Positions 1-41,128 of a DNA stretch of 41,128 nt are shown here, piece after piece; position 1 is the stretch's first letter, and the number at the start of each line of letters is the position of its first letter. Position numbers and translations under genes: made by a program. This stretch comes from a virus: positions 1 to 41,128 of IMG/VR virus record IMGVR_UViG_3300007539_000049; one strand, 5' to 3'. The notes beneath the pieces are model-generated. The model did not search any database and was not told the DNA's origin. It worked only from the letters and a program-made list of their open reading frames with translations.

Positions 1-1
1 G

Positions 2-2605
2 ACTTTAGTCATGGAGACCGGCGAGATCGGTGTCTACACCATAATTGACGTGTTTGACGGCAACAAACGTATTCGCGTCAACCACACTTTTTCTTACACT
101 GGTACTTACCGTGCTAGGACTCCGCGTTACTCGACAGCGGGCACGATACCAGATCGTCTTTGGGGTGAAGTTTCATACTTCAATAACGACCAGACCATCA
201 GTGACAACTTCGGTGTTCTAGTCGGCTTGCCTAGAGAGCTTGTAGAATCCAGCGGAATGGACGTAGATTACCTGTCCATAGTCAAAGCCTGCTGGGTCGC
301 CCTTATGAAGGGTCCTCAAGTAAACAGCCTCAAGATGGCGGCAGAAGCTTTTCTAGGTTTACCCTACACAGAAGAGGCTGGCGTAATAACTGTCATCTCT
401 GAGCAAGACAGTCTGAAGTCTGGTCGAATCATAGTGAAGACCCCCAATCAAGGGGGTTACCGTACGTACTACTACCCTACTGGTTATGCCCTAGGCGTGA
501 ACCCTAGTACGGGTCGCACTTTTCAATCTGTCACCCTAAAGCAAGCCGCCGAGTGGGTTAGGACATCCGAAGAGCAGAAACGGCTACAACTGCTTATCGC
601 GGACTCGAATGTTCCCGAAGAAGTAATAGAGACGGTAGATGGCGAGACAACCGTCAGACGCTTAAAAGATGAGTACCGTTTGGAGCTTACCAGAGCCCAA
701 CGTGTGGATGACGCAACCGTAGACGCCTACGTACCCCTTCTTAGCGCAGTGAAGGTGTACGACTACGTATCCAACCCAACCGACGTCAACAACATCTTTA
801 CGGGTCAAGACTTCTTGACCCGCTACCATACCTTCGTAGTGGAGCTACCCACCAAGTCTCTGTACGACCAAAGCTACGACGATCTGTTACTTACTTTCGC
901 CAGAGAGTGGAAACCTGCCAGAACTGAGGTTCTTTTGCTGGGAGCGTACCCTCTTGAAGATCAGATAGACGTCACAACGGATACCACCTTCAAGCCCACT
1001 TTATTCTTGAGTGACGCTCCTCACTCATCTCCCGTGGTCAAGACCTCGGACACCGCTACTGCGGAGTCACAGCTACCCTATACGTACCCCTGGCAGAAGA
1101 CCCTGGATAATCTTTGGCTAGCAGACACCGCCAGAGACGTCTACGACAAGTACGAGTCCGGTTATGTAGAGGGGCGCGTGTCTGATTTTTCAGGCGACGG
1201 CTCCTGGAATGAAAATCAGGCGCTAGTGGACATGGTCAATCAGGCCAACGCGGATATCGACGTGTTGGCCTCCTACCTATGGCTACCTATCGAGAAAACA
1301 TCCACAGGTGACGAGTTCACTCTCGGTGAGGAAGTTAGGCTGTACCACAGCGGGGACTTTCAGGACGCTAGTGTAGGGTGGGACTCTGCGCCGCCAGTAA
1401 TCGTACATATAGGTTCTGGTCAACACCCGAAGATACCGTTCGGTGTTTACAATCCCCAAGACAGCCACCCCCATACGTTCTTGTTGTTGGGCTTCTACCA
1501 AGCAGACGGCACAGGTAACTACGGCTATGAGCAACGTCTCATGTTTGGGGATGCCTTATCAGGCACAGCCAACGTAGAGGTGCGGGGTGCTACCAGCTTG
1601 GCAGTCGGCGTCGTTCAGACTGTGCGGGGCGCTGCCGCTAACACTTACCCGACGCTGGCGGCTGCTAGAGACACCTTCCACGCTGACCACGCACTACATG
1701 CTCCCTACTTCCAACTAGAGTACATATTCGACACCGACAAAGGTCTTCTTTGGGGTCCGCACCTAGAAACACACTTGCAGGCCACGCAGTACGTGCCTGT
1801 AGGCGGTGCCGCCATCTCTACACTAGAAGCCTCGTTAGCACCGGCAGTGAATGACTTACAGGTTCAGGTGCACCCCTACGATCCTGCGGTGCCTGATGAC
1901 GAACAAAAAGTTCCGTCTCAGAGTCCTGGATTTTTCAGCAACTGGGACAACAAGGTTGCGGGTGACGACATTGTGTATGGTTGGACAGATGTGGGCGCAG
2001 TCAGCGCCACGCCAACAACCGTGTTCGATGCACCCGCCAGTAGCCTAGCATTGCAGAACCTGCACATCGGTAAACGCGCCAGAGCCTGGACTGAGCGCCA
2101 TGTTACTCATGGCTGGACAAGTTTCGTTATACCGAAGCCTTTCATACAACTTGCGTCACTGTCTTCGCTTAGCTCCGTTCGCGTAGAGGGTTACTACTTT
2201 GTAGCGCCTGACGTTACGAACACGGGTACTTTAAGTTCCTCAGCTAGCTCTTTTAATGGTACTGTAGGCGGAAGCTGGGTTTTCTTTAGAGATCAAGCAA
2301 CCTCGGTAGAGTACTCAGCAGTTGGCGTAACATTTGAAACTGGCACGTCTGCAGGCAGAACCGTCCTAGGTCTAGACGGCAGTACCCAGGATAGCACGGG
2401 TCACGTACTGGATGCGCAACTGCCTACTGGAATGCCAGAGGGCACGTACACGGTCATTGTGCGTCAGTACAGGCCTTATGAATTTAACTCGGGAGACCCT
2501 GTCGCTTACCATGTTGACGAACACGAAATGCCTGACGCATTCACACTAATTTACGTCGGCTTTGGTTTTGAAGGGTTTGGTACAGGCGGCTTTGGAGGTA
2601 GTTGA
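2..2605 (+). CDS. Virion structural protein, probable baseplate/tail component (5' end outside window)
   Basis: The frame is open to the window edge and the first ATG (position 11) has no ribosome site, so the gene very probably starts upstream. At least 865 residues are visible. The early segment with LMKGPQVNSLKMAAEAFLG followed by LPYTEEAGVI resembles a segment I associate with large baseplate or tail-tip proteins of big myophages (weak family memory, not a domain call). The rest is rich in Thr, Tyr, Val and Asp without membrane segments or cysteine motifs, and the C-terminus is a Gly/Phe-rich tail (GFEGFGTGGFGGS). It is followed by a TGATG overlap with the next tail gene, which supports one late operon. 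Exact role in the tail is not shown by the sequence. Confidence 0.7.
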   Translation, partial: TLVMETGEIGVYTIIDVFDGNKRIRVNHTFSYTGTYRARTPRYSTAGTIPDRLWGEVSYFNNDQTISDNFGVLVGLPRELVESSGMDVDYLSIVKACWVALMKGPQVNSLKMAAEAFLGLPYTEEAGVITVISEQDSLKSGRIIVKTPNQGGYRTYYYPTGYALGVNPSTGRTFQSVTLKQAAEWVRTSEEQKRLQLLIADSNVPEEVIETVDGETTVRRLKDEYRLELTRAQRVDDATVDAYVPLLSAVKVYDYVSNPTDVNNIFTGQDFLTRYHTFVVELPTKSLYDQSYDDLLLTFAREWKPARTEVLLLGAYPLEDQIDVTTDTTFKPTLFLSDAPHSSPVVKTSDTATAESQLPYTYPWQKTLDNLWLADTARDVYDKYESGYVEGRVSDFSGDGSWNENQALVDMVNQANADIDVLASYLWLPIEKTSTGDEFTLGEEVRLYHSGDFQDASVGWDSAPPVIVHIGSGQHPKIPFGVYNPQDSHPHTFLLLGFYQADGTGNYGYEQRLMFGDALSGTANVEVRGATSLAVGVVQTVRGAAANTYPTLAAARDTFHADHALHAPYFQLEYIFDTDKGLLWGPHLETHLQATQYVPVGGAAISTLEASLAPAVNDLQVQVHPYDPAVPDDEQKVPSQSPGFFSNWDNKVAGDDIVYGWTDVGAVSATPTTVFDAPASSLALQNLHIGKRARAWTERHVTHGWTSFVIPKPFIQLASLSSLSSVRVEGYYFVAPDVTNTGTLSSSASSFNGTVGGSWVFFRDQATSVEYSAVGVTFETGTSAGRTVLGLDGSTQDSTGHVLDAQLPTGMPEGTYTVIVRQYRPYEFNSGDPVAYHVDEHEMPDAFTLIYVGFGFEGFGTGGFGGS

Positions 2606-3843
2606 TGGCTGGGTTATCCCTAAACGGAACGCCTACTGTGCTTACCGCACAGCAGGCCAACACTCTAATTACGGTCACCCCCAGCAGCGGTTCCTGGGCA
2701 GACTACACCGGATCTAGCAGTTGGGCTTTGTATGGTCCTGAGCGCGACACCAGTGTGTCTCTAACGCACCCGACCAGCGCCACTACGCTAGAGGACAAAA
2801 CCTTTACGCCCTACCACTGTGGTAATTACCTAGTGGTGGTCACTACGCAAGCAGTCGCAGCCCCTACAGTGCCTATAAGGCTTACCGCGCTGATTGAGGT
2901 GACCAGTGCATACTCTGACAGAGGGTTCCCGGCACCTACTGAAGAGTATGAGCGGGATTCTATTCAGGGTTGGTCCAGATCTCTCGAGTCGCACGTAGCC
3001 AGCTACCTTCAGCAGAGCCTGATGTATCGCAAGATAATTGTGGTCAGTAATGACACGGTTTCTAGCTTGGGCGCTGGTACTATAGTGAAGCTGAACACGC
3101 CGGTCAGGATGAGCACAGCGGGTGATACGGGTGCTACCCCTGCCGCTTCGGCTTTTCCTCAAGACACGGTACACGCCGCTGTTGCCATTGATGCAACCTC
3201 CACCGACGCAATACGCGGTGACCTGGCTTACTTGCTAGACCCCTTACCTGCAGCGTCTGGCTCTGTACTAGGTACAGGTAGAGCACTGCTGTACGGACAG
3301 ATTCCCTTTGATACTCAATCGGCCCTTACCGCCGATGAGGCTCTTTACCTTACGAATGCCGGTATGTCTGGTTCAGGACTAGATACACACGACTCGGCTT
3401 TGAGTACAGGCCCAGGTACGTATAAACGTGTCCTTGGGCGCGTCCTGCTACCTGCACTACCTGACCTACTGGACAACGCTGGCGGTTTTGGTGCTATCTG
3501 GTTTGACGGTCGTTCGGGTGCTTTGACCAATCAGTCTCAGGCAGGGATACAGCCGGTTAACGCGGTCAACACGCCGTACACAGTCGTTGTGGGCGACTCT
3601 TTCATAGAGGTAGATACCACGACTGCCGTGCAGGTCACCCTACCTGAAGGTAAGGTAATCGGTCCTAACTACGAGATCGTCATTAAGGACAGCACGGGCA
3701 ACGCGTCTGCTGCAAACATCACTATCGCTGCTAGTGGGGCTGACACTATCGACGGCGCAGCTACAGCGGTGATGTCCACTGATTGGGATTGTTTTACTCT
3801 TAGGTCACACTCTACGGGGTGGTACATAACGTCGCTGAGGTAG
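2605..3843 (+). CDS. Tail fibre/adhesin-type virion protein
   Basis: I place the start at ATG 2605, which overlaps the previous stop (TGATG) and has GGAGG six bases upstream; the TTG one codon earlier is not needed. The product has 412 residues. The C-terminal 90 residues (NTPYTVVVGDSFIEVDT, then TLPEG, IVIKDSTGNASAANITI and DTIDGA) match the short beta-rich module common at the ends of phage tail-fibre and appendage proteins. The N-terminal half is Ser/Thr-rich. The neighbours are all tail proteins, so it probably forms part of the fibre or its baseplate connection. Which part cannot be decided from sequence. Confidence 0.7.
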   Translation: MAGLSLNGTPTVLTAQQANTLITVTPSSGSWADYTGSSSWALYGPERDTSVSLTHPTSATTLEDKTFTPYHCGNYLVVVTTQAVAAPTVPIRLTALIEVTSAYSDRGFPAPTEEYERDSIQGWSRSLESHVASYLQQSLMYRKIIVVSNDTVSSLGAGTIVKLNTPVRMSTAGDTGATPAASAFPQDTVHAAVAIDATSTDAIRGDLAYLLDPLPAASGSVLGTGRALLYGQIPFDTQSALTADEALYLTNAGMSGSGLDTHDSALSTGPGTYKRVLGRVLLPALPDLLDNAGGFGAIWFDGRSGALTNQSQAGIQPVNAVNTPYTVVVGDSFIEVDTTTAVQVTLPEGKVIGPNYEIVIKDSTGNASAANITIAASGADTIDGAATAVMSTDWDCFTLRSHSTGWYITSLR

Positions 3844-3845
3844 GT

Positions 3846-4562
3846 ATGTCGCAACTTCACAATACTGAGTACCACATGGCACCGGGTGCTAACGTGGGCG
3901 TTCGCCTATACGATCTACGCGACATGCCTTGTCGTCCAGAAGAGATCAAAGAAGGCGAGATAGACAAAGTGCTGGCGGGTATACCTACCATCGCCAAGCG
4001 CGAGTCTCACAACATACTGACAAACATCGGTAGAACTTGGTTGCGTAACTTGTCAGGCGCAGCCAGCTACGGGGCAATCGAAGCAGGCACGGGCTACATC
4101 GAGGGTACAGGCTACGCGCTTACTAGTGAGCGAGTGGCTTACCTGGGCCTTGGTGTAGGCGGCAGCTTCTCTTCAGCGCCTTACTTCGCTACGCAGGAAG
4201 AGCTAGTAACTGTCAGCGCGTTGGAAGACTACGTTCAGATCACAGACGCGCCTACTTATTTGAAAACCGTGCTACCACAAACTACAGTAAACGGTAGTTT
4301 CCCAGACAGCTACACCATACGGTTTTCGACTATACTAGCTTCTTCTGAAGTTTCCTTTGCGACCAACGTCAGCAAGAGCGCTCAGGCGGTAGGTACCAAC
4401 GTGCCGGTCAGTGAGGCGGGTTTGTACATTAGCGGTGCTACGCCGACTGAGAACCTAGACCATGTGGATAACAACACCCGTCTAGTTGCGTACAACATTT
4501 TTACGCCGATCCCTGTTACGCCCAATGTAGTTCTTAGGATCGACTGGGATTTCCTGTTTTGA
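3846..4562 (+). CDS. Tail/baseplate virion protein
   Basis: The start ATG 3846 lies two bases after the previous stop with a GAGGTAGG ribosome site overlapping that gene's end. The 238-residue product ends in a pattern (VSEAGLYISGA, then LVAYNIFTPIPVTPN and LRIDWDF) that I recognise from tail and baseplate proteins of large phages, where it terminates the chain. No transmembrane or enzymatic motif is visible. It sits directly before the giant tailspike, so attachment of the spike to the baseplate is a reasonable guess. The stop codon TGA overlaps the first GATC of a palindromic element shared with twelve other sites. Confidence 0.65.
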   Translation: MSQLHNTEYHMAPGANVGVRLYDLRDMPCRPEEIKEGEIDKVLAGIPTIAKRESHNILTNIGRTWLRNLSGAASYGAIEAGTGYIEGTGYALTSERVAYLGLGVGGSFSSAPYFATQEELVTVSALEDYVQITDAPTYLKTVLPQTTVNGSFPDSYTIRFSTILASSEVSFATNVSKSAQAVGTNVPVSEAGLYISGATPTENLDHVDNNTRLVAYNIFTPIPVTPNVVLRIDWDFLF

Positions 4563-4575
4563 TCACAGCGTGATC
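4561..4575. repeat. GATC-N7-GATC palindrome, copy 1
   Basis: The sequence is GATCACAGCGTGATC. It starts in the stop codon of the upstream tail gene and ends 13 bases before the tailspike start, so it is essentially intergenic. It is identical over all 15 bases to copy 5. Confidence 0.85.
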
Positions 4576-4588
4576 GTGCGAGGCTAGC

Positions 4589-7500
4589 ATGAAGACACTA
4601 GATAGACTAATCGGTAGCGTCGTTACCGGTGATACGCCCCTAAGCGACACCACATCTAATTACAAGCGTACGCCCACCGTCTCTCAAGACGCGGGTACTA
4701 AGTTTGTGGAGCAGGGCGAGAACTGGACTGCGCGCACCGCCAATAGAGTAGCGGGTGCCTTAGCACTAAACATAGACACGCTGGCAACGTTGTTAGACGG
4801 GCCTAGTATCTCCTGCGAGACCTTGTTCTGGAATGCAGGTTCTGGCGTTGGTACGGGTCAGTTCGGTTGGCCTTCTCTGTACTTTGAGGACACCGTTGAC
4901 ATTCTGGACGGTTCATCCTACCCACTCATAAACCTAGGGTTGTCTGGTGGTTCACCCTCGCACGAGCCCCCTGCTACGTGGGTTTACGTTGGTCTACTGC
5001 AGTCTTCTTTAGCAGAGGGCAAGTACCTCAAGTTCTACAGAGATGCTACCGCCACGGCTGCGTCTAGCAGTAGTCCTCTAGGAGACACGAATCAGCTTTC
5101 CGCTTTTTCTAAGCAGCTGTTACCTGCCTTTATCCAGCGCTCGTCTACGTCGGATACAGTTACTAAGTACCACGGTACTCAGAACTACATAGGCAACCAC
5201 TCCATGGGTATGCCTGACTTCGTACCCCCGATTACTGAAGTCGTGTCTGACATCTCTCCCTACAATGGCAGTAACCAGCAGACTGTCATAAGCTCGTGGG
5301 ATGTAGACGGTCCAGTACTGTCTGTCACCTTAAACTACTTGCATGTGCGGCCCGGTTCTTACCTGAAGGTCGAGGGTACCTCATCAGGCAGTAACGACGG
5401 TATCTGGTATGTGAAGGAAGTCATCGACAGTAAGGCCGTGCTGACGCGTGGCCCTCTTGTCCGGGTAACGGTGTCTAATGGTGCTTCTTTCACCGCTGGC
5501 CAAATGGTTGCCTGGCAAGAGCCGCCTAACCACACCACCGCAGGCAGCAGTCTAGACGCTCTAGAGAACAGAGCGTACGTAATGTTCATCAGCGGTAATG
5601 ATCTCTGGCTTGCTCGACTGGGTGCTCCCATTGACACTGGCTCCAGGGTAAGTACAGAGTCCGTTGCGGCGGGCAACCCTCTGCAGGTGCTGAAGTCTGG
5701 TAAGTTCGGTTCCTTGGACCAAGAGACGGGCTTTGATGATCACTGGGTTATGCCCATAGGCACTCGCTTGTACCCGGTGAACCACAGTTCGCCTTCTACC
5801 AGTAGTGAAACCGTATCAGCCGCGCTGCCTTCTTCCTGGCCTGCGGGTTTCGATACTTCTGTTGCTGCTGTCGGTACTGCAACACCTATGAACCCGCCTG
5901 GGTTCTTGCTCAACCCTGTTATCGGTCTACCACTGTACGATGCAGCTTCCAAGCCTAGCATTGTGCCGGGTAACTACTACCTGCAATGCCGTACTCTGAC
6001 TACTGTCAAAGAGCGTCTCTTGAACAGTGGCGGAGAGCAGGTTGATCGCATTGCTGGCGCTCCCAGTGAACTCCTTCCGGGCCTGGAAGACAGAGAGTAC
6101 CAAGCCGAGCAGCTTCTACTGAAGCACCTCCACCTCGGTTCTCAAGCGCCACAAGACTACGAGCACGTGCTCAACCACGTCTACAGTCCTACACGTAAGA
6201 TCTTAGGGTCCTCGCTCTACTTGGTTGAAGCAGACACCAATGGAGACGGTAGCGGTACTGGTCTCGGTATTGCTTTTGAGTCAGGCACCCTGAGTCCTGG
6301 GGATGTCGTATCTTTTACTCACGCTACTGCCGATGGAGGTGTGACTAAGGCTACGGTGGTGTGGGGTTGGGGAACCTTCTTACTTGTCCGAGATGCTTAC
6401 CGTACAGGTTGGACTAACCCTTGGCAGAAGCACGACTACTACGGTTTCAAGTCGATTGACGTCTCCAGTACCATTGTGGTGTCGGCCACAACGTACACAG
6501 CAACAGCTACGTGGTATCCTAAGATTCACGTCAGCGACTTCGGCTTAAACGCTCGCTACGAGGAGTTACAGCCTCCAGGTCTAAACGCCGAGTACTGGGG
6601 CAGATACTCGTCAGACACCGGATCACGCGCCGTGAGCGCAGGTATCGGCACGGGCACCAACGAGATACTGCAGCGCGCTGGTGAACCCCAAAGAATCATC
6701 ATGGGGCAAGTCACTGGTCACTACGGTACTCAGTACGTTACGGACCAGGATAGCGGCTATCCTCTTCTGATGACGCACTATGCGTCAGGTACCAACTTAC
6801 CTATGTGGGGTATTGGTTGGGATACTGGGAACCCTTCAGGCTCTACTGCTAGACTAACGCTAGACGTCTGGTCTGGTAAAATGGTCTGGAAAGACATTGC
6901 TATGAGTCCCAATGAGGCGGCTGTTTGGGACTGGTCTTCGGGCACGCACTTACAGCTTCACCCAGACGCTAACCGTTTGGTTTTGGCTGAAGATGGTGGA
7001 TCTACTCAGAAAGCAGCTTTTGACACAAACACTGACTCTCTAGGGTTTGAGGACGTCAACACGGGTGTTGCAGGTACGCCCATTTACCTGTCAGATACTT
7101 TATACAACGACATGGCTCCCGACATTCAGAGCGGGGGGTCGGACTCTAGCATTGCTGGTGCCATCTATGGTGCTTTACTCGGAGGAGCCGACTACGCAAG
7201 TGTAAGCGGAGGCGTGCTTCAGGGAGGCACTGTTACCGCTACTGCGCCCACGGGGCTTACCGTAGACGTCTCTTCTTCGGTGTACGTGTTTAGGGGTAGG
7301 CGATACGGGCAGGGTGTCGCTGCGACCGCTGCTACAATTACTGACAACTCGACGGCTTACTTGGCGTACACACCAGCTACACAGAGCTACGTGTTTGACT
7401 CCAACCTAGACTTGGACAATGACTCGTCTATCTATCTAGCCAAGGTCACAGCCGCTTCTGGTAACATCACCGAGATTGTGAGTTGCAAGCAGATGATCCA

Positions 7501-10168
7501 CCGGGTGGACCACCGGGTGGATATTACGGTAGGTAACGACCTGTCTGCTAATCCCTACTACAACAACTTCACCAACTTTGCTTCTCTTGGAGAGGCGTTA
7601 GCTGCCATCGGGGTTTGGTCTGAGTCTGTTCAGATAGAGCGGGCGTACATCATCCATGTCATAGGTGATACCGTCGAGGTAGAAGACGCAACATTAGGAC
7701 TAACCCAGCCCTACGCCCTGCCTATAGACGGTCTCCGCATTATAGGTCACGCAGGGGGTAATTCGGGTCCTAGGTGTCAGTGGTCTAACCCTAGCACCTT
7801 AATTGACTTGAACTCTAAAGATGGCACCCACATAGAGAATCTAGATTTTGCTTGGGCGAGCACTACTGCCACGCACGGAATTAATGTTGCTTACGCAGTC
7901 TTCACCGCTACTGGCAGTGCGCAGTGGGACGCTACGATTAAGAACTGCAGAGCTACGGCTGTAGGCGGCGCTACCACGTCTCTAGAGGCGTTCTTCGCAG
8001 CGACTACCTCGAACCAGGGAGGTGCCAACAACCTCACCATCGAAGGTTGTTATGCGGAGGTCACAAATGCTGGCGTGTTGATTAGCGGGGCATCGACAAC
8101 CTACAACTCTGTACACATCGCAAACTGCGAATTTGTGCACAGCAGTTCAAGTGCAGGTGCTACTGACGATCACGACGCAATATCCGTAGACGAAGCCCTA
8201 AACCTGAAAGTCATAGGTAATAAAATTGCTACAGCAGGTGGTAACGATTTTTCAAACGGGATCGAGTTCTTTATAGGTAAGGAAGTCCTCATCAAAGATA
8301 ACACCGTGGCGTCCTGCAGTAACACAGGTATAGACCTATACCCACACTCCGCAGCTGCTTACGGTGATGCCTCTGGGTTCAAGATTGTTAATAACACGCT
8401 AATAGACTGCGGTATTACAGGTATCGTGGTAGACGTACCCAATTCCATTGTTTCGGGTAACGTAATCAGTGGAGGTTGCTCCAGTTACGGTATCAAGGTG
8501 GGTGCGGAGAACGTAGCTGTCACAGGAAATAGGCTAAACACTATTTCTGGGCAAGGTATAAGGATTACTGAGTTTGAGGAGTCCAACCTAGAGTATGGTC
8601 TGTCCTCAGGCGGTTATAGGTCCACCTATAACGTACGTGTTTCGGACAACACTCTGATTGATACAGGTACTGCCGACACCGCTGCAAGCTATCCTATACG
8701 AGTGACGGCTACTCAGCCTGGAGCTACGTGTGAGCGTTGCATTATTTCTGGCAACCAGATTGATACAGAGTTTACAAGTACCGCACGCACTACTTTGGAT
8801 ACGTCGATCAGCATTGACTCATCTAGCCCTAACTGCGTAGTAACTGGAAACATGATTTCTGGTAACTTCAAAGTGCAGACTTCCGCTGATCGCACTGTGA
8901 TCGATAACAACAAGTTCCTGGACTGTGACTTAGACACAATAGTTATCGACGCCGAAGACGCTTTGGTTTCAAACAATGTTTTTATCGGGGGCGCTTTTCC
9001 CGCGATAAAAATAGATAGCACGGGCAGTGCTTCCTTGGACAAGTTCCAAATCATCAATAACAGGTCTACGAATTTGGCGAGCATTGTGGACAATAACAGT
9101 TCTCACCAAAGTACAGGATGCGACGTCAGCGGTAATGTAGGCTTTGCTGTTATTACGCTATACACGGACGATTCTAGAGTAAGCGGAAACGTTGCCTCTA
9201 ACGGCTCAAGCACCTTGACCTTGTCAGGTGAGTACAACGTAGTTACGGGTAATGTTACCAACTCAGGTAGCCTATCTGTCACAGGTAATTACAACGTAAT
9301 TAACGGTAACAACCTAGGTGACGGGGGCATCGACGTAAACGGAGATGCTAACGGTATTTCTAACAACTACGTAGGAGACGACCAGATCACTTTGGCCGCT
9401 AACTCCACAGGCTGTCGTATTATAGGCAACAACATAGCACGCACTACTGCGTTAGGCTCTGACGCTATATCCGTAGGTAACTCCTGCACGGGTACCATCA
9501 TACTAGGTAATGTTGTGCAGGATGAAGGTGTGTCTAGTGGTACTAACTGCGACCACTCTGCCGTGCTATTCAACAGCTTACTTTCACTCGCGCAGCCCGA
9601 AATCACCTGGGATGGCGACTACTCCAGTGTAAGCGGCAACGTATTTAAGAGCTTAACCGGATCTGCTGGTATTGTCAGTACTGGGAGTAACGTTTCTACG
9701 TGCCTTAACTTAACGCGCACTGTCACCCTCACAGGAGACAATTTAGGCGTGCATTCTAATGTGCTGGCCTCTGACTTAACAGCAACGGGCGATAACCTAG
9801 TACTGGGCGGAAACCTAGTTACAGGATCTGTGGACACAACTGGTAGCAGGTCTGTCTTTATCGGTAACTTAATGCCCGATGGTAGTGCAACGTTCACCGT
9901 AAATGCTGAGAACCCCGCTGGAACGCAGGCACAGAAAGCCTCCATGGCCGCTCTTTCCGGTAATAACATAGCCTCAGATATGAACCTACTAGGTGGTCGT
10001 AATGTTGCTAGCGGCAACCTTCTGAAAAGTGCTGCAGGCAGTACAGAAGATGTTTACCTCAACAGCAGTACAGGTGACGCGGATTTGCACAATAATACTA
10101 TAGTAGGTAATAAAAGCGGTCCTGTAGTTCACCCAGGCACGGGCGATATTGAGGCTAACAACGGCTAA
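4589..10168 (+). CDS. Giant tailspike with right-handed parallel beta-helix
   Basis: ATG 4589 has a CGAGG ribosome site and opens a 1859-residue protein, far longer than typical tailspikes (about 600-1000). Residues 1 to about 850 are Gly/Ser/Thr-rich and probably form attachment and beta domains. A collagen-free connector near 850-1000 holds the tandem IHRVDHRVD. From about residue 1060 to 1820 there are more than fifteen rungs with the pattern [VI]-x-G/N-N (VSGNVISGG, VTGNRL, ISGNQI, VTGNMI, INGNNL, IIGNNI), the asparagine-ladder signature of pectate-lyase/NosD-like right-handed beta-helices. Such spikes bind and often depolymerise surface polysaccharide; no catalytic residues can be assigned by eye. 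It is the last gene of this late block, followed by a convergent hairpin. Confidence 0.85.
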   Translation: MKTLDRLIGSVVTGDTPLSDTTSNYKRTPTVSQDAGTKFVEQGENWTARTANRVAGALALNIDTLATLLDGPSISCETLFWNAGSGVGTGQFGWPSLYFEDTVDILDGSSYPLINLGLSGGSPSHEPPATWVYVGLLQSSLAEGKYLKFYRDATATAASSSSPLGDTNQLSAFSKQLLPAFIQRSSTSDTVTKYHGTQNYIGNHSMGMPDFVPPITEVVSDISPYNGSNQQTVISSWDVDGPVLSVTLNYLHVRPGSYLKVEGTSSGSNDGIWYVKEVIDSKAVLTRGPLVRVTVSNGASFTAGQMVAWQEPPNHTTAGSSLDALENRAYVMFISGNDLWLARLGAPIDTGSRVSTESVAAGNPLQVLKSGKFGSLDQETGFDDHWVMPIGTRLYPVNHSSPSTSSETVSAALPSSWPAGFDTSVAAVGTATPMNPPGFLLNPVIGLPLYDAASKPSIVPGNYYLQCRTLTTVKERLLNSGGEQVDRIAGAPSELLPGLEDREYQAEQLLLKHLHLGSQAPQDYEHVLNHVYSPTRKILGSSLYLVEADTNGDGSGTGLGIAFESGTLSPGDVVSFTHATADGGVTKATVVWGWGTFLLVRDAYRTGWTNPWQKHDYYGFKSIDVSSTIVVSATTYTATATWYPKIHVSDFGLNARYEELQPPGLNAEYWGRYSSDTGSRAVSAGIGTGTNEILQRAGEPQRIIMGQVTGHYGTQYVTDQDSGYPLLMTHYASGTNLPMWGIGWDTGNPSGSTARLTLDVWSGKMVWKDIAMSPNEAAVWDWSSGTHLQLHPDANRLVLAEDGGSTQKAAFDTNTDSLGFEDVNTGVAGTPIYLSDTLYNDMAPDIQSGGSDSSIAGAIYGALLGGADYASVSGGVLQGGTVTATAPTGLTVDVSSSVYVFRGRRYGQGVAATAATITDNSTAYLAYTPATQSYVFDSNLDLDNDSSIYLAKVTAASGNITEIVSCKQMIHRVDHRVDITVGNDLSANPYYNNFTNFASLGEALAAIGVWSESVQIERAYIIHVIGDTVEVEDATLGLTQPYALPIDGLRIIGHAGGNSGPRCQWSNPSTLIDLNSKDGTHIENLDFAWASTTATHGINVAYAVFTATGSAQWDATIKNCRATAVGGATTSLEAFFAATTSNQGGANNLTIEGCYAEVTNAGVLISGASTTYNSVHIANCEFVHSSSSAGATDDHDAISVDEALNLKVIGNKIATAGGNDFSNGIEFFIGKEVLIKDNTVASCSNTGIDLYPHSAAAYGDASGFKIVNNTLIDCGITGIVVDVPNSIVSGNVISGGCSSYGIKVGAENVAVTGNRLNTISGQGIRITEFEESNLEYGLSSGGYRSTYNVRVSDNTLIDTGTADTAASYPIRVTATQPGATCERCIISGNQIDTEFTSTARTTLDTSISIDSSSPNCVVTGNMISGNFKVQTSADRTVIDNNKFLDCDLDTIVIDAEDALVSNNVFIGGAFPAIKIDSTGSASLDKFQIINNRSTNLASIVDNNSSHQSTGCDVSGNVGFAVITLYTDDSRVSGNVASNGSSTLTLSGEYNVVTGNVTNSGSLSVTGNYNVINGNNLGDGGIDVNGDANGISNNYVGDDQITLAANSTGCRIIGNNIARTTALGSDAISVGNSCTGTIILGNVVQDEGVSSGTNCDHSAVLFNSLLSLAQPEITWDGDYSSVSGNVFKSLTGSAGIVSTGSNVSTCLNLTRTVTLTGDNLGVHSNVLASDLTATGDNLVLGGNLVTGSVDTTGSRSVFIGNLMPDGSATFTVNAENPAGTQAQKASMAALSGNNIASDMNLLGGRNVASGNLLKSAAGSTEDVYLNSSTGDADLHNNTIVGNKSGPVVHPGTGDIEANNG
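7498..7521 (+). repeat. 12-bp tandem duplication inside tailspike
   Basis: CCACCGGGTGGA occurs twice head to tail and encodes HRVDHRVD at the boundary between the N-terminal region and the beta-helix segment. Each unit is nearly self-complementary. It looks like a small in-frame slippage duplication at an interdomain hinge. Confidence 0.6.
8888..8902. repeat. GATC-N7-GATC palindrome, copy 2
   Basis: The sequence is GATCGCACTGTGATC. It lies within the beta-helix part of the tailspike, encoding DRTVID in this frame. It is identical to copy 6, which lies on the opposite coding strand in an unrelated gene. Confidence 0.8.
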
Positions 10169-10173
10169 GAACA

Positions 10174-10210
10174 GTTAGTACCGGCACTAGCCATAAGCGC
10201 CGGTACTAAC
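10174..10210. terminator. Hairpin between converging operons
   Basis: GTTAGTACCGGC and GCCGGTACTAAC form a perfect 12-bp stem with a 13-base loop, placed between the tailspike stop and the last gene of the minus-strand operon. Neither side has a long U tract; the minus-strand transcript continues UGUUCUU, which is the better candidate. Position and symmetry suggest a bidirectional terminator or transcript-end stabiliser. Confidence 0.6.
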
Positions 10211-10218
10211 CGTCTAGC

Positions 10219-10512
10219 TCAACCTTGATCTCTTAGACCGTAGTGTTTGAGAGGTAGCGTTACATGCTGGTCCTCTTTGTAGGTCTTCTCAAAACCCTCC
10301 ACGATTGTCTTCACCTTCACTAGAGCGTAGTGTTGCGTTGCTGTGAGCACCACACCTGAGAAGTGGTCAGCCCCCTCTAAGGACACTACCACCTCTCTGC
10401 CCAGCATACCCCTCAGGTTGTGCGGGCTGCTGACATGCATCAGTAGTCTATCCAGCAGATGCTCTATTCTACCTAACTTAGTTGTCAGGGCTTGTGTCTG
10501 TATGTCTATCAT
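10219..10512 (-). CDS. Unknown protein, possible Sm-like fold
   Basis: The 97-residue product starts at ATG 10512 with GAGGAAG nine bases upstream inside the preceding gene's poly-Glu end. I do not recognise a family. An N-terminal helix of about 30 residues is followed by GREVVVSLEGADHFSGVVL and a further beta-rich segment ending VTLPLKHYGL. The Gly-x-x-Val-x-Val-x-Leu-x-Gly...Phe-x-Gly spacing recalls the Sm1 motif of Hfq/Lsm proteins, but this is a pattern impression only. It is the last gene of the leftward replication operon. Confidence 0.65.
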   Translation of the reverse strand: MIDIQTQALTTKLGRIEHLLDRLLMHVSSPHNLRGMLGREVVVSLEGADHFSGVVLTATQHYALVKVKTIVEGFEKTYKEDQHVTLPLKHYGLRDQG

Positions 10513-10515
10513 GGG

Positions 10516-11472
10516 CTACTCTTCCTCCTCTTCGTAGGTCACATCCATGTATTCCTCTACCTCGGGCACGTCTTCCAGCCCAACAAAGTAGCTGTCGCGT
10601 GCGCTTTCGAAGGCCATGTTGTTCAGGATGTACAGCAGTGCTTTCTCGATGGTTTTTATCTTGTACTCCAAGTTCTCCAACTTCTTCAGAGAGTCTTTGT
10701 CCATACGCACCATCTGGTCCATCCTAGTTTTAGGGTAGACCTCGGACCTGAGCTTCTGGACTGATTGGAAAGTCGCCTCGATGGCAGAGCTTTGCTCAGT
10801 AATTGTGTTGGCCAGAGACTTCAGCGCCTCTACGTCCTTAGCAGCAATATCTAGAGGGGCCTTGGAAAGCCCCCTTTTACGGGTGGCTACTTTGACTGCT
10901 CTCTTAGTTCTATTGCCAGTAGGCTCAAGTGATTGCCCGGACATCCTAGCTTTCAACTCGTGAATAGTACGAGCCTTTGTTTCTGAGATGGGTGCCGTGG
11001 CGGCAGACTCTTGTAAGGTAAGCTGTTGAGGCTCGGGCTCTTCTTCCACTTCCTCAACTTCTTCTACGGGTTCCGCTTCTACGGGCTCATCATCTTCCGA
11101 TATCTTACGAGCGTAAGCGGCTTCCATCTCCTCTATTTCGCTCGAGTACTTCCCGGAAAAGTAGTCAGGCTTCTCAGGTTTGTTTCCGTTCACAAGCTCT
11201 CCCTTGCACCAAACCTGAAGGTCCTTCAGGTAGTTGAGTTTATCGACGGGTAGGCGACCATCAGGGTAGACATCGTCTTTCGACTTATCGTTGACGGCGT
11301 GTAGGTCCAACTCGGAAAAAGCTTGCCAGTTCTCGACCAGCAGCTTGGCTTTGGCGCTGTCATTTTTGGCGATCAGTTCATTGTACGGTACGTCAAGACC
11401 TATGACGCACAGTGCGTATAACTCTACAAAACCCAAAGGGTCTTTAAACATCTTCTGTGCTGGTTTCGGCAT
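10516..11472 (-). CDS. Unknown protein with acidic linker and C-terminal coiled coil
   Basis: I choose ATG 11472 because AAGGAGG sits six bases upstream; the ATG two codons earlier directly abuts that ribosome site. The 318-residue product has a helical N-terminal domain (about 1-115), a very acidic linker (about 118-150, rich in EPVEEVEEVEEEPEP), a basic patch (TKRAVKVATRKRGLSKAP near 187-205), a helical, probably coiled-coil region (about 210-290) and a terminal run of Glu. There are no enzymatic motifs. Placement at the end of the replication operon suggests a DNA-transaction accessory or a scaffold-like role, but the family is not recognised. Confidence 0.7.
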   Translation of the reverse strand: MPKPAQKMFKDPLGFVELYALCVIGLDVPYNELIAKNDSAKAKLLVENWQAFSELDLHAVNDKSKDDVYPDGRLPVDKLNYLKDLQVWCKGELVNGNKPEKPDYFSGKYSSEIEEMEAAYARKISEDDEPVEAEPVEEVEEVEEEPEPQQLTLQESAATAPISETKARTIHELKARMSGQSLEPTGNRTKRAVKVATRKRGLSKAPLDIAAKDVEALKSLANTITEQSSAIEATFQSVQKLRSEVYPKTRMDQMVRMDKDSLKKLENLEYKIKTIEKALLYILNNMAFESARDSYFVGLEDVPEVEEYMDVTYEEEEE

Positions 11473-11800
11473 TCGCATCCTCCTTGTGCTTTTCTAGTTC
11501 CCTTTTCAGAAGAAGGTGACAGGCCACCACTACTCCGTCTGGGTGACTGAAACAGTCGCCGTCGCACTTCATAGAGAGTCTGTCCTTGTTTGCTTGTATG
11601 TATGTTACGATTTCCCGTCTTAAGACATCGACGGTATTTGTAGGCGGGTTCTTAAGATTGAAGCTCAGCGCTTTTACAGCGTCGTCCTTACTCAGACCTG
11701 CGCTTGGCCAGTAGCCTAGGTTGTCTTTCACCAACTGCGCTACTTCTGCTTTACTAGCTCTGTTGAACTTCTCAAGAAATTCGTCAGGGCTATCTTCCAT
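11444..11800 (-). CDS. Small hypothetical protein of the replication operon
   Basis: ATG 11800 follows a GGAGGT site by three bases and comes one base after the stop of the preceding gene, and the 3' end overlaps the next gene by 29 bases. The 118-residue product is mainly helical and charged, with three cysteines (MKCDGDC and VVACHL) that are too few for a recognisable zinc ribbon and a Glu/Lys-rich C-terminus. No family is recognised. The tight packing implies co-translation with its neighbours. Confidence 0.65.
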   Translation of the reverse strand: MEDSPDEFLEKFNRASKAEVAQLVKDNLGYWPSAGLSKDDAVKALSFNLKNPPTNTVDVLRREIVTYIQANKDRLSMKCDGDCFSHPDGVVVACHLLLKRELEKHKEDANAETSTEDV

Positions 11801-11801
11801 G

Positions 11802-12281
11802 CTACCTCCCTTGCAGTAGGTATATACGGATACGCATACCTACCTTTTCTCCTTTTTCCTTCTCCAGTACGGCCTTCAGGTTTCCCGAGTCATCGAAGCC
11901 CGCTACTTTAGCGGCTACGTCTTCGGGGAACTTCAGCCAGTTCCCAACGTCTCTTCTCACCCACCTGCCTGTCTTGCAAGGTTTTGAGTGATCACGGTGG
12001 GATCGCCACCCTTTGGTCTCTATCTCCTCTAGCGTGAACAAGAAATGTATCAGGTACGCTTTTGTTTTATCCAGCGGCTCTAGATGACCCCACTGCGCCT
12101 CTAAGTCTTTCAACAAAGCTTTCTTGAAGTTTTTAAGCTTGCTGCTGGGTCCCAGAGTGTAGCGGTTTCTAACCTTCACTATGATGTACGCTTGATTTAT
12201 GGAGGGAGGTATGTGCTCCGACCATGCCTCACGTACTAGTTGTGGAGGGTGCTCTTGTAGCCGCTGGATAAAGTCGTCCAT
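11802..12281 (-). CDS. RusA-like Holliday junction resolvase
   Basis: The 159-residue product has the layout of RusA resolvases: an early IPPSINQAY (about 24-32), and a C-terminal RRDVGNWLK (109-117) followed by GFDDSGN (128-134) and a closing beta strand RIRIYLL. In RusA these Asp and Lys residues bind metal and cut four-way junctions symmetrically. The usual second Asp of the DxDN motif reads Gly here (D111-V-G113-N), so activity may be altered. The start ATG overlaps the previous stop by one base (TAATG). Resolving branched replication intermediates before packaging is the expected role. A related nuclease of a different fold lies two genes upstream in the same operon. Confidence 0.7.
   Translation of the reverse strand: MDDFIQRLQEHPPQLVREAWSEHIPPSINQAYIIVKVRNRYTLGPSSKLKNFKKALLKDLEAQWGHLEPLDKTKAYLIHFLFTLEEIETKGWRSHRDHSKPCKTGRWVRRDVGNWLKFPEDVAAKVAGFDDSGNLKAVLEKEKGEKVGMRIRIYLLQGR
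11990..12004. repeat. GATC-N7-GATC palindrome, copy 3
   Basis: The sequence is GATCACGGTGGGATC, inside the RusA-like gene. Read in the gene's direction it encodes RSHRDH. This is a different frame from most coding copies, and copy 13 also encodes RSHRDH in an unrelated protein. Confidence 0.75.
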
Positions 12282-12724
12282 TACTTGTTGCCTAGTACTC
12301 TGTCTGCCTGGTTTAGCAGCTGTTCCATGTTACGGATGATTGACTCAACCATCCTTCTCCTGGCCCTAGTGCGAATCAGATCTCTGTTGGCCACTTGATA
12401 GTTCTTGTCTTGCTTAGCTTGCGCAAGCCTTAGATCGTGGTACGTAAAGCCGCTGTCATTGGCATCGCTGATCGCTCTGCTCAGTAACATGTCTCGTCTG
12501 GGCTCTAGCGCATCCTCAAAGGCTTCCAGCCGCGCTTTCTGAGTATTCATGTAGGCCAACACCTTAGTAGCCCTAGCGGTTAGCTCTAAGAGCTTAGTGC
12601 GGTCGCTTCCCGCATCTAGGCAGTCATCTAAGGTCGGTATGACGTCGGGCTGTATCAACGCCTCCTGATCATACTTACCGATCCACGCTCGGAAGTCCGC
12701 TATGATCGCGGTGTATATATCCAT
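12281..12724 (-). CDS. Hypothetical helical protein
   Basis: The 147-residue product is almost entirely alpha-helical, with heptad-like stretches, an Arg-rich segment (RTRARRRMVESIIRNMEQLL) near 118-137 and no cysteines. No family is recognised. It begins at ATG 12724, sharing one base with the stop of the upstream nuclease gene (TAATG arrangement), and is itself coupled to the RusA-like gene, so the three are probably translated together. A DNA-binding partner of the recombination enzymes is possible but is inference from position only. Confidence 0.7.
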   Translation of the reverse strand: MDIYTAIIADFRAWIGKYDQEALIQPDVIPTLDDCLDAGSDRTKLLELTARATKVLAYMNTQKARLEAFEDALEPRRDMLLSRAISDANDSGFTYHDLRLAQAKQDKNYQVANRDLIRTRARRRMVESIIRNMEQLLNQADRVLGNK

Positions 12725-13527
12725 TACTCAGAACGAGTCCCTTCTAATAGTCTGCGCATGGATGTGATGTACGCAGTACGTTTTGACTTACCTGAACCCC
12801 ACACCACTTTGATGGTTTTCTCCTTAGCTACAAGCTCGGCGTGCTCATGCGTCACCCTGAAGGACTTCTTGGTCCTAGGGTTTTCAAAAGTGTAGACTAT
12901 GTCTTCTGCAGGGATCGGCTCGTGCAGATGATTCTCCTCTACAAGCACGACACTGAGCGCCCTCGGTCTAATCTCTATGACGTACACCGGTACGCGGTCA
13001 GCCGTTAAAGCTTGCTTACGTAGAAACTCCCAGTCCTTGAGTACCAAGCTGTAGAAGTCGTTATCGGTCCACTTAGCCTCTACCTGACAGGTTTTGCTTA
13101 TGACGTCTCGTCGGTATCCCCAGCGGCTACCACTTCCTGGCTGAGTGTTGCCGCCTAACTCTTCAGCTATCCTAGCTTCCTGTTTTTCGTGATATCTGTC
13201 ACTCTTCTTCTCCCAAGCCACCTTTTGTCCCTCCATGGCTACTGCGAAGTGTTCCTCAGACTCAGCTATTCTGCTTAGAGGTACGAACCAGCGCACTCTA
13301 CTGAGAACACTTTTGACTTCCTCCAGTTTATCGCGTGGCACTTTAGTGACCACCGCGTAGCCGCACCTCTTTAGAGTTATGTTGAACAGTTGCTCCTTCC
13401 TAGTTTTACTAGGGCTAGTGTGTGCAATCAGTCCAGGCAGGAAAGAGAAGCCTTCCACAGTTTTAGGCTTACCCTCGGCACCTACCCACACTCTAACTCT
13501 TGGACGGGCTACACGGCGTTTAGGCAT
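12724..13527 (-). CDS. PD-(D/E)XK-type nuclease, Holliday junction resolvase-like
   Basis: The 267-residue product carries a central nuclease core: a helix with EARIAEELGG (about 117-126), GSGSRWGYRRDV (131-142) and QVEAKWT (148-154), then PVYVIEI (180-186). The GSG...DV...E-A-K order is the active-site arrangement of phage archaeal-type resolvases and related PD-(D/E)XK nucleases, with D141, E150 and K152 as the expected metal and catalytic residues. An extra basic N-terminal region (about 1-90) and a C-terminal beta domain make it longer than minimal resolvases. It shares one base with the stop of the RecA-like gene, which fits a recombination module. Confidence 0.7.
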   Translation of the reverse strand: MPKRRVARPRVRVWVGAEGKPKTVEGFSFLPGLIAHTSPSKTRKEQLFNITLKRCGYAVVTKVPRDKLEEVKSVLSRVRWFVPLSRIAESEEHFAVAMEGQKVAWEKKSDRYHEKQEARIAEELGGNTQPGSGSRWGYRRDVISKTCQVEAKWTDNDFYSLVLKDWEFLRKQALTADRVPVYVIEIRPRALSVVLVEENHLHEPIPAEDIVYTFENPRTKKSFRVTHEHAELVAKEKTIKVVWGSGKSKRTAYITSMRRLLEGTRSE

Positions 13528-14693
13528 CAGTCTGTACCAGTTCCAAACGACGCGATCAGCACCTGAGCGCGCACGTGTTTTCTTACCTCATCGTTCTCTG
13601 ACAAGAAGGTTACAACCCCTTCTTTACCGCCAGAAACCTCCCACTCTTGTTCAGGCCCAGGCACGTCGTACTTATTACCCCTGCGGGTTATGACATCGTA
13701 GGCGATAGCTGTGGACGCTAAGTCTGCATCAGCATCTACACCTTTATCGTAGTAAAAGTGTATCGTGCCTTCAGCGCCCTCACTGATACCGTGCTTGGCT
13801 TTGGCAATCTTCCAATGGATTTCTTTACCCACTGCTACCTTGCCGTCCTTTATCTTCTTGCTGCCTCGCAGGTGTATATCCAAAGCCTTCAGGTGGCGAA
13901 GCGCCCACCCTGATGTGTCGGTTGTGGTCGGCGCATACTTAGCAGCGTACCCTGTGGCGATGTTGGCCCTGACCGGGTTAGCCAGCAGCACGTTTGTCTG
14001 GTTCCTCTCTTGCTCTCCGGTCTCCTCATTGGTCAAAGGCATTCGGATTGCTGTGTAGAACCTCTTGCTGAAGTTTGTGACCAACATGGCCCAACTGCCC
14101 ACTTTGACAGTCTCGTACAGTTCTTTGATGACGTTATCCTTTGTCTCACCTGAGCCAAGCTCGTTGATAACGATCAGTTGGAAGGCTCCCGACTGCACAC
14201 CCATGATTGCCGCGTTGAACAGTGATTCGGCAGGTGCCTCCTTCGCAGAAGCTTTGTCGGCCAAGTCCACAAACAGGATGTTACCCATCTGTACACCCCG
14301 CTGTTCTTCGGTAGCCTCTGACGGGATTATACCCTGCTGCATCAGTGCTTGGTCTGAGTACGCGATCTGTACCCCACACATACGCATGTACCCTGTGTCT
14401 GGTGGGTACCCGAAGCTAAGCCACAGTATGTTGGTGTCCTTGCCGTACTTCTGCTGAACTGCCGCCATCTGCAGATTTATCAGCAGATCTTTACCACTAC
14501 CAGGCTCGCCGTGTAGCTGGGTGACAGTGCCTCTGGCTGCGCCCCCTTTGGTCGCCACATCCAGTGACATCAGACCGAAAGGCAGCTTGTCAGCCCAGTG
14601 CGCGTCGTAGTCTTCGGCTCGTGTTATTTTAACTGCTCCCTTCATCTGCTTCTCAAGGGAGGTTATGAAACTGTCCAGTCTTGATTTAGCCAC
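13527..14693 (-). CDS. RecA/UvsX-like recombinase
   Basis: The start is GTG 14693, with GGAGG eight bases upstream in the end of the previous gene. The 388-residue product has a RecA-fold core: LPFGLMSLDVATKGG (the family's targeting segment), a P-loop HGEPGSGKD (61-69), a Walker B strand QLIVINE (172-178) and a C-terminal part with IHWKIAKAKHG and IHFYYDKGVD typical of phage RecA-like proteins. The P-loop ends in Asp where Ser/Thr normally contacts magnesium. It would catalyse strand exchange for recombination-dependent replication and repair. Neighbours on both sides are recombination nucleases and the DNA polymerase. Confidence 0.85.
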   Translation of the reverse strand: MAKSRLDSFITSLEKQMKGAVKITRAEDYDAHWADKLPFGLMSLDVATKGGAARGTVTQLHGEPGSGKDLLINLQMAAVQQKYGKDTNILWLSFGYPPDTGYMRMCGVQIAYSDQALMQQGIIPSEATEEQRGVQMGNILFVDLADKASAKEAPAESLFNAAIMGVQSGAFQLIVINELGSGETKDNVIKELYETVKVGSWAMLVTNFSKRFYTAIRMPLTNEETGEQERNQTNVLLANPVRANIATGYAAKYAPTTTDTSGWALRHLKALDIHLRGSKKIKDGKVAVGKEIHWKIAKAKHGISEGAEGTIHFYYDKGVDADADLASTAIAYDVITRRGNKYDVPGPEQEWEVSGGKEGVVTFLSENDEVRKHVRAQVLIASFGTGTD

Positions 14694-14696
14694 AGT

Positions 14697-14936
14697 CTAG
14701 TCCTCCAGTGTGTTGTCCAACTGCTCTTTGAGTCTGTCCTTAGAAGCTCTCTTCTCTCCGGGTTCAATACCCATCAGCTTCTCAAAAAGACCCTTACGAA
14801 TGAGGTCTGCAGCTTCTGCTTCACTCTTAGCGTGCCCTGCTGCTATGAGCACGGCAACCTTTCTTCTCGGCGCTCCTAGTTTTTCCACGTTCCTTCCCTC
14901 CTGTTCGATCACCGTGTGATCACTTACACGCCCCAT
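14697..14936 (-). CDS. Small hypothetical protein between polymerase and recombinase
   Basis: The 79-residue, charged, helical product starts at ATG 14936, overlapping the polymerase 3' end by 17 bases, with a GGTAGG site upstream. The centre (KVAVLIAAGHAKSEAEAADLIRKGL) resembles a short helical bundle; no family is recognised. Its fifth to eleventh codons (SDHTVIE) are encoded by palindromic element copy 4, so any protein bound there would sit on this gene's start region. Confidence 0.65.
   Translation of the reverse strand: MGRVSDHTVIEQEGRNVEKLGAPRRKVAVLIAAGHAKSEAEAADLIRKGLFEKLMGIEPGEKRASKDRLKEQLDNTLED
14907..14921. repeat. GATC-N7-GATC palindrome, copy 4
   Basis: The sequence is GATCACCGTGTGATC and it matches the consensus closely. 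It covers the polymerase stop codon and the beginning of the following small gene on the minus strand. Confidence 0.85.
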
Positions 14937-16932
14937 AATGCCTACCGTACTTCATATCCGCTCTAAGCGGACACCTTAGGGGCTCGTACATAGGCTCTGC
15001 CATTATGGCTTCGATATGTTCGGCAAACTCTTTCTTGTCTGCCCACTCTTCAGGTACTTGCAGCACTACCTCGTCGTGTACCTGCAGCAGCATCTTCGTA
15101 CCGCTCTTTGCTATAGTCTCGTCTTCCCATAGCCGGATCATAGCCCACTTCACTATGTCGGAAGCTCCTCCTTGAATGGGTGAGTTCTTAGTCTGTCTCT
15201 GGGCTCTTGCCACGTCTCCTTTGAGGTGTGAGAAGTAGTGAGGTAACTCCCTACGCCTGCCCATAAAAGTGTACGAGTAGCCAGTCTCGCTGGCCTCTTC
15301 TATGGCGTCCTCAAAGTAATCTTTGACACCTGCAAAAGCTTTGAAGTAGGTGCGTATCAACTCTTTTGCATGGTCGGTGGATACGTTTAGACTGTTGGCC
15401 AGTCGGTTTACCCCTTGACCATACGCCAAGCCGAAGGTGATCGTCTTAGCCGCCTTGCGCCTCTTCAGACAGGTCTTCTCGTGGTCCGATAGTTTCTCCA
15501 AAGGCTCCTCGCCTTTGAATATTTTCTCATCGATTCTGTCTGACTTCTTTTTAGCCGCAATGATGCTGTCGTAGTCTACATCCGGAAACATGATGTTTGC
15601 TGTTTCGGCATGAAGATCTCGACCCGACTTTATAGCACCGATTAGTTCTGTGTCGTTCGCCACGTGCGCCATCAACCGGACTTCCAACTGCGCAAAGTCA
15701 GGAGCCGCCAGCACGTACCCTTCAGGTGCTGCAAATACGAACCGTATATACCCAGGCAAGTTCTGCAGGTTAGGAGAGGCAGACGCTAACCTACCTGTGT
15801 CCGTGCCAGTCTGCCTCAACGTAGGGTGTATCCTGCAACCCTCTCTAGTGTTGTGCGCAAACCTGGCCAACTGAGATACGTACGTGCCCAGTATCTTGTC
15901 TGAGTTTTTGTACACTTTGTACTTCTGCACGTACTCACAACCGTATTCCAGTTCCCAGTCTTGAAGCACCTCTTTGTCGAGAGACTTCTGCCCTCCATCT
16001 GTAACCTTTTGGTGCTTGTAACCCATGCGCTCGTAGAAGAACTTGCGCATGTAGTTGTCATTACCCAGGTTCATAGTCGGGTCTTTTAGGCGACCTGCGA
16101 ACCACCTCTCGATGTTGTGTAGCTCCTTTGCCAACCGGGCAGACTCCTCGTGTAGCTTGCCTAGGTCTAGCGGTAGCCCGTTGCGTTCACACTCGTACAG
16201 CACTCGCGTGAACTTGGCTTCTGACACTACGAAGTAATCGTACATTGTTACTTCGTTCTTCTTCTGCAGATGGGGCTCTACGTCGAAAGCGGTCAACCAC
16301 TGAGGGTGCTTGTCCACATCGATGACTTTGCCCTCCAACAGTTCCTTGAGTACGAAGAACAGTTCATACGTGACGAAGGCATCCAAAGAGGCGTAGTTTG
16401 TGGCAACCTCCTCGTTCGCCGGGTCAAGGAGTATCTTATAGAGGTTATCTAGCTGCTTGCCGCGTATGCCGAACACGTCCGAGAACTCGACCATCTCGAT
16501 TTCCAAGAAACGCTTTGCCAGCCACTTCAAGCTATGCGGGTGCCAGTTGCACCATAAGTGATGCATCACTTGGATATCGTAGACTTTGTAGTTGTTTCTT
16601 GCAGACTTCGCCCAGACGTCTATGCCAATGTTCGCCAGCATCCACATGTCAAACTTAGCGTTTGCCATGAGCAGGATGATAGACGGATCTTCAAGTAGGT
16701 CCTTGAAAAGCCTGATGTGCTTTGGCCATACACAGAAGCGTCTCACACCATCAGAGAGCGCAAGCAGTACTGCGTAATCTTTGGCTATGTTCAGGCCCGT
16801 AGTTTCCGTGTCAACTGCAAGAAACTTAAGTAGACCTTTAGCAAACTGCGAGTGCAGGTACTCTGCAATCTCAGTGGCTTGCGCTTTTGTCTTACCCTGC
16901 TCTGCAGGGGGCAGTAGCGTAAGATGGCTCAT
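14920..16932 (-). CDS. Family A DNA polymerase with 3'-5' exonuclease
   Basis: ATG 16932 shares a base with the previous stop (TGATG), with GGAGGAG upstream; the TTG one codon earlier is unlikely. The 670-residue protein has the proofreading domain with ExoI DTETTG (D41, E43), ExoII NAKFD (D95) and ExoIII YASLDAFVT (Y180, D184). The polymerase domain follows: TGRLASASPNLQN, motif A APDFAQLEVR (D412), motif B RRKAAKTITFGLAYG (K496, F500, Y504) and motif C LQVHDEV (D620). All catalytic residues are present. It lacks a 5' nuclease domain, as usual for phage replicative PolA enzymes. F500 in the O-helix corresponds to the Phe form that discriminates against dideoxynucleotides. It is the phage replicase. 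Confidence 0.95.
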   Translation of the reverse strand: MSHLTLLPPAEQGKTKAQATEIAEYLHSQFAKGLLKFLAVDTETTGLNIAKDYAVLLALSDGVRRFCVWPKHIRLFKDLLEDPSIILLMANAKFDMWMLANIGIDVWAKSARNNYKVYDIQVMHHLWCNWHPHSLKWLAKRFLEIEMVEFSDVFGIRGKQLDNLYKILLDPANEEVATNYASLDAFVTYELFFVLKELLEGKVIDVDKHPQWLTAFDVEPHLQKKNEVTMYDYFVVSEAKFTRVLYECERNGLPLDLGKLHEESARLAKELHNIERWFAGRLKDPTMNLGNDNYMRKFFYERMGYKHQKVTDGGQKSLDKEVLQDWELEYGCEYVQKYKVYKNSDKILGTYVSQLARFAHNTREGCRIHPTLRQTGTDTGRLASASPNLQNLPGYIRFVFAAPEGYVLAAPDFAQLEVRLMAHVANDTELIGAIKSGRDLHAETANIMFPDVDYDSIIAAKKKSDRIDEKIFKGEEPLEKLSDHEKTCLKRRKAAKTITFGLAYGQGVNRLANSLNVSTDHAKELIRTYFKAFAGVKDYFEDAIEEASETGYSYTFMGRRRELPHYFSHLKGDVARAQRQTKNSPIQGGASDIVKWAMIRLWEDETIAKSGTKMLLQVHDEVVLQVPEEWADKKEFAEHIEAIMAEPMYEPLRCPLRADMKYGRHYGACK

Positions 16933-17954
16933 CAATACTCCTCCACAAAGCTGTGGTTGGCTTGTATGACTAGGTTTGCCATAGCGTCATCCAGGCACTT
17001 CTGATCCTGTGCATTGAAAGGATTCGTCATGGCTAACGCCTTGGCTTGCTCTGACAAGGGCTGTGAAAGCAAGAAGAGGCTAAACGGCAAGGGTGCTCTT
17101 TTGTACACCGAGGTGTCTTTAAGAACATCCTGCTTACTTTCGCCGTCTACGACCTGAAAAGAGTATTTGCCTAACTCTTGAGGATCCAGCTTTACCTCAT
17201 ACACGAAGTCGAAAGGATCAACCCCGTGTGCTGGGTTGCTGCACGTATCGCAGGCATAACTCAGGTCTGGGTAGACAATAGCCCCACAGTGAGGGCACTC
17301 TACCTCTGAAGAGAGTATGTCTGCCACATCGCCCTCAACCTCAAATGGTCCTGAACACTCAGGACACTGGTAGTCGTCGGTGTAAAGGCTACCCTTCAGG
17401 CAACTGGCGCAGCGGCCAGCAACCTCATCTATGGTGCGCAACAGGGACTCTTGGTTGTCCTCTGTTAGCTCCAAGTATCTACGTAGTCCGAACTCTCTAG
17501 GGGTGTTCTGATCGCAGTATTTACAATCAGACTCCTTGCAGAGGTAGTACCTAGTTGCCTTATAGTTACCCACGGTCTCTACGACTTTGTGGAAGTGTTT
17601 TAGTATCACCACGGATATGGCACTTAACCGGTGAGGCAGCATGTCCGGTCTGTTCCACTTGACTGCGTAGTGACAGGCTACGCAGGGCGCTGGCAAAGTG
17701 CCGTCGTGGCAAGTACACAAGCTTGTACGCGTATGACTCTTGTGCACAAACTTGCTCTTGTAGAACGTGAACAGCGGCTCGTCAGTGCTCCAAGGCATCA
17801 GCGCTATAGGTAGTGCTACACTTCTTACGGTCAGGACTTGCTTCCTGTGCCAAGCAGCATTGAAGCGTATGCTTGTATTTTCTTGTGAGGACAGTTCTTG
17901 CTGCTTTCGAAGTTCTTGTCGAGCAGCCTCCCTCTGGTTAAAATTATCGGTCAC
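16932..17954 (-). CDS. Zinc-ribbon-rich protein, possible ssDNA-binding replication factor
   Basis: The start is GTG 17954 with AGGAGG seven bases upstream, overlapping the primase stop by 11 bases. The 340-residue product has an unusually cysteine-rich middle: CTCHDGTLPAPCVAC, CKESDCKYC, CASC with CPEC, and CPHC with CDTC, enough for about three to four zinc sites. The C-terminal part is rich in beta and hydrophobic residues and ends in NHSFVEEY. The position between primase and polymerase, where many phages encode their single-strand binding protein, makes that role plausible, but I see no definite OB-fold signature. It could alternatively be a zinc-finger adaptor of the replisome. Confidence 0.7.
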   Translation of the reverse strand: MTDNFNQREAARQELRKQQELSSQENTSIRFNAAWHRKQVLTVRSVALPIALMPWSTDEPLFTFYKSKFVHKSHTRTSLCTCHDGTLPAPCVACHYAVKWNRPDMLPHRLSAISVVILKHFHKVVETVGNYKATRYYLCKESDCKYCDQNTPREFGLRRYLELTEDNQESLLRTIDEVAGRCASCLKGSLYTDDYQCPECSGPFEVEGDVADILSSEVECPHCGAIVYPDLSYACDTCSNPAHGVDPFDFVYEVKLDPQELGKYSFQVVDGESKQDVLKDTSVYKRAPLPFSLFLLSQPLSEQAKALAMTNPFNAQDQKCLDDAMANLVIQANHSFVEEY

Positions 17955-18972
17955 TGCGGTCCCTCCTGATTTCCCTCAAAATCTTGGCGTACCTACTTCT
18001 CCACTCGGTCACGCTTAGACTGTTGATCACAGCGTGATCTATTTCCTCCTTGCTTAGGTCGTCGGGGCTGTCTGACTTCTCCGCACTAGGATACTTAGCC
18101 AACTCCAAAGAAAAGTACTTCGTGAGCTTCGCTATCACCTTGTGGGTTGCCCAGATACCCGCCCTGTCGTTGTCAAAGAACACCAGCAGGCTGTCAGTTA
18201 GGTAAGAGAGCAGAAGGATTTGCTCTTCGCTTGTGTGAGTACCCAAAGAGCATACCGCGTTTGGATACCCCTGCTGCTTTAACCACATCACTGCCTTGAA
18301 CCCCTCACACAACATGATTGGGCTCTGCAGAGTCTGTTGATCGGCACGGACTCGTACGTCGTGCAGATTCCAAAGCAGTCGTTGCTTTACAAGATTGTAC
18401 CTCGGTTGATTTATCTCCGACTTGTAGATCTTGTAGCGTATAGGGTGCCCCAACACTGTGCGACCGCTGATACCCACCAGCCTCCCTAAGTGGTCTCTGA
18501 GCGGAAAGGTTATGCGTCCGTGAAGTAAGTCGAATCCAATATCGAAGTCCTTCAGAACCTTCTTGGTAAAGCCGCTGCGTAGCAGATCTTTAGGGCAGTA
18601 GTCATACGTGGCCAGTAGCCACTCAGGGAGTACTGGATTGCTTAGATCCAGTGTCCGTTGGTGTGGCGTCTGCAGCTTCTGAAAACCACTGACAGACCCT
18701 AGCTTAGTCAGGGTCTCATGTATCTCTGTGTAGCCTCGGTTGAGGTCTTTAAGCAGCGATCTGAGGGACCACCCTTTGACACACTTGTGACAAAAGGCAC
18801 TCCCTGTAGATTTATTGAAATTAGTTGGACCCACATACACATAGAATGATGGGTTCTTTTCCTGACCCCCGCTATGGAAAGGACACTTAGCCGGTAGATT
18901 ATCTCCTGGGCCTATAGGTGTCTGGAACTGTACAAAGTCCCCCAATACGGAGATCACTTGATCTCTGTCCAT
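17944..18972 (-). CDS. DNA primase, DnaG-type (CHC2 zinc and TOPRIM)
   Basis: The 342-residue product carries a CHC2-type zinc site near the N-terminus (C30-P-F-H33, then C61-H-K-C64) and a TOPRIM catalytic fold with LCEGFKAV (E223) and VFFDNDRAG (D267, D269), the acidic triad that binds metal for RNA primer synthesis. It is shorter than cellular DnaG (about 580) because it lacks the helicase-binding C-terminal domain. It follows the helicase gene by eight bases and overlaps the zinc-rich gene after it. Palindromic element copy 5 lies near its 3' end, encoding DHAVI. Confidence 0.9.
   Translation of the reverse strand: MDRDQVISVLGDFVQFQTPIGPGDNLPAKCPFHSGGQEKNPSFYVYVGPTNFNKSTGSAFCHKCVKGWSLRSLLKDLNRGYTEIHETLTKLGSVSGFQKLQTPHQRTLDLSNPVLPEWLLATYDYCPKDLLRSGFTKKVLKDFDIGFDLLHGRITFPLRDHLGRLVGISGRTVLGHPIRYKIYKSEINQPRYNLVKQRLLWNLHDVRVRADQQTLQSPIMLCEGFKAVMWLKQQGYPNAVCSLGTHTSEEQILLLSYLTDSLLVFFDNDRAGIWATHKVIAKLTKYFSLELAKYPSAEKSDSPDDLSKEEIDHAVINSLSVTEWRSRYAKILREIRRDRSDR
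18025..18039. repeat. GATC-N7-GATC palindrome, copy 5
   Basis: The sequence is GATCACAGCGTGATC, identical to copy 1 though about 13.5 kb away, on the opposite coding strand and inside the primase gene rather than between genes. Confidence 0.8.
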
Positions 18973-18980
18973 CCTGCCAC

Positions 18981-20360
18981 CTAGATTGGAAGGTCTTCAG
19001 AAAAAGCGGATCCGCCGCTGTACTGGTCTAAGTGCTCTTGCCCTTTATCAGAGGTGTTCGACTGCTCTTTGTTCTCCGGTGGCGCGTTGCCGAACTCGTG
19101 CAGTTCATCTCCGACGTAGTCAAAACTGATACCCGGCTTTGCCCAAATGGTAAGACCCGGATACTTTGTTTCTCTCGCAGCCGCTAAGTGCAGCGATATT
19201 TGCTCCGCCCACTCTGCGTAGACAACCCTGATGCCGACATCAACATCACGGATAATATGGCTGGCATCTGCTATTGACGCCGTGCCTGACGTCTTACCTT
19301 TGTACTTCCAAGCCTTGGACTCGTTCTCCTGGAAGATGGCTATGAAAGGTATGGCCAGTCTCTCAGCGGTGGCTTTGATGTTCGATGACAGATTTGCCAT
19401 TCGCTCCCAGCGAGCATCCCCGCTACCCTGGTAGCCAAGCGTGTAGGCGGAGTCCAGTAGTACAAGGTCAGGCATAAACTGACGTGCCTGTCTTTCTATC
19501 TCCTCTATGCCCCCTTGCTTCCCGTCTAGTCGTCTACCTGTTGTGAAGCGTAGTTTGCCATCAAGGCTGACCGCCTCGTACAGAAAGCTCCTTACCTCTT
19601 CTACTTCATCTTCAGACAGGCGACCGTGTCGGTAGTCGGTGTAGTCGATACCCGCCACCATGCAAGCGACTCTAGCAAGCGTTCTCTTGTCGTTCATGTC
19701 CTGGGAGAACACTAGGACACGCTTACCCGCCTGTAGTGCGAAGCAGGCCATGTACAGCCCCAGCCAGGACTTCATGTTCTTGGGTAGCGCCCACAAGGCA
19801 ATCATGTCACCCGGATTCATACCGCCGAGGTGCATGTTCAGAACTTCCCAAGGGTAAGGCAGACCTACACAGCCATCGTTGCTGCCTCTGTCTTGTAGGT
19901 CTTCTAGAAACCAATCTACGAAGTTCTCGTCGAAGTCTGTGATGCCACCGCCCACCTGCTCTTGGGACAACTGCTCAAGCTCAGCGTGTAGCTTTAGCAT
20001 TGCGTCTATCGCACCTTTCTTACGAGTTGCTGTCCACGTCTGAAAAAGACTGTCTACCTTGGCCGCGATGAACTTTGAGCGTATGCGGTATACAAGCTCT
20101 TCTACGTCACCCGTTGGTTCGGGTAGTTCATTGAGAAGCGGGTAGCTCTCTTCAAGATCTTTGAGGTGAGGTACAAAGCTACCTAAATGAGTAGTGGCCT
20201 TGTCTTTTAGGTCGGCCACGATAGGCCCCACGAAGGGGTCTAGCATTTCTAAGTCAAGCCCTAGGCTGAACGCTTTGATTACGTTAGCCCGCCTGTTGTC
20301 TGCGTTGTTATCTTCTGTCATTGCCCGCAACAGCATGCGGGCATGGCTCTGAACTGACAT
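18981..20360 (-). CDS. Replicative DNA helicase, DnaB-like RecA fold
   Basis: The 459-residue protein has an N-terminal helical region (1-160) and a RecA-type ATPase core: LGGMNPGDMIALWA leads into a P-loop position read as ALPKNMKS (191-198), followed by GKRVLVFSQDM (the DnaB-like strand 2) and Walker B PDLVLLDS (D303). The lysine and serine of the P-loop are kept, but its usual glycines are replaced, so ATP binding may differ from standard DnaB. The C-terminus is acidic and ends SEDLPI. It begins at ATG 20360 behind AGGGTG and is followed directly by the primase, the usual helicase-primase pairing. Confidence 0.8.
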   Translation of the reverse strand: MSVQSHARMLLRAMTEDNNADNRRANVIKAFSLGLDLEMLDPFVGPIVADLKDKATTHLGSFVPHLKDLEESYPLLNELPEPTGDVEELVYRIRSKFIAAKVDSLFQTWTATRKKGAIDAMLKLHAELEQLSQEQVGGGITDFDENFVDWFLEDLQDRGSNDGCVGLPYPWEVLNMHLGGMNPGDMIALWALPKNMKSWLGLYMACFALQAGKRVLVFSQDMNDKRTLARVACMVAGIDYTDYRHGRLSEDEVEEVRSFLYEAVSLDGKLRFTTGRRLDGKQGGIEEIERQARQFMPDLVLLDSAYTLGYQGSGDARWERMANLSSNIKATAERLAIPFIAIFQENESKAWKYKGKTSGTASIADASHIIRDVDVGIRVVYAEWAEQISLHLAAARETKYPGLTIWAKPGISFDYVGDELHEFGNAPPENKEQSNTSDKGQEHLDQYSGGSAFSEDLPI

Positions 20361-20368
20361 ATATCACC

Positions 20369-20683
20369 CTATATGTTGAAGTCCTCGTCACCGAAGCCTG
20401 GGGGTGGTTCCAAGGCGGAAGGCGTTGAGTTTGTAGTTTGAACCGGTATGCCTACTCCGAAAGCTTTGTTTAGGTTCCGGTAACAGGCTGACAGCAAGTC
20501 TGCGACCCTTTCTTCTATGTCAGGGGTTTTCAGGTTCTTCAGAGGCATAGGCCCTATAACCAGACCTGCATCGCTCACAAGTATTACATCGGCGTCCACG
20601 TTGTTCGTATGCTTGTCGGTGAAGACTACTTCCAACCGCACGATATGGTACTCGCTCAGATTGTTATTCTTGAAATCAGGCAT
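20369..20683 (-). CDS. Hypothetical protein with SSB-like acidic tail
   Basis: The 104-residue product starts at ATG 20683, overlapping the stop of the preceding glycosylase gene by one base. The N-terminal 55 residues are beta-rich (YHIVRLEVVFTDKH, DADVILVSDAGLVIG), then come a helix and a Pro-rich linker ending GDEDFNI. The acidic plus hydrophobic tip resembles the C-terminal peptide of single-strand-binding proteins. No family is recognised. Palindromic element copy 6 lies 12 bases upstream of its start codon. Confidence 0.65.
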   Translation of the reverse strand: MPDFKNNNLSEYHIVRLEVVFTDKHTNNVDADVILVSDAGLVIGPMPLKNLKTPDIEERVADLLSACYRNLNKAFGVGIPVQTTNSTPSALEPPPGFGDEDFNI

Positions 20684-21354
20684 TACTTTTCCTCGATCGC
20701 ACTGTGATCGCGCTTTAGGGCGCGCACTACTTCCGCTGCTCTTGACAAGTACAGGTTGAAAGTATCCCAGTGTCCGTAAGGTTGTGTGTCGTGGTTTCTA
20801 GCCATAACTACAGGAGACCGGGCTACCAATAAGGGTACCGAGTAGGTCGTGAGTTCACCTTGCACCGTACAAGGGACTATGCGCCCTTCAGACGCCTCCA
20901 AGGTAGGTCGCTTACTAGTAGCGTACGCAGCAGTGAGCGCCTGTGTGCCCAGGGCTACGATGATGAGAGGGCTGACCCTCCCGATCTCCATGTGTACTCT
21001 AGGCTTACACGCCTTGATGTGCTTGTCAGTTACCTTGAGAAACCTGCTGTTTTTTGGATGACACGCAGTGGCTGTTGAGAACCAACAGTCCCTAGGGTCT
21101 ATACCCGCGATGTCTAGAGCGTTACGTAAGAAGGAAGAAGACTCGACCCCCAGCATGGCGGGCCTGCCGTTCTTCATTTCTGCGGTGTGATCACGCTCAG
21201 AGAGTAAGAAGAAGTAGTCAGCATTCGGATTACCTCTACCCCCTATGACGTGCCTACTCGTGTGCAGCGTACACGCCTTACAGAGCGTGCAGCGCATCTC
21301 TATTTTTTCAACAGGTGTGTCAGGGGTAAGAATTGAGGCTACTGTCTCCTTCAT
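20683..21354 (-). CDS. Uracil-DNA glycosylase superfamily protein (family 4-like, iron-sulfur)
   Basis: I place the start at ATG 21354, which has AGGAGG five bases upstream; a 40-codon longer frame would run through the promoter region and lacks a ribosome site. The 223-residue product has the family 4 cysteine layout (CTLCKAC at 22-28, C98 in ATACHP, C116 in KACKP) for a [4Fe-4S] cluster, the SSSFLRNALDIAGI helix and PLIIVALG strand. The canonical GEAPG catalytic motif reads LSERDH, so it may not be a standard uracil excision enzyme; a related phage role in base repair or nucleic-acid binding remains possible. It is the first gene after the operon promoter. Confidence 0.8.
   Translation of the reverse strand: MKETVASILTPDTPVEKIEMRCTLCKACTLHTSRHVIGGRGNPNADYFFLLSERDHTAEMKNGRPAMLGVESSSFLRNALDIAGIDPRDCWFSTATACHPKNSRFLKVTDKHIKACKPRVHMEIGRVSPLIIVALGTQALTAAYATSKRPTLEASEGRIVPCTVQGELTTYSVPLLVARSPVVMARNHDTQPYGHWDTFNLYLSRAAEVVRALKRDHSAIEEK
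20695..20709. repeat. GATC-N7-GATC palindrome, copy 6
   Basis: The sequence is GATCGCACTGTGATC, identical to copy 2. It lies in the last codons of the glycosylase gene, just upstream of the next minus-strand start. Together with copy 7 it brackets the glycosylase gene and its promoter (744 bases apart, the shortest gap). Confidence 0.8.
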
Positions 21355-21379
21355 ATCACCCTCCTTTTGCGGTAGCACC

Positions 21380-21408
21380 ATACTACCTATTAGTGATCCA
21401 TATGTCAA
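21380..21408 (-). promoter_or_regulatory. Sigma70-like promoter of the leftward replication operon
   Basis: On the minus strand TTGACA (21403-21408) is followed after exactly 17 bases by TAGTAT (21380-21385). The -35 is a perfect consensus and the -10 matches four of six. The start site would fall near 21373, about 20 bases before ATG 21354, with the ribosome site between. An A/T-rich stretch precedes the -35. It faces fourteen tightly packed replication and recombination genes and implies early transcription by host RNA polymerase. Confidence 0.8.
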
Positions 21409-21436
21409 GCGCAAAAATAACTGAACATATGGATCA
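21394..21436. promoter_or_regulatory. 11-bp inverted repeat over the operon promoter (putative operator)
   Basis: TGATCCATATG (21394-21404) and CATATGGATCA (21426-21436) are perfect inverted copies with a 21-base spacer. One arm lies in the -35/spacer region and the other about 30 bases upstream; the arm centres are 32 bp apart, three helical turns, so a regulator would sit on one face of the DNA. Each arm also contains the self-complementary CATATG. Confidence 0.7.
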
Positions 21437-21438
21437 TT

Positions 21439-21453
21439 GATCACGCCACGATC
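21439..21453. repeat. GATC-N7-GATC palindrome, copy 7
   Basis: The sequence is GATCACGCCACGATC. It is upstream of the operon promoter and two bases beyond the operator arm, just before the stop of the upstream minus-strand gene. Its right half departs most from the consensus. Confidence 0.75.
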
Positions 21454-21454
21454 A

Positions 21455-21706
21455 CTATTCTTCCGGCATTTCACCCCTCATCGTGCCGTCGAGGTTGATG
21501 TAGTTCAGGGCATCAGCTAAGGCCCCAAACGCAGCACCAAGCCCTCTAGAGGCTGCGTGCATAGCGGCTGCTTTTTGGCGGCGCTTTCGTTCCGCTTCCA
21601 GGTCTACCACAGGCTTTTTCTTCTGCTTTTTACGCTTCTTCTTGGTAAGAGAAGTTTTCTTAGTCGTTCGCGTTAACCCTAGGTCCTGATTGTTTTCCTC
21701 GGACAT
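21455..21706 (-). CDS. Small lysine-rich hypothetical protein
   Basis: The 83-residue product starts at ATG 21706 with AGGAGGG and good spacing. Residues 15-32 are strongly basic (TKKTSLTKKKRKKQKKK), followed by an Arg-rich helix and an Ala/Gly-rich segment (MHAASRGLGAAFGALADAL) that could be an amphipathic or membrane-active helix. The family is not recognised. Nucleic-acid binding is suggested by charge only. It stands alone upstream of the main replication promoter and may be expressed from its own promoter at 21758-21786. Confidence 0.65.
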   Translation of the reverse strand: MSEENNQDLGLTRTTKKTSLTKKKRKKQKKKPVVDLEAERKRRQKAAAMHAASRGLGAAFGALADALNYINLDGTMRGEMPEE

Positions 21707-21726
21707 ATCGTATCCCTCCTGTTTTT

Positions 21727-21742
21727 CCCCTTGGCTAAGGGG
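21727..21742. other. Hairpin in divergent intergenic region
   Basis: CCCCTT and AAGGGG form a six-base stem with loop GGCT. Neither side is followed by a U tract in the right direction, so it is not an intrinsic terminator; in the minus transcript it would lie in the leader just upstream of the ribosome site. Confidence 0.5.
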
Positions 21743-21757
21743 GTAGGTTCTATTACT

Positions 21758-21786
21758 CTTATACCGACAAAATGCTAACCTTTGAC
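21758..21786 (-). promoter_or_regulatory. Candidate minus-strand promoter for the lysine-rich gene
   Basis: On the minus strand TATAAG (21758-21763) lies about 50 bases before ATG 21706. The surrounding bases (TTGTCGGTATAAGAG) match 11 of 15 positions of the element at 26048 upstream of the mini-ORF, and GTCAAA is found 17 bases upstream in the same relation as GGCAAA there. The -35 is not consensus, and a plus-strand reading cannot be excluded. Confidence 0.4.
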
Positions 21787-21798
21787 GGAGAGTGTTGC

Positions 21799-22761
21799 AT
21801 GGCTACCCTAGACAGATTTGATGATGGCGGCGCTTACCTGGAGGCTATCGAGTCCTCGTTGGAGTGCGCTTTTTCAGTCCCCAAAAAATACGCCGTACAG
21901 CGCTCTGAGGACTATGCGTTAGTAGAAAAGACTGCCAGCGGTATGCGCTATAGATACCCCCTCCACACAGTGGACGAGGCTGTAGTTTCTCTGGGCTACT
22001 TTTTGAGGTACGGTGGCAACCTGGACCACGGTCTCCAGAAGACTGCCGCTGCTAAGATAAATGAGGCTCTCTCAAGCTACGGACTGCGACCAAACTCCGA
22101 GCTTGAGAAAGTTGCTAGCCTTCCCCTCGGTTTCTCCGATGCTGAAGGGCGAGATATCAATGAGGAAGAAGATGCAGCGCTACGTAGGCTATTTGGCGTA
22201 GGCGACCAAGCTGACGTGGAAGAACTAACAAGGCACTTCGACGATCAGTCTCCTAGAGGTAAGCGCCGTCTAGCCTTCATGGCAAAAGAGGCGTCAGCCC
22301 ATATCCAAGGTATGGAAGACTACGTCACTGACCAGTTCGGAACCGACTTGGAAGTTCACATCGGAGTGCGTGGTCAACTCATGGACGACAGGCTAGCGGC
22401 TAAGAACCTTCTCAGCAAGGTAGCTTCTATGTCACCCGAGGCGGCTGTTGCGGAAATTGAAGCTTTTGACAAAGAGCACTCTTTACAGCGACTTTACATC
22501 ACTCACGGGTTGGCGGATCCCTTCCAAACAGTTTATGGTAGGGAACTCAGTAAGGTAGCCTCTTTCCCCAAGTCCGTAGACTTGGGTGGTTACGATCTGA
22601 GCGAAGAACAGTTCACTGACTTCATAGCTAGTAAGAAGGATAGTCTGGAAGGTGCCTTCGGTTCCGACTTAGCGGGAGAACTCGCAGCGCAACCGATGGA
22701 GGTTTACGACAGCCTACCTCTACCTTACAAACAAGCTATCGCTGAGATGTATAATCCATGA
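21799..22761 (+). CDS. Virion-type hypothetical protein with repeated K-x-A-S motifs
   Basis: I choose ATG 21799 because CGGAGAG lies upstream; an ATG nine codons earlier has no ribosome site. The 320-residue product is not recognised. Its most obvious feature is six copies of K-x-A-[S/A], mostly [ES]-K-[TV]-A-S (EKTAS 43-47, QKTAA 80-84, KEAS 163-166, EKVAS 103-107, SKVAS 206-210, SKVAS 251-255), a motif repeated eleven times in the protein at 33808. It is the first gene of the second late block, two genes before the portal, and the motifs could be processing sites of a head or internal protein. Confidence 0.7.
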   Translation: MATLDRFDDGGAYLEAIESSLECAFSVPKKYAVQRSEDYALVEKTASGMRYRYPLHTVDEAVVSLGYFLRYGGNLDHGLQKTAAAKINEALSSYGLRPNSELEKVASLPLGFSDAEGRDINEEEDAALRRLFGVGDQADVEELTRHFDDQSPRGKRRLAFMAKEASAHIQGMEDYVTDQFGTDLEVHIGVRGQLMDDRLAAKNLLSKVASMSPEAAVAEIEAFDKEHSLQRLYITHGLADPFQTVYGRELSKVASFPKSVDLGGYDLSEEQFTDFIASKKDSLEGAFGSDLAGELAAQPMEVYDSLPLPYKQAIAEMYNP

Positions 22762-23420
22762 CTTCTGGGCAAAGTCTCGTAAGGCAATACCTGCTTAGCA
22801 AGAAGGCACACCCTGTCTTCTTGCATATGCTGTTTTCGGACCATTGGGGTGCTGAGTACCTTTTTTGGGAGCCGGAAACTATCCAAGCTGAGGCTATGCA
22901 CTCTTTCCGGGTAGCTTTGCCCAAGAGTAACTTTAACAAGGTTCAGGCGATCAGGACTTTTCTAAGGACTGATGAAGCGCATACAAGCTGGCACGTCTTC
23001 AACCACGTAGCCAAGGCTCTGTCCGGCGAGAGTTTGGTGTTCGGTGTTTTTGAGCCAGCCACCCCTCCCCAGTGTGTGGTCGCCTTGAACATCTTGGATA
23101 TCCTGCTACCTAAAAAAGAAGTCTCCGAAGAGGTCATTAAGTTTTGCGCTGTGGTTTGTGCGCAAAGCGGGGTGTGCCTTGTCAAAGGTCTAGAGAAGTC
23201 AGGTGCTGCTCAAGCTAAGATAAATACGCACTTGCGCAAATTGACTGACCCAAAGACCCAGGATAAAACCCTTGGTGCCTTACGCGCAGGACGCAAAGCT
23301 CACTTTGACGGCAACAACGACTTGGACATTCAAGTGTTCCATGCGCGCTCACTAGCAGAGGCCGTACGAGATGACTTTGCGTCAATGCATAGCCAGTTGA
23401 AGGCGCTCAGCATCTTGTAG
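22758..23420 (+). CDS. Hypothetical protein preceding the portal
   Basis: ATG 22758 overlaps the upstream stop in ATGA, so translation is coupled. The 220-residue product is mixed alpha/beta with cysteines near the middle (CVVALN, KFCAVVCAQSGVC) but no zinc spacing, and a helical C-terminus. The family is not recognised. Its fixed position directly before the portal suggests a head or packaging-related role, inferred from context only. Confidence 0.7.
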   Translation: MTSGQSLVRQYLLSKKAHPVFLHMLFSDHWGAEYLFWEPETIQAEAMHSFRVALPKSNFNKVQAIRTFLRTDEAHTSWHVFNHVAKALSGESLVFGVFEPATPPQCVVALNILDILLPKKEVSEEVIKFCAVVCAQSGVCLVKGLEKSGAAQAKINTHLRKLTDPKTQDKTLGALRAGRKAHFDGNNDLDIQVFHARSLAEAVRDDFASMHSQLKALSIL

Positions 23421-23428
23421 GAGCCACC

Positions 23429-25372
23429 ATGGTAAGCCGTACAGTTTCCAATTTACGCAGGGCCAACTCTGTTGGTCGCGCAGAAGATTACTATCCGAGC
23501 CCCTTCTTCGATGTTGCTAGTACATACATACCCAGCGACATCTACGAACTTTTCAAGTGGTGCTCTTACTATCAGCTTACCAACCCTGTTATTGGCGCAG
23601 TAACGAGCAGGCTGGCTTCTTACCCTATCACAGAGCTAGATGTACGCTCCGACAACCTACAGCTGGTTGACAGGTATGAAACAATTGCACGGGATCTGAA
23701 GCTTCGTCTTCACCTAATGGAGACAAACCTGGACAGGTATACCTTTGGTAACTCATACAGTACTGTCCTGTTCCCAATCCGAAAGCTGCTAACCTGCAGA
23801 AGCTGCAAGAAGACCTACTCCGTTGATAAAGTAAAACGCCTTTGGCGCGACTGTCAGTTCTACATTCACTGCTCCAAGTGTAAGCACGAGGGTATACCCA
23901 TTGTTGAAGACGTACCCATTAGGTCCTACGAAGGTATTCGCCTGATTCGTTGGAACCCTATGAACGTGCGTCCCAGAACTACCGGTCTAAGTGAAGACGA
24001 CAAAGAGTATCACATCAAGCTTACGCGCAGCCTAAAAAACAGGATTAGGCTTGGCGACGAGAAGCTGGTCACCAAGATACCGCAAGCTTTCATCGACGCT
24101 GTTCGTAAGAACCAAAACGTACTGCTAGATGACTCCATGGTGTATCACAGCAAGCGCCCGTCTTCTTCCAGAGAAGGTGGAGAGATGCTGGGCATGCCGA
24201 TTATCCTGCCTGTGTTGAAAGAAGCGTTCTTCCTACAGGTTCTGCGTAAGTCGCAGGAAGCTGTGGCTATGGAGCACATTGTGCCCATGCGCGTACTCTT
24301 CCCCCAGATACGTGGAGAAGCGGATAATGTGTACTCCACTATCAACCTAGAGAAGTGGCAGAAAGAAGTCACAAAGCAAGTGCTGCAGTGGAAGCGAGAT
24401 ATCAACCACATACCTGTTATGTCTGTACCGATAGGGTACCAGCAAGTGGGTGGCCAGGGTCGCGCCCTCATGCTGCACCAGGATATCCGAATAGTCCTTG
24501 AGACTATCATTTCCGGTATGGGTGTTCCCGTCAGTTTTTACTTTGGTGAGGCTCAGTACTCAGGAGCCAGCGTCAACTTAAAAGCTTTGGAGAATGAGTT
24601 CTCCAGTAACCGGGACGACATGCAGGACCTAATCAGGTTCATCTTTAACCAGATCAGCAGGCACATGAAGTTGCCCCCTGCGGATCTGGGCATGAAGCCC
24701 TTCAAGATGGCTGACGACTTACAGCGTGCCTCTTACGACATGCAGTTGAATCAGCTGGGTAAGCTTAGTGAGCAGACGCTGCTTGAGAGGCACGGGCATA
24801 ACTACGAGCAAGAACAGAAGAGAATGTCTGAGGAAGCTAAGCTTGCTTCTGAGCGCATGATCGCGCAGCAGAAGGTTCAAGCCGAAGCACAAGGGCAGGC
24901 TACCGTTATATCTGTTAAGTACCAGCTAGAGGCGCAACAGCTTCAACAGTCCTTAGCGCCACAACCTCCACAGCAAGGACCAGAAGGTGCACAACCACAG
25001 CAGCCTCCAGAAGAAGGTCAGCCACAAGAAGCACCCCCGGAGCAAGCGCAGGCAGCGGAAGAGCCTCCACCAGAGGAGCCTCAAGCTCAAGAGCCTGAAG
25101 CCGCGCAAGCTTTACAAGAAGAAGGTATGACCTCGCCCGTAACCGAGGGTGGTACAGGCTACGTAGACTTGTTTGCGCAGGCTAGGGGTATAGCTCAGGA
25201 GTTGGCCCAGGAGCCTAGCGAGGCAAGAAGACTGCAGTACCTTACTGTGATAGAGAGGCAGTCGCCACAGCTTTATAGCTTGGTTACCCGTGCGTTGAGA
25301 GCGCAGACGGTAATGCCTTCTAGCACAGGTACGGGCAACCCTCTGCCAACTAGTACGCGCCCTCAGCAGTGA
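23429..25372 (+). CDS. Portal protein with embedded zinc ribbon
   Basis: ATG 23429 follows GGAG. The 647-residue protein has the core of myophage portals: IYELFKWCSYYQLTNPVIGAV early, RLIRWNPMNVRP, an EAFFLQVLRKSQEAVAMEHIVP helix, and the late GMGVPVSFYFGEAQYSG and NLKALENEF signature. A CRSC (123-126) and CSKC (148-151) pair form a zinc ribbon in the wing region. The C-terminal 130 residues are Pro/Gln/Glu-rich low complexity. The portal forms the twelve-fold ring through which DNA is packaged and ejected. The gene is followed by terminators of an opposing small operon. Confidence 0.85.
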   Translation: MVSRTVSNLRRANSVGRAEDYYPSPFFDVASTYIPSDIYELFKWCSYYQLTNPVIGAVTSRLASYPITELDVRSDNLQLVDRYETIARDLKLRLHLMETNLDRYTFGNSYSTVLFPIRKLLTCRSCKKTYSVDKVKRLWRDCQFYIHCSKCKHEGIPIVEDVPIRSYEGIRLIRWNPMNVRPRTTGLSEDDKEYHIKLTRSLKNRIRLGDEKLVTKIPQAFIDAVRKNQNVLLDDSMVYHSKRPSSSREGGEMLGMPIILPVLKEAFFLQVLRKSQEAVAMEHIVPMRVLFPQIRGEADNVYSTINLEKWQKEVTKQVLQWKRDINHIPVMSVPIGYQQVGGQGRALMLHQDIRIVLETIISGMGVPVSFYFGEAQYSGASVNLKALENEFSSNRDDMQDLIRFIFNQISRHMKLPPADLGMKPFKMADDLQRASYDMQLNQLGKLSEQTLLERHGHNYEQEQKRMSEEAKLASERMIAQQKVQAEAQGQATVISVKYQLEAQQLQQSLAPQPPQQGPEGAQPQQPPEEGQPQEAPPEQAQAAEEPPPEEPQAQEPEAAQALQEEGMTSPVTEGGTGYVDLFAQARGIAQELAQEPSEARRLQYLTVIERQSPQLYSLVTRALRAQTVMPSSTGTGNPLPTSTRPQQ

Positions 25373-25385
25373 AGGTCTACTAGCT

Positions 25386-25422
25386 AAAAAAGAGAGGTCA
25401 GAGACAACAGTCTCCTCCTCTC
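25386..25422 (-). terminator. Intrinsic terminator of the small minus-strand unit
   Basis: On the minus strand a nested hairpin, outer stem GAGAGG/CCTCTC (25392-25397 with 25417-25422) and inner stem GAGAC/GTCTC with loop AACA, is followed by six U (25386-25391). It lies 15 bases after the stop of the cysteine-rich gene and ends the leftward transcript before it runs antisense into the portal gene. Confidence 0.85.
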
Positions 25423-25437
25423 GTGATAGATGTTGCC

Positions 25438-25665
25438 TTACTCACTCTTTACAGCTGTGAGTACGGCGGAGTCCTTCAAGCACTTACTGCAAGCACCTGC
25501 TGTCCAAAAGGGCAGCGGGTGCTCCTCTTTGGCAAGACACGAAGGGCACACCCAAATGTGGTACCCTCTGTGCGCCAAGTAAACGCACTCGCCACACTGC
25601 TGAGCGTCACTACAACGCTTAGTAGCAGCGGGGCATTGCAGTAGCACAGGTCTCCGGTTAACCAT
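25438..25665 (-). CDS. Small cysteine-rich (zinc-ribbon) protein
   Basis: The 75-residue product starts at ATG 25665 with GAGGTGA upstream. It has cysteines arranged as CPAATKRC, CGEC, CPSC and CSKC, enough for two zinc sites. No family is recognised; small zinc ribbons of this kind often bind nucleic acid or polymerase. A 66-residue frame starting at 25673 overlaps it but lacks the regular cysteine pairs. It is the last gene before the terminator at 25386. Confidence 0.65.
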   Translation of the reverse strand: MVNRRPVLLQCPAATKRCSDAQQCGECVYLAHRGYHIWVCPSCLAKEEHPLPFWTAGACSKCLKDSAVLTAVKSE

Positions 25666-25669
25666 CTAC

Positions 25670-25837
25670 TCACCTCTTCTTGTTCTTTTTACGTCTGCGC
25701 TTAGGTAACGGTTTACCGGCTAGGCGGTAACACTCGTCGGCAAACGCTTCGCTATCTGGATACCTATGCACCTCAGCGATGGCTGTGGTAAGAATAGTTT
25801 CCGCGACAACTGTAAAGAACAAAGGAAGTAGATGCAT
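25670..25837 (-). CDS. Short membrane-type protein with basic tail
   Basis: I choose ATG 25837 because AGGAGA lies four bases upstream; the longer frame would begin in the terminator hairpin. The 55-residue product opens with a hydrophobic stretch (MHLLPLFFTVVAETILTTAI) that could be a membrane helix or signal anchor, then a polar segment and a strongly basic end (PKRRRKKNKKR). A small inner-membrane protein such as a lysis or superinfection factor would fit, but nothing proves it. It overlaps no other gene and is preceded by a strong terminator structure. Confidence 0.55.
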   Translation of the reverse strand: MHLLPLFFTVVAETILTTAIAEVHRYPDSEAFADECYRLAGKPLPKRRRKKNKKR

Positions 25838-25850
25838 GGTTTCTCCTGGT

Positions 25851-25900
25851 AAAAAAATACCCCCAGTACGCACTTCCGTATTAGCGTGTATACTGAGGGT
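25851..25900 (-). terminator. Strand-specific intrinsic terminator/attenuator upstream of the membrane-protein gene
   Basis: In the minus-strand RNA about 15 positions pair (25859-25873 with 25886-25900) with one mismatch, followed by A and seven U (25851-25857). Two pairs are G-U in this strand but would be C-A in the other, so the structure is built for the minus transcript. It lies between the mini-ORF and the ribosome site of the membrane-protein gene, where it either ends a short RNA or acts as an attenuator. Confidence 0.8.
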
Positions 25901-25909
25901 GGTTAGTTA

Positions 25910-25942
25910 CGAGTAAGTGATCAGGCTGTGATCACTTACTCG
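25910..25942. repeat. 33-bp perfect palindrome containing GATC-N7-GATC copy 8
   Basis: CGAGTAAGTGATCA and TGATCACTTACTCG are perfect 14-base arms around GGCTG. The core GATCAGGCTGTGATC (25919-25933) is one of the thirteen dispersed elements, here with much longer symmetry than elsewhere. The stop codon of the mini-ORF lies within it. It could be a high-affinity operator or a cruciform/RNA stem. Confidence 0.85.
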
Positions 25943-26006
25943 GGGGCCTTAGGATGTCCTGGATGTCGTCATCCAGGCATGGGTTTGAAAAAAGACTTGC
26001 TTCCAT
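25932..26006 (-). CDS. 24-codon mini-ORF, possible leader peptide
   Basis: On the minus strand AAGGAG lies five bases upstream of ATG 26006, and the frame runs 24 codons (starting MEASLFSNP, ending LRPPSK) to a TGA located inside the 33-bp palindrome. The product is acidic in the middle (CLDDDIQDI) and matches nothing I know. Its good ribosome site and its place between a promoter-like motif and a terminator suggest a leader peptide or microprotein. No run of one amino acid typical of biosynthetic attenuators is present. Confidence 0.5.
   Translation of the reverse strand: MEASLFSNPCLDDDIQDILRPPSK
25958..25977. other. 8-bp hairpin with TCGT loop inside the mini-ORF
   Basis: CCTGGATG and CATCCAGG pair perfectly around TCGT. 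It would form in the leader RNA upstream of the large palindrome, giving three successive hairpins in about 120 bases. Confidence 0.6.
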
Positions 26007-26023
26007 TTTATCTCCTTGGTTTT

Positions 26024-26043
26024 TTGCAGGTTAATTCCTGCAA
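26024..26043. other. 5'-leader hairpin upstream of the mini-ORF
   Basis: TTGCAGG and CCTGCAA form a seven-base stem with loop TTAATT. If the minus-strand promoter at 26048 is real, this hairpin would sit almost at the 5' end of the transcript, a position that often protects RNA from decay. Confidence 0.5.
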
Positions 26044-26047
26044 TGTT

Positions 26048-26076
26048 CTTATGCCAATAACTTGCGAGGTTTTGCC
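26048..26076 (-). promoter_or_regulatory. Candidate minus-strand promoter facing away from the RNA polymerase gene
   Basis: On the minus strand TGGCATAAG gives an extended -10 (TGn plus CATAAG at 26048-26053), with GGCAAA 17 bases upstream (26071-26076). The block is shared with the element at 21758. It overlaps the ribosome site of the RNA polymerase gene on the other strand, so the two transcription units would interfere. The alternative is that the shared block is a plus-strand late promoter. Confidence 0.4.
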
Positions 26077-29000
26077 ATGCGGACAGTGCTCAGCTTGAAT
26101 GCCCATGAGGCCGACTTAGAGTCCGGCGTTATGGACGCCATAAACTCCTACTTTCCGTACGAGGGCAAAAAGCAAACCTTAGAAGTGAAGAAGCTGTATG
26201 CAGGTGACAAGCGTAAGGACGATGACTTCTCTGCGCAGAAATCATTCAGAACAAAAGGCAAGACCTGGGGCTACAGTGTCTACGGTGACTTTGTTCTGAA
26301 AGATAAGTCGGGGAAGGTTGTTGGTAGCGCCAATAAGGTAAAGCTGGCTACCATACCCCAAATTACAAAACGCTACTCTTATATAGTTGGCGGCAATGAG
26401 TATCAGGCAGACAAGCAGTGGCGCTTAAGCTCGGGCGTGTACACTCGGCGTAAGGACAGCGGCGAACTAGAGACACAGTTCAACCTTGCTAAGGGCTCTG
26501 GCTTCCGAATGCTGTACGACCCCATTAAGAAGTCCTACAACCTTCAGTACGGCACTTCTAATATACCTTTGTACGCTGCGATGAACGCTATGGGCGTTAG
26601 CGACTCGCAGATGAAGGAAGCTTGGGGCTCTGCTATTTTCGAGGCAAACAAGCGTAGGCACAAAGACAAAGATTACGTGCGTCTGGCGCAAAAGCTAGAC
26701 AGGTACAACAAAGACATAAATACACCTACCGATGCGCAAGAGGTGATCAGGAAAGTTTACGGCAAGACCGAACTTAGGCCCGACACCACTAAGATTACCC
26801 TTGGCCAGTCTTTCGACAAGATAACAGGACCGGCTCTTTTGCGTAGTAGCGAGAAGCTGCTAAACGTGCACCGAGGTAAAGAGGAAGTAGACAACCGAGA
26901 CAGCCTACTGTTCAAAGATTTCTGGAGTATTGAAGATCACCTTCCAGAGCGCATCAGTAACTCTAGAGCTAGAATCAAGCGCCGGTTAGCTAACAACGTA
27001 GACCGGCAGACAGACCCCAGGCGCATTGTACCGCCAGATACTTTCGACATACCAATCAAGAGTTACTTCACCAGCACTTCTCTTTCCCAGCAGCCCTCGC
27101 AGGTAAACCCTCTAGACATGATTAACGGTCACCTGCGTACTACCATACTTGGTACGGGCGGCATCTCTACAGAACAGGCGGTTACCTTCGACGCCAAGTT
27201 GATTGATCCTAGCCAGTTAGGGTTTCTTGACCCTGTAGCCACACCAGAAGGTAAGAAGACAGGTATTACCACTCACCTAGGGCTAGGCGTAGGTAAGATA
27301 GGTAATCGCCCTGCCCTGATGGCTTGGAGCGTCAAGTCCGGTAAGTACGAGATGATATCCAGCGACAAGATGGCTACCAGCACCGTGGCTTTCCCTGACT
27401 CGTACGAATGGTCGTCAGGTAAGCCTAAGGCAAGGGAGTCTACGGTCACTGTGACTAAGGCAGGCGATCCTGACGTGGTTAAGCCCGGTAAGGTAGAATA
27501 CATACTGGCAAAGCCCACCAATATGTTTTCTATGACCACCAACCTTATACCTTTTCTACCATCTACACAGGCTGGTAGAGCAGAGATGGCGACTCGACAC
27601 TTAGAGCAGGCCATTGCCTTGTCTCAGCCGGAACCTCCGCTGGTTCAGTCGCACACAGGTTCAGAAGGTAGACTCTCTACTTTTGAGAAACTGGTGGGCA
27701 ACTTTATTAGCCACACTTCGCCCGTAGACGGCAAAGTTACCAAGGTAGCTAAAGATAGCATCACCGTTAAGGACAGCAGCGGTAAGAGCTTCAAAGTTCC
27801 TCTGTACGACCACTACCCCCTTAACGACAAGAAAGCGTTTATCCACTCCAAGCCCTTGGTTTCAGTAGGCGATACGGTCAAGGCGAAGCAAGTTCTAGCA
27901 GACAACACCTTTACAAAAGACGGTGTTCTGGCACTTGGCACTAACCTGCACATTGCGTACTTACCTTTCAGAGGGCTGACTTTCGAGGATGGTATTGTCA
28001 TAAGCGAGACTGCTGCTGAAAAGCTCCGTAGTCCTCACCTGTACAAACCGCATCAGTACCTGGAGAAGAACATGTCTCTAGGTCTATCCAAGTTCAGGTC
28101 GCATTACCCTGGTGTGGTCTCCGACGAAAATGCTAAAAAGTTGGATGATCAGGGTGTGATCAAAGTGGGCCAGATAGTTAAACCCGGTGATGTTGTTGCA
28201 ACTATCCTAGCCAAGAAAGACCCTAGGTTAGAGAGCATCGAGCTAAAAGGTATCCACAAGTCTTTGGATAGAGCCTACGCCGATAAGTCACTTACCTGGG
28301 ACAAGTCAACACTAGGAATCGTTACTGACGTCGTAAAGCACGGTAACGAAGTTGAAGTGCACATCAAGACCGACGAGAAGGCAGACGTAGGCGACAAGCT
28401 CTCAGGTAGGTATGGTAACAAGGGTGTCATCACCGCCGTGTTGCCTGACGAAGAGATGCCGCACGATAAAGACGGTAATCCTATCGAGATCATAGTAAAC
28501 CCGTCCGGTGTTCCAGGTAGAATCAATCCTTCGCAGATACATGAGACACGTTTGGCCAAGGTGGCTGCAGCTACGGGTGACACTTACGCCATCAGAAACT
28601 TCGAACCCTCTGACGACAAGAAAATTGTTAAAGTCGAAGGTCACTACCGAACAGTTAAGACCAAAGAGGGTGTGAAGAGGATCTATGTAGAACCCTATGA
28701 GTACGAGCGAGACTACGGTGGCATGGTTGAACGTGAGCTTAGGGCTCACGGTATGACCGGCGAAGAGGAGTTAGTAGACCCTGAATCTGGTACTAGTCTG
28801 GGTTCCGTCATGGTCGGCCATCAGTACATTCTGAAGCAGCGTCACCAGGTAGACAAAAAGCTCTCAGCGAGAGCCGCAGGCTCAGGTTATGCCTACGACG
28901 CTAACCTTGTTCCAAAGAGTGGTGGCGGTTCAGGTGGTCAGACTTTTGGCGGTCTTGGTCTGTTTGCCATGCTCGCTCACGGGGCTGTGCACAATATACG

Positions 29001-32000
29001 CGACGGACTTACCTACAAGTCCGATCAGACCCAGAACGAAGTATGGTCTGCCGTACAGGCAGGTATGCCGCTACCTGCGCCTCAGCCCAGTTTCGCGTAC
29101 GAGAAGTTCCTAGGGTACCTAGCAGGTACCGGTGTGAACGTAGAGAAGAAAGGCAACATGCTTGTCCTTTCGCCACTCACAGATGAGCAGATACTGGAGA
29201 AGTCCAACGGTGAACTCACGGACGCTACAAAGGTGCTTCGCGGTAAAGATCTGAAGCCCGAAAAGGGTGGCTTGTTCGATATGGAGATTACCGGTGGACC
29301 TGGGGGTAAGGGCTGGTCACATATAAAGCTCGCGGAGCCTATCCCGAACCCCGTCTTTGAGAAGGCGGTAGTATCCTTGTTAGGACTGAAGCAGAAAGAC
29401 TATGACGCAGTTCTGCAAGGTAAGACACGTCTCGACGAAACCGGCAAAGTGGTAGAGTCCGGAGGTAAGACAGGCGCTGCTGCCATCGTAGCGGCACTGG
29501 CTAATCTGAACGAAGACCAAGCTCTTGCCAAGGCTGAGTCACAGTTAGAAACCGCCCGCAGAGGTGATCTGGATAAGGTAAACAAACGCATTAAGTACCT
29601 TAAGGCACTTAAGAGCGCAGGTCTCGAAGCGCAGGAAGCGTATACTCTAAGCAACCTGCCAGTGCTGCCTCCGATCATGCGACCCATCTCCGCTTTGGAA
29701 GGTGGTGACTTGTCGGTGGATGGTCTTAACCTACACTACAGGGAAGTCAGCTTATTGAACGACGCCTTACTCCAAGCGAAAGGCGTTGTGCCCGACGAGA
29801 TGCTCGTCGGTAGTGGTTACCACCTGTACAGCGCAGTGCGGGGCCTGATGGGATCAGGCACCCTTAAACCGGGTACCAATCTAAGCGACGGTAAAACGGA
29901 GCAACCTCCGGGTATCATGGATATCCTGTCAGGTAGGCAAGGACCCAAGACAGGTTACTTTCTGAAGAACGTCGTAGACCGTCGCCAGGACTTGGTTATG
30001 CGCTCAGTCATTGTGCCTGACCTGGACCTGTCTTTGAACGAAGTCGGCCTACCGCGAGTCGGAGCCATGAAAATGTTCCAGCCCTTTGTTATGCGGGAAC
30101 TGCAGGACATGAACATGACTCCCCTGCAAGCACGTAAGGAAATTGAAGATAACACTGAGCTTGCCAACCGGGCGCTAGACGTGGCTGTCACTAAGCGTCC
30201 TGTGCTGTTTAAACGAGACCCTGTGCTTTACAAGTACGGCATACAGGCGTTTGACGTAAAGCTACACGACCAAAAGTCTATACACATTCACCCCCTAGTT
30301 GTTGGTGGGTTTAACGCCGACTTCGATGGCGACACCATGGCAGTCTTTGTTCCTGTAAGCGAAGAGGCTGTACAAGAGGCGTATCAGAAGATGATGCCTC
30401 AAAAGAATATCTTTGACCCCGGCTCTGGCAGGGTTAAGTACATGCCTTCTCTAGAAGGGCAACTTGGCTTATTCCTACTTTCTCAGTGGGGTAAGGACAG
30501 TTCTAAGAAGTTCTCTAGCTTAGAAGCTGCTGCTAAAGCCTACCGCGAAGGTGAGGTTACAGCCAACGAAGTAGTCAAGGCCGGTAGCTATAGAACTACT
30601 CCAGGTAGAGCAGCCATTTACACCGCTTTGCCTGATGGCGCTCGAGAAACCACTATACTTACAGACCCTAAGTTTACCGTAAACTCTAAGAACTTGGGTA
30701 AAATGATGTCAGTGGTGGGAAGAGACAAGCCTAAGTCTTTCATAGCCACCGCTGACAGAATCAAGGAACTAGGCTGGGGGCACTCCCACTCTATCGGATT
30801 CTCTTTCCAAGACAGCGACTTCAGAGTGCTGTACAAGCTACGGTCTAAGCACCTCAAGATAGCGGACAAAAAAGTTGCGGCGCTGCCTTCTTCGATGAAC
30901 TCAAAGGCTCGTAGTGAAGCGATAATCAAGATATACAGCAAGGCTACCTCGGACATGAGCGCCGAGGCTAAGAAGGAACTGTCTAAGCAGGGCAGCGCTC
31001 TCTATACCATGCACGCTGCAGGTACTAAGCCTGGCTGGTCTCAGCTTCAGCAGTTGGTTCTTGCGCCTATGCTTCTCGAGAACGCTAAAGGAGAGGTTAT
31101 ACCCGTGCCTGTGCGTAAGTCGTACACCGAGGGACTGACTACTGCAGGGTACTGGATTACTTCTTCTGGTGCCCGTAAAGGTCTGATTGAGAAAGTGCAG
31201 TCTGTATCTCAGCCGGGTGCGCTGTCTAAGCAGATCGTCAACACGACTATGGGCACTACCATCACAAACAACGATTGCGGTACCGACAAGGGCATCAGTC
31301 TTGATATTGATGACATGGACCTCATAGACCGCTTTACTGCAAAACCATTCAAAGTGGGTAGCAAAACCATACCACGCAACACACTTCTTACTGCTCGTCT
31401 GAAGTCTGAATTGAAGGACGTAGGGGTTAATAAAGTAGTTGTGCGGTCTAGTATGAAATGCGCCGAAGGCGGAGGCATATGCAGTCACTGCTACGGTGTT
31501 ACTGCGGGTGGTAAGTCTTTAGAGAAAGGCACCAACATCGGTGTTATAGCTGGGCAGGCCATCGGTGAGCGCGGTATGCAGCTTTCGATGAAGCAGTTCC
31601 ACACAGGCGGTGTGGCTTCAGGCGGCAGCAACGTAGTCAGTGGTTTTAACCGCGTTAGCCAGATTGTGAAGATGCCTTTGAATCTTCCAGGGCAGGCTAC
31701 TCTAGCACCTGTGTCAGGTACCGTTACGGGTGTACGCAAGAGTCCTTCAGGCGGCTACGACGTGCAGGTCGGTACCAACACTGCTTACGTTCCAGTTAAC
31801 CTCAGCCTAAATGTCAAGAAGGGTGACAAAATAAGAAAAGGCGATGCCATTAGTTCTGGTCCTATCAATCCGCGCCAGCTTCTTGAGCTAACTGACATAG
31901 ACAGGGTGCAGAGATACTTAGCAGACGAGCTACACAGCGCTTATGCCTCTGAAGGTATTAAGAAGCGAAACATCGAGGTTGTGACACGAAGTCTTACCAA

Positions 32001-32319
32001 CCTGGCTGTGGTCGATGACCCTGGGGACGTGCCTGGTTTTATACGTGGGGACATGATTCAGGCAAGCCACGCTAACCATCTTAACACTAAGACTGCGGGG
32101 GCTAAGCTAAAGTTTACACCAGTACTGAAGGGTGTTGAGACACTACCTCTAGACCAAACAGAGGACTTTCTGGCAAGGTTGCACTACCGGCGTCTCAAAG
32201 ACACTATACAGAGAGGTGCTGCTGAAGGCTGGCAAAGCGACATACATGGTGTGCACCCTGTTCCTGGCATTGTGTACTCCAAAGAGTTCGGCAAATCTCC
32301 AAAAGGCGGTCCCTACTGA
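26077..32319 (+). CDS. Single-chain DNA-directed RNA polymerase, fused beta and beta' subunits
   Basis: ATG 26077 has GCGAGG eight bases upstream; a TTG five codons earlier is less likely. The 2080-residue protein contains, in order, beta motifs IPQITKRYSYIVGGNEY (about 93; matches the FIINGTERV segment), LDPVATPEGKKTG, ALGTNLHIAYLPF with FEDGIVISE, GDKLSGRYGNKGVI (772), NPSGVPGRINPSQIHET (808) and FGGLGLFAMLAHGA, then without linker (about 1030) beta' motifs RPISALEGGDL, the catalytic loop NADFDGD (1413-1419), a zinc site C1734, C1795, C1802, C1805, and the trigger loop GERGMQLSMKQFHTGG (about 1830). Zinc domain 1 of beta' is missing: GLFDMEITGG passes straight to the HIKLAEP strand. E. coli beta plus beta' total about 2750 residues, so it is compact. 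No alpha, omega or sigma gene is in the window. Confidence 0.95.
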   Translation: MRTVLSLNAHEADLESGVMDAINSYFPYEGKKQTLEVKKLYAGDKRKDDDFSAQKSFRTKGKTWGYSVYGDFVLKDKSGKVVGSANKVKLATIPQITKRYSYIVGGNEYQADKQWRLSSGVYTRRKDSGELETQFNLAKGSGFRMLYDPIKKSYNLQYGTSNIPLYAAMNAMGVSDSQMKEAWGSAIFEANKRRHKDKDYVRLAQKLDRYNKDINTPTDAQEVIRKVYGKTELRPDTTKITLGQSFDKITGPALLRSSEKLLNVHRGKEEVDNRDSLLFKDFWSIEDHLPERISNSRARIKRRLANNVDRQTDPRRIVPPDTFDIPIKSYFTSTSLSQQPSQVNPLDMINGHLRTTILGTGGISTEQAVTFDAKLIDPSQLGFLDPVATPEGKKTGITTHLGLGVGKIGNRPALMAWSVKSGKYEMISSDKMATSTVAFPDSYEWSSGKPKARESTVTVTKAGDPDVVKPGKVEYILAKPTNMFSMTTNLIPFLPSTQAGRAEMATRHLEQAIALSQPEPPLVQSHTGSEGRLSTFEKLVGNFISHTSPVDGKVTKVAKDSITVKDSSGKSFKVPLYDHYPLNDKKAFIHSKPLVSVGDTVKAKQVLADNTFTKDGVLALGTNLHIAYLPFRGLTFEDGIVISETAAEKLRSPHLYKPHQYLEKNMSLGLSKFRSHYPGVVSDENAKKLDDQGVIKVGQIVKPGDVVATILAKKDPRLESIELKGIHKSLDRAYADKSLTWDKSTLGIVTDVVKHGNEVEVHIKTDEKADVGDKLSGRYGNKGVITAVLPDEEMPHDKDGNPIEIIVNPSGVPGRINPSQIHETRLAKVAAATGDTYAIRNFEPSDDKKIVKVEGHYRTVKTKEGVKRIYVEPYEYERDYGGMVERELRAHGMTGEEELVDPESGTSLGSVMVGHQYILKQRHQVDKKLSARAAGSGYAYDANLVPKSGGGSGGQTFGGLGLFAMLAHGAVHNIRDGLTYKSDQTQNEVWSAVQAGMPLPAPQPSFAYEKFLGYLAGTGVNVEKKGNMLVLSPLTDEQILEKSNGELTDATKVLRGKDLKPEKGGLFDMEITGGPGGKGWSHIKLAEPIPNPVFEKAVVSLLGLKQKDYDAVLQGKTRLDETGKVVESGGKTGAAAIVAALANLNEDQALAKAESQLETARRGDLDKVNKRIKYLKALKSAGLEAQEAYTLSNLPVLPPIMRPISALEGGDLSVDGLNLHYREVSLLNDALLQAKGVVPDEMLVGSGYHLYSAVRGLMGSGTLKPGTNLSDGKTEQPPGIMDILSGRQGPKTGYFLKNVVDRRQDLVMRSVIVPDLDLSLNEVGLPRVGAMKMFQPFVMRELQDMNMTPLQARKEIEDNTELANRALDVAVTKRPVLFKRDPVLYKYGIQAFDVKLHDQKSIHIHPLVVGGFNADFDGDTMAVFVPVSEEAVQEAYQKMMPQKNIFDPGSGRVKYMPSLEGQLGLFLLSQWGKDSSKKFSSLEAAAKAYREGEVTANEVVKAGSYRTTPGRAAIYTALPDGARETTILTDPKFTVNSKNLGKMMSVVGRDKPKSFIATADRIKELGWGHSHSIGFSFQDSDFRVLYKLRSKHLKIADKKVAALPSSMNSKARSEAIIKIYSKATSDMSAEAKKELSKQGSALYTMHAAGTKPGWSQLQQLVLAPMLLENAKGEVIPVPVRKSYTEGLTTAGYWITSSGARKGLIEKVQSVSQPGALSKQIVNTTMGTTITNNDCGTDKGISLDIDDMDLIDRFTAKPFKVGSKTIPRNTLLTARLKSELKDVGVNKVVVRSSMKCAEGGGICSHCYGVTAGGKSLEKGTNIGVIAGQAIGERGMQLSMKQFHTGGVASGGSNVVSGFNRVSQIVKMPLNLPGQATLAPVSGTVTGVRKSPSGGYDVQVGTNTAYVPVNLSLNVKKGDKIRKGDAISSGPINPRQLLELTDIDRVQRYLADELHSAYASEGIKKRNIEVVTRSLTNLAVVDDPGDVPGFIRGDMIQASHANHLNTKTAGAKLKFTPVLKGVETLPLDQTEDFLARLHYRRLKDTIQRGAAEGWQSDIHGVHPVPGIVYSKEFGKSPKGGPY
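28147..28161. repeat. GATC-N7-GATC palindrome, copy 9
   Basis: The sequence is GATCAGGGTGTGATC, inside the beta part of the RNA polymerase gene, encoding DDQGVIK. Confidence 0.8.
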
Positions 32320-33797
32320 TGAGTTCTATCATAACTCAGTTTTCTCCGAGCGACGGTACTGATCCTGCTGTGATCGAACAGTGTGTGATACTTACAGTGG
32401 ATACCGCCACTAAGACTTGCGAAGTCTCTGCGATGGTGTCCCAGCGCTCGATACCTAGGCGAGTTCCATACGCAACTCCTATGCTGCACGGCGCTTTTGG
32501 TAGCGGGGCAGAGTTTGCGCCAGAACCAGATACCATCTGCTACGTCTGCACACCTGCCGATGGTACGGGGTCGTTCATCTTTGCTTACCTACTAGGGCCT
32601 ACAGGCGTAAATGACGACATACCTATAAACCCTGACACAGACCTGTCTTACGCGGGTAGCAGGGCTAAGCAGCAGCCTGGGGATATCTCGTTTACTACTA
32701 GGGACAACAACTTCATTCACTTGCGACGAGGCGGTCTTCTTAGCATAGGTGCTTCGCCAAGAGCGCAGACTGTGTACCTACCTATAGAGAACCTAATACG
32801 CTGCTTCTATGACAGGCTGCAGCACATGACCCCCCTAGGTGAGTTGTTGTGGGACAGGGTGGAGTTTACTTCTGAGGAATCCACTGACGAGACGAGCGAC
32901 ATTCCAACTCTTCTGAAGTTTGGAGTGCGAGAAAAAATCAATCAGCAACTACTTACTCTAGAGGTGCGTTTAGGTCAGCTGAGCGCAGACGTGCTAGATA
33001 CCGCAGTAGACTCAAACCTTCTGAGGGAAGGCAAGACGACTTCTGTAAGCGTTGTCGGTGAAGATTACGAGCAAGAAGTAGTCGAAACGGGTACAGGGGC
33101 GGGGGATAGTGAGCACCTCTTTGGCGCACAGATGCGAGAGCAGGCCAGTGGTCTTGGCGCGGGTAGGTACAACGCCGAAGATGACGCAACACCCTTGGGG
33201 ATTACTTCTTTTGTACTGAGAGACGCTGACAACAACACTGTAACTTCGTCTCTGCAGTGCGCCAAAGATGGTACTATCTTCCTACGCACTGTTAATCATC
33301 TGCACGTAGAGTCTCGCACTTCTTACATCTTCGCAGACGACAGAATAAAGCTGCACAGTCGCAAAATTGCTGATGATGAGACAGAGACAAATAGCTTCAT
33401 AGATATTGCGTCTATTGCAGATTACATTAAGATAAAAGCGGGAGAAGCCCTCTTAGAACTGCTTACTTCCGGTGAGGTAGTTCTGGAAGGTGCTGACGTG
33501 ACCCTGAAAGCTTCTGGTCAATTCAAAATCGAATGCGACGGGGACGTAGAGATCAAAGGGCGTAAAGTCGTGTTTGACACCGACCATGTGGAAATCGGTA
33601 AGGGTGCAAAGGGCACCTTGCTAGCAGGCGCTGGTTCAGACTTCGACCCAGACACTTCGACCCCTGCGCAGCCTGGTTGGTTAGAAACTTTAGCGGCGCA
33701 CACCCACTCGGTACCTAACGGACCCCCGGACGTGTCACCAGCTATCAGCGGTAAGCGCACAGACAAAACTGCAACAACTCTTAAGATAAAACTGTAG
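32319..33797 (+). CDS. Baseplate central spike / hub-type protein
   Basis: ATG 32319 shares a base with the RNA polymerase stop (TGATG). The 492-residue product has an N-terminal OB-like region, then PGDISFTTRDNNFIHLRRGG and LLSIGASPRAQTVYLP as in gp5/gpV-like baseplate proteins, a variable middle, and from about residue 380 a run of short alternating strands (EVVLEGADVTLKASGQFK, CDGDVEIKGRKVVFD) typical of triple-stranded beta-helix spikes. It closes with HTHSVP, which may bind a metal near the tip. It would puncture the host envelope during infection. Confidence 0.75.
   Translation: MSSIITQFSPSDGTDPAVIEQCVILTVDTATKTCEVSAMVSQRSIPRRVPYATPMLHGAFGSGAEFAPEPDTICYVCTPADGTGSFIFAYLLGPTGVNDDIPINPDTDLSYAGSRAKQQPGDISFTTRDNNFIHLRRGGLLSIGASPRAQTVYLPIENLIRCFYDRLQHMTPLGELLWDRVEFTSEESTDETSDIPTLLKFGVREKINQQLLTLEVRLGQLSADVLDTAVDSNLLREGKTTSVSVVGEDYEQEVVETGTGAGDSEHLFGAQMREQASGLGAGRYNAEDDATPLGITSFVLRDADNNTVTSSLQCAKDGTIFLRTVNHLHVESRTSYIFADDRIKLHSRKIADDETETNSFIDIASIADYIKIKAGEALLELLTSGEVVLEGADVTLKASGQFKIECDGDVEIKGRKVVFDTDHVEIGKGAKGTLLAGAGSDFDPDTSTPAQPGWLETLAAHTHSVPNGPPDVSPAISGKRTDKTATTLKIKL
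32361..32375. repeat. GATC-N7-GATC palindrome, copy 10
   Basis: The sequence is GATCCTGCTGTGATC, 43 bases into the spike gene, encoding DPAVIE. The left half is the CTG variant also seen in copy 12. Confidence 0.75.
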
Positions 33798-33807
33798 GAG
33801 ATCGGTC

Positions 33808-35868
33808 ATGGCACTGTTCCGTAAACTAGAAAGCGGTTTTGAGAAGTACGCTGCCGCTGCGCGCATCCGGTTAGGAGACAACCCGCAACAGTGGGAAAAT
33901 GAGATACTGGCTCGGTTATACGAAGCACACTCTTTCCTAGGAAAGTTCTCAGTAAATCTAGAGATCCAACAAGAGGATATCTCTAGAGGGTATATGAAGG
34001 GTATTTTTGTAGTGACCAACGCTGCACGTCCTTCTAACGCTGCGATGAACGGTACGCAACCTACGCAGTCGTATCCGGAGCCTAATGCCGATGATGAGCA
34101 GCCGGGCTTGAACACGGCACCTCCTAGTGACGCACAGTCTAACTTTGCACGTATACCCATTCTTGTTGAGGACAGTAAGCTCTGCCCCCTTGATGTGTTC
34201 ATCAAACCGGATGATAGTTTCGACTATCTGACTGAGGACAACCTCACTAACTCGCTGTTCAAGATAAACAACTTCCAAACTGCGTCGCCCATGGCGGCGC
34301 GTGACTCTGTTTACAGTGGAGGCGATATGCCCGAGGTTCCTTCCTCTAGGCACTACTCGTCTATGGGTAACAGAGGCACAGAGAAGACGGCATCCTTGCT
34401 ATCTGAAGTTTGCTCTTACATTCCCTTGGAGAAGAGAGCTTCGCTAGTCGAAAGTTGCCTGTCCGATCCCTACACCTATGCGCAGGCTAGAAGCAACCTA
34501 GACTTCGCAGGAGCCTTGAACTACATTAGCTCTACTCCTTACATCTCAGCGAACGAGATGGCTAACGTAGAGAAGCTAGCTTCTGCAGAAGAAGCCAACG
34601 TTGCTCTGATTCGATACACCGATAAAGGGTTCGACCTCACTATGGGTAACAGGCAGACCTTCGCACCTGTCACCTATTCAGATGTAAGCAAAGAAAAGCT
34701 GGCGAGCTTGGATCCCTACCTGCTGAATAGGGCTCTAAGTGAGGGCTACGCTTTGGTAACCCCTCCGGGCAAACTTGGTAGTACTTCTACTGCACCAGAC
34801 CTCAGAGTGGCGGAGAAGACTGCGGGCCACTTCGCAGTTGCCGCAAAAGAAGGTGGGATTCATCAGGCTTTTGTAGTTAACCCTCTGCGCTCTGTTCAGA
34901 ACGGTAAGTCGTTGGATCTAACGCTGGCCATTTGGGAGGACGGGTACAACGTCCAAGAAAAAGTGGCAGGCGTTGCTATTCCTAGTAACTTCGACATTAC
35001 CGGGTTACCTGATCACGACGTGATCGGTAAAGGTGTCTTCATCTTCGAAGACGGTAGCGTCTCTGAGCCTGTAGAGGTAGAGAACACCGTCTACCGAAAC
35101 GATTCTGAGAAGTACAAGTGTCGGACTTTGTGGGGTAAGCCCATCTCGTTAGAGAAGAGCGCGTCTGTCAAGGTACCGCTACCCTACGGCGATGACCAGT
35201 ACCTTTTCCCGGCCACGGCCAAGTTTGTACCGCTGCCCAGTTTTGGGCATTACAACAAGCTAGCCTCTGACGCAGACTCGGCGGAAAAACTAGCCTTCTT
35301 CAACGAGGACGTAGACTCTGTGTCCCTCTACAAAACTAGCCCTGGTCGCTATGTCTTGGAGGGTACGCCCCTGTCGGGTTTGGGTCACAGGCAAACCGCG
35401 AACTTAGACCAGTCCGAGACTGCTTTCATGTTGGGCCTTCTCGGTGCTGATTCGAGTCAGGCGTACGAGAAGCTCGCGGCGGCTGACAGAGGGGAGGAGG
35501 TTAAGTTCTTACCAGCCTCTATCCCCACAGTACCTTCTTTGCCAGTAAGTCCTTATCTTGGGTTCGCTGACGAGATTGCCTCTATGTCTACGTGGATGCC
35601 TAAAATCGCGTCCATCATGCAGAGCGCACAGACCATCGACACCGTTCTGTCTTTGAACTTCGTCACCCCCGATACGATGGCTTCATACGTGGAGAATATC
35701 GAACTGTTGGAGCAGGCTAGAAGTAAGATGGCAGAGATGCTCATGGGTGCCAGACTCGGTGTCCCTGACTTACCAGAAGGTGCTCTGCGATCTGCACTTC
35801 GCGCAATCAACTCCATCGTCAGTGCTATCAACGAGTTGAAGATTAGAGTGGATCAGTCTAATGCCTGA
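33808..35868 (+). CDS. Large virion-type hypothetical protein with eleven K-x-A motifs
   Basis: ATG 33808 follows TAGGAG. The 686-residue product is not recognised. The N-terminal 75 residues (FRKLESGFEKYAAAARIRLGD, then FLGKFSVNLEIQQEDISRG) look like a compact domain, followed by a Pro/Asn-rich linker (about 72-112). It holds eleven copies of [EN]-K-x-A-[S/G/A/F] with lysines at 13, 193, 209, 256, 297, 337, 385, 450, 484, 494 and 555, about one every 50 residues. The C-terminal 130 residues are helical. It lies between the spike and further unknown late genes; a structural or internal protein that is proteolytically processed is a plausible inference. Confidence 0.7.
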   Translation: MALFRKLESGFEKYAAAARIRLGDNPQQWENEILARLYEAHSFLGKFSVNLEIQQEDISRGYMKGIFVVTNAARPSNAAMNGTQPTQSYPEPNADDEQPGLNTAPPSDAQSNFARIPILVEDSKLCPLDVFIKPDDSFDYLTEDNLTNSLFKINNFQTASPMAARDSVYSGGDMPEVPSSRHYSSMGNRGTEKTASLLSEVCSYIPLEKRASLVESCLSDPYTYAQARSNLDFAGALNYISSTPYISANEMANVEKLASAEEANVALIRYTDKGFDLTMGNRQTFAPVTYSDVSKEKLASLDPYLLNRALSEGYALVTPPGKLGSTSTAPDLRVAEKTAGHFAVAAKEGGIHQAFVVNPLRSVQNGKSLDLTLAIWEDGYNVQEKVAGVAIPSNFDITGLPDHDVIGKGVFIFEDGSVSEPVEVENTVYRNDSEKYKCRTLWGKPISLEKSASVKVPLPYGDDQYLFPATAKFVPLPSFGHYNKLASDADSAEKLAFFNEDVDSVSLYKTSPGRYVLEGTPLSGLGHRQTANLDQSETAFMLGLLGADSSQAYEKLAAADRGEEVKFLPASIPTVPSLPVSPYLGFADEIASMSTWMPKIASIMQSAQTIDTVLSLNFVTPDTMASYVENIELLEQARSKMAEMLMGARLGVPDLPEGALRSALRAINSIVSAINELKIRVDQSNA
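35011..35025. repeat. GATC-N7-GATC palindrome, copy 11
   Basis: The sequence is GATCACGACGTGATC, perfectly symmetric around its central base over all 15 positions. It is inside the virion gene at 33808 and encodes DHDVI. Confidence 0.85.
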
Positions 35869-36691
35869 CAAAAACGCAAAGCAGCAATACGTGCGCTACT
35901 CCTTACCTTTCGAGAACTGGTTAAGGTTTATGTTGGCGCACGACTCTGCTACTGACATAAACATACGAGACAGCATTGAGTTATTTGATCTGTGGGGTAC
36001 GCCTACAGACAAATACTTAAATACGCTGCGACAGCGTACAGGACAGCCGCCCGCACACGGTCAACGCAGGTGGTATCGTAAGCGTAAGCTGCTCAACATG
36101 TTCAGGAACAGCACTGACGTGCAAGAAGCTAGAGCCGTACTGGGTAACAGTCGTGTTCGCTTCGCTTTAGAACTGCTGTTGTTGGCGAGGTGTGAGTACG
36201 ACCTCATACCCGACTATATGAAAGACATCTGCGGTCATAACATTCGTGTTGAGGCTGCTAAAGCGTTCAAGCATTACTTCTGGAACGTGGACTTGCTTTC
36301 TCAGGAACAGTGGTACCACTACCTACGAGATACAGAGCATCCTTCTCGCTATGTATTCATAGACTCACACCAAAACGGTGTTGAGTTTGCTCTCTGGAAA
36401 GCTGGTCACCGGGAAGACATCAACAAGGCTGAGATTGCCAAGGTGGCATCTCACGAAGCCATCATGCGTTTCTTTGAAACTAGCCGTAAGCCCAACAACC
36501 GAGACACGGCGCTTACCGCTAGCCTTTGGGCTGAGACTTACGTAAAGTTTACAGACCAACTACAAGAGCAGGGCGGTGGCTTATCAGACGTATTGGATCA
36601 GTTGAAGCAACTGGCTATACGTCTGGATTCTAAGCCGGTGATGTCTATCGACCACCTAAAGAACCAAGAGCAGGCTCTGCCCAAGGAGTAG
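35861..36691 (+). CDS. Hypothetical late protein
   Basis: ATG 35861 overlaps the previous stop by eight bases (ATGCCTGA). The 276-residue product is helical, with an Arg/Lys-rich region (GQRRWYRKRKLLNMFRN near 63-79), many aromatic residues in the middle (HYFWNVDLLSQEQWYHYLRD) and a glycine-containing C-terminal helix. No family is recognised. A small-terminase-like or other DNA-packaging accessory role is conceivable because the large terminase is only a few genes away and no small terminase is otherwise visible, but no helix-turn-helix is evident. Confidence 0.65.
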   Translation: MPDKNAKQQYVRYSLPFENWLRFMLAHDSATDINIRDSIELFDLWGTPTDKYLNTLRQRTGQPPAHGQRRWYRKRKLLNMFRNSTDVQEARAVLGNSRVRFALELLLLARCEYDLIPDYMKDICGHNIRVEAAKAFKHYFWNVDLLSQEQWYHYLRDTEHPSRYVFIDSHQNGVEFALWKAGHREDINKAEIAKVASHEAIMRFFETSRKPNNRDTALTASLWAETYVKFTDQLQEQGGGLSDVLDQLKQLAIRLDSKPVMSIDHLKNQEQALPKE

Positions 36692-36694
36692 GAC

Positions 36695-37576
36695 GTGTCT
36701 GAGCAGAAAGCGCCTTCAGCAAAAGACAGGCTCAAGGATTACGGTGTCGCTGTTTTGGCCACCGTTCCTTCCAGCTTAATGACCAGCGTAGCAAAGGTTC
36801 CTACTAAAATCGTAGAAGGCGCTATTGAGCCTAAGGTCCAAGCTTACGTTGACAAGAAGCCACAACCTGCGCTCACATCCGTACTAAAACCTGCCACACG
36901 TAGAGCACTTGGAAGTTTGGGGTCTGCTGCCGCGATAGGTGCCCTAACCTTTCCTCTTTACACAAAGGCGATAGACCAGCTTAGTAGTGATAGCGCAGCA
37001 GAGCGCAGAAAAGGCGCAGGTCTTCTAATTGGACAAGGTTTACTCTTTTCCGCAATCAAAGGCGCGGGTGAAGCTTACGGTGAGGCAGGTAAAGCGGGCA
37101 GAGGTGCTGCTCTAAAGAAGTACAGAAGCAAAATGATAGCAACCGGTCTTATCGGTATGCCCGCGCTGTACCTGACCTCTAAAGCCCTGGCTTCCCAGCG
37201 TAGAAAAGAGCGCAACCAGCAAGACACCGCTGGTAAAGAGAACATGCAGAGCATCGCAAGAAGCGTATTACGTCCTGCATTGGTTGCTGGCGGAGTCAGC
37301 GCTGCAGCGGGTGCCGCAGAGAGCGTTGCTGATTACCTAGGAGACGTGCCTAAAGGTAGAAGACTTAGCTCTGCTAAGTCTCTGTTTAGTAGAGCAGGAA
37401 TGAAGCTCGTAGCGCCCAAGGCAGTTGCCTACGGTGCCGGTGGCGCTCTCTCTGGTATCGCAGGTAAGCTAATCATAGACAAAGCTATCAGTTCTCTTAA
37501 TAACAGAGAGAAGAAGTTTAAAAAGCTGCAGTCGGGTGTGTCGGACACTATCTCCAAAGTTAAAAAAGAGCCTTGA
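36695..37576 (+). CDS. Ala/Gly-rich, membrane-active hypothetical protein
   Basis: The start is GTG 36695 with AAGGAG seven bases upstream in the previous gene's end. The 293-residue product is basic and Ala/Gly/Leu-rich with several moderately hydrophobic stretches (AAAIGALTFPLY, GLLIGQGLLFSAI, MIATGLIGMPALYLT, ALVAGGVSAAAGAAE, AYGAGGALSGIAGKLII) separated by Lys/Arg clusters. This pattern fits an internal virion protein that inserts in the host membrane during DNA delivery, or a multi-pass membrane protein. The family is not recognised and the role is inferred. Confidence 0.65.
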   Translation: MSEQKAPSAKDRLKDYGVAVLATVPSSLMTSVAKVPTKIVEGAIEPKVQAYVDKKPQPALTSVLKPATRRALGSLGSAAAIGALTFPLYTKAIDQLSSDSAAERRKGAGLLIGQGLLFSAIKGAGEAYGEAGKAGRGAALKKYRSKMIATGLIGMPALYLTSKALASQRRKERNQQDTAGKENMQSIARSVLRPALVAGGVSAAAGAAESVADYLGDVPKGRRLSSAKSLFSRAGMKLVAPKAVAYGAGGALSGIAGKLIIDKAISSLNNREKKFKKLQSGVSDTISKVKKEP

Positions 37577-37589
37577 GGTTTTAGTAGAT

Positions 37590-39434
37590 ATGCGCGACAC
37601 AGCAACCAGCACACTGCACTCTCTGTTGTCTGATCCTGGTGTGATCACGCAGCCTTTGAGTCCCGTAGCGGACTTTATGTTGTCCAAAGAAGCGGCAGAG
37701 TCTCCAGAGCAGAAATACCCCGTACCTACTAGTCTGCACACTTGGTTTAAGCCATATGACCACCAAGGCGCTGCCGTACAGAAGATGCTGGAGAACGACG
37801 GCAGAATAATCCTTGCTCACAAAATGGGCTTGGGTAAAACAGCCACTGCCGTGTACGGCTTTGAGCTACTCAAAGAGCAGGGCAAGGCTAAAAAGGCACT
37901 AGTAGTAGTGCCCGCAGGTCTGAGAGAGAACTTTGCGAAAGAAGGTGTCGGCAAGTTCGTAAAGGACCCCTCTTGGCAGATCGTAGCGTCTTCTTCTGAG
38001 GGTAAGCGGGAGAACTACGTAAGACCGGCTAACTTGGATCCATCCAAGGGCAAAGACTACACCGTAGTGTCCTACTCCATGTTCAGGAGGGACCCTGAAG
38101 GTTTGATGCGTGCCACAGGGGCAGATACCCTGATACTCGATGAGTTTCACAAAGCACGTAATGAAGGTTCGGGGGTATTCGCTGCAGCCATAAAAGCTAG
38201 GCAGATGTCCAAGAACTTCATAGGTCTTACGGCCAGCCTAGTGAACAATGATCCTGCCGAGGTTGCCTCTCTGCTGACCATCTCAGAGGGTAAGCGTATG
38301 ATTACGCCCGCTGAGTTCAGGAGGAAGCACGTAAAGACCGTAGGCGTCGAGAGAGGGTTCAGGGGCAGTACTAAGAAGGTAAAGGCGTTACAAGACAAAC
38401 CACGGCTTGTAAAGAACCTAGAGCCTAGAGTTGATTACGCTGAATCCTCCATGCTCAAGGGTGGTAAAACGCTACCTAAGAAAGACACTAGGTACGTAGA
38501 CGTCCCTATGTCCAAAGAGCAGTACAAGCTGTACCAGCTTGCTATGAAGGATCTAGGTCCTCTTCAAACATACATCACGCGTAGAGACAAAAACGTCACA
38601 GTCAAAGACGCCGAGACTTTGTTCGCAAGAACCTCGCAGGCACGTCAGATAGCTAACTCAGTGCACGCTGGCAAACGCATGAGCATTGAGAACTCTGCGA
38701 GGGCTACACCTAAAGTACGTAAACTGCTAGATGACGCTCAAGCTCACCTTGCGGAGAAGCCAGACAACAAGATAGTGCTCTACTCCAACCTTATAAATGG
38801 CGGCGTAGACGTACTGTCAGCAGGTCTGAAAGCTCGTGGAGTGCCCCACGAGATCTTCGTTGGTAAGGGCACCGAGGTAGGCGGTAACAAAATCACCTCA
38901 GAGGTTAGAGACACAGGAGTGGCTAACTTCAAGAAAGGTACTAAGCGTGTTCTCGTGCTGTCAGGCGCGGGTGCCGAGGGCCTGTCTTTAAACAACGCTA
39001 CTGCTTTTTATGCCCTGGACGGTCACTTTAACCCAGAACGTATACAGCAGGCAGAAGCCCGCGTACGTCGCCTAGGCGGTCAGTCCCACAGGGCTCCTGA
39101 AGAGCGTGTTGTAGACGTTAGGCGTTATAGGTCAGTGGCTCCCGCATCTGGTGCGGCCAGGTTACTCCCTAGATTCATGCAAAGTAAAAAAAGCAGGCAG
39201 CAAACTCAAACAACAGACCAGTGGATGTACTCCACCGCAGAGCGTAAGTTCAAACAAAACAAAGAGCTTTACGACACGCTAAAAGAGCCCAACAAGTACG
39301 TCAGGCGCTGGAAAGATCCTAAGACAAATCAGTGGCGTTATGAGTATCCAAAAGAGCAAAGGACAGGTGTCGTATCTAGACTCACTTCCTTCTTTAAGAA
39401 GCCACGAGAAGCCTCCCCGGTTCAGGGAGGCTGA
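37590..39434 (+). CDS. SNF2-type superfamily 2 helicase/ATPase
   Basis: ATG 37590 has TTGAGG upstream; a longer frame overlapping the previous gene lacks a ribosome site. The 614-residue product has LHTWFKPYDHQGAAV (Q-motif region), motif I AHKMGLGKT (about 76-84), motif Ia ALVVVPAGL, motif II LDEFH (D184), motif III GLTAS, and C-terminal motifs V (LSGAGAEGLSLNNAT) and VI (QQAEARVRRLGGQ, about 487). These are the SF2/SNF2 translocase motifs; such enzymes in phages are proposed to remodel or clear protein from DNA. It lies within the virion operon rather than with replication genes. The N-terminus carries SKEAAESPEQK, similar to the lysine motifs of neighbouring virion proteins. Confidence 0.85.
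   Translation: MRDTATSTLHSLLSDPGVITQPLSPVADFMLSKEAAESPEQKYPVPTSLHTWFKPYDHQGAAVQKMLENDGRIILAHKMGLGKTATAVYGFELLKEQGKAKKALVVVPAGLRENFAKEGVGKFVKDPSWQIVASSSEGKRENYVRPANLDPSKGKDYTVVSYSMFRRDPEGLMRATGADTLILDEFHKARNEGSGVFAAAIKARQMSKNFIGLTASLVNNDPAEVASLLTISEGKRMITPAEFRRKHVKTVGVERGFRGSTKKVKALQDKPRLVKNLEPRVDYAESSMLKGGKTLPKKDTRYVDVPMSKEQYKLYQLAMKDLGPLQTYITRRDKNVTVKDAETLFARTSQARQIANSVHAGKRMSIENSARATPKVRKLLDDAQAHLAEKPDNKIVLYSNLINGGVDVLSAGLKARGVPHEIFVGKGTEVGGNKITSEVRDTGVANFKKGTKRVLVLSGAGAEGLSLNNATAFYALDGHFNPERIQQAEARVRRLGGQSHRAPEERVVDVRRYRSVAPASGAARLLPRFMQSKKSRQQTQTTDQWMYSTAERKFKQNKELYDTLKEPNKYVRRWKDPKTNQWRYEYPKEQRTGVVSRLTSFFKKPREASPVQGG
37632..37646. repeat. GATC-N7-GATC palindrome, copy 12
   Basis: The sequence is GATCCTGGTGTGATC, 43 bases into the helicase gene, encoding DPGVIT. 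It has the same distance from its start codon as copy 10 has in the spike gene. Confidence 0.75.
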
Positions 39435-39576
39435 TCCTGCAGGACCTTCTTGCTACGACTGCCAGAACTTCAGAGCCATTCGCATCTTCGCAAAGGAGGG
39501 TAAGTGTCTGGAGTACGCTGGCCACCTAGTGTCGGGCCTTACGGTGTGTGATGCTTTTCATCCGCAGGAGTACTGA
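39340..39576 (+). CDS. Small cysteine protein overlapping the helicase end
   Basis: The product is up to 78 residues, with the distinctive second half SCYDCQNFRAI, KCLEYAGHLV and TVCDAFHPQEY. This CxxC...C...CDxFxP layout is seen in short phage proteins next to structural genes and may bind zinc or an iron-sulfur cluster. The start is uncertain: ATG 39340 has no ribosome site, GTG 39367 has AAAGGA very close, and the frame is +1 relative to the helicase with a GC-rich hairpin at their overlap. The conserved part is wholly downstream of the helicase stop. Confidence 0.65.
   Translation: MSIQKSKGQVSYLDSLPSLRSHEKPPRFREADPAGPSCYDCQNFRAIRIFAKEGKCLEYAGHLVSGLTVCDAFHPQEY
39411..39431 (+). other. GC-rich hairpin at the helicase stop codon
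   Basis: GCCTCCC and GGGAGGC pair perfectly around a seven-base loop and end immediately before the helicase TGA (39432-39434). The 3' arm would serve as a ribosome site sequence but no start codon follows in frame. It may hold the overlap region in a structure that governs reading of the downstream cysteine protein. Confidence 0.6.
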
Positions 39577-39838
39577 GTTCTGCTGGTTTTTTTACTCGAT
39601 TCGATCCCTTGCTGGCTCTGAAGACTTTTATAGTCTTGCCGCGCTTGGAGTGTTTATGGCCTGGAAACATTGATTTGGCTATCTCGGCTAGGGGCAGGGC
39701 TAAGCCCAACCTAGCTACCTTGTAGCTGGCGCACTCTTCGTCTATAACGAACTCAACCTCTAATCCGGCTAGAGTTAGTTGATTTAGGAGTTCTTCGGCA
39801 TGCGCCTCAAAGTTAAGCCCGCCAGAAACAAAACCCAT
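39539..39838 (-). CDS. Hypothetical minus-strand protein beside the terminase gene
   Basis: The 99-residue product starts at ATG 39838 with GGTGGAG upstream. The first 60 residues look like an ordinary alpha/beta domain (FEAHAEELLNQLTLAGLEVEF, YKVARLGLALPLAEIAKSMF), and the end is basic and polar. No family is recognised. Its 5' end overlaps the proposed terminase start by 39 bases and its 3' end overlaps the cysteine-protein gene. A good extended -10 promoter lies upstream (39899-39925). Without it the stretch 39594-39799 would be empty. It may be spurious. Confidence 0.5.
   Translation of the reverse strand: MGFVSGGLNFEAHAEELLNQLTLAGLEVEFVIDEECASYKVARLGLALPLAEIAKSMFPGHKHSKRGKTIKVFRASKGSNRVKKPAELSTPADEKHHTP
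39564..39593 (+). terminator. Intrinsic terminator at the end of the second late block
   Basis: GCAGGA (39564-39569) pairs with TTCTGC (39578-39583) around an eight-base loop, followed by TGG and seven T (39587-39593). The stem starts in the last codons of the cysteine protein. Its orientation fits the end of the transcript that carries portal, RNA polymerase and helicase, and implies that the terminase has its own promoter. Confidence 0.7.
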
Positions 39839-41128
39839 AAGTCCTACTCCACCTATCGATCACACCGTGATCATCGAAGCAACGATACTGAGCTAGAGAC
39901 TATACCAGCACTCCTACCTTCGCAATTTGTATCTTCTACTGTACGCATGCCAACCAGAGTATACGCGCCTGATGGTAGCTCTAGAACAGAGCTAAAGCCT
40001 TTCAGTTTTAAAGGAAGGGAGTATCTAAAGAAGCCCTACAACACTGACGCATCACGTATACTATTGATGTGCGGTCGTCAGGTTGAGAAGAGTACTCTGC
40101 TAGGTAACACCTGCCTAGCTCACGCAGCACTTCGTAGGTTCTTCAGAGCTTTGTACGTCAGCCCTACTCAGCAGCAGACAGAGACCTTTTCTAGAGATAG
40201 GTTAGAGGCACCCATAGACTGTAGTCCTGAGCTTACACAATTCATTACCGGCAAGGGTGCTAAGACTAAGAACAACGTACTGTACAAGAAATTCTTAACC
40301 GGCTCCGACATAACACTAAGGTACGCTTTCCTGTCTGCTGCACGTATTCGTGGTGTGTCTGCAGATATGCTTATGATCGACGAGCTACAGGACATACTCA
40401 CAGACATCATACCTGTTATCGAGGAGGCACTGTCTCACTCGGAGTACAAGATATTTAGGTATTCGGGCACACCTAAGTCCTTAGATAACACCATTGCCTA
40501 CTATTGGGAGAGATTCTCTACCCAGAACGAGTGGTTGATTCCATGCGATACATGCGGCTCAAAGCACTTCGGTTCCAGGCATTGGAACAGGGCGGGTATG
40601 AAGAACATAGGTAGCGAGGGTCTTGTTTGTTCTAAGTGCCTAGCCCTTATAAACCCACAGCATGAAGATGCGCAGTGGGTCTCATTCAACCCTAAGCCAG
40701 ATGTTCCTCAGCCCTTTGAAGGATATCGTATTACTCAGCTAATAACACCCTGGGTGTCTTGGGACGATATTCTAAACAAGCTGAAAATCTATAAGCCTCA
40801 GAAGTTCTACAATGAGGTGTTAGGCTACGGCTTCGATATGGGCGAAAGACCACTTACTTCCGGCGACATAAAAAAGTGCTGTAACGAAGCCATAACTCTG
40901 ACGAACCAAAAGCACGTAAGTAAAACCACTATGCACTTTGCAGGCATAGACTGGGGCACTGGCGAGAACGCGTACACTGTTATAGTTGTAGGTGGCTACT
41001 ACGGCGGTAAGTTTAGAATAGTCTATGCCCGTAGATTTGAGGGCGAGGAAACAGACCCCGAAGTGACCATGCGTATGGTCTGTCAGATAATACGTAGATT
41101 TCGATGCGTGCTCGTAGGTACTGACTAC
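39800..41128 (+). CDS. Terminase large subunit (TerL), 3' end outside window
   Basis: 443 codons are visible. I place the start at ATG 39800, which has AGGAG nine bases upstream; ATG 39947 is in frame but lacks a ribosome site and would remove the plausible segment IPALLPSQFVSSTVRMP. Visible motifs are Walker A MCGRQVEKST (about 90-99, with Glu in place of the usual Gly before Lys), Walker B LMIDELQD, the coupling segment YSGTPKS, an inserted zinc ribbon (PCDTCGSK and VCSKC) and the beginning of the RNase-H-like nuclease, FAGIDWGTG. TerL pumps DNA into the prohead through the portal and cuts the concatemer. The remaining nuclease residues lie beyond the window. Confidence 0.9.
   Translation, partial: MRLKVKPARNKTHKSYSTYRSHRDHRSNDTELETIPALLPSQFVSSTVRMPTRVYAPDGSSRTELKPFSFKGREYLKKPYNTDASRILLMCGRQVEKSTLLGNTCLAHAALRRFFRALYVSPTQQQTETFSRDRLEAPIDCSPELTQFITGKGAKTKNNVLYKKFLTGSDITLRYAFLSAARIRGVSADMLMIDELQDILTDIIPVIEEALSHSEYKIFRYSGTPKSLDNTIAYYWERFSTQNEWLIPCDTCGSKHFGSRHWNRAGMKNIGSEGLVCSKCLALINPQHEDAQWVSFNPKPDVPQPFEGYRITQLITPWVSWDDILNKLKIYKPQKFYNEVLGYGFDMGERPLTSGDIKKCCNEAITLTNQKHVSKTTMHFAGIDWGTGENAYTVIVVGGYYGGKFRIVYARRFEGEETDPEVTMRMVCQIIRRFRCVLVGTDY
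39858..39872. repeat. GATC-N7-GATC palindrome, copy 13
   Basis: The sequence is GATCACACCGTGATC, in the first 25 codons of the terminase gene where it encodes RSHRDH, and 20 bases upstream of the minus-strand gene start. It lies between that start and the minus-strand -10 element. Confidence 0.85.
39899..39925 (-). promoter_or_regulatory. Candidate extended -10 promoter for the minus-strand gene
   Basis: On the minus strand TGGTATAGT gives a TGn extended -10 with TATAGT (39899-39904), five of six bases of consensus, and TTGCGA lies 15 bases upstream (39920-39925). The start would be near 39892, leaving a leader of about 54 bases that contains palindrome copy 13. Confidence 0.5.

Follow-up and report, generated by a model that had tools for sequence, protein, structure and literature searches.

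Thirteen evenly spaced copies of a GATC-bounded palindrome in an uncultured bacterial virus and their recurrence in a phage of another lineage: candidate sites for a dimeric DNA-binding protein

What reads a short palindrome that recurs thirteen times along a phage genome, mostly within genes and every few kilobases? The dispersed operator networks known so far belong to a handful of temperate phages; the reader is phage-encoded there, and the sites lie between genes. The window considered here (the whole stretch of DNA analysed, all 41,128 bases of one IMG/VR record) comes from an uncultured bacterial virus and covers its genome in part. Besides a fused β-β′ RNA polymerase (Table 1), it encodes a portal, a GpA-type terminase, PolA, a DnaG-like primase, a DnaB-like helicase, a RecA-like protein, a Holliday resolvase, a UDG-like protein, and proteins of baseplate type. 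The closest named relatives by polymerase are Vibrio phages D181, D148, and D69 and Salmonella phage Arash, at ~31% identity; the closest relative overall is the syntenic IMG/VR record L005 (G001), whose PolA is ~41% identical. In L005, the β-β′ RNA polymerase is likewise a single chain (2095 aa, positions 9579-15866). The homologue is annotated as two genes in Arash; the stretch of D181 homologous to the fused polymerase includes a homing-endonuclease gene.

The first-pass annotation had listed 13 places at which two GATC tetranucleotides are separated by seven bases, and all 13 are present where it had put them. Dinucleotide shuffles of the 41,128-nt window contain GATC-N7-GATC 0.31 times on average and twice at most; the excess over chance is therefore confirmed, and the figure of about 0.6 originally given for chance was, if anything, generous. 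The proposed form of the element, GATCACR-N-YGTGATC, was upheld in its GATC ends and its dyad symmetry but less so in its interior, which is matched exactly at only 4 of the 13 sites; six sites have one mismatch and three have two, all of them within the inner seven bases. A scan of the window with GATCACRNYGTGATC, allowing up to two mismatches, found no place beyond the 13. When the window sites were pooled with those of a second genome, G003 (see below), a symmetrised 17-bp consensus, YGATCACRSYGTGATCR (motif A), was obtained, in which a Y precedes and an R follows the 15-bp element and the centre is G or C. The outer Y and R carry 0.8 bits each, and AC and R ~0.9 bits each. Nothing is conserved outside the 17 bp in the pooled sites, and since conservation ends there, an inserted repeat is ruled out. 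By the definition used, GATC is invariant in this consensus; however, a search without the GATC requirement (up to two mismatches) added no site in the window and two in G003, which shows that the definition accounts for little of the invariance. GATC is unbroken in all window sites within two mismatches of the consensus. Several spellings of the motif were looked for in the literature, and none was present in the papers covered.

Since what never varies among the sites is GATC, it could be supposed that the paired tetranucleotides sense Dam methylation, as in SeqA-type or MutH-type systems. Such a methylation-dependent mark is very improbable. Among GATC pairs, only the 11-bp spacing is clearly over-represented, and spacings of 10 bp, 12 bp, or two helical turns are not, whereas SeqA-type recognition tolerates several helically phased spacings. 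The inner AC-R-S-Y-GT is conserved as well, and no dam-like gene was recognised.

Table 1. Motif A sites of the window and the gene of its RNA polymerase (positions in the window)
Feature	Sequence	Position	Strand	Context
Site 1	GATCACAGCGTGATC	4561..4575		Overlaps stop codon of 3819-4562; 13 bp ahead of the start of 4589-10168
Site 2	GATCGCACTGTGATC	8888..8902		Deep within the 5.6-kb gene 4589-10168, in frame DRTVI
Site 3	GATCACGGTGGGATC	11990..12004		Within 11802-12281; sole in-gene site in another frame
Site 4	GATCACCGTGTGATC	14907..14921		PolA stop / first codons of 14697-14936
Site 5	GATCACAGCGTGATC	18025..18039		3′ end of primase gene
Site 6	GATCGCACTGTGATC	20695..20709		3′ end of UDG-like gene, ~12 bp ahead of next gene
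Site 7	GATCACGCCACGATC	21439..21453		First codons of UDG-like gene; one of the three sites with two mismatches
Site 8	GATCAGGCTGTGATC	25919..25933		Intergenic, upstream of RNA polymerase gene; centre of a longer inverted repeat, CGAGTAAGTGATCA-GGCTG-TGATCACTTACTCG (25910-25942)
Site 9	GATCAGGGTGTGATC	28147..28161		Deep within RNA polymerase gene, in frame DQGVI
Site 10	GATCCTGCTGTGATC	32361..32375		First codons of 32319-33797
Site 11	GATCACGACGTGATC	35011..35025		Within 33808-35868
Site 12	GATCCTGGTGTGATC	37632..37646		5′ end of SNF2-type helicase gene
Site 13	GATCACACCGTGATC	39858..39872		Between 39539-39838 and a likely terminase start near 39947
Fused β-β′ RNA polymerase		26062..32319	+	2085 aa, single chain; ADFDGD motif; groups the phage with Arash, Vibrio D181, and L005

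According to the predicted genes, 10 of the 13 window sites are located in genes and three are intergenic. Nine of the ten sites lying wholly in genes share one frame, GAT-xxx-xxx-GTG-ATC (GCG replaces GTG once), and are read as Asp-x-x-Val/Ala-Ile; all nine keep GAT and ATC unchanged, and the proteins in which these sites lie are unrelated. One of the two remaining frames is closed because it contains TGA. The shuffled-codon control proposed in the first-pass annotation destroyed the sites: after synonymous-codon shuffling within genes, 3.7 of 13 sites survive in the window and 5.6 of 11 in G003, mostly the intergenic ones. Motif A sites are under DNA-level selection. It is hardly credible that they serve as RNA hairpins (terminators or processing sites with both arms transcribed). 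The palindrome can fold (stem of 6 bp, loop of 3 nt), and the site at 25919 is placed within a longer inverted repeat, but changes in the inner arms are uncompensated (GATCAG..GTGATC, GATCCT..GTGATC), several sites are found mid-gene, and the five inner bases of a different palindrome dispersed in L005 (described below) are mostly unpaired.

This common reading frame went unnoticed in the first-pass annotation, as did the even spacing and the crowding at gene starts. The mean spacing in the window is 2941 bp (~2.94 kb) with a CV of 0.36, which is more even than uniform placement would give (P ~4e-4). At the same time, 7 of the 13 sites are found within 50 bp of a predicted gene start, a zone that makes up 7% of the genome (P 1e-5; circular-shift P 7e-4). 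None of 20,000 simulated placements preferentially or wholly at gene starts was as even as the window, so gene boundaries do not explain the even spacing. In addition, three genes each contain one site far from both of their ends (8888, 28147, and 35011). A need for spacing may thus be primary, and junctions may be favoured because coding constraint is weaker there.

The same element was found in one more genome. An exact scan of IMG/VR with GATCACAGCGTGATC gave 39 stretches, three of which belong to G003 (IMGVR_UViG_3300025674_000176; 34,348 bp), a record with 12 copies of GATC-N7-GATC in all; the other, single matches are at chance level. The two ends of G003 (1-1885 and 32464-34348) overlap over 1885 bp at 94%, which indicates a near-complete genome of ~32.46 kb with 11 distinct motif A sites. 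The 94% identity of the overlap looks like that of a contig assembled from two strain variants, whose genome would be circularly permuted or terminally redundant. The 11 sites have a mean spacing of 2951 bp (~2.95 kb) and a CV of 0.33 (evenness P 1.5e-4), likewise beyond what gene positions explain in simulations, and 8 of them are within 100 bp of a predicted gene start (P 4e-4). Three IMG/VR scans, including motif variants, revealed no third phage among the matches listed. The two genomes are apparently unrelated: tblastx between the window and G003 gave no match, and in all-against-all blastp of their ORFs only PolA matched convincingly, and remotely, which led to the rejection of a reader gene common to both. 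A helicase in each matches the same broad family, phrog_62. Tetranucleotide similarity gave no sign of a common host of the window and G003, G003 ranking 56th of 152. That both genomes carry one palindrome at equal mean intervals suggests sites for one common DNA-binding protein.

The conservation in related phages by which the first-pass annotation would have judged the motif was not found. L005, although syntenic with the window, has no copy of motif A. In Arash, D181, D69, and G002, genomes of ~180-205 kb, GATC-N7-GATC occurs just 3-9 times and lacks the inner motif. Phylogenetic inheritance of motif A was therefore rejected. L005 contains a palindrome of its own, ATTA-N5-TAAT, in 11 copies against 0.2 expected, whose centre mildly favours Y-S-R; these copies are not significantly even (P 0.14) and not near gene starts. 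They resemble a second palindrome of G003, YAKTACTSAGTAMTR (motif B), which is present there in 10 copies, some abutting motif A; four motif A sites of G003 have it within 40 bp (circular-shift P 0.002). Sites like a third palindrome, TGATTTAAATCA, occur at several places in G003. No comparable array of these motifs was found in Arash, D181, G002, or G018. In Arash (OQ632216), 15 copies of TATA-N17-TATA were counted against 0.36 expected; they may be promoters that serve the polymerase and sigma factor of this phage. When 118 viral loci were surveyed for other dispersed palindromes, GTGT-N7-ACAC, TAGG-N7-CCTA, and TATG-N7-CATA came up and were rejected as clustered operators or tRNA arms. Records such as L298 and L252, each with a pair of sites resembling motif A, were judged to be chance. 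Two perfect motif A sites 231 bp apart (1546-1560 and 1777-1791) were observed in L110 (IMGVR_UViG_3300045051_000356), in an element of 63% GC where they adjoin an integrase-like gene and a tRNA-like sequence; these are possibly integrase or excisionase sites, or chance. Five copies of a ctGTAGTGCTACag-type palindrome in L273 (7319-10060) are probably an ordinary operator set.

Candidates for the reader were sought among the encoded proteins. Among 31 G003 proteins scanned, the only Pfam helix-turn-helix protein is small-terminase-like and encoded beside the terminase gene, and no ParB, MatP, nucleoid-type protein, or repressor family was found; many G003 genes are without a known family. The 21 proteins scanned from the window, itself a fragment, included no ParB family. 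The 79-aa protein of 14697-14936, whose first codons hold a motif A site, was considered and rejected: it is ribbon-helix-helix-like by eye only, its single-sequence structural model is weak (pLDDT 70), and a PDB fold search gave nothing meaningful, the best hit (E 7.9) being a KorB chain. These results bear on the proposal that the sites organise the genome without transcription control, a nucleoid-type, partition, or packaging protein bridging or condensing the DNA into ~3 kb loops. The even spacing with the same mean in two genomes, the presence of sites within long genes, and the indifference of the L005 sites to gene starts would all fit, but the preference for gene starts in two genomes would not, though weaker coding constraint could explain it, and the G003 scan recognised no ParB, MatP, or nucleoid-type protein; this proposal is considered rather unlikely. 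The matS site read by MatP is a palindrome that has an odd centre and an ACRNYGT core in common with motif A; it differs in its flanks and is an enterobacterial chromosomal Ter marker, and no MatP family was seen here.

A comparison with phage repressor systems is more instructive. As a positive control, the same scanner recovered 15 conserved inverted repeats of phiC31 in 41.5 kb (mean 2.84 kb). These sites of the c repressor are similar to motif A in that many near-perfect inverted repeats are dispersed over the genome. However, they are intergenic in 14 of 15 cases, compared with 3 of 13 here, their spacing is not significantly even (P 0.19), they have an invariant 14-bp core and are even-centred, and their repressor is phage-encoded. 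In tblastn, the c repressor found no match in the window (a fragment) or in L005, and gave E 0.079 in G003. L5 has ~24 stoperators for gp71 through its genome (PMC5712189), and cluster A stoperators are asymmetric, bound by a monomer, in one orientation relative to transcription, and predominantly intergenic (PMC4557955; PMC5712189). The L5 sites are alike in their spread but differ from motif A, which is symmetric; the first-pass annotation was thus right to set the element apart from L5 stoperators as well as from chance. Could the sites still be immunity operators of the stoperator or CIR type, where a phage repressor on all sites would keep transcription off or blocked genome-wide in the lysogen? 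The density equals that of phiC31, 18-30 dispersed repressor sites are present in L5 and phiC31 (PMC4557955), and motif A favours gene junctions. Nevertheless, this reading is an unlikely one, considering the even placement with 10 of 13 sites in genes, the lack of a recognised integrase among the annotated genes of the window or G003, the lack of a significant c repressor homologue in the window, G003, and L005, and the occurrence of the motif in an unrelated phage.

Two further systems share some properties with motif A. The repeated element of SPbeta, read by MrpR, is 15 bp long and occurs many times in a single phage genome (PMC10516654), but it lies in the promoter regions of ~ten genes, whereas motif A is mostly in genes; its reader is phage-encoded, and as far as known it is not common to unrelated phages. 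KorB of plasmid RK2 loads at palindromic operators and reaches promoters at distances of up to 1.5 kb (PMC11790492). Its operators are 13-bp odd-centred palindromes with a G/C centre, like that of motif A, and KorB acts together with a second operator (KorA), which parallels the adjoining copies of motifs A and B in G003. The differences are that the sequence is another one, that the plasmid encodes the reader, and that no ParB/KorB family was found in the 31 G003 and 21 window proteins. Doubling this range of 1.5 kb would give the 3-kb interval of the sites, an agreement of numbers that is suggestive but does not count as evidence. Since each named member is at odds with motif A in intergenic location, asymmetry, or reader, the array is not filed under any of them; by analogy, the system appears to work like a dispersed operator network while standing outside each named member.

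If the motif belonged to the host, as Chi, KOPS, or uptake signals do, a strong excess over the host chromosome could be expected. A search of 84,980 species genomes with YGATCACAGCGTGATCR gave at least 118 stretches, about the chance number as estimated, and in 49 of the matching whole genomes the fuller consensus has 1-6 copies each. No motif-rich bacterial genome was present among the matches listed, so that a host-chromosome mark is not supported. The same counts weigh on a Chi-like mark for self or protection against a host nuclease, in which phages of one host would adopt a host-wide motif. This would agree with a motif that is common to unrelated phages, evenly spread, and tolerant of coding sequence, but it is improbable given the lack of a genome-wide excess among the listed bacteria; moreover, known Chi-type signals are asymmetric.

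It is quite possible, though short of probable, that the 13 sites are binding sites of one twofold-symmetric (homodimeric) DNA-binding protein acting every few kilobases; a dimeric reader of a symmetric site, as first suggested, fits the sequence. The motif is real but not bound to a lineage, being absent from L005 and present in 11 copies in G003, which points to a reader supplied from outside the phage's core genes. In the mechanism proposed for such a homodimeric reader, the phage would need one site per stretch of up to ~4.6 kb, placed at junctions for their weak coding constraint, or within the gene body when a gene is too long. The bound protein would act outward over a few kilobases, either as a road-block or as a silencing or organising node, and this outward action would set up domains of ~3 kb, like KorB at its dispersed operators or the phiC31 repressor on its repeats. 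The reader may act in trans from the host or a co-resident element, or it may be a phage protein of a type missed by profiles. A broader interpretation, possible but on the doubtful side, is that unrelated phages of one host group keep sites spaced by ~3 kb for a protein whose gene they lack. A host or co-resident factor occupying each 3-kb unit of incoming DNA would then be exploited or required, and the palindromes A and B and that of the L005 type would mark different factors. What sets the array apart from the known networks is the even spacing, the selection within coding sequence at a cost in amino-acid choice, and the presence of the array in two phages of different lineages. Such a pattern would suggest a DNA-binding factor at the level of the host or the community, with a spacing rule of ~3 kb that can be tested directly, and motif A is a simple signature with which further members can be sought in sequence data.
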